A DNA stretch of 64,000 bases from Odiellus spinosus (taxonomy: Eukaryota > Arthropoda > Arachnida > Opiliones > Phalangiidae): contig CAWUCO010000205.1 in assembly GCA_963920705.1 (NCBI GenBank), positions 186,001-250,000 of the forward strand, written 5' to 3'. The position numbers and the translations under genes are program-made. Below, piece after piece: positions 1 to 64,000 of this stretch (the first letter of the stretch is position 1; the number at the start of each line of letters is the position of its first letter). The notes below the pieces were generated by a model, which saw only the letters and a program-made list of their open reading frames with translations, did no database searches and was not told the DNA's origin.

Positions 1-1489
1 CGAAAAATTAGGTTATTTGGGCTTAAAACGAAAAATTAGGTTATTTGGGCTTAAAACGAAAAATTTGGTTATTTGGGCTAAATCGACATTTTGGCTGAAA
101 ATGAATATTACGTTTCCTCGTCTAGAAACCAAAAATTAAGTGATTTTTGCTAAAAGTGAAAAATATGTCTTCTGGGCTAAAAATAATAAATGAGGCAATT
201 TTGGCTTAAAACGAAAAATTAGGTTATTTGGGCTTAAAACGAAAAATTAGGTTATTAAGGCTTAAAACGAAAAATTTGGTTATTTGGGCTTAAAACGAAA
301 AATTAGGTTATTTGGGCTTAAAACGAAAAATTAGGTTATTTGGGCTTAAAACGAAAAATTAGGTTATTTGGGCTTAAAACGAAAAATTAGGTTATTTGGG
401 CTTAAAACGAAAAATTAGGTTATTTGGGCTTAAAACGAAAAATTAGGTTATTTGGGCTTAAAACGAAAAATTTGGTTTTTTGGGCTTAAAACGAAAAATT
501 AGGTTATTTGGGCTTAAAAAAACGAAAAATTAGGTTATTTGGGCTTAAAAAGAAAAATTAGGTTATTTGGGCTTAAAACGTAAAATTAGGTTATTTGGGC
601 TTAAAACGAAAAATTATGTTATTTGGGCTTAAAACGACAAATTAGGTTATTTGGGCTTAAAACGAAAAATTAGGTTATTTGGGCTTAAAACGAAAAATTA
701 GGTTATTTGGGCTAAAAACGACATTTTGGCTGAAAATGAATATTACGTTTTCTCGTCTAGAAACCAAAAATTACGTGTTTTTTTCTAAAAATGAAAAATA
801 TGACTTCTGGCCAAAAAATAATAAATAAGGCGATTTTGGCTTAAAACGAAAAATTAGGTTATTTGGGCTTAAAACGAAAAATTAGGTTATTTGGGCTTAA
901 AACGAAAAATTTGGTTATTTGGGCTTAAAACGAAAAATGAGGTTATTTGGGCTTAAAACGAAAAATTAGGTTATTTGGGCTTAAAACGAAAAATTAGGTT
1001 ATTTGGGCTTAAAACGAAAAATTAGGTTATTTGGGCTAAATCGACATTTTGGCTGAAAATGAATATTACTTTTCCTCGTCTAGAAACCAAAAATTAAGTG
1101 ATTTTTGCTAAAAATGAAAAATATGTCTTCTGGGCTAAAAATAATAAAAGAGGCAATTTTGGCTTAAAACGAAAAATTAGGTTATTTGGGCTTAAAACGA
1201 AAATTAGGTTATTTGGGCTTAAAACGAAAAATGATGTTATTTGGGCTTAAAACGAAAAATGAGGTTATTTGGGCTAAAAGCGACATTTTGGCTGAAAATG
1301 AATATTACGTTTCCTCGTCTAGAAACCAAAAATTAAGTGATTTTTGCTAAAAGTGAAAAATATGTCTTCTGGGCTAAAAATAATAAATGAGGCAATTTTG
1401 GCTTAAAACGAAAAATTAGGTTATTTGGGCTTAAAACGAAAAATTAGGTTATTTGGGCTTAAAACGAAAAATTTGGTTATTTGGGCTTA

Positions 1490-2280
1490 AAACGAAAAAT
1501 TTGGTTATTTGGGCTTAAAACGAAAAATTAGGTTATTTGGGCTTAAAACGAAAAATTAGGTTATTTGGGCTTAAAACGAAAAAGTAGGTTATTTGGGCTT
1601 AAAACGAAAAATTAGGTTATTTGGGCTTAAAACGAAAAATTAGGTTATTTGGGCTTAAAAAAACGAAAAATTAGGTTATTTGGGCTTAAAACGAAAAATT
1701 AGGTTATTTGGGCTTAAAACGTAAAATTAGGTTATTTGGGCTTAAAACGAAAAATAATTTTATTTGGGCTTAAAACGAAAAATTAGGTTATTTGGGCCTA
1801 AAACGAAAAATTAGGTTATTTGGGCTTAAAACGAAAAATTAGGTTATTTGGGCTTAAAACGAAAAATTTGGTTATTTGGGCTTAAAACGAAAAATTTGGT
1901 TATTTGGGCTTAAAACGAAAAATTAGGTTATTTGGGCTTAAAACGAAAAATTAGGTTATTTGGGCTAAAAACGAAAAATTAGGTTATTTGGGCTTAAAAC
2001 GAAAAATTAGGTTATTTGGGCTTAAAACGAAAAATTAGGTTATTTGGGCTTAAAAAAACGAAAAATTAGGTTATTTGGGCTTAAAACGAAAAATTAGGTT
2101 ATTTGGGCTTAAAACGTAAAATTAGGTTATTTGGGCTTAAAACGAAAAATTATGTTATTTGGGCTTAAAACGAAAAATTAGGTTATTTGGGCTTAAAACG
2201 AAAAATTAGGTTATTTGGGCCTAAAACGAAAAATTAGGTTATTTGGGCTTAAAACGAAAAATTAGGTTATTTGGGCTTAA
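1490..2280 (+). repeat. 395-bp tandem duplication in left block
   Basis: Two rare monomers, the 31-mer with a seven-A run (1652, 2047) and CGTAAAATTAGG (1720, 2115), recur together at an offset of 395 bp, which is 13 ordinary monomers plus one 31-mer. The same pair also occurs at 511 and 579, 1141 bp upstream. The limits given are approximate because the surrounding monomers are near identical. Confidence 0.8.
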
Positions 2281-2310
2281 AACGAAAAATTAGGTTATTT
2301 TAGCTAAAAA

Positions 2311-3158
2311 CGATATTTTGGCTGAAAATGAATAGTACGTTTTCTCGTCTAGAAACCAAAAATTAAGTGATTTTTGCTAAAAATGAAAAATATATCTTCT
2401 GGGCTAAAAATAATCAATGAAGCGATTTTGGCTTAAAAGGAAAAATTAGGTTATTTGGGCTTAAAACGAAAAATTAGGTTATTTGGGCTTAAAATGAAAA
2501 ATTAGGTTATTTGGGCTAAAAACGACATTTTGGCTGAAAATGAATATTACGTTTTCTCGTCTAGAAACCAAAAATTACGTGATTTTTTCTAAAAATGAAA
2601 AATATGACTTCTGGCCAAAAAATAATAAATAAGGCGATTTTGGCTTAAAACGAAAAATGAGGTTATTTGGGCTTAAAACGAAAAATTAGGTTATTTGGGC
2701 TTAAAACGAAAAATTAGGTTATTTGGGCTTAAAACGAAAAATTAGGTTATTTGGGCTTAAAACGAAAAATTAGGTTATTTTAGCTAAAAACGATATTTTG
2801 GCTGAAAATGAATAGTACGTTTTCTCGTCTAGAAACCAAAAATTAAGTGATTTTTTCTAAAAATTAAAAATATATCTTCTGGGCTAAAAATAATCAATGA
2901 AGCGATTTTGGCTTAAAACGAAAAATTAGGTTATTTGGGCTTAAAACGAAAAATTAGGTTATTTGGGCTTAAAATGAAAAATTTGGTTATTTGGGCTTAA
3001 AACGAAAAATGAGGTTATTTGGGTTTAAAACGACATTTTGGCTGAAAATGAATATTACGTTTTCTCGTCTAGAAACCAAAAATTACGTGATTTTTTCTAA
3101 AAATGAAAAATATGACTTCTGGCCAAAAAATAATAAATAAGGCGATTTTGGCTTAAAA
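2311..3158 (+). repeat. 480/508-bp cassette-pair duplication
   Basis: Cassettes 2311 and 2791 share the private GAATAGTACG and GAAGCG variants and lie exactly 480 bp apart. Their partners 2523 and 3031 share ACGACATTTTGG and TGACTTCTGGCC and lie 508 bp apart. The difference is one 28-bp monomer. A two-cassette unit has therefore duplicated and then gained or lost one monomer. Confidence 0.85.
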
Positions 3159-3300
3159 CGAAAAATTAGGTTATTTGGGCTTAAAACGAAAAATTAGGTT
3201 ATTTGGGCTTAAAACGAAAAATTTGGTTATTTGGGCTTAAAACAAAAAATTAGGTTATTTGGGTTTAAAACGAAAAATTAGGTTATTTGGGCTTAAAACG

Positions 3301-3390
3301 AAAAATTAGGTTATTTGGGCTTAAAACGAAAAATTAGGTTAAGCCCAAATAACCTAATTTTTCGTTTTAAGCCCAAATAACCTAATTTTT
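3301..3390. repeat. left orientation switch: inverted repeat with 40-bp arms
   Basis: Direct monomers run to 3340, ending ATTAGGTT. Reverse monomers start at 3341 with AAGCCCAAAT. Bases 3301-3340 and 3351-3390 are perfect inverted arms of 40 bp around a 10-bp centre (3341-3350). Beyond one mismatch the symmetry continues in degenerate form for roughly another 50 bp. TTA at 3339-3341 can be assigned to either side, a 3-bp microhomology. The perfect arms could form a cruciform or hairpin. Confidence 0.95.
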
Positions 3391-3420
3391 TGTTTTAAGC
3401 CCAAATAACATAATTTTTCG

Positions 3421-3547
3421 TTTTAAGCCAAAATCGCCTTATTTATTATTTTTAGCCCAGAAGACATATTTTTCATTTTTAGAAAAAATCACGTAATTTT
3501 TGGTTTCTAGACGAGAAAACGTAATATTCATTTTCAGCTAAATGTCG
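3421..3547 (-). repeat. first cassette of the inverted block (type B, 127 bp)
   Basis: The five units appear in reverse order: u5 3421-3448, u4 3449-3475, u3 3476-3503, u2 3504-3530 and a 17-nt u1 3531-3547. Type B hallmarks on the top strand are CGCCTTATTT, TAGAAAAAATCACG and AGCTAAATGTCG. The nearest cassette on the other side of the junction (3031-3158) shares the ACGTGATTTTTTCT and AATAAGGCG states, so related subtypes flank the switch. Confidence 0.92.
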
Positions 3548-3840
3548 TTTTTAGCTAAAATAACCTAATTTTTCGTTTTAAGCCCAAATAACCTAATTTT
3601 TCGTTTTAAAACCAAATAACCTAATTTTTCTTTTTAAGCCCAAATAACCTAATTTTTCGTTTTAAGCCCAAATAACCTAATTTTTCGTTTTAAGCCCAAA
3701 TAACCTCATTTTTCGTTTTAAGCCCAAATAACCTAATTTTTCGTTTTAAGCCCAAATAACCTAATTTTTCGTTTTAAGCCCAAATAACCTATTTTTCGTT
3801 TTAAGCCCAAATAACCTAATTTTTCGTTTTAAGCCCAAAT

Positions 3841-6800
3841 AACACAATTTTTCGTTTTAAGCCAAAATCGAATCATTGATTATTTTTAGCCCAGAAGACA
3901 TATTTTTCATTTTTAGCAAAAATCACTTAATTTTTGGTTTCTAGACGAGAAAACGTAATATTCATTTTCAGCCAAAATATCGTTTTTAGCTAAAATAACC
4001 TAATATTTCGTTTTAAGCCCAAATAACCTAATTTTTCGTTTTAAGCCCAAATAACCTAATTTTTCGTTTTAAGCCCAAATAACCTAATTTTTCGTTTTAA
4101 GCCAAAATCGCCTTATTTATTATTTTTAGCCCAGAAGACATATTTTTCATTTTTAGAAAAAATCACGTAATTTTTGGTTTCTAGACGAGAAAACGTAATA
4201 TTCATTTTCAGCCAAAATATCGTTTTTAGCTAAAATAACCTAATTTTTCGTTTTAAGCCCAAATAACATAATTTTTCGTTTTAAAACCAAATAACCTAAT
4301 TTTTCGTTTTAAGCCCAAATAACCTAATTTTTCGTTTTAAGCCCAAATAACCTAATTTTTCGTTTTAAGCCCAAATAACCTAATTTTTTGTTTTAAGCCC
4401 AAATAACATAATTTTTCGTTTTAAGCCCAAATAACCTAATTTTTCGTTTTAAGCCAAAATTGCCTCATTTATTATTTTTAGCCCAGAAGACATATTTTTC
4501 ATTTTTAGCAAAAATCACTTAATTTTTGGTTTCTAGACCATAAAACGTAATATTCATTTTCAGCCAAAATATCGTTTTTAGCTAAAATAACCTAATTTTT
4601 CGTTTTAAGCCCAAATAACCTAATTTTTCGTTTTAAAACCAAATAACCTAATTTTTCGTTTTAAGCCCAAATAACCTAATTTTTCGTTTTAAGCCCAAAT
4701 AACCTAATTTTTCGTTTTAAGCCCAAATAACCTAATTTTTCGTTTTAAGCCCAAATAACCTAATTTTTCGTTTTAAGCCCAAATAACCTAATTTTTCGTT
4801 TTAAGCCCAAATAACCTAATTTTTCGTTTTAAGCCCAAATAACCTAATTTTTCGTTTTAAGCCCAAATAACACAATTTTTCGTTTTAAGCCAAAATCGAA
4901 TCATTGATTATTTTTAGCCCAGAAGACATATTTTTCATTTTTAGCAAAAATCACTTAATTTTTGGTTTCTAGACGAGAAAACGTAATATTCATTTTCAGC
5001 CAAAATATCGTTTTTAGCTAAAATAACCTAATATTTCGTTTTAAGCCCAAATAACCTAATTTTTCGTTTTAAGCCCAAATAACCTAATTTTTCGTTTTAA
5101 GCCCAAATAACCTAATTTTTCGTTTTAAGCCAAAATCGCCTTATTTATTATTTTTAGCCCAGAAGACATATTTTTCATTTTTAGAAAAAATCACGTAATT
5201 TTTGGTTTCTAGACGAGAAAACGTAATATTCATTTTCAGCCAAAATATCGTTTTTAGCTAAAATAACCTAATTTTTCGTTTTAAGCCCAAATAACATAAT
5301 TTTTCGTTTTAAAACCAAATAACCTAATTTTTCGTTTTAAGCCCAAATAACCTAATTTTTCGTTTTAAGCCCAAATAACCTAATTTTTCGTTTTAAGCCC
5401 AAATAACCTAATTTTTTGTTTTAAGCCCAAATAACATAATTTTTCGTTTTAAGCCCAAATAACCTAATTTTTCGTTTTAAGCCAAAATTGCCTCATTTAT
5501 TATTTTTAGCCCAGAAGACATATTTTTCATTTTTAGCAAAAATCACTTAATTTTTGGTTTCTAGACCATAAAACGTAATATTCATTTTCAGCCAAAATAT
5601 CGTTTTTAGCTAAAATAACCTAATTTTTCGTTTTAAGCCCAAATAACCTAATTTTTCGTTTTAAAACCAAATAACCTAATTTTTCGTTTTAAGCCCAAAT
5701 AACCTAATTTTTCGTTTTAAGCCCAAATAACCTAATTTTTCGTTTTAAACCCAAATAACCTAATTTTTCGTTTTAAGCCCAAATAACCTAATTTTTCGTT
5801 TTAAGCCCAAATAACCTAATTTTTCGTTTTAAGCCCAAATAACCTAATTTTTCGTTTTAAGCCCAAATAACACAATTTTTCGTTTTAAGCCAAAATCGAA
5901 TCATTGATTATTTTTAGCCCAGAAGACATATTTTTCATTTTTAGCAAAAATCACTTAATTTTTGGTTTCTAGACGAGAAAACGTAATATTCATTTTCAGC
6001 CAAAATATCGTTTTTAGCTAAAATAACCTAATATTTCGTTTTAAGCCCAAATAACCTAATTTTTCGTTTTAAGCCCAAATAACCTAATTTTTCGTTTTAA
6101 GCCCAAATAACCTAATTTTTCGTTTTAAGCCAAAATCGCCTTATTTATTATTTTTAGCCCAGAAGACATATTTTTCATTTTTAGAAAAAATCACGTAATT
6201 TTTGGTTTCTAGACGAGAAAACGTAATATTCATTTTCAGCCAAAATATCGTTTTTAGCTAAAATAACCTAATTTTTCGTTTTAAGCCCAAATAACATAAT
6301 TTTTCGTTTTAAAACCAAATAACCTAATTTTTCGTTTTAAGCCCAAATAACCTAATTTTTCGTTTTAAGCCCAAATAACCTAATTTTTCGTTTTAAGCCC
6401 AAATAACCTAATTTTTCGTTTTAAGCCCAAATAACCAAATTTTTCGTTTTAAGCCCAAATAACATAATTTTTCGTTTTAAGCCAAAATCGCCTTATTTAT
6501 TATTTTTAGCCCAGAAGACATATTTTTCATTTTTAGAAAAAATCACGTAATTTTTGGTTTCTAGACGAGAAAACGTAATATTCATTTTCAGCTAAATGTC
6601 GTTTTTAGCTAAAATAACCTAATTTTTCGTTTTAAGCCCAAATAACATAATTTTTCGTTTTAAGCCCAAATAACCTAATTTTTCGTTTTAAGCCCAAATA
6701 ACCTAATTTTTCGTTTTAAGCCCAAATAACCTAATTTTTCGTTTTAAGCCCAAATAACCTAATTTTTCGTTTTAAGCCCAAATAACCTAATTTTTCGTTT

Positions 6801-6870
6801 TAAGCCCAAATAACCTAATTTTTCGTTTTAAGCCCAAATAACCTAATTTTTCGTTTTAAGCCCAAATAAC
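3841..6870 (-). repeat. three tandem copies of a 1.0-kb higher-order unit
   Basis: The marker AACACAATTTTTCG followed by a type A cassette starts at 3841, 4869 and 5869, giving periods of 1028 and 1000 bp that differ by one monomer. Each full copy runs through an A, a B and a third cassette. That third cassette carries the rare CTAGACCATAAAACG state at 4533 and 5561, 1028 bp apart. The third copy breaks off after its B cassette (6204). Confidence 0.88.
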
Positions 6871-9800
6871 CTAATATTTCGTTTTAAGCCCAAATAACCT
6901 AATTTTTCGTTTTAAGCCCAAATAACCAAATTTTTCGTTTTAAGCCAAAAAACCTAATTTTTCGTTTTAAGCCAAAATAACCTAATTTTTCGTTTTAAGC
7001 CCAAATAACCTAATTTTTCGTTTTAAGCCCGAATAACCTAATTTTTCGTTTTAAGCCCAAATAACCTAATTTTTCGTTTTAAGCCCAAATAACCTAATTT
7101 TTCGTTTTAAGCCCAAATTACCAAATTTTTCGTTTTAAGCCAAAATCGCCTCATTTATTATTTTTAGCCCAGAAGACATATTTTTCATTTTTAGCAAAAA
7201 TCACTTCATTTTTGGTTTCTAGATGAGAAAACGTAATATTCATTTTCAACCAAAATATCATTTTTAGCTAAAATAACCTAATTTTTAGTTTTAAGCCCAA
7301 ATAACCTAATTTTTCGTTTTAAGCCAAAAAACCTAATTTCGTTTTAAGCCAAAATAACCTAATTTTTCGTTTTAAGCCAAAATCGAATCATTGATTATTT
7401 TTAGCCCAGAAGACATATTTTTCATTTTTAGCAAAAATCACTTAATTTTTGGTTTCTAGACGAGAAAACGTAATATTCATTTTCAGCCAAAATATCGTTT
7501 TTAGCTAAAATAACCTAATTTTTCGTTTTAAGCCCAAATAACCTAATTTTTCGTTTTAAAACCAAATAACCTAATTTTTCGTTTTAAGCCAAAATCGCCT
7601 CATTTATTATTTTTAGCCCAGAAGACATATTTTTCATTTTTAGCAAAAATCACTTCATTTTTGGTTTCTAGATGAGAAAACGTAATATTCATTTTCAACC
7701 AAAATATTGTTTTTAGCTAAAATAACCTAATTTTTAGTTTTAAGCCCAAATAACCAAATTTTTCGTTTTAAGCCCAAATAATTTAATTTTTCGTTTTAAG
7801 CCAAAATCGCCTCATTTATTATTTTTAGCCCAGAAGACATATTTTTATTTTTAGCAAAAATCACTTAATTTTTGGTTTCTAGACGAGAAAACGTAATATT
7901 CATTTTCAGCCAAAATATCGTTTTTAGCTAAAATAACCTAATTTTTCGTTTTAAGCCCAAATAACCTAATTTTTCGTTTTAAAACCAAATAACCTAATTT
8001 TTCGTTTTAAGCCCAAATAACCTAATTTTTCGTTTTAAGCCCAAATAACCTAATTTTTCGTTTTAAGCCAAAAAACCTAATTTTTCGTTTTAAGCCCAAA
8101 TAACCTAATTTTTCGTTTTAAGCCCAAATAACCTAATTTTTCGTTTTAAGCCAAAATCGCCTTATTTATTATTTTTAGCCCAGAAGACATATTTTTCATT
8201 TTTAGAAAAAATCACGTAATTTTTGGTTTCTAGACGAGAAAACGTAATATTCATTTTCAGCCAAAATATCGTTTTTAGCTAAAATAACCTAATTTTTCGT
8301 TTTAAGCCCAAATAACATAATTTTTCGTTTTAAAACCAAATAACCTAATTTTTCGTTTTAAGCCCAAATAACCTAATTTTTCGTTTTAAGCCCAAATAAC
8401 CTAATTTTTCGTTTTAAGCCCAAATAACCTAATTTTTCGTTTTAAGCCCAAATAACCAAATTTTTCGTTTTAAGCCCAAATAACATAATTTTTCGTTTTA
8501 AGCCAAAATCGCCTTATTTATTATTTTTAGCCCAGAAGACATATTTTTCATTTTTAGAAAAAATCACGTAATTTTTGGTTTCTAGACGAGAAAACGTAAT
8601 ATTCATTTTCAGCTAAATGTCGTTTTTAGCTAAAATAACCTAATTTTTCGTTTTAAGCCCAAATAACATAATTTTTCGTTTTAAGCCCAAATAACCTAAT
8701 TTTTCGTTTTAAGCCCAAATAACCTAATTTTTCGTTTTAAGCCCAAATAACCTAATTTTTCGTTTTAAGCCCAAATAACCTAATTTTTCGTTTTAAGCCC
8801 AAATAACCTAATTTTTCGTTTTAAGCCCAAATAACCTAATTTTTCGTTTTAAGCCCAAATAACCTAATTTTTCGTTTTAAGCCCAAATAACCTAATATTT
8901 CGTTTTAAGCCCAAATAACCTAATTTTTCGTTTTAAGCCCAAATAACCAAATTTTTCGTTTTAAGCCAAAAAACCTAATTTTTCGTTTTAAGCCAAAATA
9001 ACCTAATTTTTCGTTTTAAGCCCAAATAACCTAATTTTTCGTTTTAAGCCCGAATAACCTAATTTTTCGTTTTAAGCCCAAATAACCTAATTTTTCGTTT
9101 TAAGCCCAAATAACCTAATTTTTCGTTTTAAGCCCAAATTACCAAATTTTTCGTTTTAAGCCAAAATCGCCTCATTTATTATTTTTAGCCCAGAAGACAT
9201 ATTTTTCATTTTTAGCAAAAATCACTTCATTTTTGGTTTCTAGATGAGAAAACGTAATATTCATTTTCAACCAAAATATCATTTTTAGCTAAAATAACCT
9301 AATTTTTAGTTTTAAGCCCAAATAACCTAATTTTTCGTTTTAAGCCAAAAAACCTAATTTCGTTTTAAGCCAAAATAACCTAATTTTTCGTTTTAAGCCA
9401 AAATCGAATCATTGATTATTTTTAGCCCAGAAGACATATTTTTCATTTTTAGCAAAAATCACTTAATTTTTGGTTTCTAGACGAGAAAACGTAATATTCA
9501 TTTTCAGCCAAAATATCGTTTTTAGCTAAAATAACCTAATTTTTCGTTTTAAGCCCAAATAACCTAATTTTTCGTTTTAAAACCAAATAACCTAATTTTT
9601 CGTTTTAAGCCAAAATCGCCTCATTTATTATTTTTAGCCCAGAAGACATATTTTTCATTTTTAGCAAAAATCACTTCATTTTTGGTTTCTAGATGAGAAA
9701 ACGTAATATTCATTTTCAACCAAAATATTGTTTTTAGCTAAAATAACCTAATTTTTAGTTTTAAGCCCAAATAACCAAATTTTTCGTTTTAAGCCCAAAT

Positions 9801-10117
9801 AATTTAATTTTTCGTTTTAAGCCAAAATCGCCTCATTTATTATTTTTAGCCCAGAAGACATATTTTTATTTTTAGCAAAAATCACTTAATTTTTGGTTTC
9901 TAGACGAGAAAACGTAATATTCATTTTCAGCCAAAATATCGTTTTTAGCTAAAATAACCTAATTTTTCGTTTTAAGCCCAAATAACCTAATTTTTCGTTT
10001 TAAAACCAAATAACCTAATTTTTCGTTTTAAGCCCAAATAACCTAATTTTTCGTTTTAAGCCCAAATAACCTAATTTTTCGTTTTAAGCCAAAAAACCTA
10101 ATTTTTCGTTTTAAGCC
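6076..10117 (-). repeat. 2021-bp tandem duplication
   Basis: Copy 1 is about 6076-8096 and copy 2 about 8097-10117. Marker pairs at an offset of 2021 bp: CCTTATTT at 6139/8160, GCCCGAATAA at 7027/9048, cassettes 6204/8224, 6556/8578, 7214/9236, 7451/9472, 7663/9684 and 7874/9896. The odd sites I compared (CTAATATTTCG, ACCAAATT, CTAGATGAG) match in both. The copies diverge near 8096/10117, where GCCCAAATAACC is replaced by GCCAAAATAACC. Confidence 0.9.
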
Positions 10118-13100
10118 AAAATAACCTAATTTTTCGTTTTAAGCCCAAATAACCTAATTTTTCGTTTTAAGCCAAAATCGCCTCATTTATTATTTTTAGC
10201 CCAGAAGACATATTTTTCATTTTTAGCAAAAATCACTTAATTTTTGGTTTCTAGACGAGAAAACGTAATATTCATTTTCAGCCAAAATATCGTTTTTAGC
10301 TAAAATAACCTAATTTTTCGTTTTAAGCCCAAATAACCTAATTTTTCGTTTTAAGCCAAAAAACCTAATTTTTCGTTTTAAGCCAAAATAACCTAATTTT
10401 TCGTTTTAAGCCAAAATCGAATCATTGATTATTTTTAGCCCAGAAGACATATTTTTCATTTTTAGCAAAAATCACTTAATTTTTGGTTTCTAGACGAGAA
10501 AACGTAATATTCATTTTCAGCCAAAATATCGTTTTTAGCTAAAATAACCTAATTTTTCGTTTTAAGCCCAAATAACCTAATTTTTCGTTTTAAAACCAAA
10601 TAACCTAATTTTTCGTTTTAAGCCCAAATAACCTAATTTTTCGTTTTAAGCCCAAATAACCTAATTTTTCGTTTTAAGCCAAAAAACCTAATTTTTCGTT
10701 TTAAGCCCAAATAACCTAATTTTTCGTTTTAAGCCCAAATAACACAATTTTTCGTTTTAAGCCAAAATCGAATCATTGATTATTTTTAGCCCAGAAGACA
10801 TATTTTTCATTTTTAGCAAAAATCACTTAATTTTTGGTTTCTAGACGAGAAAACGTAATATTCATTTTCAGCCAAAATATCGTTTTTAGCTAAAATAACC
10901 TAATATTTCGTTTTAAGCCCAAATAACCTAATTTTTCGTTTTAAGCCCAAATAACCTAATTTTTCGTTTTAAGCCCAAATAACCTAATTTTTCGTTTTAA
11001 GCCCAAATAACCTAATTTTTCGTTTTAAGCCCAAATAACATAATTTTTCGTTTTAAGCCAAAATCGCCTTATTTATTATTTTTTGCCCAGAAGACATATT
11101 TTTCATTTTTAGAAAAAATCACGTAATTTTTGGTTTCTAGACGAGAAAACGTAATATTCATTTTCAGCTAAATGTCGTTTTTAGCTAAAATAACCTAATT
11201 TTTCGTTTTAAGCCCAAATAACACAATTTTTCGTTTTAAGCCAAAATCGAATCATTGATTATTTTTAGCCCAGAAGACATATTTTTCATTTTTAGCAAAA
11301 ATCACTTAATTTTTGGTTTCTAGACGAGAAAACGTAATATTCATTTTCAGCCAAAATATCGTTTTTAGCTAAAATAACCTAATTTTTCGTTTTAAGCCCA
11401 AATAACCTAATTTTTCGTTTTAAGCCAAAAAACCTAATTTTTCGTTTTAAGCCAAAATAACCTAATTTTTCGTTTTAAGCCAAAATCGAATCATTGATTA
11501 TTTTTAGCCCAGAAGACATATTTTTCATTTTTAGCAAAAATCACTTAATTTTTGGTTTCTAGACGAGAAAACGTAATATTCATTTTCAGCCAAAATATAG
11601 TTTTTAGCTAAAATAACCTAATTTTTCGTTTTAAGCCCAAATAACCTAATTTTTCGTTTTAAAACCAAATAACCTAATTTTTCGTTTTAAAACCAAATAA
11701 CCTAATTTTTCGTTTTAAGCCCAAATAACCTAATTTTTCGTTTTAAGCCCAAATAACCTAATTTTTCGTTTTAAGCCAAAAAACCTAATTTTTCGTTTTA
11801 AGCCCAAATAACCTAATTTTTCGTTTTAAGCCCATATAACACAATTTTTCGTTTTAAGCCAAAATCGAATCATTGATTATTTTTAGCCCAGAAGACATAT
11901 TTTTCATTTTTAGCAAAAATCACTTAATTTTTGGTTTCTAGACGAGAAAACGTAATATTCATTTTCAGCCAAAATATCGTTTTTAGCTAAAATAACCTAA
12001 TATTTCGTTTTAAGCCCAAATAACCTAATTTTTCGTTTTAAGCCCAAATAACCTAATTTTTCGTTTTAAGCCCAAATAACCTAATTTTTCGTTTTAAGCC
12101 CAAATAACATAATTTTTCGTTTTAAGCCAAAATCGCCTTATTTATTATTTTTAGCCCAGAAGACATATTTTTCATTTTTAGAAAAAATCACGTAATTTTT
12201 GGTTTCTAGACGAGAAAACGTAATATTCATTTTCAGCTAAATGTCGTTTTTAGCTAAAATAACCTAATTTTTCGTTTTAAGCCCAAATAACATAATTTTT
12301 CGTTTTAAGCCCAAATAACATAATTTTTCGTTTTAAGCCCAAATAACCTAATTTTTCGTTTTAAGCCCAAATAACCTAATTTTTCGTTTTAAGCCCAAAT
12401 AACACAATTTTTCGTTTTAAGCCCAAATAACACAATTTTTCGTTTTAAGCCCAAATAACCTAATTTTTCGTTTTAAGCCCAAATAACACAATTTTTCGTT
12501 TTAAGCCCAAATAACACAATTTTTCGTTTTAAGCCCAAATAACACAATTTTTCGTTTTAAGCCAAAATCGAATCATTGATTATTTTTAGCCCAGAAGACA
12601 TATTTTTCATTTTTAGCAAAAATCACTTAATTTTTGGTTTCTAGACGAGAAAACGTAATATTCATTTTCAGCCAAAATATCGTTTTTAGCTAAAATAACT
12701 TAATTTTTCGTTTTAAGCCCAAATAACCTAATTTTTCGTTTTAAAACCAAATAACCTAATTTTTCGTTTTAAGCCCAAATAACCTAATTTTTCGTTTTAA
12801 GCCCAAATAACCTAATTTTTCGTTTTAAGCCCAAATAACCTAATTTTTCGTTTTAAGCCCAAATAACCTAATTTTTCGTTTTAAGCCCAAATAACCTAAT
12901 TTTTCGTTTTAAGCCCAAATAACACAATTTTTCGTTTTAAGCCCAAATAACACAATTTTTCGTTTTAAGCCAAAATCGAATCATTGATTATTTTTAGCCC
13001 AGAAGACATATTTTTCATTTTTAGCAAAAATCACTTAATTTTTGGTTTCTAGACGAGAAAACGTAATATTCATTTTCAGCCAAAATATCTTTTTAGCTAA

Positions 13101-13599
13101 AATAACCTAATATTTCGTTTTAAGCCCAAATAACCAAATTTTTCGTTTTAAGCCCAAATAACCTAATTTTTCGTTTTAAGCCCAAATAACCTAATTTTTC
13201 GTTTTAAGCCCAAATAACATAATTTTTCGTTTTAAGCCAAAATCGCCTTATTTATTATTTTTAGCCCAGAAGACATATTTTTCATTTTTAGAAAAAATCA
13301 CGTAATTTTTAGTTTCTAGACGAGAAAACGTAATATTCATTTTCAGCTAAATGTCGTTTTTAGCTAAAATAACCTAATTTTTCGTTTTAAGCCCAAATAA
13401 CATAATTTTTCGTTTTAAGCCCAAATAACCTAATTTTTCGTTTTAAGCCCAAATAACCTAATTTTTCGTTTTAAGCCCAAATAACCTAATTTTTCGTTTT
13501 CAGCCAAAATAACCTAATTTTTCGTTTTAAGCCCATATAACCTAATTTTTCGTTTTAAGCCAAAATAACCTAATTTTTCGTTTTAAGCCCAAATAACCT

Positions 13600-16000
13600 A
13601 ATTTTTCGTTTTAAACCAAAATAACCTAATTTTTCGTTTTAAGCCCAAATAACACAATTTTTCGTTTTAAGCCAAAATCGAATCATTGATTATTTTTAGC
13701 CCAGAAGACATATTTTTCATTTTTAGCAAAAATCACTTAATTTTTGGTTTCTAGACGAGAAAACGTAATATTCATTTTCAGCCAAAATATCGTTTTTAGC
13801 TAAAATAACCTAATATTTCGTTTTAAGCCCAAATAACCTAATTTTTCGTTTTAAGCCCAAATAACCTAATTTTTCGTTTTAAGCCCAAATAACCTAATTT
13901 TTCGTTTTAAGCCAAAATCGCCTTATTTATTATTTTTAGCCCAGAAGACATATTTTTCATTTTTAGAAAAAATCACGTAATTTTTGGTTTCTAGACGAGA
14001 AAACGTAATATTCATTTTCAGCCAAAATATCGTTTTTAGCTAAAATAACCTAATTTTTCGTTTTAAGCCCAAATAACATAATTTTTCGTTTTAAAACCAA
14101 ATAACCTAATTTTTCGTTTTAAGCCCAAATAACCTAATTTTTCGTTTTAAGCCCAAATAACCTAATTTTTCGTTTTAAGCCCAAATAACCTAATTTTTTG
14201 TTTTAAGCCCAAATAACATAATTTTTCGTTTTAAGCCCAAATAACCTAATTTTTCGTTTTAAGCCAAAATTGCCTCATTTATTATTTTTAGCCCAGAAGA
14301 CATATTTTTCATTTTTAGCAAAAATCACTTAATTTTTGGTTTCTAGACCATAAAACGTAATATTCATTTTCAGCCAAAATATCGTTTTTAGCTAAAATAA
14401 CCTAATTTTTCGTTTTAAGCCCAAATAACCTAATTTTTCGTTTTAAGCCAAAAAACCTAATTTTTCGTTTTAAGCCAAAATAACCTAATTTTTCGTTTTA
14501 AGCCAAAATCGAATCATTGATTATTTTTAGCCCAGAAGACATATTTTTCATTTTTAGCAAAAATCACTTAATTTTTGGTTTCTAGACGAGAAAACGTAAT
14601 ATTCATTTTCAGCCAAAATATTGTTTTTAGCTAAAATAACCTAATTTTTCGTTTTAAGCCCAAATAACCTAATTTTTCGTTTTAAAACCAAATAACCTAA
14701 TTTTTCGTTTTAAGCCAAAATCGCCTCATTTATTATTTTTAGCCCAGAAGACATATTTTTCATTTTTAGCAAAAATCACTTCATTTTTGGTTTCTAGATG
14801 AGAAAACGTAATATTCATTTTCAACCAAAATATCGTTTTTAGCTAAAATAACCTAATTTTTAGTTTTAAGCCCAAATAACCAAATTTTTCGTTTTAAGCC
14901 CAAATAATTTAATTTTTCGTTTTAAGCCAAAATCGCCTCATTTATTATTTTTAGCCCAGAAGACATATTTTTATTTTTAGCAAAAATCACTTAATTTTTG
15001 GTTTCTAGACGAGAAAACGTAATATTCATTTTCAGCCAAAATATCGTTTTTAGCTAAAATAACCTAATTTTTCGTTTTAAGCCCAAATAACCTAATTTTT
15101 CGTTTTAAAACCAAATAACCTAATTTTTCGTTTTAAGCCCAAATAACCTAATTTTTCGTTTTAAGCCCAAATAACCTAATTTTTCGTTTTAAGCCAAAAA
15201 ACCTAATTTTTCGTTTTAAGCCAAAATAACCTAATTTTTCGTTTTAAGCCCAAATAACCTAATTTTTCGTTTTAAGCCAAAATCGCCTCATTTATTATTT
15301 TTAGCCCAGAAGACATATTTTTCATTTTTAGCAAAAATCACTTAATTTTTGGTTTCTAGACGAGAAAACGTAATATTCATTTTCAGCCAAAATATCGTTT
15401 TTAGCTAAAATAACCTAATTTTTCGTTTTAAGCCAAAATAACCTAATTTTTCGTTTTAAGCCAAAAAACCTAATTTTTCGTTTTAAGCCAAAATAACCTA
15501 ATTTTTCGTTTTAAGCCAAAATCGAATCATTGATTATTTTTAGCCCAGAAGACATATTTTTCATTTTTAGCAAAAATCACTTAATTTTTGGTTTCTAGAC
15601 GAGAAAACGTAATATTCATTTTCAGCCAAAATATCGTTTTTAGCTAAAATAACCTAATTTTTCGTTTTAAGCCCAAATAACCTAATTTTTCGTTTTAAAA
15701 CCAAATAACCTAATTTTTCGTTTTAAGCCCAAATAACCTAATTTTTCGTTTTAAGCCCAAATAACCTAATTTTTCGTTTTAAGCCAAAAAACCTAATTTT
15801 TCGTTTTAAGCCCAAATAACCTAATTTTTCGTTTTAAGCCCAAATAACCTAATTTTTCGTTTTAAGCCCAAATAACCAAATTTTTCGTTTTAAGCCCAAA
15901 TAACCTAATTTTTCGTTTTAAGCCCAAATAACACAATTTTTCGTTTTAAGCCAAAATCGAATCATTGATTATTTTTAGCCCAGAAGACATATTTTTCATT
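13600..16000 (-). repeat. mosaic segment assembled from two upstream segments
   Basis: Cassettes 13746, 13986 and 14338 match 4964, 5204 and 5557 at an offset of about 8782 bp, including the rare CTAGACCATAAAACG state. Immediately after, cassettes 14577, 14789, 15000, 15351 and 15590 match 9472, 9684, 9896, 10246 and 10485 at an offset of about 5105 bp. The offset changes between about 14340 and 14580, so this is a chimera of two older modules. A similar switch occurs between 17489 (matches 5204) and 17868 (matches 9684). Confidence 0.82.
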
Positions 16001-19000
16001 TTTAGCAAAAATCACTTAATTTTTGGTTTCTAGACGAGAAAACGTAATATTCATTTTCAGCCAAAATATCGTTTTTAGCTAAAATAACCTAATATTTCGT
16101 TTTAAGCCCAAATAACCTAATTTTTCGTTTTAAGCCCAAATAACCTAATTTTTCGTTTTAAGCCCAAATAACCAAATTTTTCGTTTTAAGCCCAAATAAC
16201 CTAATTTTTCGTTTTAAAACCAAATAACCTAATTTTTCGTTTTAAGCCCAAATAACCTAATTTTTCGTTTTAAGCCCAAATAACCTAATTTTTCGTTTTA
16301 AGCCAAAATAACCTAATTTTTCGTTTTAAGCCCAAATAACCTAATTTTTCGTTTTAAGCCCAAATAACCTAATTTTTCGTTTTAAGCCCAAATAACCTAA
16401 TTTTTCGTTTTAAGCCCAAATAACCTAATTTTTCGTTTTAAGCCCAAATAACCTAATTTTTCGTTTTAAGCCCAAATAACACAATTTTTCGTTTTAAGCC
16501 AAAATCGAATCATTGATTATTTTTAGCCCAGAAGACATATTTTTCATTTTTAGCAAAAATCACTTAATTTTTGGTTTCTAGACGAGAAAACGTAATATTC
16601 ATTTTCAGCCAAAATATCGTTTTTAGCTAAAATAACCTAATTTTTCGTTTTAAGCCCAAATAACCTAATTTTTCGTTTTAAGCCCAAATAACCTAATTTT
16701 TCGTTTTAAGCCCAAATAACCTAATTTTTTGTTTTAAGCCCAAATAACATAATTTTTCGTTTTAAGCCAAAATCGCCTTATTTATTATTTTTAGCCCAGA
16801 AGACATATTTTTCATTTTTAGAAAAAATCACGTAATTTTTGGTTTCTAGACGAGAAAACGTAATATTCATTTTCAGCTAAATGTCGTTTTTAGCTAAAAT
16901 AACCTAATTTTTCGTTTTAAGCCCAAATAACCTAATTTTTCGTTTTAAAACCAAATAACCTAATTTTTCGTTTTAAGCCCAAATGACCTAATTTTTCGTT
17001 TTAAGCCCAAATAACCTAATTTTTCGTTTTAAGCCCAAATAACCTAATTTTTCGTTTTAAGCCCAAATAACCTAATTTTTCGTTTTAAGCCCAAATAACC
17101 TAATTTTTCGTTTTAAGCCCAAATAACCTAATTTTTCGTTTTAAGCCCAAATAACACAATTTTTCGTTTTAAGCCAAAATCGAATCATTGATTATTTTTA
17201 GCCCAGAAGACATATTTTTCATTTTTAGCAAAAATCACTTAATTTTTGGTTTCTAGACGAGAAAACGTAATATTCATTTTCAGCCAAAATATCGTTTTTA
17301 GCTAAAATAACCTAATATTTCGTTTTAAGCCCAAATAACCTAATTTTTCGTTTTAAGCCCAAATAACCTAATTTTTCGTTTTAAGCCCAAATAACCTAAT
17401 TTTTCGTTTTAAGCCAAAATCGCCTTATTTATTATTTTTAGCCCAGAAGACATATTTTTCATTTTTAGAAAAAATCACGTAATTTTTGGTTTCTAGACGA
17501 GAAAACGTAATATTCATTTTCAGCCAAAATATCGTTTTTAGCTAAAATAACCTAATTTTTCGTTTTAAGCCCAAATAACATAATTTTTCGTTTTAAAACC
17601 AAATAACCTAATTTTTCGTTTTAAGCCCAAATAACCTAATTTTTCGTTTTAAGCCCAAATAACCTAATTTTTCGTTTTAAGCCAAAAAACCTAATTTTTC
17701 GTTTTAAGCCAAAATAACCTAATTTTTCGTTTTAAGCCCAAATAACCTAATTTTTCGTTTTAAGCCCAAATTACCAAATTTTTCGTTTTAAGCCAAAATC
17801 GCCTCATTTATTATTTTTAGCCCAGAAGACATATTTTTCATTTTTAGCAAAAATCACTTCATTTTTGGTTTCTAGATGAGAAAACGTAATATTCATTTTC
17901 AACCAAAATATCGTTTTTAGCTAAAATAACCTAATTTTTAGTTTTAAGCCCAAATAACCTAATTTTTCGTTTTAAGCCCAAATAATTTAATTTTTCGTTT
18001 TAAGCCAAAATCGCCTCATTTATTATTTTTAGCCCAGAAGACATATTTTTATTTTTAGCAAAAATCACTTAATTTTTGGTTTCTAGACGAGAAAACGTAA
18101 TATTCATTTTCAGCCAAAATATCGTTTTTAGCTAAAATAACCTAATTTTTCGTTTTAAGCCCAAATAACCTAATTTTTCGTTTTAAAACCAAATAACCTA
18201 ATTTTTCGTTTTAAGCCCAAATAACCTAATTTTTCGTTTTAAGCCCAAATAACCTAATTTTTCGTTTTAAGCCAAAATAACCTAATTTTTCGTTTTAAGC
18301 CCAAATAACCTAATTTTTCGTTTTAAGCCAAAATCGCCTCATTTATTATTTTTAGCCCAGAAGACATATTTTTCATTTTTAGCAAAAATCACTTAATTTT
18401 TGGTTTCTAGACGAGAAAACGTAATATTCATTTTCAGCCAAAATATCGTTTTTAGCTAAAATAACCTAATTTTTCGTTTTAAGCCCAAATAACCTAATTT
18501 TTCGTTTTAAGCCAAAAAACCTAATTTTTCGTTTTAAGCCAAAATAACCTAATTTTTCGTTTTAAGCCAAAATCGAATCATTGATTATTTTTAGCCCAGA
18601 AGACATATTTTTCATTTTTAGCAAAAATCACTTAATTTTTGGTTTCTAGACGAGAAAACGTAATATTCATTTTCAGCCAAAATATCGTTTTTAGCTAAAA
18701 TAACCTAATTTTTCGTTTTAAGCCCAAATAACCTAATTTTTCGTTTTAAAACCAAATAACCTAATTTTTCGTTTTAAGCCAAAATCGCCTCATTTATTAT
18801 TTTTAGCCCAGAAGACATATTTTTCATTTTTAGCAAAAATCACTTCATTTTTGGTTTCTAGATGAGAAAACGTAATATTCATTTTCAACCAAAATATCGT
18901 TTTTAGCTAAAATAACCTAATTTTTAGTTTTAAGCCCAAATAACCAAATTTTTCGTTTTAAGCCCAAATAATTTAATTTTTCGTTTTAAGCCAAAATCGA

Positions 19001-19399
19001 ATCATTGATTATTTTTAGCCCAGAAGACATATTTTTCATTTTTAGCAAAAATCACTTAATTTTTGGTTTCTAGACGAGAAAACGTAATATTCATTTTCAG
19101 CCAAAATATCGTTTTTAGCTAAAATAACCTAATTTTTCGTTTTAAGCCCAAATAACCTAATTTTTCGTTTTAAAACCAAAAAACCTAATTTTTCGTTTTA
19201 AGCCCAAATAACCTAATTTTTCGTTTTAAGCCCAAATAACCTAATTTTTCGTTTGAAGCCAAAAAACCTAATTTTTCGTTTTAAGCCCAAATAACCTAAT
19301 TTTTCGTTTTAAGCCCAAATAACCTAATTTTTCGTTTTAAGCCCAAATAACCTAATTTTTCGTTTTAAGCCCAAATAACCTAATTTTTCGTTTTAAGCC

Positions 19400-22300
19400 C
19401 AAATAACACAATTTTTCGTTTTAAGCCAAAATCGAATCATTGATTATTTTTAGCCCAGAAGACATATTTTTCATTTTTAGCAAAAATCACTTAATTTTTG
19501 GTTTCTAGACGAGAAAACGTAATATTCATTTTCAGCCAAAATATCGTTTTTAGCTAAAATAACCTAATTTTTCGTTTTAAGCCCAAATAACCTAATTTTT
19601 CGTTTTAAAACCAAATAACCTAATTTTTCGTTTTAAGCCCAAATAACCTAATTTTTCGTTTTAAGCCCAAATAACCTAATTTTTCGTTTTAAGCCCAAAT
19701 AACCTAATTTTTCGTTTTAAGCCCAAATAACCTAATTTTTCGTTTTAAGCCCAAATAACCTAATTTTTCGTTTTAAGCCCAAATAACCTAATTTTTCGTT
19801 TTAAGCCCAAATAACCTAATTTTTCGTTTTAAGCCCAAATAACACAATTTTTCGTTTTAAGCCCAAATAACACAATTTTTCGTTTTATGCCAAAATCGAA
19901 TCATTGATTATTTTTAGCCCAGAAGACATATTTTTCATTTTTAGCAAAAATCACTTAATTTTTGGTTTCTAGACGAGAAAACGTAATATTCATTTTCAGC
20001 CAAAATATCTTTTTAGCTAAAATAACCTAATATTTCGTTTTAAGCCCAAATAACCTAATTTTTCGTTTTAAGCCCAAATAACCTAATTTTTCGTTTTAAG
20101 CCCAAATAACCTAATTTTTCGTTTTAAGCCCAAATAACATAATTTTTCGTTTTAAGCCAAAATCGCCTTATTTATTATTTTTAGCCCAGAAGACATATTT
20201 TTCATTTTTAGAAAAAATCACGTAATTTTTGGTTTCTAGACGAGAAAACGTAATATTCATTTTCAGCTAAATGTCGTTTTTAGCTAAAATAACCTAATTT
20301 TTCGTTTTAAGCCCAAATAACATAATTTTTCGTTTTAAGCCCAAATAACCTAATTTTTCGTTTTAAGCCCAAATAACCTAATTTTTCGTTTTAAGCCCAA
20401 ATAACCTAATTTTTCGTTTTCAGCCAAAATAACCTAATTTTTCGTTTTAAGCCAAAATAACCTAATTTTTCGTTTTAAGCCCAAATAACCTAATTTTTCG
20501 TTTTAAGCCCAAATAACATAATTTTTCGTTTTAAGCCAAAATCGACTTATTTATTATTTTTAGCCCAGAAGACATATTTTTCATTTTCAGAAAAAATCAC
20601 GTAATTTTTGGTTTCTAGACGAGAAAACGTAATATTCATTTTCAGCTAAATGTCGTTTTTAGCTAAAATAACCTAATTTTTCGTTTTAAGCCCAAATAAC
20701 CTAATTTTTCGTTTTAAGCCCAAATAACCTAATTTTTCGTTTTAAGCCCAAATAACCTAATTTTTCGTTTTAAGCCAAAATAACCTAATTTTTCGTTTTA
20801 AGCCCAAATAACCTAATTTTTCGTTTTAAGCCCAAATAACCTAATTTTTCGTTTTAAGCCCATATAACCTAATTTTTCGTTTTAAGCCAAAATAACCTAA
20901 TTTTTCGTTTTAAGCCCAAATAACCTAATTTTTCGTTTTAAGCCCAAATAACATAATTTTTCGTTTTAAGCCAAAATCGCCTCATTTATTTTTTTAGCCC
21001 AGAAGACATATTTTTCATTTTTAGCAAAAATCACTTAATTTTTGGTTTCTAGACGAGAAAACGTAACATTCATTTTCAGCCAAAATATCGTTTTTAGCTA
21101 AAATAACCTAATTATTCGTTTTAAGCCCAAATAACATAATTTTTCGTTTTCAGCCAAAATAACCTAATTTTTCGTTTTAAGCCCATATAACCTAATTTTT
21201 CGTTTTAAGCCCAAATAACCTAATTTTTCGTTTTAAGCCCAAATAACCTAATTTTTCGTTTTAAGCCCAAATAACCTAATTTTTCGTTTTAAGCCCATAT
21301 AACCTAATTTTTCGTTTTAAGCCAAAATAACCTAATTTTTCGTTTTAAGCCCAAATAACCTAATTTTTCGTTTTAAGCCCAAATAACATAATTTTTCGTT
21401 TTAAGCCAAAATCGACTTATTTATTATTTTTAGCCCAGAAGACATATTTTTCATTTTCAGAAAAAATCACGTAATTTTTGGTTTCTAAACGAGAAAACGT
21501 AATATTCATTTTCAGCTAAATGTCGTTTTTAGCTAAAATAACCTAATTTTTCGTTTTAAGCCCAAATAACCTAATTTTTCGTTTTAAGCCCAAATAACCT
21601 AATTTTTCGTTTTAAGCCCAAATAACCTAATTTTTCGTTTTAAGCCCAAATAACCTAATTTTTCGTTTTAAGCCAAAATCGCCTCATTTATTATTTTTAG
21701 CCCAGAAGACATATTTTTCATTTTTAGCAAAAATCACTTAATTTTTGGTTTCCAGACGAGAAAACGTAACATTCATTTTCAGCCAAAATATCGTTTTTAG
21801 CTAAAATAACCAAATTTTTCGTTTTAAGCCCAAATAACCTAATTTTTCGTTTTAAGCCAAAATCGCCTCATTTATTATTTTTAGCCCAGAAGACATATTT
21901 TTCATTTTTAGCAAAAATCACTTAATTTTTGGTTTCCAGACGAGAAAACGTAACATTCATTTTCAGCCAAAATATCGTTTTTAGCTAAAATAACCAAATT
22001 TTTCGTTTTAAGCCCAAATAACCTAATTTTTCGTTTTAAGCCAAAATCGCCTCATTGATTATTTTTAGCCCAGAAGACATATTTTTTATTTTTAGCAAAA
22101 ATCACTTAATTTTTGGTTTCTAGACGAGAAAACGTAATATTCATTTTCAGCCAAAATATCGTTTTTAGCTAAAATAACCTAATTTTTCGTTTTAAGCCCA
22201 AATAACCTAATTTTTCGTTTTAAGCCCAAATAACCTAATTTTTCGTTTTAAGCCCAAATAACCTAATTTTTCGTTTTAAGCCCAAATAACCTAATTTTTC

Positions 22301-25300
22301 GTTTTAAGCCCAAATAACCTAATTTTTCGTTTTAAGCCCAAATAACCTAATTTTTCGTTTTAAGCCCAAATAACATAATTTTTCGTTTTAAGCCAAAATC
22401 GCCTTATTTATTATTTTTTGCCCAGAAGACATATTTTTCATTTTTAGAAAAAATCACGTAATTTTTGGTTTCTAGACGAGAAAACGTAATATTCATTTTC
22501 AGCTAAATGTCGTTTTTAGCTAAAATAACCTAATTTTTCGTTTTAAGCCCAAATAACATAATTTTTCGTTTTAAGCCCAAATAACCAAATTTTTCGTTTT
22601 AAGCCCAAATAACCTAATTTTTCGTTTTAAGCCCAAATAACCTAATTTTTCGTTTTAAGCCCAAATAACCTAATTTTTCGTTTTAAGCCCAAATAACCTA
22701 ATTTTTCGTTTTAAGCCCAAATAACACAATTTTTCGTTTTAAGCCCAAATAACACAATTTTTCGTTTTAAGCCCAAATAACACAATTTTTCGTTTTAAGC
22801 CCAAATAACACAATTTTTCGTTTTAAGCCAAAATCGAATCATTGATTATTTTTAGCCCAGAAGACATATTTTTCATTTTTAGCAAAAATCACTTAATTTT
22901 TGGTTTCTAGACGAGAAAACGTAATATTCATTTTCAGCCAAAATATCGTTTTTAGCTAAAATAACCTAATTTTTCGTTTTAAGCCCAAATAACCTAATTT
23001 TTCGTTTTAAAACCAAATAACCTAATTTTTCGTTTTAAGCCCAAATAACCTAATTTTTCGTTTTAAGCCCAAATAACCTAATTTTTCGTTTTAAGCCCAA
23101 ATAACCTAATTTTTCGTTTTAAGCCCAAATAACCTAATTTTTCGTTTTAAGCCCAAATAACCTAATTTTTCGTTTTAAGCCCAAATAACCTAATTTTTCG
23201 TTTTAAGCCCAAATAACCTAATTTTTCGTTTTAAGCCCAAATAACACAATTTTTCGTTTTAAGCCCAAATAACACAATTTTTCGTTTTATGCCAAAATCG
23301 AATCATTGATTATTTTTAGCCCAGAAGACATATTTTTCATTTTTAGCAAAAATCACTTAATTTTTGGTTTCTAGACGAGAAAACGTAATATTCATTTTCA
23401 GCCAAAATATCTTTTTAGCTAAAATAACCTAATATTTCGTTTTAAGCCCAAATAACCTAATTTTTCGTTTTAAGCCCAAATAACCTAATTTTTCGTTTTA
23501 AGCCCAAATAACCTAATTTTTCGTTTTAAGCCCAAATAACATAATTTTTCGTTTTAAGCCAAAATCGCCTTATTTATTATTTTTAGCCCAGAAGACATAT
23601 TTTTCATTTTTAGAAAAAATCACGTAATTTTTGGTTTCTAGACGAGAAAACGTAATATTCATTTTCAGCTAAATGTCGTTTTTAGCTAAAATAACCTAAT
23701 TTTTCGTTTTAAGCCCAAATAACATAATTTTTCGTTTTAAGCCCAAATAACCTAATTTTTCGTTTTAAGCCCAAATAACCTAATTTTTCGTTTTAAGCCC
23801 AAATAACCTAATTTTTCGTTTTCAGCCAAAATAACCTAATTTTTCGTTTTAAGCCAAAATAACCTAATTTTTCGTTTTAAGCCCAAATAACCTAATTTTT
23901 CGTTTTAAGCCCAAATAACATAATTTTTCGTTTTAAGCCAAAATCGACTTATTTATTATTTTTAGCCCAGAAGACATATTTTTCATTTTCAGAAAAAATC
24001 ACGTAATTTTTGGTTTCTAGACGAGAAAACGTAATATTCATTTTCAGCTAAATGTCGTTTTTAGCTAAAATAACCTAATTTTTCGTTTTAAGCCCAAATA
24101 ACCTAATTTTTCGTTTTAAGCCCAAATAACCTAATTTTTCGTTTTAAGCCCAAATAACCTAATTTTTCGTTTTAAGCCAAAATAACCTAATTTTTCGTTT
24201 TAAGCCCAAATAACCTAATTTTTCGTTTTAAGCCCAAATAACCTAATTTTTCGTTTTAAGCCCATATAACCTAATTTTTCGTTTTAAGCCAAAATAACCT
24301 AATTTTTCGTTTTAAGCCCAAATAACCTAATTTTTCGTTTTAAGCCCAAATAACATAATTTTTCGTTTTAAGCCAAAATCGCCTCATTTATTTTTTTAGC
24401 CCAGAAGACATATTTTTCATTTTTAGCAAAAATCACTTAATTTTTGGTTTCTAGACGAGAAAACGTAACATTCATTTTCAGCCAAAATATCGTTTTTAGC
24501 TAAAATAACCTAATTATTCGTTTTAAGCCCAAATAACATAATTTTTCGTTTTCAGCCAAAATAACCTAATTTTTCGTTTTAAGCCCATATAACCTAATTT
24601 TTCGTTTTAAGCCCAAATAACCTAATTTTTCGTTTTAAGCCCAAATAACCTAATTTTTCGTTTTAAGCCCAAATAACCTAATTTTTCGTTTTAAGCCCAT
24701 ATAACCTAATTTTTCGTTTTAAGCCAAAATAACCTAATTTTTCGTTTTAAGCCCAAATAACCTAATTTTTCGTTTTAAGCCCAAATAACATAATTTTTCG
24801 TTTTAAGCCAAAATCGACTTATTTATTATTTTTAGCCCAGAAGACATATTTTTCATTTTCAGAAAAAATCACGTAATTTTTGGTTTCTAAACGAGAAAAC
24901 GTAATATTCATTTTCAGCTAAATGTCGTTTTTAGCTAAAATAACCTAATTTTTCGTTTTAAGCCCAAATAACCTAATTTTTCGTTTTAAGCCCAAATAAC
25001 CTAATTTTTCGTTTTAAGCCCAAATAACCTAATTTTTCGTTTTAAGCCAAAATCGCCTCATTTATTATTTTTAGCCCAGAAGACATATTTTTCATTTTTA
25101 GCAAAAATCACTTAATTTTTGGTTTCCAGACGAGAAAACGTAACATTCATTTTCAGCCAAAATATCGTTTTTAGCTAAAATAACCAAATTTTTCGTTTTA
25201 AGCCCAAATAACCTAATTTTTCGTTTTAAGCCAAAATCGCCTCATTTATTATTTTTAGCCCAGAAGACATATTTTTCATTTTTAGCAAAAATCACTTAAT

Positions 25301-25690
25301 TTTTGGTTTCCAGACGAGAAAACGTAACATTCATTTTCAGCCAAAATATCGTTTTTAGCTAAAATAACCAAATTTTTCGTTTTAAGCCCAAATAACCTAA
25401 TTTTTCGTTTTAAGCCAAAATCGCCTCATTGATTATTTTTAGCCCAGAAGACATATTTTTTATTTTTAGCAAAAATCACTTAATTTTTGGTTTCTAGACG
25501 AGAAAACGTAATATTCATTTTCAGCCAAAATATCGTTTTTAGCTAAAATAACCTAATTTTTCGTTTTAAGCCCAAATAACCTAATTTTTCGTTTTAAGCC
25601 CAAATAACCTAATTTTTCGTTTTAAGCCCAAATAACCTAATTTTTCGTTTTAAGCCCAAATAACCTAATTTTTCGTTTTAAGCCAAAATA
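19400..25690 (-). repeat. 3402-bp segmental duplication
   Basis: Marker pairs at an offset of 3402: type A cassette start 19431/22833, the unique GTTTTATGCC at 19887/23289, the shortened CAAAATATCTTTTTAGC at 20001/23403, CTCATTTATTTTTTTAGC at 20981/24383 and GTTTCTAAACGAG at 21481/24883. After about 21.6 kb the offset becomes 3374, meaning copy 2 lost one 28-bp monomer. Matching ends near 22290/25690. The shortened CAAAATATCT and CGTTTTCAGCC markers also occur at 13081 and near 13497, exactly 6920 bp before copy 1. Confidence 0.9.
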
Positions 25691-28600
25691 ACCTAATTTT
25701 TCGTTTTAAGCCCAAATAACCTAATTTTTCGTTTTAAGCCCAAATAACATAATTTTTCGTTTTAAGCCAAAATCGACTTATTTATTATTTTTAGCCCAGA
25801 AGACATATTTTTCATTTTCAGAAAAAATCACGTAATTTTTGGTTTCTAAACGAGAAAACGTAATATTCATTTTCAGCTAAATGTCGTTTTTAGCTAAAAT
25901 AACCTTATTTTTCGTTTTAAGCCCAAATAACCTAATTTTTCGTTTTAAGCCCAAATAACCTAATTTTTCGTTTTAAGCCCAAATAACCTAATTTTTCGTT
26001 TTAAGCCAAAATCGCCTCATTTATTATTTTTAGCCCAGAAGACATATTTTTCATTTTTAGAAAAAATCACGTAATTTTTGGTTTCTAGACGAGAAAACGT
26101 AATATTCATTTTCAGCTAAATGTCGTTTTTAGCTAAAATAACCTAATTTTTCGTTTTAAGCCCAAATAACATAATTTTTCGTTTTAAGCCCAAATAACCT
26201 AATTTTTCGTTTTAAGCCCAAATAACCTAATTTTTCGTTTTAAGCCCAAATAACCTAATTTTTCGTTTTCAGCCAAAATAACCTAATTTTTCGTTTTAAG
26301 CCCATATAACCTAATTTTTCGTTTTAAGCCAAAATAACCTAATTTTTCGTTTTAAGCCCAAATAACCTAATTTTTCGTTTTAAGCCCAAATAACATAATT
26401 TTTCGTTTTAAGCCAAAATCGACTTATTTATTATTTTTAGCCCAGAAGACATATTTTTCATTTTCAGAAAAAATCACGTAATTTTTGGTTTCTAGACGAG
26501 AAAACGTAATATTCATTTTCAGCTAAATGTCGTTTTTAGCTAAAATAACCTAATTTTTCGTTTTAAGCCCAAATAACCTAATTTTTCGTTTTAAGCCCAA
26601 ATAACCTAATTTTTCGTTTTAAGCCCAAATAACCTAATTTTTCGTTTTAAGCCAAAATAACCTAATTTTTCGTTTTAAGCCCAAATAACCTAATTTTTCG
26701 TTTTAAGCCCAAATAACCTAATTTTTCGTTTTAAGCCCATATAACCTAATTTTTCGTTTTAAGCCAAAATAACCTAATTTTTCGTTTTAAGCCCAAATAA
26801 CCTAATTTTTCGTTTTAAGCCCAAATAACATAATTTTTCGTTTTAAGCCAAAATCGCCTCATTTATTATTTTTAGCCCAGAAGACATATTTTTCATTTTT
26901 AGCAAAAATCACTTAATTTTTGGTTTCTAGACGAGAAAACGTAACATTCATTTTCAGCCAAAATATCGTTTTTAGCTAAAATAACCTAATTATTCGTTTT
27001 AAGCCCAAATAACATAATTTTTCGTTTTTAGCTAAAATAACCTAATTTTTCGTTTTAAGCCCAAATAACCTAATTTTTCGTTTTAAGCCCAAATAACCTA
27101 ATTTTTCGTTTTAAGCCCAAATAACCTAATTTTTCGTTTTAAGCCCAAATAACCTAATTTTTCGTTTTAAGCCCAAATAACCTAATTTTTCGTTTTAAGC
27201 CAAAATAACCTAATTTTTCGTTTTAAGCCCAAATAACCTAATTTTTCGTTTTAAGCCCAAATAACATAATTTTTCGTTTTAAGCCAAAATCGACTTATTT
27301 ATTATTTTTAGCCCAGAAGACATATTTTTCATTTTCAGAAAAAATCACGTAATTTTTGGTTTCTAAACGAGAAAACGTAATATTCATTTTCAGCTAAATG
27401 TCGTTTTTAGCTAAAATAACCTAATTTTTCGTTTTAAGCCCAAATAACCTAATTTTTCGTTTTAAGCCCAAATAACCTAATTTTTCGTTTTAAGCCCAAA
27501 TAACCTAATTTTTCGTTTTAAGCCAAAATCGCCTCATTTATTATTTTTAGCCCAGAAGACATATTTTTCATTTTTAGCAAAAATCACTTAATTTTTGGTT
27601 TCCAGACGAGAAAACGTAACATTCATTTTCAGCCAAAATATCGTTTTTAGCTAAAATAACCAAATTTTTCGTTTTAAGCCCAAATAACCTAATTTTTCGT
27701 TTTAAGCCAAAATCGCCTCATTTATTATTTTTAGCCCAGAAGACATATTTTTCATTTTTAGCAAAAATCACTTAATTTTTGGTTTCCAGACGAGAAAACG
27801 TAACATTCATTTTCAGCCAAAATATCGTTTTTAGCTAAAATAACCAAATTTTTCGTTTTAAGCCCAAATAACCTAATTTTTCGTTTTAAGCCAAAATCGC
27901 CTCATTGATTATTTTTAGCCCAGAAGACATATTTTTTATTTTTAGCAAAAATCACTTAATTTTTGGTTTCTAGACGAGAAAACGTAATATTCATTTTCAG
28001 CCAAAATATCGTTTTTAGCTAAAATAACCTAATTTTTCGTTTTAAGCCCAAATAACCTAATTTTTCGTTTTAAGCCCAAATAACCTAATTTTTCGTTTTA
28101 AGCCCAAATAACCTAATTTTTCGTTTTAAGCCCAAATAACCTAATTTTTCGTTTTAAGCCAAAATAACCTAATTTTTCGTTTTAAGCCCAAATAACCTAA
28201 TTTTTCGTTTTAAGCCCAAATAACATAATTTTTCGTTTTAAGCCAAAATCGACTTATTTATTATTTTTAGCCCAGAAGACATATTTTTCATTTTCAGAAA
28301 AAATCACGTAATTTTTGGTTTCTAAACGAGAAAACGTAATATTCATTTTCAGCTAAATGTCGTTTTTAGCTAAAATAACCTTATTTTTCGTTTTAAGCCC
28401 AAATAACCTAATTTTTCGTTTTAAGCCCAAATAACCTAATTTTTCGTTTTAAGCCCAAATAACCTAATTTTTCGTTTTAAGCCAAAATCGCCTCATTTAT
28501 TATTTTTAGCCCAGAAGACATATTTTTCATTTTTAGAAAAAATCACGTAATTTTTGGTTTCTAGACGAGAAAACGTAATATTCATTTTCAGCTAAATGTC

Positions 28601-31600
28601 GTTTTTAGCTAAAATAACCTAATTTTTCGTTTTAAGCCCAAATAACATAATTTTTCGTTTTAAGCCCAAATAACCTAATTTTTCGTTTTAAGCCCAAATA
28701 ACCTAATTTTTCGTTTTAAGCCCAAATAACCTAATTTTTCGTTTTCAGCCAAAATAACCTAATTTTTCGTTTTAAGCCCATATAACCTAATTTTTCGTTT
28801 TAAGCCAAAATAACCTAATTTTTCGTTTTAAGCCCAAATAACCTAATTTTTCGTTTTAAGCCCAAATAACATAATTTTTCGTTTTAAGCCAAAATCGACT
28901 TATTTATTATTTTTAGCCCAGAAGACATATTTTTCATTTTCAGAAAAAATCACGTAATTTTTGGTTTCTAGACGAGAAAACGTAATATTCATTTTCAGCT
29001 AAATGTCGTTTTTAGCTAAAATAACCTAATTTTTCGTTTTAAGCCCAAATAACCTAATTTTTCGTTTTAAGCCCAAATAACCTAATTTTTCGTTTTAAGC
29101 CCAAATAACCTAATTTTTCGTTTTAAGCCAAAATAACCTAATTTTTCGTTTTAAGCCCAAATAACCTAATTTTTCGTTTTAAGCCCAAATAACCTAATTT
29201 TTCGTTTTAAGCCCATATAACCTAATTTTTCGTTTTAAGCCAAAATAACCTAATTTTTCGTTTTAAGCCCAAATAACCTAATTTTTCGTTTTAAGCCCAA
29301 ATAACATAATTTTTCGTTTTAAGCCAAAATCGCCTCATTTATTATTTTTAGCCCAGAAGACATATTTTTCATTTTTAGCAAAAATCACTTAATTTTTGGT
29401 TTCTAGACGAGAAAACGTAACATTCATTTTCAGCCAAAATATCGTTTTTAGCTAAAATAACCTAATTATTCGTTTTAAGCCCAAATAACATAATTTTTCG
29501 TTTTTAGCTAAAATAACCTAATTTTTCGTTTTAAGCCCAAATAACCTAATTTTTCGTTTTAAGCCCAAATAACCTAATTTTTCGTTTTAAGCCCAAATAA
29601 CCTAATTTTTCGTTTTAAGCCCAAATAACCTAATTTTTCGTTTTAAGCCAAAATAACCTAATTTTTCGTTTTAAGCCCAAATAACCTAATTTTTCGTTTT
29701 AAGCCCAAATAACATAATTTTTCGTTTTAAGCCAAAATCGACTTATTTATTATTTTTAGCCCAGAAGACATATTTTTCATTTTCAGAAAAAATCACGTAA
29801 TTTTTGGTTTCTAAACGAGAAAACGTAATATTCATTTTCAGCTAAATGTCGTTTTTAACTAAAATAACCTAATTTTTCGTTTTAAGCCCAAATAACCTAA
29901 TTTTTCGTTTTAAGCCCAAATAACCTAATTTTTCGTTTTAAGCCCAAATAACCTAATTTTTCGTTTTAAGCCCAAATAACCTAATTTTTCGTTTTAAGCC
30001 CAAATAACCTAATTTTTCGTTTTAAGCCAAAATCGCCTCATTTATTATTTTTAGCCCAGAAGACATATTTTTCATTTTTAGAAAAAATCACGTAATTTTT
30101 GGTTTCTAGACGAGAAAACGTAATATTCATTTTCAGCTAAATGTCGTTTTTAGCTAAAATAACCTAATTTTTCGTTTTAAGCCCAAATAACATAATTTTT
30201 CGTTTTAAGCCCAAATAACCTAATTTTTCGTTTTAAGCCCAAATAACCTAATTTTTCGTTTTAAGCCCAAATAACCTAATTTTTCGTTTTCAGCCAAAAT
30301 AACCTAATTTTTCGTTTTAAGCCCATATAACCTAATTTTTCGTTTTAAGCCAAAATAACCTAATTTTTCGTTTTAAGCCCAAATAACCTAATTTTTCGTT
30401 TTAAGCCCAAATAACATAATTTTTCGTTTTAAGCCAAAATCGACTTATTTATTATTTTTAGCCCAGAAGACATATTTTTCATTTTCAGAAAAAATCACGT
30501 AATTTTTGGTTTCTAGACGAGAAAACGTAATATTCATTTTCAGCTAAATGTCGTTTTTAGCTAAAATAACCTAATTTTTCGTTTTAAGCCCAAATAACCT
30601 AATTTTTCGTTTTAAGCCCAAATAACCTAATTTTTCGTTTTAAGCCCAAATAACCTAATTTTTCGTTTTAAGCCAAAATAACCTAATTTTTCGTTTTAAG
30701 CCCAAATAACCTAATTTTTCGTTTTAAGCCCAAATAACCTAATTTTTCGTTTTAAGCCCATATAACCTAATTTTTCGTTTTAAGCCAAAATAACCTAATT
30801 TTTCGTTTTAAGCCCAAATAACCTAATTTTTCGTTTTAAGCCCAAATAACATAATTTTTCGTTTTAAGCCAAAATCGCCTCATTTATTATTTTTAGCCCA
30901 GAAGACATATTTTTCATTTTTAGCAAAAATCACTTAATTTTTGGTTTCTAGACGAGAAAACGTAACATTCATTTTCAGCCAAAATATCGTTTTTAGCTAA
31001 AATAACCTTATTTTTCGTTTTAAGCCCAAATAACCTAATTTTTCGTTTTAAGCCCAAATAACCTAATTTTTCGTTTTAAGCCCAAATAACCTAATTTTTC
31101 GTTTTAAGCCAAAATCGCCTCATTTATTATTTTTAGCCCAGAAGACATATTTTTCATTTTTAGAAAAAATCACGTAATTTTTGGTTTCTAGACGAGAAAA
31201 CGTAATATTCATTTTCAGCTAAATGTCGTTTTTAGCTAAAATAACCTAATTTTTCGTTTTAAGCCCAAATAACATAATTTTTCGTTTTAAGCCCAAATAA
31301 CCTAATTTTTCGTTTTAAGCCCAAATAACCTAATTTTTCGTTTTAAGCCCAAATAACCTAATTTTTCGTTTTCAGCCAAAATAACCTAATTTTTCGTTTT
31401 AAGCCCATATAACCTAATTTTTCGTTTTAAGCCAAAATAACCTAATTTTTCGTTTTAAGCCCAAATAACCTAATTTTTCGTTTTAAGCCCAAATAACATA
31501 ATTTTTCGTTTTAAGCCAAAATCGACTTATTTATTATTTTTAGCCCAGAAGACATATTTTTCATTTTCAGAAAAAATCACGTAATTTTTGGTTTCTAGAC

Positions 31601-34200
31601 GAGAAAACGTAATATTCATTTTCAGCTAAATGTCGTTTTTAGCTAAAATAACCTAATTTTTCGTTTTAAGCCCAAATAACCTAATTTTTCGTTTTAAGCC
31701 CAAATAACCTAATTTTTCGTTTTAAGCCCAAATAACCTAATTTTTCGTTTTAAGCCAAAATAACCTAATTTTTCGTTTTAAGCCCAAATAACCTAATTTT
31801 TCGTTTTAAGCCCAAATAACCTAATTTTTCGTTTTAAGCCCATATAACCTAATTTTTCGTTTTAAGCCAAAATAACCTAATTTTTCGTTTTAAGCCCAAA
31901 TAACCTAATTTTTCGTTTTAAGCCCAAATAACATAATTTTTCGTTTTAAGCCAAAATCGCCTCATTTATTATTTTTAGCCCAGAAGACATATTTTTCATT
32001 TTTAGCAAAAATCACTTAATTTTTGGTTTCTAGACGAGAAAACGTAACATTCATTTTCAGCCAAAATATCGTTTTTAGCTAAAATAACCTAATTATTCGT
32101 TTTAAGCCCAAATAACATAATTTTTCGTTTTTAGCTAAAATAACCTAATTTTTCGTTTTAAGCCCAAATAACCTAATTTTTCGTTTTAAGCCCAAATAAC
32201 CTAATTTTTCGTTTTAAGCCCAAATAACCTAATTTTTCGTTTTAAGCCCAAATAACCTAATTTTTCGTTTTAAGCAAAAATAACCTAATTTTTCGTTTTA
32301 AGCCCAAATAACCTAATTTTTCGTTTTAAGCCCAAATAACATAATTTTTCGTTTTAAGCCAAAATCGACTTATTTATTATTTTTAGCCCAGAAGACATAT
32401 TTTTCATTTTCAGAAAAAATCACGTAATTTTTGGTTTCTAAACGAGAAAACGTAATATTCATTTTCAGCTAAATGTCGTTTTTAGCTAAAATAACCTAAT
32501 TTTTCGTTTTAAGCCCAAATAACCTAATTTTTCGTTTTAAGCCCAAATAACCTAATTTTTCGTTTTAAGCCCAAATAACCTAATTTTTCGTTTTAAGCCA
32601 AAATCGCCTCATTTATTATTTTTAGCCCAGAAGACATATTTTTCATTTTTAGAAAAAATCACGTAATTTTTGGTTTCTAGACGAGAAAACGTAATATTCA
32701 TTTTCAGCTAAATGTCGTTTTTAGCTAAAATAACCTAATTTTTCGTTTTAAGCCCAAATAACATAATTTTTCGTTTTAAGCCCAAATAACCTAATTTTTC
32801 GTTTTAAGCCCAAATAACCTAATTTTTCGTTTTAAGCCCAAATAACCTAATTTTTCGTTTTCAGCCAAAATAACCTAATTTTTCGTTTTAAGCCCATATA
32901 ACCTAATTTTTCGTTTTAAGCCCATATAACCTAATTTTTCGTTTTAAGCCAAAATAACCTAATTTTTCGTTTTAAGCCCAAATAACCTAATTTTTCGTTT
33001 TAAGCCCAAATAACATAATTTTTCGTTTTAAGCCAAAATCGACTTATTTATTATTTTTAGCCCAGAAGACATATTTTTCATTTTCAGAAAAAATCACGTA
33101 ATTTTTGGTTTCTAGACGAGAAAACGTAATATTCATTTTCAGCTAAATGTCGTTTTTAGCTAAAATAACCTAATTTTTCGTTTTAAGCCCAAATAACCTA
33201 ATTTTTCGTTTTAAGCCCAAATAACCTAATTTTTCGTTTTAAGCCCAAATAACCTAATTTTTCGTTTTAAGCCAAAATAACCTAATTTTTCGTTTTAAGC
33301 CCAAATAACCTAATTTTTCGTTTTAAGCCCAAATAACCTAATTTTTCGTTTTAAGCCCATATAACCTAATTTTTCGTTTTAAGCCAAAATAACCTAATTT
33401 TTCGTTTTAAGCCCAAATAACCTAATTTTTCGTTTTAAGCCCAAATAACATAATTTTTCGTTTTAAGCCAAAATCGCCTCATTTATTATTTTTAGCCCAG
33501 AAGACATATTTTTCATTTTTAGCAAAAATCACTTAATTTTTGGTTTCTAGACGAGAAAACGTAACATTCATTTTCAGCCAAAATATCGTTTTTAGCTAAA
33601 ATAACCTAATTATTCGTTTTAAGCCCAAATAACATAATTTTTCGTTTTCAGCCAAAATAACCTAATTTTTCGTTTTAAGCCCATATAACCTAATTTTTCG
33701 TTTTAAGCCCAAATAACCTAATTTTTCGTTTTAAGCCCAAATAACCTAATTTTTCGTTTTAAGCCCAAATAACCTAATTTTTCGTTTTAAGCCCATATAA
33801 CCTAATTTTTCGTTTTAAGCCAAAATAACCTAATTTTTCGTTTTAAGCCCAAATAACCTAATTTTTCGTTTTAAGCCCAAATAACATAATTTTTCGTTTT
33901 AAGCCAAAATCGACTTATTTATTATTTTTAGCCCAGAAGACATATTTTTCATTTTCAGAAAAAATCACGTAATTTTTGGTTTCTAAACGAGAAAACGTAA
34001 TATTCATTTTCAGCTAAATGTCGTTTTTAGCTAAAATAACCTAATTTTTCGTTTTAAGCCCAAATAACCTAATTTTTCGTTTTAAGCCCAAATAACCTAA
34101 TTTTTCGTTTTAAGCCCAAATAACCTAATTTTTCGTTTTAAGCCCAAATAACCTAATTTTTCGTTTTAAGCCAAAATCGCCTCATTTATTATTTTTAGCC
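20100..34200 (-). repeat. seven copies of a four-cassette module (B-D-C-D')
   Basis: Cassette order B-type (TAGAAAAAATCACG), D, C (TAACATTCATT), D' (TTTCTAAACGAG) recurs with spacing near 380-436, 433-437 and 435-440 bp. Copies by anchor: 20231-20611-21044-21480; 23633-24012-24446-24882; 26080-26487-26922-27359; 28557-28963-29399-29806; 30101-30509-30943 (D' missing); 31183-31590-32025-32433; 32672-33108-33542-33979. The last five have a hybrid B cassette with a C-like CGCCTCATTT start. The last copy has an extra GCCCATATAACC monomer near 32905. A TAATTATTCG monomer follows the C cassette in several copies (24511, 26987, 29463, 32090, 33607). Confidence 0.88.
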
Positions 34201-34640
34201 CAGAAGACATATTTTTCATTTTTAGCAAAAATCACTTAATTTTTGGTTTCCAGACGAGAAAACGTAACATTCATTTTCAGCCAAAATATCGTTTTTAGCT
34301 AAAATAACCAAATTTTTCGTTTTAAGCCCAAATAACCTAATTTTTCGTTTTAAGCCAAAATCGCCTCATTTATTATTTTTAGCCCAGAAGACATATTTTT
34401 CATTTTTAGCAAAAATCACTTAATTTTTGGTTTCCAGACGAGAAAACGTAACATTCATTTTCAGCCAAAATATCGTTTTTAGCTAAAATAACCAAATTTT
34501 TCGTTTTAAGCCCAAATAACCTAATTTTTCGTTTTAAGCCAAAATCGCCTCATTGATTATTTTTAGCCCAGAAGACATATTTTTCATTTTTAGCAAAAAT
34601 CACTTAATTTTTGGTTTCTAGACGAGAAAACGTAATATTC
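21747..34640 (-). repeat. 184-bp cassette ladders
   Basis: Cassette triplets separated by exactly two monomers occur at anchors 21747/21931/22115, 25121/25305/25489, 27599/27781/27965 and 34245/34429/34613. Pairs occur at 35204/35389, 47472/47656 and 49134/49319. The step is about 184 bp (128 + 2 x 28). The last member always has the CTCATTGATT state. In the four triplets the first two members carry CCAGACGAG. The recurrence shows the ladder is amplified as part of a larger module. Confidence 0.87.
25690..29860 (-). repeat. about 2476-bp tandem repeat
   Basis: Marker CCTTATTTTTCG at 25903/28379, TAATTATTCG at 26987/29463 and cassettes 25841/28317, 26080/28557, 26487/28963 and 26922/29399 are about 2476 bp apart. 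The D' pair 27359/29806 is 28 bp closer. After this point copy 2 skips the 184-bp ladder present in copy 1 and passes to the next B-type cassette at 30101. Confidence 0.85.
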
Positions 34641-35799
34641 ATTTTCAGCCAAAATATCGTTTTTAGCTAAAATAACCTAATTTTTCGTTTTAAGCCCAAA
34701 TAACCTAATTTTTCGTTTTAAGCCCAAATAACCTAATTTTTCGTTTTAAGCCCAAATAACCTAATTTTTCGTTTTAAGCCCAAATAACCTAATTTTTCGT
34801 TTTAAGCCAAAATAACCTAATTTTTCGTTTTAAGCCCAAATAACCTAATTTTTCGTTTTAAGCCCAAATAACATAATTTTTCGTTTTAAGCCAAAATCGA
34901 CTTATTTATTATTTTTAGCCCAGAAGACATATTTTTCATTTTCAGAAAAAATCACGTAATTTTTGGTTTCTAAACGAGAAAACGTAATATTCATTTTCAG
35001 CTAAATGTCGTTTTTAGCTAAAATAACCTAATTTTTCGTTTTAAGCCCAAATAACCTAATTTTTCGTTTTAAGCCCAAATAACCTAATTTTTCGTTTTAA
35101 GCCCAAATAACCTAATTTTTCGTTTTAAGCCAAAATCGCCTCATTTATTATTTTTAGCCCAGAAGACATATTTTTCATTTTTAGCAAAAATCACTTAATT
35201 TTTGGTTTCCAGACGAGAAAACGTAACATTCATTTTCAGCCAAAATATCGTTTTTAGCTAAAATAACCTAATTTTTCGTTTTAAGCCCAAATAACCTAAT
35301 TTTTCGTTTTAAGCCAAAATCGCCTCATTGATTATTTTTAGCCCAGAAGACATATTTTTCATTTTTAGCAAAAATCACTTAATTTTTGGTTTCTAGACGA
35401 GAAAACGTAATATTCATTTTCAGCCAAAATATCGTTTTTAGCTAAAATAACCTAATTTTTCGTTTTAAGCCCAAATGACCTAATTTTTCGTTTTAAGCCC
35501 AAATAACCTAATTTTTCGTTTTAAGCCCAAATAACCTAATTTTTCGTTTTAAGCCCAAATAACCTAATTTTTCGTTTTAAGCCAAAATAACCTAATTTTT
35601 CGTTTTAAGCCCAAATAACCTAATTTTTCGTTTTAAGCCCAAATAACCTAATTTTTCGTTTTAAGCCCAAATAACCTAATTTTTCGTTTTAAGCCCAAAT
35701 AACCTAATTTTTCGTTTTAAGCCCAAATAACACAATTTTTCGTTTAAGCCAAAATCGAATCATTGATTATTTTTAGCCCAGAAGACATATTTTTCATTT

Positions 35800-38700
35800 T
35801 TAGCAAAAATCACTTAATTTTTGGTTTCTAGACGAGAAAACGTAATATTCATTTCAGCCAAAATATCGTTTTTAGCTAAAATAACCTAATTATTCGTTTT
35901 AAGCCCAAATAACATAATTTTTCGTTTTAAGCCCAAATAACCTAATTTTTCGTTTTAAGCCCAAATAACCTAATTTTTCGTTTTAAGCCCAAATAACCTA
36001 ATTTTTCGTTTTAAGCCCAAATAACCTAATTTTTCGTTTTAAGCCCAAATAACCTAATTTTTCGTTTTAAGCCCAAATAACACAATTTTTCGTTTTAAGC
36101 CAAAATCGAATCATTGATAATTTTTGGCCCAGAAGACATATTTTTCATTTTTAGCAAAAATCACTTAATTTTTGGTTTCTAGACGAGAAAACGTAATATT
36201 CATTTTCAGCCAAAATATCGTTTTTAGCTAAAATAACCTAATTTTTCGTTTTAAGCCCAAATAACCTAATTTTTCGTTTTAAGCCCAAATAACCTAATTT
36301 TTCGTTTTAAGCCCAAATAACATAATTTTTCGTTTTAAGCCAAAATCGCCTTATTTATTATTTTTAGCCCAGAAGACATATTTTTCATTTTTAGAAAACA
36401 TCACGTAATTTTTGGTTTCTAGACGAGAAAACGTAATATTCATTTTCAGCTAAATGTCGTTTTAAGCCAAAATAACCTAATTTTTCGTTTTAAGCCCAAA
36501 TAACCTAATTTTTCGTTTTAAGCCCAAATAACATAATTTTTCGTTTTAAGCCAAAATCGACTTATTTATTATTTTTAGCCCAGAAGACATATTTTTCATT
36601 TTCAGAAAAAATCTCGTAATTTTTGGTTTCTAGACGAGAAAACGTAATATTCATTTTCAGCTAAATGTCGTTTTTAGCTAAAATAACCTAATTTTTCGTT
36701 TTAAGCCCAAATAACCTAATTTTTCGTTTTAAGCCCAAATAACACAATTTTTCGTTTTAAGCCAAAATCGAATCATTGATTATTTTTAGCCCAGAAGACA
36801 TATTTTTCATTTTTAGCAAAAATCACTTAATTTTTGGTTTCTAGACGAGAAAACGTAATATTCATTTCAGCCAAAATATCGTTTTTAGCTAAAATAACCT
36901 AATTATTCGTTTTAAGCCCAAATAACATAATTTTTCGTTTTAAGCCCAAATAACCTAATTTTTCGTTTTAAGCCCAAATAACCTAATTTTTCGTTTTAGG
37001 CCCAAATAACCTAATTTTTCGTTTTAAGCCCAAATAACCTAATTTTTCGTTTTAAGCCCAAATAACCTAATTTTTCGTTTTAAGCCCAAATAACACAATT
37101 TTTCGTTTTAAGCCAAAATCGAATCATTGATTATTTTTGGCCCAGAAGACATATTTTTCATTTTTAGCAAAAATCACTTAATTTTTGGTTTCTAGACGAG
37201 AAAACGTAATATTCATTTTCAGCCAAAATATCGTTTTTAGCTAAAATAACCTAATTTTTCGTTTTAAGCCCAAATAACCTAATTTTTCGTTTTAAGCCCA
37301 AATAACCTAATTTTTCGTTTTAAGCCCAAATAACATAATTTTTCGTTTTAAGCCAAAATCGCCTTATTTATTATTTTTAGCCCAGAAGACATATTTTTCA
37401 TTTTTAGAAAACATCACGTAATTTTTGGTTTCTAGACGAGAAAACGTAATATTCATTTTCAGCTAAATGTCGTTTTAAGCCAAAATAACCTAATTTTTCG
37501 TTTTAAGCCCAAATAACCTAATTTTTCGTTTTAAGCCCAAATAACATAATTTTTCGTTTTAAGCCAAAATCGACTTATTTATTATTTTTAGCCCAGAAGA
37601 CATATTTTTCATTTTCAGAAAAAATCTCGTAATTTTTGGTTTCTAGACGAGAAAACGTAATATTCATTTTCAGCTAAATGTCGTTTTTAGCTAAAATAAC
37701 CTAATTTTTCGTTTTAAGCCCAAATAACCTAATTTTTCGTTTTAAGCCCAAATAACACAATTTTTCGTTTTAAGCCAAAATCGAATCATTGATTATTTTT
37801 AGCCCAGAAGACATATTTTTCATTTTTAGCAAAAATCACTTAATTTTTGGTTTCTAGACGAGAAAACGTAATATTCATTTTCAGCCAAAATATCGTTTTT
37901 AGCTAAAATAACCTAATTTTTCGTTTTAAGCCCAAATAACCTAATTTTTCGTTTTAAGCCCAAATAACCTAATTTTTCGTTTTAAGACCAAATAACCTAA
38001 TTTTTCGTTTTAAGCCCAAATAACCTAATTTTTCGTTTTAAGCCCAAATAGCCTAATTTTTCGTTTTAAGCCCAAATAACCTAATTTTTCGTTTTAAGCC
38101 CAAATAACCTAATTTTTCGTTTTAAGCCCAAATAACACAATTTTTCGTTTTAAGCCAAAATCGAATCATTGATTATTTTTAGCCCAGAAGACATATTTTT
38201 CATTTTTAGCAAAAATCACTTAATTTTTGGTTTCTAGACGAGAAAACGTAATATTCATTTTCAGCCAAAATATCGTTTTTAGCTAAAATAACCTAATATT
38301 TCGTTTTAAGCCCAAATAACCTAATTTTTCGTTTTAAGCCCAAATAACCTAATTTTTCGTTTTAAGCCCAAATAACCTAATTTTTCGTTTTAAGCCCAAA
38401 TAACCTAATTTTTCGTTTTAAGCCCAAATAACACAATTTTTCGTTTTAAGCCCAAATAACCTAATTTTTCGTTTTAAGCCCAAATAACACAATTTTTCGT
38501 TTTAAGCCAAAATCGAATCATTGATTATTTTTAGCCCAGAAGACATATTTTTCATTTTTAGCAAAAATCACTTAATTTTTGGTTTCTAGACGAGAAAACG
38601 TAATATTCATTTCAGCCAAAATATCGTTTTTAGCTAAAATAACCTAATTATTCGTTTTAAGCCCAAATAACATAATTTTTCGTTTTAATTCCAAATAACC

Positions 38701-41700
38701 TAATTTTTCGTTTTAAGCCCAAATAACCTAATTTTTCGTTTTAAGCCCAAATAACCTAATTTTTCGTTTTAAGCCCAAATAACCTAATTTTTCGTTTTAA
38801 GCCCAAATAACACAATTTTTCGTTTTAAGCCAAAATCGAATCATTGATTATTTTTAGCCCAGAAGACATATTTTTCATTTTTAGCAAAAATCACTTAATT
38901 TTTGGTTTCTAGACGAGAAAACGTAATATTCATTTTCAGCCAAAATATCGTTTTTAGCTAAAATAACCTAATATTTCGTTTTAAGCCCAAATAACCTAAT
39001 TTTTCGTTTTAAGCCCAAATAACCTAATTTTTCGTTTTAAGCCCAAATAACCTAATTTTTCGTTTTAAGCCCAAATAACCTAATTTTTCGTTTTAAGCCC
39101 AAATAACCTAATTTTTCGTTTTAAGCCCAAATAACCTAATTTTTCGTTTTAAGCCCAAATAACCTAATTTTTCGTTTTAAGCCCAAATAACACAATTTTT
39201 CGTTTTAAGCCAAAATCGAATCATTGATTATTTTTAGCCCAGAAGACATATTTTTCATTTTTAGCAAAAATCACTTAATTTTTGGTTTCTAGACGAGAAA
39301 ACGTAATATTCATTTCAGCCAAAATATCGTTTTTAGCTAAAATAACCTAATTATTCGTTTTAAGCCCAAATAACATAATTTTTCGTTTTAAGCCCAAATA
39401 ACCTAATTTTTCGTTTTAAGCCCAAATAACCTAATTTTTCGTTTTAAGCCCAAATAACCTAATTTTTCGTTTTAAGCCCAAATAACCTAATTTTTCGTTT
39501 TAAGCCCAAATAACCTAATTTTTCGTTTTAAGCCCAAATAACACAATTTTTCGTTTTAAGCCAAAATCGAATCATTGATAATTTTTGGCCCAGAAGACAT
39601 ATTTTTCATTTTTAGCAAAAATCACTTAATTTTTGGTTTCTAGACGAGAAAACGTAATATTCATTTTCAGCCAAAATATCGTTTTTAGCTAAAATAACCT
39701 AATTTTTCGTTTTAAGCCCAAATAACCTAATTTTTCGTTTTAAGCCCAAATAACCTAATTTTTCGTTTTAAGCCCAAATAACATAATTTTTCGTTTTAAG
39801 CCAAAATCGCCTTATTTATTATTTTTAGCCCAGAAGACATATTTTTCATTTTTAGAAAACATCACGTAATTTTTGGTTTCTAGACGAGAAAACGTAATAT
39901 TCATTTTCAGCTAAATGTCGTTTTAAGCCAAAATAACCTAATTTTTCGTTTTAAGCCCAAATAACCTAATTTTTCGTTTTAAGCCCAAATAACATAATTT
40001 TTCGTTTTAAGCCAAAATCGACTTATTTATTATTTTTAGCCCAGAAGACATATTTTTCATTTTCAGAAAAAATCTCGTAATTTTTGGTTTCTAGACGAGA
40101 AAACGTAATATTCATTTTCAGCTAAATGTCGTTTTTAGCTAAAATAACCTAATTTTTCGTTTTAAGCCCAAATAACCTAATTTTTCGTTTTAAGCCCAAA
40201 TAACACAATTTTTCGTTTTAAGCCAAAATCGAATCATTGATTATTTTTAGCCCAGAAGACATATTTTTCATTTTTAGCAAAAATCACTTAATTTTTGGTT
40301 TCTAGACGAGAAAACGTAATATTCATTTCAGCCAAAATATCGTTTTTAGCTAAAATAACCTAATTATTCGTTTTAAGCCCAAATAACATAATTTTTCGTT
40401 TTAAGCCCAAATAACCTAATTTTTCGTTTTAAGCCCAAATAACCTAATTTTTCGTTTTAAGCCCAAATAACCTAATTTTTCGTTTTAAGCCCAAATAACC
40501 TAATTTTTCGTTTTAAGCCCAAATAACCTAATTTTTCGTTTTAAGCCCAAATAACACAATTTTTCGTTTTAAGCCAAAATCGAATCATTGATTATTTTTG
40601 GCCCAGAAGACATATTTTTCATTTTTAGCAAAAATCACTTAATTTTTGGTTTCTAGACGAGAAAACGTAATATTCATTTTCAGCCAAAATATCGTTTTTA
40701 GCTAAAATAACCTAATTTTTCGTTTTAAGCCCAAATAACCTAATTTTTCGTTTTAAGCCCAAATAACCTAATTTTTCGTTTTAAGCCCAAATAACATAAT
40801 TTTTCGTTTTAAGCCAAAATCGCCTTATTTATTATTTTTAGCCCAGAAGACATATTTTTCATTTTTAGAAAACATCACGTAATTTTTGGTTTCTAGACGA
40901 GAAAACGTAATATTCATTTTCAGCTAAATGTCGTTTTAAGCCAAAATAACCTAATTTTTCGTTTTAAGCCCAAATAACCTAATTTTTCGTTTTAAGCCCA
41001 AATAACATAATTTTTCGTTTTAAGCCAAAATCGACTTATTTATTATTTTTAGCCCAGAAGACATATTTTTCATTTTCAGAAAAAATCTCGTAATTTTTGG
41101 TTTCTAGACGAGAAAACGTAATATTCATTTTCAGCTAAATGTCGTTTTTAGCTAAAATAACCTAATTTTTCGTTTTAAGCCCAAATAACCTAATTTTTCG
41201 TTTTAAGCCCAAATAACACAATTTTTCGTTTTAAGCCAAAATCGAATCATTGATTATTTTTAGCCCAGAAGACATATTTTTCATTTTTAGCAAAAATCAC
41301 TTAATTTTTGGTTTCTAGACGAGAAAACGTAATATTCATTTTCAGCCAAAATATCGTTTTTAGCTAAAATAACCTAATTTTTCGTTTTAAGCCCAAATAA
41401 CCTAATTTTTCGTTTTAAGCCCAAATAACCTAATTTTTCGTTTTAAGACCAAATAACCTAATTTTTCGTTTTAAGCCCAAATAACCTAATTTTTCGTTTT
41501 AAGCCCAAATAGCCTAATTTTTCGTTTTAAGCCCAAATAACCTAATTTTTCGTTTTAAGCCCAAATAACCTAATTTTTCGTTTTAAGCCCAAATAACACA
41601 ATTTTTCGTTTTAAGCCAAAATCGAATCATTGATTATTTTTAGCCCAGAAGACATATTTTTCATTTTTAGCAAAAATCACTTAATTTTTGGTTTCTAGAC

Positions 41701-42680
41701 GAGAAAACGTAATATTCATTTTCAGCCAAAATATCGTTTTTAGCTAAAATAACCTAATATTTCGTTTTAAGCCCAAATAACCTAATTTTTCGTTTTAAGC
41801 CCAAATAACCTAATTTTTCGTTTTAAGCCCAAATAACCTAATTTTTCGTTTTAAGCCCAAATAACCTAATTTTTCGTTTTAAGCCCAAATAACACAATTT
41901 TTCGTTTTAAGCCCAAATAACCTAATTTTTCGTTTTAAGCCCAAATAACACAATTTTTCGTTTTAAGCCAAAATCGAATCATTGATTATTTTTAGCCCAG
42001 AAGACATATTTTTCATTTTTAGCAAAAATCACTTAATTTTTGGTTTCTAGACGAGAAAACGTAATATTCATTTCAGCCAAAATATCGTTTTTAGCTAAAA
42101 TAACCTAATTATTCGTTTTAAGCCCAAATAACATAATTTTTCGTTTTAATTCCAAATAACCTAATTTTTCGTTTTAAGCCCAAATAACCTAATTTTTCGT
42201 TTTAAGCCCAAATAACCTAATTTTTCGTTTTAAGCCCAAATAACCTAATTTTTCGTTTTAAGCCCAAATAACACAATTTTTCGTTTTAAGCCAAAATCGA
42301 ATCATTGATTATTTTTAGCCCAGAAGACATATTTTTCATTTTTAGCAAAAATCACTTAATTTTTGGTTTCTAGATGAGAAAACGTAATATTCATTTTCAG
42401 CCAAAATATCGTTTTTAGCTAAAATAACCTAATATTTCGTTTTAAGCCCAAATAACCTAATTTTTCGTTTTAAGCCCAAATAACCTAATTTTTCGTTTTA
42501 AGCCCAAATAACCTAATTTTTCGTTTTAAGCCCAAATAACCTAATTTTTCGTTTTAAGCCCAAATAACCTAATTTTTCGTTTTAAGCCCAAATAACATAA
42601 TTTTTCGTTTTAAGCCAAAATCGCCTTATTTATTATTTTTAGCCCAGAAGACATATTTTTCATTTTTAGAAAACATCACG
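35800..42680 (-). repeat. 3461-bp tandem duplication with internal 1013-bp repeat
   Basis: Eleven consecutive cassettes from 36174 to 39284-equivalents recur at +3461. Private markers confirm it: TCATTGATAATTTTTGG at 36111/39572, ATAGCCTAA (GCCTAA at 38051/41512) and CGTTTTAATTCC at 38681/42142. Inside each copy a four-cassette group (A-B-D-A) repeats at 1013 bp: 36174/37188, 36414/37428, 36625/37639 and 36837/37849. The ATATTCATTTCAGCC one-base-deleted state at 35850/36863 obeys the same period. Confidence 0.9.
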
Positions 42681-44470
42681 TAATTTTTGGTTTCTAGACG
42701 AGAAAACGTAATATTCATTTTCAGCTAAATGTCGTTTTAAGCCAAAATAACCTAATTTTTCGTTTTAAGCCCAAATAACCTAATTTTTCGTTTTAAGCCC
42801 AAATAACATAATTTTTCGTTTTAAGCCAAAATCGACTTATTTATTATTTTTAGCCCAGAAGACATATTTTTCATTTTCAGAAAAAATCTCGTAATTTTTG
42901 GTTTCTAGACGAGAAAACGTAATATTCATTTTCAGCTAAATGTCGTTTTTAGCTAAAATAACCTAATTTTTCGTTTTAAGCCCAAATAACCTAATTTTTC
43001 GTTTTAAGCCCAAATAACACAATTTTTCGTTTTAAGCCAAAATCGAATCATTGATTATTTTTAGCCCAGAAGACATATTTTTCATTTTTAGCAAAAATCA
43101 CTTAATTTTTGGTTTCTAGACGAGAAAACGTAATATTCATTTTCAGCCAAAATATCGTTTTTAGCTAAAATAACCTAATTTTTCGTTTTAAGCCCAAATA
43201 ACCTAATTTTTCGTTTTAAGCCCAAATAACCTAATTTTTCGTTTTAAGACCAAATAACCTAATTTTTCGTTTTAAGCCCAAATAACCTAATTTTTCGTTT
43301 TAAGCCCAAATAGCCTAATTTTTCGTTTTAAGCCCAAATAACCTAATTTTTCGTTTTAAGCCCAAATAACCTAATTTTTCGTTTTAAGCCCAAATAACAC
43401 AATTTTTCGTTTTAAGCCAAAATCGAATCATTGATTATTTTTAGCCCAGAAGACATATTTTTCATTTTTAGCAAAAATCACTTAATTTTTGGTTTCTAGA
43501 CGAGAAAACGTAATATTCATTTTCAGCCAAAATATCGTTTTTAGCTAAAATAACCTAATATTTCGTTTTAAGCCCAAATAACCTAATTTTTCGTTTTAAG
43601 CCCAAATAACCTAATTTTTCGTTTTAAGCCCAAATAACCTAATTTTTCGTTTTAAGCCCAAATAACCTAATTTTTCGTTTTAAGCCCAAATAACACAATT
43701 TTTCGTTTTAAGCCCAAATAACCTAATTTTTCGTTTTAAGCCCAAATAACACAATTTTTCGTTTTAAGCCAAAATCGAATCATTGATTATTTTTAGCCCA
43801 GAAGACATATTTTTCATTTTTAGCAAAAATCACTTAATTTTTGGTTTCTAGACGAGAAAACGTAATATTCATTTCAGCCAAAATATCGTTTTTAGCTAAA
43901 ATAACCTAATTATTCGTTTTAAGCCCAAATAACATAATTTTTCGTTTTAATTCCAAATAACCTAATTTTTCGTTTTAAGCCCAAATAACCTAATTTTTCG
44001 TTTTAAGCCCAAATAACCTAATTTTTCGTTTTAAGCCCAAATAACCTAATTTTTCGTTTTAAGCCCAAATAACACAATTTTTCGTTTTAAGCCAAAATCG
44101 AATCATTGATTATTTTTAGCCCAGAAGACATATTTTTCATTTTTAGCAAAAATCACTTAATTTTTGGTTTCTAGACGAGAAAACGTAATATTCATTTTCA
44201 GCCAAAATATCGTTTTTAGCTAAAATAACCTAATATTTCGTTTTAAGCCCAAATAACCTAATTTTTCGTTTTAAGCCCAAATAACCTAATTTTTCGTTTT
44301 AAGCCCAAATAACCTAATTTTTCGTTTTAAGCCCAAATAACCTAATTTTTCGTTTTAAGCCCAAATAACATAATTTTTCGTTATAAGCCAAAATCGCCTT
44401 ATTTATTATTTTTAGCCCAGAAGACATATTTTTCATTTTTAGAAAACATCACGTAATTTTTGGTTTCTAG
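40880..44470 (-). repeat. 1801-bp tandem duplication
   Basis: Cassettes 40889, 41099, 41310, 41690, 42042 and 42365 recur at 42689, 42900, 43111, 43491, 43843 and 44166. GCCTAA at 41512/43313 and CGTTTTAATTCC at 42142/43943 give exactly 1801 bp. The following pair 42689/44462 is 1773 bp apart, one monomer less. The duplication lies on top of the second copy of the 3461-bp repeat, so it is the younger event. Confidence 0.88.
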
Positions 44471-46799
44471 ACGAGAAAACGTAATATTCATTTTCAGCTA
44501 AATGTCGTTTTAAGCCAAAATAACCTAATTTTTCGTTTTAAGCCCAAATAACCTAATTTTTCGTTTTAAGCCCAAATAACATAATTTTTCGTTTTAAGCC
44601 AAAATCGACTTATTTATTATTTTTAGCCCAGAAGACATATTTTTCATTTTCAGAAAAAATCTCGTAATTTTTGGTTTCTAGACGAGAAAACGTAATATTC
44701 ATTTTCAGCTAAATGTCGTTTTTAGCTAAAATAACCTAATTTTTCGTTTTAAGCCCAAATAACCTAATTTTTCGTTTTAAGCCCAAATAACCTAATTTTT
44801 CGTTTTAAGCCCAAATAACCTAATTTTTCGTTTTAAGCCCAAATAACCTAATATTTCGTTTTAAGCCCAAATAACCTAATTTTTCGTTTTAAGCCAAAAT
44901 CGCCTCATTTATTATTTTTAGCCCAGAAGACATATTTTTCATTTTTAGCAAAAATCACTTAATTTTTGGTTTCTAGACGAGAAAACGTAACATTCATTTT
45001 CAGCCAAAATATCGTTTTTAGCTAAAATAACCTAATTATTCGTTTTAAGCCCAAATAACATAATTTTTCGTTTTCAGCCAAAATAACCTAATTTTTCGTT
45101 TTAAGCCCATATAACCTAATTTTTCGTTTTAAGCCCAAATAACCTAATTTTTCGTTTTAAGCCCAAATGACCTAATTTTTCGTTTTAAGCCCAAATAACC
45201 TAATTTTTCGTTTTAAGCCAAAATAACCTAATTTTTCGTTTTAAGCCCAAATAACCTAATTTTTCGTTTTAAGCCCAAATAACATAATTTTTCGTTTTAA
45301 GCCAAAATCGACTTATTTATTATTTTTAGCCCAGAAGACATATTTTTCATTTTCAGAAAAAATCACGTAATTTTTGGTTTCTAAACGAGAAAACGTAATA
45401 TTCATTTTCAGCTAAATGTCGTTTTTAGCTAAAATAACCTAATTTTTCGTTTTAAGCCCAAATAACCAAATTTTTCGTTTTAAGCCCAAATAACCTAATT
45501 TTTCGTTTTAAGCCCAAATAACCTAATTTTTCGTTTTAAGCCCAAATAACCTAATTTTTCGTTTTAAGCCAAAATCGCCTCATTTATTATTTTTAGCCCA
45601 GAAGACATATTTTTCATTTTTAGCAAAAATCACTTAATTTTTGGTTTCTAGACGAGAAAACGTAACATTCATTTTCAGCCAAAATATCGTTTTTAGCTAA
45701 AATAACCTAATTTTTCGTTTTAAGCCCAAATAACCTAATTTTTCGTTTTAAGCCCAAATAACCTAATTTTTCGTTTTAAGCCCAAATAACCTAATTTTTC
45801 GTTTTAAGCCCATATAACCTAATTTTTCGTTTTAAGCCAAAATAACCTAATTTTTCGTTTTAAGCCCAAATAACCTAATTTTTCGTTTTAAGCCCAAATA
45901 ACATAATTTTTCGTTTTAAGCCAAAATCGACTTATTTATTATTTTTAGCCCAGAAGACATATTTTTCATTTTCAGAAAAAATCACGTAATTTTTGGTTTC
46001 TAAACGAGAAAACGTAATATTCATTTTCAGCTAAATGTCGTTTTTAGCTAAAATAACCTAATTTTTCGTTTTAAGCCCAAATAACCTAATTTTTCGTTTT
46101 AAGCCCAAATAACCTAATTTTTCGTTTTAAGCCCAAATAACCTAATTTTTCGTTTTAAGCCCAAATAACCTAATTTTTCGTTTTAAGCCCAAATAACCTA
46201 ATTTTTCGTTTTAAGCCAAAATCGCCTCATTTATTATTTTTAGCCCAGAAGACATATTTTTCATTTTTAGCAAAAATCACTTAATTTTTGGTTTCTAGAC
46301 GAGAAAACGTAACATTCATTTTCAGCCAAAATATCGTTTTTAGCTAAAATAACCTAATTTTTCGTTTTAAGCCCAAATAACCTAATTTTTCGTTTTAAGC
46401 CCAAATAACCTAATTTTTCGTTTTAAGCCCAAATAACCTAATTTTTCGTTTTAAGCCCAAATAACCTAATTTTTCGTTTTAAGCCCAAATAACCTAATTT
46501 TTCGTTTTAAGCCCAAATAACCTAATTTTTCGTTTTAAGCCCAAATAACCTAATTTTTCGTTTTAAGCCCAAATAACCTAATTTTTCGTTTTAAGCCCAA
46601 ATAACCCAATTTTTCGTTTTAAGCCAAAATTGCCTCATTTATTATTTTTAGCCCAGAAGACATATTTTTCATTTTTAGCAAAAATCACTTAATTTTTTGT
46701 TTCTAGACCAGAAAACGTAATATTAATTTTCAGGCAAAATGTCGTATTTACCCAAATAACCTAATTTTTCGTTTTAAGCCCAAATAACCTAATTTTTCG

Positions 46800-49480
46800 T
46801 TTTAAGCCAAAATTGCCTCATTTATTATTTTTAGCCCAGAAGACATATTTTTCATTTTTAGCAAAAATCACTTAATTTTTGGTTTCTAGACGAGAAAACG
46901 TAATAATCATTTTCAGCCAAAATATCGTTTTTAGCTAAAATAACCTAATTTTTCGTTTTAAGCCCAAATAACCTAATTTTTCGTTTTAAGCCCAAATAAC
47001 CTAATTTTTCGTTTTAAGCCCAAATAACCTAATTTTTCGTTTTAAGCCCAAATAACCTAATTTTTCGTTTTAAGCCCAAATAACCTAATTTTTCGTTTTA
47101 AGCCCAAATAACCTAATTTTTCGTTTTAAGCCCAAATAACATAATTTTTCGTTTTAAGCCAAAATCGACTTATTTATTATTTTTAGCCCAGAAGACATAT
47201 TTTTCATTTTCAGAAAAAATCACGTAATTTTTGGTTTCTAGACGAGAAAACGTAATATTCATTTTCAGCTAAATGTCGTTTTTAGCTAAAATAGCCTAAT
47301 TTTTCGTTTTAAGCCCAAATAACCTAATTTTTCGTTTTAAGCCCAAATAACCTAATTTTTCGTTTTAAGCCCAAATAACCTAATTTTTCGTTTTAAGCCA
47401 AAATCGCCTCATTTATTATTTTTAGCCCAGAAGACATATTTTTCATTTTTAGCAAAAATCACTTAATTTTTGGTTTCTAGACGAGAAAACGTAACATTCA
47501 TTTTCAGCCAAAATATCGTTTTTAGCTAAAATAACCTAATTTTTCGTTTTAAGCCCAAATAACCTAATTTTTCGTTTTAAGCCAAAATCGCCTCATTGAT
47601 TATTTTTAGCCCAGAAGACATATTTTTCATTTTTAGCAAAAATCACTTAATTTTTGGTTTCTAGACGAGAAAACGTAATATTCATTTTCAGCCAAAATAT
47701 CGTTTTTAGCTAAAATAACCTAATTTTTCGTTTTAAGCCCAAATAACCTAATTTTTCGTTTTAAGCCCAAATAACATAATTTTTCGTTTTAAGCCAAAAT
47801 CGACTTATTTATTATTTTTAGCCCAGAAGACATATTTTTCATTTTCAGAAAAAATCACGTAATTTTTGGTTTCTAAACGAGAAAACGTAATATTCATTTT
47901 CAGCTAAATGTCGTTTTTAGCTAAAATAACCTAATTTTTCGTTTTAAGCCCAAATAACCTAATTTTTCGTTTTAAGCCCAAATAACCTAATTTTTCGTTT
48001 TAAGCCCAAATAACCTAATTTTTCGTTTTAAGCCCAAATAACCTAATTTTTCGTTTTAAGCCAAAATCGCCTCATTTATTATTTTTAGCCCAGAAGACAT
48101 ATTTTTCATTTTTAGCAAAAATCACTTAATTTTTGGTTTCTAGACGAGAAAACGTAACATTCATTTTCAGCCAAAATATCGTTTTTAGCTAAAATAACCT
48201 AATTTTTCGTTTTAAGCCCAAATAACCTAATTTTTCGTTTTAAGCCCAAATAACCTAATTTTTCGTTTTAAGCCCAAATAACCTAATTTTTCGTTTTAAG
48301 CCCAAATAACCTAATTTTTCGTTTTAAGCCCAAATAACCTAATTTTTCGTTTTAAGCCCAAATAACCTAATTTTTCGTTTTAAGCCCAAATAACCTAATT
48401 TTTCGTTTTAAGCCAAAATAACCTAATTTTTCGTTTTAAGCCCAAATAACCTAATTTTTCGTTTTAAGCCAAAATTGCCTCATTTATTATTTTTAGCCCA
48501 GAAGACATATTTTTCATTTTTAGCAAAAATCACTTAATTTTTGGTTTCTAGACGAGAAAACGTAATAATCATTTTCAGCCAAAATATCGTTTTTAGCTAA
48601 AATAACCTAATTTTTCGTTTTAAGCCCAAATAACCTAATTTTTCGTTTTAAGCCCAAATAACCTAATTTTTCGTTTTAAGCCCAAATAACCTAATTTTTC
48701 GTTTTAAGCCCAAATAACCTAATTTTTCGTTTTAAGCCCAAATAACCTAATTTTTCGTTTTAAGCCCAAATAACCTAATTTTTCGTTTTAAGCCCAAATA
48801 ACATAATTTTTCGTTTTAAGCCAAAATCGACTTATTTATTATTTTTAGCCCAGAAGACATATTTTTCATTTTCAGAAAAAATCACGTAATTTTTGGTTTC
48901 TAGACGAGAAAACGTAATATTCATTTTCAGCTAAATGTCGTTTTTAGCTAAAATAGCCTAATTTTTCGTTTTAAGCCCAAATAACCTAATTTTTCGTTTT
49001 AAGCCCAAATAACCTAATTTTTCGTTTTAAGCCCAAATAACCTAATTTTTCGTTTTAAGCCAAAATCGCCTCATTTATTATTTTTAGCCCAGAAGACATA
49101 TTTTTCATTTTTAGCAAAAATCACTTAATTTTTGGTTTCTAGACGAGAAAACGTAACATTCATTTTCAGCCAAAATATCGTTTTTAGCTAAAATAACCTA
49201 ATTTTTCGTTTTAAGCCCAAATAACCTAATTTTTCGTTTTAAGCCAAAATCGCCTCATTGATTATTTTTAGCCCAGAAGACATATTTTTCATTTTTAGCA
49301 AAAATCACTTAATTTTTGGTTTCTAGACGAGAAAACGTAATATTCATTTTCAGCCAAAATATCGTTTTTAGCTAAAATAACCTAATTTTTCGTTTTAAGC
49401 CCAAATAACCTAATTTTTCGTTTTAAGCCCAAATAACCTAATTTTTCGTTTTAAGCCCAAATAACCTAATTTTTCGTTTT
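46800..49480 (-). repeat. 1662-bp tandem duplication
   Basis: AATTGCCTCA at 46811/48473, TAATAATCATTTTC at 46901/48563 and AAAATAGCC near 47288/48950 are 1662 bp apart. Cassettes 46881, 47233, 47472 and 47656 pair with 48543, 48895, 49134 and 49319. Copy 2 ends a few hundred bases before the right orientation switch. Confidence 0.88.
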
Positions 49481-49901
49481 AAGCCCAAATAACCTAATTT
49501 TTCGTTTTAAGCCAAAATAACCTAATTTTTCGTTTTAAGCCCAAATAACCTAATTTTTCGTTTTAAGCCCAAATAACATAATTTTTCGTTTTAAGCCAAA
49601 ATCGCCTTATTTATTATTTTTAGCCCAGAAGACATATTTTTCATTTTTAGAAAAAATCACTTAATTTTTGGTTTCTAGACGAGAAAACGTAATATTCATT
49701 TTCAGCTAAATGTCGTTTTTAGCTAAAATAACTTAATTTTTCGTTTTAAGCCCAAATAACCTAATTTTTCGTTTTAAGCCCAAATAACCTAATTTTTCGT
49801 TTTAAGCCCAAATAACCTAATTTTTCGTTTTAAGCCCAAATAACCTAATTTTTCGTTTTAAGCCCAAATAACCTAATTTTTCGTTTTAAGCCAAAATAAC
49901 C

Positions 49902-49955
49902 TAATTTTTCGTTTTAAGCCCAAATAACCTAATTTGGGCTTAAAACGAAAAATTA
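49902..49955. repeat. right orientation switch: inverted repeat with 24-bp arms
   Basis: Reverse monomers end inside a unit and direct monomers restart at once. Bases 49902-49925 and 49932-49955 are inverted arms of 24 bp around the six-base centre AACCTA (49926-49931). The right arm loses symmetry at 49956 because the next element is a truncated cassette rather than a plain monomer. As at the left junction, no foreign sequence or target-site duplication is visible. Confidence 0.94.
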
Positions 49956-50028
49956 ATTGATTTTTGCTAAAAATAAAAAATATGTCTTCTGGGCTAAAAA
50001 TAATCAATGAGGCGATTTTGGCTTAAAA
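49946..50028 (+). repeat. truncated cassette (u3-u4-u5) at the right junction
   Basis: This 83-bp piece holds only the last three cassette units (28+27+28). It begins CGAAAAATTAATTG, so its first bases read like an ordinary monomer and then switch to u3 sequence. It carries the TCAATGAGGCG ending seen in the other two truncated cassettes (51168, 60743), so all three probably descend from one event. It starts within the right arm of the junction palindrome, which places the inversion breakpoint at or beside a recombinant unit. Confidence 0.88.
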
Positions 50029-50352
50029 CGAAAAATTAGGTTATTTGGGCTTAAAACGAAAAATTAGGTTATTTGGGCTTAAAACGAAAAATTAGGTTAT
50101 TTGGGCTTAAAACGAAAAATTAGGTTATTTGGGCTTAAAACGAAAAATTTGGTTATTTGGGCTTAAAACGAAAAATTAGGTTATTTGGGCTTAAATCGAA
50201 AAATTAGGTTATATTAGCTAAAAACGATATTTTGGTTGAAAATGAATATTACGTTTTCTCGTCTAGAAACCAAAAATTAAGTGATTTTTGCTAAAAATGA
50301 AAAATATGTCTTCTGGGCTAAAAATAATAATTGAGGCGATTTTGGCTTAAAA

Positions 50353-50380
50353 CGAAAAATTAGGTTATTTGGGCTTAAAA
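50353..50380 (+). repeat. exemplar 28-bp satellite monomer
   Basis: Consensus-like monomer: CGAAAAATTAGG at 1-12, TTATTT at 13-18, GGGCTTAAAA at 19-28. GC is 8/28. There is one CpG, at positions 1-2, giving a potential methylation site every 28 bp. An A5 tract (3-7) and an A4 tract (25-28) recur each unit, which could favour bent or stiff DNA; that is inference. I estimate about 1,400 such monomers in the window by subtracting about 187 cassettes from its length. The unit length differs from the familiar centromeric satellites of about 120-180 bp. Confidence 0.97.
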
Positions 50381-51167
50381 CGAAAAATTAGGTTATTTGG
50401 GCTTAAAACGAAAAATTAGGTTATTTGGGCTTAAAACGAAAAATTAGGTTATTTGGGCTTAAAACGAAAAATTAGGTTATTTGGGCTTAAAACGAAAAAT
50501 TAGGTTATTTGGGCTTCAAACGAAAAATTAGGTTATTTGGGCTTAAAACGAAAAATTAGGTTATTTGGGCTTAAAACGAAAAATTAGGTTATTTTGGCTT
50601 AAAACGAAAAATTAGGTTATTTGGGCTTAAAACGAAAAATTAGGTTATTTGGGCTTAAAACGAAAAATTAGGTTATTTGGGCTTAAAACGAAAAATTAGG
50701 TTATTTTAGCTAAAAACGACATTTAGCTGAAAATGAATATTACGTTTTCTCGTCTAGAAACCAAAAATTACGTGATTTTTTCTAAAAATGAAAAATATGT
50801 CTCCTGGGCTAAAAATAATAAATAAGGCGATTTTGGCTTAAAACGAAAAATTAGGTTATTTAGGCGTAAAACGAAAAATTATGTTATTTGGGCTTAAAAC
50901 GAAAAATTAGGTTATTTGGGCTTAAAACGAAAAATTAGGTTATTTTAGCTAAAAACGATATTTTGGCTGAAAATGAATATTACGTTTTCTCGTCTAGAAA
51001 CCAAAAATTAAGTGATTTTTGCTAAAAATGAAAAATATGTCTTCTGGGCTAAAAATAATAAATGAGGCGATTTTGGCTTAAAACGAAAAATTAGGTTATT
51101 TGGGCTTAAAACGAAAAATTAGGTTATTTGGGCTTAAAACGAAAAATTAGGTTATTTGGGCTTAAAA

Positions 51168-51250
51168 CGAAAAATTAAGTGATTTTTGCTAAAAATGAAA
51201 AATATATCTTCTGGGCTAAAAATAATCAATGAGGCGATTTTGGCTTAAAA
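51168..51250 (+). repeat. truncated cassette (u3-u4-u5)
   Basis: This 83-bp cassette lacks u1 and u2. A regular monomer start (CGAAAAATTAAGTG) leads straight into u3, then u4 with the variant ATATCTTCTGGGC, then u5 with TCAATGAGGCG. A crossover between a monomer and the homologous u3 unit explains it in one step. Confidence 0.88.
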
Positions 51251-54200
51251 CGAAAAATTAGGTTATTTGGGCTTAAAACGAAAAATTAGGTTATTTTAGC
51301 TAAAAACGATATTTTGGTTGAAAATGAATATTGCGTTTTCTCGTCTAGAATCCAAAAAATAAGTGATTTTTGCTAAAAATGAAAAATATGTCTTCTGGGC
51401 TAAAAATAATAAATGAGGCGATTTTGGCTTAAAACTAAAAATTAGGTTATTTGGGCTTAAAACGAAAAATTAGGTTATTTGGGCTTAAAACGAAAAATTA
51501 GGTTATTTGGGCTTAAAACGAAAAATTAGGTTATTTGGGCTTAAAACGAAAAATTAGGTTATTTTAGCTAAAAACGATATTTTGGTTGAAAATGAATATT
51601 ACGTTTTCTCGTCTAGAAACCAAAAATTAAGTGATTTTTGCTAAAAATGAAAAATAGGTCTTCTAGGCTAAAAATAATAAATGAGGCGATTTTGGCATAA
51701 AACGAAAAATTAGGTTATTTGGGCTTAAACGAAAAATTAGGTTATTTTGGCTTAAAACGAAAAATTAGGTTATTTGGGCTTAAAACGAAAAATTAGGTTA
51801 TTTGGGCTTAAAACGTAAAATTAGATTATTTGGGCTTAAAACGAAAAATTATGTTATTTGGGCTTAAAACGAAAAATTAGGTTATTTGGGCTTAAAACGA
51901 AAAATTAGGTTATTTTAGCTAAAAACGATATTTTGGTTGAAAATGAATATTGCGTTTTCTCGTCTAGAATCCAAAAATTAAGTGATTTTTGCTAAAAATG
52001 AAAAATATGTCTTCTGGGCTAAAAATAATAAATGAGGCGATTTTGGCTTAAAACGAAAAATTAGGTTATTTGGGCTTAAAACGAAAAATTAGGTTATTTG
52101 GGCTTAAAACGAAAAATTAGGTTATTTGGGCTTAAAACGAAAAATTAGGTTATTTGGGCTTAAAACGAAAAATTAGGTTATTTGGGCTTAAAACGAAAAA
52201 TTAGGTTATTTGGGCTTAAAACGAAAAATTAGGTTATTTTAGCTAAAAACGATATTTTGGTTGAAAATGAATATTACGTTTTCTCGTCTAGAAACCAAAA
52301 ATTAAGTGATTTTTGCTAAAAATGAAAAATAGGTCTTCTAGGCTAAAAATAATAAATGAGGCGATTTTGGCTTAAAACGAAAAATTAGGTTATTTGGGCT
52401 TAAAACTAAAAATTAGGTTATTTGGGCTTAAAACGAAAAATTAGGTTATTTGGGCTTAAAACGAAAAATTTGGTTATTTGGGCTTAAAACGAAAAATTAG
52501 GTTATTTGGGCTTAAAACGAAAAATTAGGTTATTTGGGCTTAAATCGAAAAATTAGGTTATATTAGCTAAAAACGATATTTTGGTTGAAAATGAATATTA
52601 CGTTTTCTCGTCTAGAAACCAAAAATTAAGTGATTTTTGCTAAAAATGAAAAATATGTCTTCTGGGCTAAAAATAATAATTGAGGCGATTTTGGCTTAAA
52701 ACGAAAAATTAGGTTATTTGGGCTTAAAACGAAAAATTAGGTTATTTGGGCTTAAAACGAAAAATTAGGTTATTTGGGCTTAAAACGAAAAATTAGGTTA
52801 TTTGGGCTTAAAACGAAAAATTAGGTTATTTGGGCTTAAAACGAAAAATTAGGTTATTTGGGCTTCAAACGAAAAATTAGGTTATTTGGGCTTAAAACGA
52901 AAAATTAGGTTATTTGGGCTTAAAACGAAAAATTAGGTTATTTTGGCTTAAAACGAAAAATTAGGTTATTTGGGCTTAAAACGAAAAATTAGGTTATTTG
53001 GGCTTAAAACGAAAAATTAGGTTATTTGGGCTTAAAACGAAAAATTAGGTTATTTGGGCTTAAAACGAAAAATTAGGTTATTTGGGCTTAAAACGAAAAA
53101 TTAGGTTATTTGGGCTTAAAACGAAAAATTAGGTTATTTGGGCTTAAAACGAAAAATTAGGTTATTTGGGCTTAAAACTAAAAATTAGGTTATTTGGGCT
53201 TAAAACGAAAAATTAGGTTATTTGGGCTTAAAACGAAAAATTAGGTTATTTGGGCTTAAAACGAAAAATTTGGTTATTTGGGCTTAAAACGAAAAATTAG
53301 GTTATTTGGGCTTAAAACGAAAAATTAGGTTATATTAGCTAAAAACGATATTTTGGTTGAAAATGAATATTACGTTTTCTCGTCTAGAAACCAAAAATTA
53401 AGTGATTTTTGCTAAAAATGAAAAATATGTCTTCTGGGCTAAAAATAATAATTGAGGCGATTTTGGCTTAAAGCGAAAAATTAGGTTATTTGGGCTTAAA
53501 ACGAAAAATTAGGTTATTTGGGCTTAAAACGAAAAATTTGGTTATTTGGGCTTAAAACGAAAAATTAGGTTATTTGGGCTTAAAACGAAAAATTAGGTTA
53601 TATTAGCTAAAAACGATATTTTGGTTGAAAATGAATATTACGTTTTCTCGTCTAGAAACCAAAAATTAAGTGATTTTTGCTAAAAATGAAAAATATGCCT
53701 TCTGGGCTAAAAATAATAATTGAGGCGATTTTGGCTTAAAACGAAAAATTAGGTTATTTGGGCTTAAAACGAAAAATTAGGTTATTGGGCTTAAAACGAA
53801 AAATTAGGTTATTTGGGCTTAAAACGAAAAATTAGGTTATTTGGGCTTAAAACGAAAAATTAGGTTATTTGGGCTTAAAACGAAAAATTAGGTTATTTGG
53901 GCTTAAAACGAAAAATTAGGTTATTTGGGCTTAAAACGAAAAATTATGTTATTTGGGCTTAAAACGAAAAATTATGTTATTTGGGCTTAAAAAGAAAAAT
54001 TAGGTTATTTTGGCTTAAAACGAAAAATTAGGTTATTTGGGCTTAAAACGAAAAATTAGGTTATTTGGGCTTAAAACGAAAAATTAGGTTATTTTAGCTA
54101 AAAACGACATTTAGCTGAAAATGAATATTACGTTTTCTCGTCTAGAAACCAAAAATTACGTGATTTTTTCTAAAAATGAAAAATATGTCTCCTGGGCTAA

Positions 54201-54599
54201 AAATAATTAATAAGGCGATTTTGGCTTAAAACGAAAAATTAGGTTATTTAGGCGTAAAACGAAAAATTATGTTATTTGGGCTTAAAACGAAAAATTAGGT
54301 TATTTTGGCTTAAAACGAAAAATTAGGTTATTTGGGCTTAAAACGAAAAATTAGGTTATTTGGGCTTAAAACGAAAAATTAGGTTATTTTAGCTAAAAAC
54401 GATATTTTGGCTGAAAATGAATATTACGTTTTCTCGTCTAGAAACCAAAAATTAAGTGATTTTTGCTAAAAATGAAAAATATGTCTTCTGGGCTAAAAAT
54501 AATAAATGAGGCGATTTTGGCTTAAAACGAAAAATTAGGTTATTTGGGCTTAAAACGAAAAATTAGGTTATTTGGGCTTAAAACGAAAAATTAGGTTAT

Positions 54600-57500
54600 T
54601 TGGGCTTAAAACGAAAAATTAGGTTATTTGGGCTTAAAACGAAAAATTAGGTTATTTGGGCTTAAAACGAAAAATTATGTTATTTGGGCTTAAAGTGAAA
54701 AATTAGGTTATTTGGGCTTAAAACGAAAAATTTGGTTATTTGGGCTTAAAACGAAAAATTAGGTTATTTGGGCTTAAAACGAAAAATTAGGTTATTTGGG
54801 CTTAAAACGAAAAATTAGGTTATTTGGGCTTAAAACGAAAAATTACGTTATTTGGGCTTAAAACGTAAAATTAGGTTATTTGGGCTTAAAACGAAAAATT
54901 ATGTTATTTGGGCTTAAAGTGAAAAATTAGGTTATTTGGGCTTAAAACGAAAAATTAGGTTATTTGGGCTTAAAACGAAAAATTAGGTTATTTTGGCTTA
55001 AAACGAAAAATTAGGTTATTTGGGCTTAAAACGAAAAATTAGGTTATTTGGGCTTAAAACGAAAAATTAGGTTATTTGGGCTTAAAACGAAAAATTAGGT
55101 TATTTGGGCTTAAAACGAAAAATTAGGTTTTTTTGGCTTAAAACGAAAAATTAGGTTATTTGAGCTTAAAACGAAAAATTAGGTTATTTGGGCTTAAAAC
55201 GAAAAATTAGGTTATTTGGGCTTAAAACGAAAAATTAGGTTATTTGGGCTTAAAACGAAAAATTTGGTTATTTGGGCTTAAAACGAAAAATTAGGTTATT
55301 TGGGCTTAAAACGAAAAATTAGGTTATATTAGCTAAAAGCGATATTTTGGATGAAAATGAATATTACGTTTTCTCGTCTAGAAACCAAAAATTAAGTGAT
55401 TTTTGCTAAAAATGAAAAATATGTCTTCTGGGCTAAAAATAATAATTGAGGCGATTTTGGCTTAAAACGAAAAATTAGGTTATTTGGGCTTAAAACGAAA
55501 AATTTGGTTATTTGGGCTTAAAACGAAAAATTAGGTTATTTGGGCTTAAAACGAAAAATTTGGTTATTTGGGCTTAAAACGAAAAATTAGGTTATTTGGG
55601 CTTAAAACGAAAAATTAGGTTATTTGGGCTTAAAACGAAAAATTAGGTTATTTGGGCTTAAAACGAAAAATTACGTTATTTGGGCTTAAAACGTAAAATT
55701 AGGTTATTTGGGCTTAAAACGAAAAATTATGTTATTTGGGCTTAAAGTGAAAAATTAGGTTATTTGGGCTTAAAACGAAAAATTTGGTTATTTGGGCTTA
55801 AAACGAAAAATTAGGTTATTTGGGCTTAAAACGAAAAATTAGGTTATTTGGGCTTAAAACGAAAAATTAGGTTATTTGGGCTTAAAACGAAAAATTACGT
55901 TATTTGGGCTTAAAACGTAAAATTAGGTTATTTGGGCTTAAAACGAAAAATTATGTTATTTGGGCTTAAAGTGAAAAATTAGGTTATTTGGGCTTAAAAC
56001 GAAAAATTAGGTTATTTGGGCTTAAAACGAAAAATTAGGTTATTTTGGCTTAAAACGAAAAATTAGGTTATTTGGGCTTAAAACGAAAAATTAGGTTATT
56101 TGGGCTTAAAACGAAAAATTAGGTTATTTGGGCTTAAAACGAAAAATTAGGTTATTTGGGCTTAAAACGAAAAATTAGGTTATTTGGGCTTAAAACGAAA
56201 AATTATGTTATTTGGGCTTAAAACGAAAAATTAGGTTATTTGGGCTTAAAACGAAAAATTAGGTTATTTTTGCTTAAAACGAAAAATTAGGTTATTTGGG
56301 CTTAAAACGAAAAATTAGGTTATTTGGGCTTAAAACGAAAAATTAGGTTATTTGGGCTTAAAACGAAAAATTACGTTATTTGGGCTTAAAACGTAAAATT
56401 AGGTTATTTGGGCTTAAAACGAAAAATTGTTATTTGGGCTTAAAGTGAAAAATTAGGTTATTTGGGCTTAAAACGAAAAATTAGGTTATCTTGGCTTAAA
56501 ACGAAAAATTAGGTTATTTGGGCTTAAAACGAAAAATTAGGTTATTTGGGCTTAAAACGAAAAATTAGGTTATTTTAGCTAAAAACGATATTTTGGCTGA
56601 AAATGAATATTACGTTTTCTCGTCTAGAAACCAAAAATTAAGTGATTTTTGCTAAAAATGAAAAATATGACTTCTGGGCTAAAAATAATAAATGAGGCAA
56701 TTTTGGCTTAAAACGAAAAATTAGTATATTTGGGCTTAAAACGAAAAATTAGGTTATTTGGGCTTAAAACGAAAAATTAGGTTATTTGGGCTTAAAACGA
56801 AAAATTAGGTTATTTGGGCTTAAAACGAAAAATTTGGTTATTTGGGCTTAAAACGAAAAATTAGGTTATTTGGGCTTAAATCGAAAAATTAGGTTATATT
56901 AGCTAAAAACGATATTTTGGTTGAAAATGAATATTACGTTTTCTCGTCTAGAAACCAAAAATTAAGTGATTTTTGCTAATAATGAAAAATATGTCTTCTG
57001 GGCTAAAAATAATAATTGAGGCGATTTTGGCTTAAAACGAAAAATTAGGTTATTTGGGCTTAAAACGAAAAATTAGGTTATTTGGGCTTAAAACGAAAAA
57101 TTAGGTTATTTGGGCTTAAAACGAAAAATTAGGTTATTTGGGCTTCAAACGAAAAATTAGGTTATTTGGGCTTAAAACGAAAAATTAGGTTATTTGGGCT
57201 TAAAACGAAAAATTAGGTTATTTTAGCTAAAAATGATATTTTGGCTGAAAATGAATATTACGTTTTCTCGTCTAGAAACCAAAAATTAAGTGATTTTTGC
57301 TAAAAATGAAAAATATGTCTTCTGGGCTAAAAATAATAAATGAGGCGATTTTGGCTTAAAACGCAAAATTAGGTTATTTGGGCTTAAAACGAAAAATTAG
57401 GTTATTTGGGCTTAAAACGAAAAATTAGGTTATTTGGGCTTAAAACGAAAAATTTGGTTATTTGGGCTTAAAACGAAAAATTAGGTTATTTGGGCTTAAA

Positions 57501-60250
57501 ACGAAAAATTAGGTTATTTGGGCTTAAAACGAAAAATTAGGTTATTTGGGCTTAAAACGAAAAATTAGGTTATTTGGGCTTAAAACGAAAAATTACGTTA
57601 TTTGGGCTTAAAACGTAAAATTAGGTTATTTGGGCTTAAAACGAAAAATTATGTTATTTGGGCTTAAAGTGAAAAATTAGGTTATTTGGGCTTAAAACGA
57701 AAAATTTGGTTATTTGGGCTTAAAACGAAAAATTAGGTTATTTGGGCTTAAAACGAAAAATTAGGTTATTTGGGCTTAAAACGAAAAATTAGGTTATTTG
57801 GGCTTAAAACGAAAAATTACGTTATTTGGGCTTAAAACGTAAAATTAGGTTATTTGGGCTTAAAACGAAAAATTATGTTATTTGGGCTTAAAGTGAAAAA
57901 TTAGGTTATTTGGGCTTAAAACGAAAAATTAGGTTATTTGGGCTTAAAACGAAAAATTAGGTTATTTTGGCTTAAAACGAAAAATTAGGTTATTTGGGCT
58001 TAAAACGAAAAATTAGGTTATTTGGGCTTAAAACGAAAAATTAGGTTATTTGGGCTTAAAACGAAAAATTAGGTTATTTGGGCTTAAAACGAAAAATTAG
58101 GTTTTTTTGGCTTAAAACGAAAAATTAGGTTATTTGAGCTTAAAACGAAAAATTAGGTTATTTGGGCTTAAAACGAAAAATTAGGTTATTTGGGCTTAAA
58201 ACGAAAAATTAGGTTATTTGGGCTTAAAACGAAAAATTTGGTTATTTGGGCTTAAAACGAAAAATTAGGTTATTTGGGCTTAAAACGAAAAATTAGGTTA
58301 TATTAGCTAAAAGCGATATTTTGGATGAAAATGAATATTACGTTTTCTCGTCTAGAAACCAAAAATTAAGTGATTTTTGCTAAAAATGAAAAATATGTCT
58401 TCTGGGCTAAAAATAATAATTGAGGCGATTTTGGCTTAAAACGAAAAATTAGGTTATTTGGGCTTAAAACGAAAAATTTGGTTATTTGGGCTTAAAACGA
58501 AAAATTAGGTTATTTGGGCTTAAAACGAAAAATTTGGTTATTTGGGCTTAAAACGAAAAATTAGGTTATTTGGGCTTAAAACGAAAAATTAGGTTATTTG
58601 GGCTTAAAACGAAAAATTAGGTTATTTGGGCTTAAAACGAAAAATTACGTTATTTGGGCTTAAAACGTAAAATTAGGTTATTTGGGCTTAAAACGAAAAA
58701 TTATGTTATTTGGGCTTAAAGTGAAAAATTAGGTTATTTGGGCTTAAAACGAAAAATTTGGTTATTTGGGCTTAAAACGAAAAATTAGGTTATTTGGGCT
58801 TAAAACGAAAAATTAGGTTATTTGGGCTTAAAACGAAAAATTAGGTTATTTGGGCTTAAAACGAAAAATTACGTTATTTGGGCTTAAAACGTAAAATTAG
58901 GTTATTTGGGCTTAAAACGAAAAATTAGGTTATTTGGGCTTAAAACGAAAAATTAGGTTATTTGGGCTTAAAACGAAAAATTAGGTTATTTTGGCTTAAA
59001 ACGAAAAATTAGGTTATTTGGGCTTAAAACGAAAAATTAGGTTATTTGGGCTTAAAACGAAAAATTAGGTTATTTGGGCTTAAAACGAAAAATTAGGTTA
59101 TTTGGGCTTAAAACGAAAAATTAGGTTATTTGGGCTTAAAACGAAAAATTATGTTATTTGGGCTTAAAACGAAAAATTAGGTTATTTGGGCTTAAAACGA
59201 AAAATTAGGTTATTTTTGCTTAAAACGAAAAATTAGGTTATTTGGGCTTAAAACGAAAAATTAGGTTATTTGGGCTTAAAACGAAAAATTAGGTTATTTG
59301 GGCTTAAAACGAAAAATTACGTTATTTGGGCTTAAAACGTAAAATTAGGTTATTTGGGCTTAAAACGAAAAATTGTTATTTGGGCTTAAAGTGAAAAATT
59401 AGGTTATTTGGGCTTAAAACGAAAAATTAGGTTATCTTGGCTTAAAACGAAAAATTAGGTTATTTGGGCTTAAAACGAAAAATTAGGTTATTTGGGCTTA
59501 AAACGAAAAATTAGGTTATTTTAGCTAAAAACGATATTTTGGCTGAAAATGAATATTACGTTTTCTCGTCTAGAAACCAAAAATTAAGTGATTTTTGCTA
59601 AAAATGAAAAATATGACTTCTGGGCTAAAAATAATAAATGAGGCAATTTTGGCTTAAAACGAAAAATTAGTATATTTGGGCTTAAAACGAAAAATTAGGT
59701 TATTTGGGCTTAAAACGAAAAATTAGGTTATTTGGGCTTAAAACGAAAAATTAGGTTATTTGGGCTTAAAACGAAAAATTAGGTTATTTGGGCTTAAAAC
59801 GAAAAATTTGGTTATTTGGGCTTAAAACGAAAAATTAGGTTATTTGGGCTTAAATCGAAAAATTAGGTTATATTAGCTAAAAACGATATTTTGGTTGAAA
59901 ATGAATATTACGTTTTCTCGTCTAGAAACCAAAAATTAAGTGATTTTTGCTAAAAATGAAAAATATGTCTTCTGGGCTAAAAATAATAATTGAGGCGATT
60001 TTGGCTTAAAACGAAAAATTAGGTTATTTGGGCTTAAAACGAAAAATTAGGTTATTTGGGCTTAAAACGAAAAATTAGGTTATTTGGGCTTAAAACGAAA
60101 AATTAGGTTATTTGGGCTTCAAACGAAAAATTAGGTTATTTGGGCTTAAAACGAAAAATTAGGTTATTTGGGCTTAAAACGAAAAATTAGGTTATTTTGG
60201 CTTAAAACGAAAAATTAGGTTATTTGGGCTTAAAACGAAAAATTAGGTTA
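54600..60250 (+). repeat. 2974-bp tandem duplication in right block
   Basis: Pairs 2974 bp apart: AAAGTGAAAAATTAGG near 54694/57668, GTTTTTTTGG at 55127/58101, cassette 55340/58314 with the private GGATGAAAATG, and GGCTTCAAACG at 57141/60115. Between them AATTGTTATTTGG (56425/59371), TTAGTATATTTGG (56721/59667) and cassette 56586/59532 are 2946 bp apart. One monomer was therefore lost and another gained in the second copy. A marked cassette-poor run (54528-55339) lies in copy 1. Confidence 0.9.
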
Positions 60251-60530
60251 TTTGGGCTTAAAACGAAAAATTAGGTTATTTTAGCTAAAAACGACATTTA
60301 GCTGAAAATGAATATTACGTTTTCTCGTCTAGAAACCAAAAATTACGTGATTTTTTCTAAAAATGAAAAATATGTCTCCTGGGCTAAAAATAATAAATAA
60401 GGCGATTTTGGCTTAAAACGAAAAATTAGGTTATTTAGGCGTAAAACGAAAAATTATGTTATTTGGGCTTAAAACGAAAAATTAGGTTATTTGGGCTAAA
60501 AACGAAAAATTAGGTTATTTTAGCTAAAAA

Positions 60531-60658
60531 CGATATTTTGGCTGAAAATGAATATTACGTTTTCTCGTCTAGAAACCAAAAATTAAGTGATTTTTGCTAA
60601 AAATGAAAAATATGTCTTCTGGGCTAAAAATAATAAATGAGGCGATTTTGGCTTAAAA
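60531..60658 (+). repeat. exemplar 128-bp diverged cassette made of five degenerate 28-mers
   Basis: This looks like a different sequence between monomer runs, but hand alignment shows five decayed monomers. u1 60531-60548 is 18 nt and fits the monomer with bases 4-13 deleted (16/18 matches). u2 60549-60575 is 27 nt (18/27). u3 60576-60603 is 28 nt (22/28). u4 60604-60630 is 27 nt (19/27). u5 60631-60658 is 28 nt (21/28). It is normally preceded by a monomer ending TTTAGCTAAAAA. A TCTAGA hexamer lies 37 bases from the start in nearly all copies and is a handy anchor. The fixed 128-bp length over dozens of copies shows the cassette is amplified as a unit. Confidence 0.93.
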
Positions 60659-60742
60659 CGAAAAATTAGGTTATTTGGGCTTAAAACGAAAAATTAGGTT
60701 ATTTGGGCTTAAAACGAAAAATTAGGTTATTTGGGCTTAAAA

Positions 60743-60825
60743 CGAAAAATTAAGTGATTTTTGCTAAAAATGAAAAATATATCTTCTGGGCTAAAAATAA
60801 TCAATGAGGCGATTTTGGCTTAAAA
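60743..60825 (+). repeat. truncated cassette (u3-u4-u5), distal copy
   Basis: Same 83-bp structure and same ATATCTTCTGGGC and TCAATGAGGCG variants as the copy at 51168, exactly 9575 bp downstream. It sits in the same neighbourhood, between a TTTTAGC-linked cassette and one with TATTGCG and TCTAGAATCC. It is therefore a passenger of a larger segmental duplication, not an independent truncation. Confidence 0.88.
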
Positions 60826-63800
60826 CGAAAAATTAGGTTATTTGGGCTTAAAACGAAAAATTAGGTTATTTTAGCTAAAAACGATATTTTGGTTGAAAAT
60901 GAATATTGCGTTTTCTCGTCTAGAATCCAAAAAATAAGTGATTTTTGCTAAAAATGAAAAATATGTCTTCTGGGCTAAAAATAATAAATGAGGCGATTTT
61001 GGCTTAAAACGAAAAATTAGGTTATTTGGGCTTAAACGAAAAATTAGGTTATTTTGGCTTAAAACGAAAAATTAGGTTATTTGGGCTTAAAACGAAAAAT
61101 TAGGTTATTTGGGCTTAAAACGTAAAATTAGATTATTTGGGCTTAAAACGAAAAATTATGTTATTTGGGCTTAAAACGAAAAATTAGGTTATTTGGGCTT
61201 AAAACGAAAAATTAGGTTATTTTAGCTAAAAACGATATTTTGGTTGAAAATGAATATTGCGTTTTCTCGTCTAGAATCCAAAAATTAAGTGATTTTTGCT
61301 AAAAATGAAAAATATGTCTTCTGGGCTAAAAATAATAAATGAGGCGATTTTGGCTTAAAACGAAAAATTAGGTTATTTGGGCTTAAAACGAAAAATTAGG
61401 TTATTTGGGCTTAAAACGAAAAATTAGGTTATTTGGGCTTAAAACGAAAAATTAGGTTATTTGGGCTTAAAACGAAAAATTAGGTTATTTGGGCTTAAAA
61501 CGAAAAATTAGGTTATTTTAGCTAAAAACGATATTTTGGTTGAAAATGAATATTACGTTTTCTCGTCTAGAAACCAAAAATTAAGTGATTTTTGCTAAAA
61601 ATGAAAAATAGGTCTTCTAGGCTAAAAATAATAAATGAGGCGATTTTGGCTTAAAACGAAAAATTAGGTTATTTGGGCTTAAAACTAAAAATTAGGTTAT
61701 TTGGGCTTAAAACGAAAAATTAGGTTATTTGGGCTTAAAACGAAAAATTTGGTTATTTGGGCTTAAAACGAAAAATTAGGTTATTTGGGCTTAAAACGAA
61801 AAATTAGGTTATATTAGCTAAAAACGATATTTTGGTTGAAAATGAATATTACGTTTTCTCGTCTAGAAACCAAAAATTAAGTGATTTTTGCTAAAAATGA
61901 AAAATATGCCTTCTGGGCTAAAAATAATAATTGAGGCGATTTTGGCTTAAAACGAAAAATTAGGTTATTTGGGCTTAAAACGAAAAATTAGGTTATTTGG
62001 GCTTAAAACGAAAAATTAGGTTATTTGGGCTTAAAACGAAAAATTAGGTTATTTGGGCTTAAAACTAAAAATTAGGTTATTTGGGCTTAAAACGAAAAAT
62101 TAGGTTATTTGGGCTTAAAACGAAAAATTTGGTTATTTGGGCTTAAAACGAAAAATTAGGTTATTTGGGCTTAAAACGAAAAATTAGGTTATATTAGCTA
62201 AAAACGATATTTTGGTTGAAAATGAATATTACGTTTTCTCGTCTAGAAACCAAAAATTAAGTGATTTTTGCTAAAAATGAAAAATATGTCTTCTGGGCTA
62301 AAAATAATAATTGAGGCGATTTTGGCTTAAAGCGAAAAATTAGGTTATTTGGGCTTAAAACGAAAAATTAGGTTATTTGGGCTTAAAACGAAAAATTTGG
62401 TTATTTGGGCTTAAAACGAAAAATTAGGTTATATTAGCTAAAAACGATATTTTGGTTGAAAATGAATATTACGTTTTCTCGTCTAGAAACCAAAAATTAA
62501 GTGATTTTTGCTAAAAATGAAAAATATGCCTTCTGGGCTAAAAATAATAATTGAGGCGATTTTGGCTTAAAACGAAAAATTAGGTTATTTGGGCTTAAAA
62601 CGAAAAATTAGGTTATTGGGCTTAAAACGAAAAATTAGGTTATTTGGGCTTAAAACGAAAAATTAGGTTATTTGGGCTTGAAACGAAAAATTAGGTTATT
62701 TGGGCTTAAAACGAAAAATTAGGTTATTTGGGCTTAAAACGAAAAATTAGGTTATTTGGGCTTAAAACGAAAAATTATGTTATTTGGGCTTAAAACGAAA
62801 AATTATGTTATTTGGGCTTAAAAAGAAAAATTAGGTTATTTTGGCTTAAAACGAAAAATTAGGTTATTTGGGCTTAAAACGAAAAATTAGGTTATTTGGG
62901 CTTAAAACGAAAAATTAGGTTATTTTAGCTAAAAACGACATTTAGCTGAAAATGAATATTACGTTTTCTCGTCTAGAAACCAAAAATTACGTGATTTTTT
63001 CTAAAAATGAAAAATATGTCTCCTGGGCTAAAAATAATTAATAAGGCGATTTTGGCTTAAAACGAAAAATTAGGTTATTTAGGCGTAAAACGAAAAATTA
63101 TGTTATTTGGGCTTAAAACGAAAAATTAGGTTATTTTGGCTTAAAACGAAAAATTAGGTTATTTGGTCTTAAAACGAAAAATAAGTTATTTGGGCTTAAA
63201 ACGAAAAATTAGGTTATTTTAGCTAAAAACGATATTTTGGCTGAAAATGAATATTACGTTTTCTCGTCTAGAAACCAAAAATTAAGTGATTTTTGCTAAA
63301 AATGAAAAATATGTCTTCTGGGCTAAAAATAATAAATGAGGCGATTTTGGCTTAAAACGAAAAATTAGGTTATTTGGGCTTAAAACGAAAAATTAGGTTA
63401 TTTGGGCTTAAAACGAAAAATTAGGTTATTTGGGCTTAAAACGAAAAATTAGGTTATTTGGGCTTAAAACGAAAAATTAGGTTATTTGGGCTTAAAACGA
63501 AAAATTAGGTTATTTGGGCTTAAAACGAAAAATTAGGTTATTTTAGCTAAAAACGATATTTTGGCTGAAAATGAATATTACGTTTTCTCGTCTAGAATCC
63601 AAAAAATAAGTGATTTTTGCTAAAAATGAAAAATATGTCTTCTGGGCTAAAAATAATAAATGAGGCGATTTTGGCTTAAAACGAAAAATTAGGTTATTTG
63701 GGCTTAAAACGAAAAATTAGGTTATTTGGGCTTAAAACGAAAAATTAGGTTATTTGGGCTTAAAACGAAAAATTAGGTTATTTTAGCTAAAAACGATATT

Positions 63801-64000
63801 TTGGTTGAAAATGAATATTACGTTTTCTCGTCTAGAAACCAAAAATTAAGTGATTTTTGCTAAAAATGAAAAATAGGTCTTCTGGGCTAAAAATAATAAA
63901 TGAGGCGATTTTGGCTTAAAACGAAAAATTAGGTTATTTGGGCTTAAAACGAAAAATTAGGTTATTTGCGCTTAAAACGAAAAATTAGGTTATTTGGGCT

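What the first reader, a model, noticed from the sequence alone, without database searches (positions are those of the whole stretch)
3341..49931. 46.6-kb inverted domain inside an otherwise direct satellite array
The array is direct, then reverse, then direct, with two exact switch points and no other orientation change seen. The inverted domain has its own cassette subtypes (type D; CTTCATTT; CCAGACGAG; AAAACATC), none of which I saw in either flank. It has therefore evolved apart from its neighbours. Inverted blocks are known in centromeric satellites of other eukaryotes; here the whole domain is delimited.
Basis: partly seen in the sequence, partly recalled or inferred. Interest (0 to 1): 0.72.

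Follow-up and report, generated by a model that had tools for sequence, protein, structure and literature searches.

The report
Reversed block in a satellite array
A 46.6-kb stretch of a simple repeated DNA sequence runs backwards relative to the same repeat on both sides and carries variants of its own; reversed blocks are already known in satellite DNA, so this is a clear but fairly ordinary example.

Summary
The window is one AT-rich satellite: a 28-bp monomer (A) in runs, interrupted by a fixed 127-128-bp cassette. Bases 1-3340 read forward, 3341-49931 reverse, 49932-64000 forward. Both switches are sharp, with 3 and 4 bp of microhomology.

'Evolved apart' is partly right. None of 185 exact repeat pairs of 300 bp or more crosses a switch, though this says nothing about switch 1, since the left flank has no such pairs. 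The flanks share long A-runs (6 of 44 against 0 of 149) and fewer cassettes.

Best reading: a reversed block joined by microhomology-type repair, whose orientation then limited exchange with its neighbours. Flip and reversed insertion cannot be separated; a misjoin is not excluded. Organism and centromere role are unknown. Reversed satellite blocks are reported in primates, Tribolium and Chionographis, so this is a new member of a known kind.

The parts
1..3340 (+). Left flank: 83 A units (some partial), 8 bCDEF cassettes, including a run of 32 A monomers
3339..3341 (.). Switch 1 (forward to reverse), 3-bp microhomology TTA; foot of a predicted hairpin with a stem of about 60 bp and an 8-nt loop
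3341..49931 (-). Reversed block: 992 A units (some partial), 148 of 148 cassettes complete and in the same unit order
3341..20000 (-). Sub-part 1 of the block (limits approximate, set by me; 2044-bp exact pair at 6053/8074)
20001..35500 (-). Sub-part 2 (limits approximate; exact 2473-bp pair at 24701/27177; a 2265-bp pair 19382/22784 reaches over its left limit)
35501..45000 (-). Sub-part 3 (limits approximate; exact 1914-bp pair at 37000/40461)
45001..49931 (-). Sub-part 4 (limits approximate; 1022-bp exact pair at 46754/48416)
49932..49935 (.). Switch 2 (reverse to forward), 4-bp microhomology ATTT; predicted hairpin with a stem of about 24 bp and a 6-nt loop
49932..64000 (+). Right flank: 357 A units (some partial), 31 full cassettes, 3 truncated EF cassettes, A-runs up to 40

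Best explanation
A block of a 28-bp satellite array lies in reverse orientation between two stretches of the same array. It was joined at both ends by microhomology-type end joining or template switching (inferred), not by fold-back duplication of the adjacent sequence (tested, not seen). Unequal exchange and tandem duplication work between copies in the same orientation (established recombination logic, recalled), so the block has since amplified mainly on its own, by local duplications of about 1-3.4 kb, and the right flank likewise (pattern shown; cause inferred). Whether it was flipped in place or inserted reversed is not settled; I lean slightly to insertion.
For: Clean switches. 185 of 185 exact repeat pairs of 300 bp or more lie within one part: 170 block-block, 15 right-right, 0 inverted. 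With 300-bp direct pairs of any spacing, the points spanned by none are 1-3945, 49447-50238 and the last 0.7 kb; the 1-kb sample points from 4 to 49 kb are spanned by 3 to 66. Nearest cassette is in the same part only for 8 of 8 left, 145 of 148 block and 25 of 31 right cassettes, the other 3 and 6 being block/right ties. Flanks share features that the block lacks: A-runs of 20 or more in 6 of 44 against 0 of 149, Fisher p=1.1e-4 with runs treated as independent (5 of the 6 are in the right flank); 2.40 and 2.20 cassettes per kb against 2.91-3.55 in 14-kb pieces of the block; the monomer variant with CGTAAAATT 3 times left, 9 right, 0 of 992 in the block. Microhomology of 3 and 4 bp: 76 of 784 phase pairs have 3 or more, so both by chance is about 0.009 (my product). 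Removing 3341-49931 leaves the 28-bp phase unbroken (offset 0), whereas re-flipping the block leaves offsets of 22 and 18. No mirror order of A-runs at either switch.
Against: The left flank has no exact pair of 200 bp or more even within itself, so the barrier test is empty at switch 1 and rests on switch 2. Median best 500-bp identity is 95.2-96.0% from block sub-parts to right-flank parts and 95.6-98.9% between sub-parts of the block: some sub-parts are no closer to each other than to the right flank. Shared 40-mers overlap likewise: 35-95% between block pieces, 26-45% between block and right. Local uncrossed points (pairs within 6 kb) also occur inside the block and right flank, and with 3-kb windows switch 2 is only the 63rd lowest of 581 points. 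99 inverted block-right exact matches of 200-299 bp exist, longest 279. Of 52 multi-copy unit variants, 15 are shared between parts, 7 of them by block and right alone. For insertion the phase argument is weak: allowing for microhomology ambiguity an unbroken phase has a chance of about 8 in 28 (my arithmetic), and 242 of 253 random in-phase left-right joins match the window at least as well as the real one. Left-right k-mer affinity is marginal: 0 of 66 overlapping block pieces reach it at k=20 and 28, 1 of 66 at k=40, 31 of 66 at k=60.
Confidence: 0.55

Rival explanations
1. Assembly misjoin: pieces of satellite from other places were joined in the wrong orientation.
For: The switches fall in A-runs, which I take to be hard to assemble; switch 2 coincides with a lineage boundary, as a chimera would also give. 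No reads were available.
Against: Two joins would be needed, and the flanks share features. A fold-back read artefact would give a mirror image, which is not seen.
Confidence: 0.15
2. The array is a mosaic of many alternating blocks, as reported for Tribolium madens and Chionographis japonica, and this block is one of them. (Not exclusive of the best explanation.)
For: Left flank seen for only 3.3 kb; symmetries of a few to several tens of kb are reported in Tribolium (passages of PMC13081366) and mixed forward and reverse arrays for Chio (passages of PMC10264360).
Against: Only two switches in 64 kb, and their junction sequences differ from each other, whereas Tribolium inversion sites are conserved types. 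The wider contig could not be searched: ten tries did not complete.
Confidence: 0.4
3. Simple two-break inversion in place of a formerly continuous direct array. (A route to the best explanation, not exclusive of it.)
For: Fewest events; cassette types I and II occur in both the block and the right flank.
Against: Re-flipping leaves 28-bp phase offsets of 22 and 18 at the ends, though small losses or duplications at the breaks would explain them.
Confidence: 0.3
4. Inverted duplication by fold-back of the adjacent array.
For: Each switch sits in a predicted hairpin: z = -19.7 at switch 1 and -8.7 at switch 2.
Against: A strand switch in this repeat gives such a hairpin by itself. A-run order outward from switch 1 is 7,4,5,3,32 (left) against 4,11,4,8,11 (block), and from switch 2 8,8,2,4,8 (block) against 2,7,13,4,4 (right).
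Confidence: 0.05

Closest known systems
Inversions in primate alpha-satellite arrays (PMC11062924, passages seen)
   Same: A block of a tandem satellite in reverse orientation within an array
   Different: The one sized in the passages is 3.2 Mb, at a known centromere, and such inversions were checked there with ultra-long reads; here 46.6 kb, a 28-bp repeat, unknown locus, no reads
Macro-dyad symmetries of TmSat1/TmSat2 in Tribolium madens (PMC13081366, passages seen)
   Same: Reversed subarrays of several kb within one satellite, symmetries up to tens of kb
   Different: There the inversion sites are conserved sequence types found thousands of times and arrays tend to symmetry; here two different junctions, seen once each
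Chio1/Chio2 arrays of Chionographis japonica (PMC10264360, passages seen)
   Same: 28-bp monomer (Chio2), a higher-order repeat cluster, forward and reverse arrays mixed
   Different: Chio has a dominant 23-bp form and dyad symmetries in the monomer; this satellite shows neither. The Chio letters are in a figure that is not held, so sequence identity could not be tested

Membership tests
Reversed block within a satellite array (general kind) | Same repeat family on both strands with discrete switch points | tested here: met
Reversed block within a satellite array (general kind) | Switches confirmed on single molecules | not testable with these tools
   no reads available
Centromeric satellite | Bound by CENH3/CENP-A or located at the primary constriction | not testable with these tools
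   organism unknown; the genome search did not complete in ten tries
Tribolium-type macro-dyad symmetry | Direct and inverted subarrays tending to equal length | tested here: inconclusive
   block 46.6 kb; right flank at least 14 kb and left at least 3.3 kb, both cut by the window
Tribolium-type macro-dyad symmetry | Conserved inversion-site sequence | tested here: not met
   the two switches differ in sequence and microhomology; only two sites were available
Chio1/2 satellite | Dominant 23-bp variant beside the 28-bp monomer | tested here: not met
   1396 of 1432 A units are 28 bp, one is 23 bp
Chio1/2 satellite | 8-bp dyad symmetry giving hairpins between monomers | tested here: not met
   longest self-complementary word in the consensus A monomer pair is 4 bp
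Chio1/2 satellite | Consensus sequence of the monomer | not testable with these tools
   letters are in a figure, which is not held

The most novel reading that the evidence does not exclude
Orientation itself sets the limit of a homogenisation unit: a satellite array is divided by strand switches into blocks that amplify independently, so switch positions predict lineage boundaries. This window, with no exact repeat of 300 bp or more across switch 2 and 3 to 66 across each 1-kb sample point of the block, would be a compact natural test.
Probability: 0.25. Interest if true: 0.5.

Novelty: new member of a known kind. Interest (0 to 1): 0.35.

Why it matters
If the switches are real, they allow a direct test of whether strand orientation limits concerted evolution in satellites, because the same repeat can be compared within and across switch points. 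On its own the block is one more case of an arrangement already reported in primates, beetles and a plant.

Tried and rejected
Looking for the organism: exact patterns gave 0 matches in viral contigs (33 bases; 20 bases; a 28-base cassette pattern) and in genome contigs (28 bases; 20 bases). blastn of window 3000-3700 gave none in phages or plasmids. These tools warn that records of the window's own genome may be left out. Rfam at gathering threshold gave 0 (12), ARAGORN 0 (13), ORFs of 80 aa or more 0 (8). Eleven 16-base words of the repeat gave 0 papers, which covers only papers that print the letters in running text.

Fold-back inverted duplication was rejected because the order of A-runs does not mirror at either switch. 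The hairpins at the switches follow from the strand switch itself; two control pieces folded worse than 199 and 200 of 200 shuffles. The left-right join test did not support a formerly continuous left-right array.

Literature: listings with the start of abstracts and passages of three papers; no paper was read whole. I make no claim that this block or satellite is absent from print beyond.

I added results that I had left out (and the empty left-flank test) and for them lowered the best explanation from 0.60 to 0.55 and the novel case from 0.30 to 0.25.

Full report
What is there. The 64-kb window is one satellite. A dynamic-programming parse with consensus units taken from the window divides it into a 28-bp monomer A (GCTTAAAACGAAAAATTAGGTTATTTGG) in runs, interrupted by a cassette of five related but diverged units b-C-D-E-F (consensus 18+28+27+27+28 bp; observed 127 or 128). 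There are 1432 A units (some partial) and 187 complete cassettes: 8 left, 148 in the block, 31 right; three further cassettes in the right flank are truncated to EF. In the block 148 of 148 cassettes keep the same unit order. There is no ORF of 80 aa or more, no tRNA and no Rfam match at gathering threshold.

The observation. Orientation is forward in 1-3340, reverse in 3341-49931 and forward in 49932-64000. No wrong-strand 12-mer of the consensus monomer was found in any of the three, about 5-20 bases at each switch being left out; TRF gives the same limits. At switch 1 forward sequence can be read to 3341 and reverse from 3339 (TTA shared); at switch 2 reverse can be read to 49935 and forward from 49932 (ATTT shared). 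Of 784 phase pairs of the consensus monomer and its complement, 76 offer 3 bp or more of such overlap and 20 offer 4, so two switches with 3 and 4 bp are modest evidence for microhomology-type joining (about 0.009 for both at 3 or more, my product; there are only two switches).

Is the block a separate lineage? For: exact repeat pairs of 300 bp or more number 185, of which 170 are within the block, 15 within the right flank, and none crosses a switch in either orientation. Counting direct pairs of any spacing, the 1-kb sample points from 4 to 49 kb are spanned by 3 to 66 pairs and switch 2 by none; the only points spanned by none are 1-3945, 49447-50238 and the last 0.7 kb. The left flank holds no exact pair of 200 bp or more even within itself, so this test says nothing about switch 1. 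The nearest cassette lies in the same part only for 8 of 8 left, 145 of 148 block and 25 of 31 right cassettes; the rest are block/right ties. One of 53 distinct cassette sequences is shared between parts (block 3, right 4). The flanks share long A-runs (20 or more monomers: 6 of 44, one of them left and five right, against 0 of 149 in the block; p = 1.1e-4 treating runs as independent) and lower cassette density (2.40 and 2.20 per kb against 2.91-3.55 in 14-kb pieces of the block; 2 of 173 overlapping 3.34-kb pieces of the block are as low as the left flank), and a monomer variant (CGTAAAATT) present 3 and 9 times in the flanks and 0 of 992 times in the block.

Against, or limiting. The block is not uniform: it holds about four sub-parts with their own recent amplifications, such as a 2473-bp exact copy 2476 bp away. 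Continuity minima as low as or close to those at the switches occur without a strand change at about 35.6, 44.9, 53.9 and 60.2 kb. With 3-kb windows switch 1 ranks 5th lowest and switch 2 63rd lowest of 581 points; with 5-kb windows switch 2 ranks 9th of 541, and the lowest points lie around it. Median best 500-bp identity is 95.2-96.0% from block sub-parts to right-flank parts, and 95.6-98.9% between different sub-parts of the block, so the ranges overlap; shared 40-mers overlap likewise (26-45% block to right, 35-95% within the block). Of 52 multi-copy unit variants 26 are block-only, 11 right-only and 15 shared between parts; those with copies within 10 kb on both sides number 7 at switch 1 and 10 at switch 2, against a minimum of 12 between 13.3 and 39.9 kb, a small difference. 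Left cassettes are the most divergent (means 8.7 to right and 9.1 to block, 9.4 among themselves, against 6.6 between block and right). At k=60 the left flank shares no more with the right flank than with equal-sized pieces of the block (31 of 66 do as well). There are 99 inverted block-right exact matches of 200-299 bp, the longest 279 bp.

How it arose. A fold-back duplication would leave a mirror image; A-run order shows none at either switch. Removing the block leaves the monomer phase intact (offset 0), while flipping it back leaves offsets of 22 and 18 bp. That leans to insertion of a reversed block, but with the microhomology ambiguity an intact phase has about 8 chances in 28 (my arithmetic), and 242 of 253 random in-phase left-right joins match the window at least as well as the real join. 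I therefore leave flip and insertion open. The hairpins at the switches (z -19.7 and -8.7; two control pieces z above +2) follow from the strand switch itself.

Why it differs from the flanks. Tandem duplication and unequal sister exchange work between copies in the same orientation (recalled, not tested here). A strand switch would hinder them, and the absence of long shared repeats across switch 2 fits. It fits as well with a block, or a misassembled piece, that came from elsewhere.

Known relatives. Inversions in primate alpha-satellite arrays (PMC11062924, passages), reversed subarrays forming symmetries of up to tens of kb in Tribolium madens (PMC13081366, passages), and mixed forward and reverse arrays of 23- and 28-bp monomers in Chionographis japonica (PMC10264360, passages) show the same kind of arrangement. 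This satellite lacks the 23-bp form and the dyad symmetry reported for Chio, and its two switch points are not alike as the conserved Tribolium sites are. It is a new member of a known kind. A centromeric role is possible but untested.

Noticed in passing
49932-50020, about 51161-51250, and a third place further on in the right flank: Three truncated cassettes (EF only); in the first two an A monomer runs straight into the second half of unit D. Found only in the right flank: 3 of 34 cassettes there, 0 of 156 elsewhere.
   Followed up: partly
1-64000: The cassette is a chain of diverged 28-bp-like units, nearly always complete and in fixed order, set between A-runs of very variable length (2-40).
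   Followed up: partly
24701-29649 and 37000-44369: Very recent large duplications: exact copies of 2473 bp (spacing 2476) and of 1914 and 1864 bp.
   Followed up: no
10281-10411 and 56281-56411: Two sampled pieces away from the switches fold less well than dinucleotide shuffles (z about +2.3), and the consensus monomer has no self-complementary word over 4 bp: the repeat lacks short dyad symmetry.
   Followed up: partly
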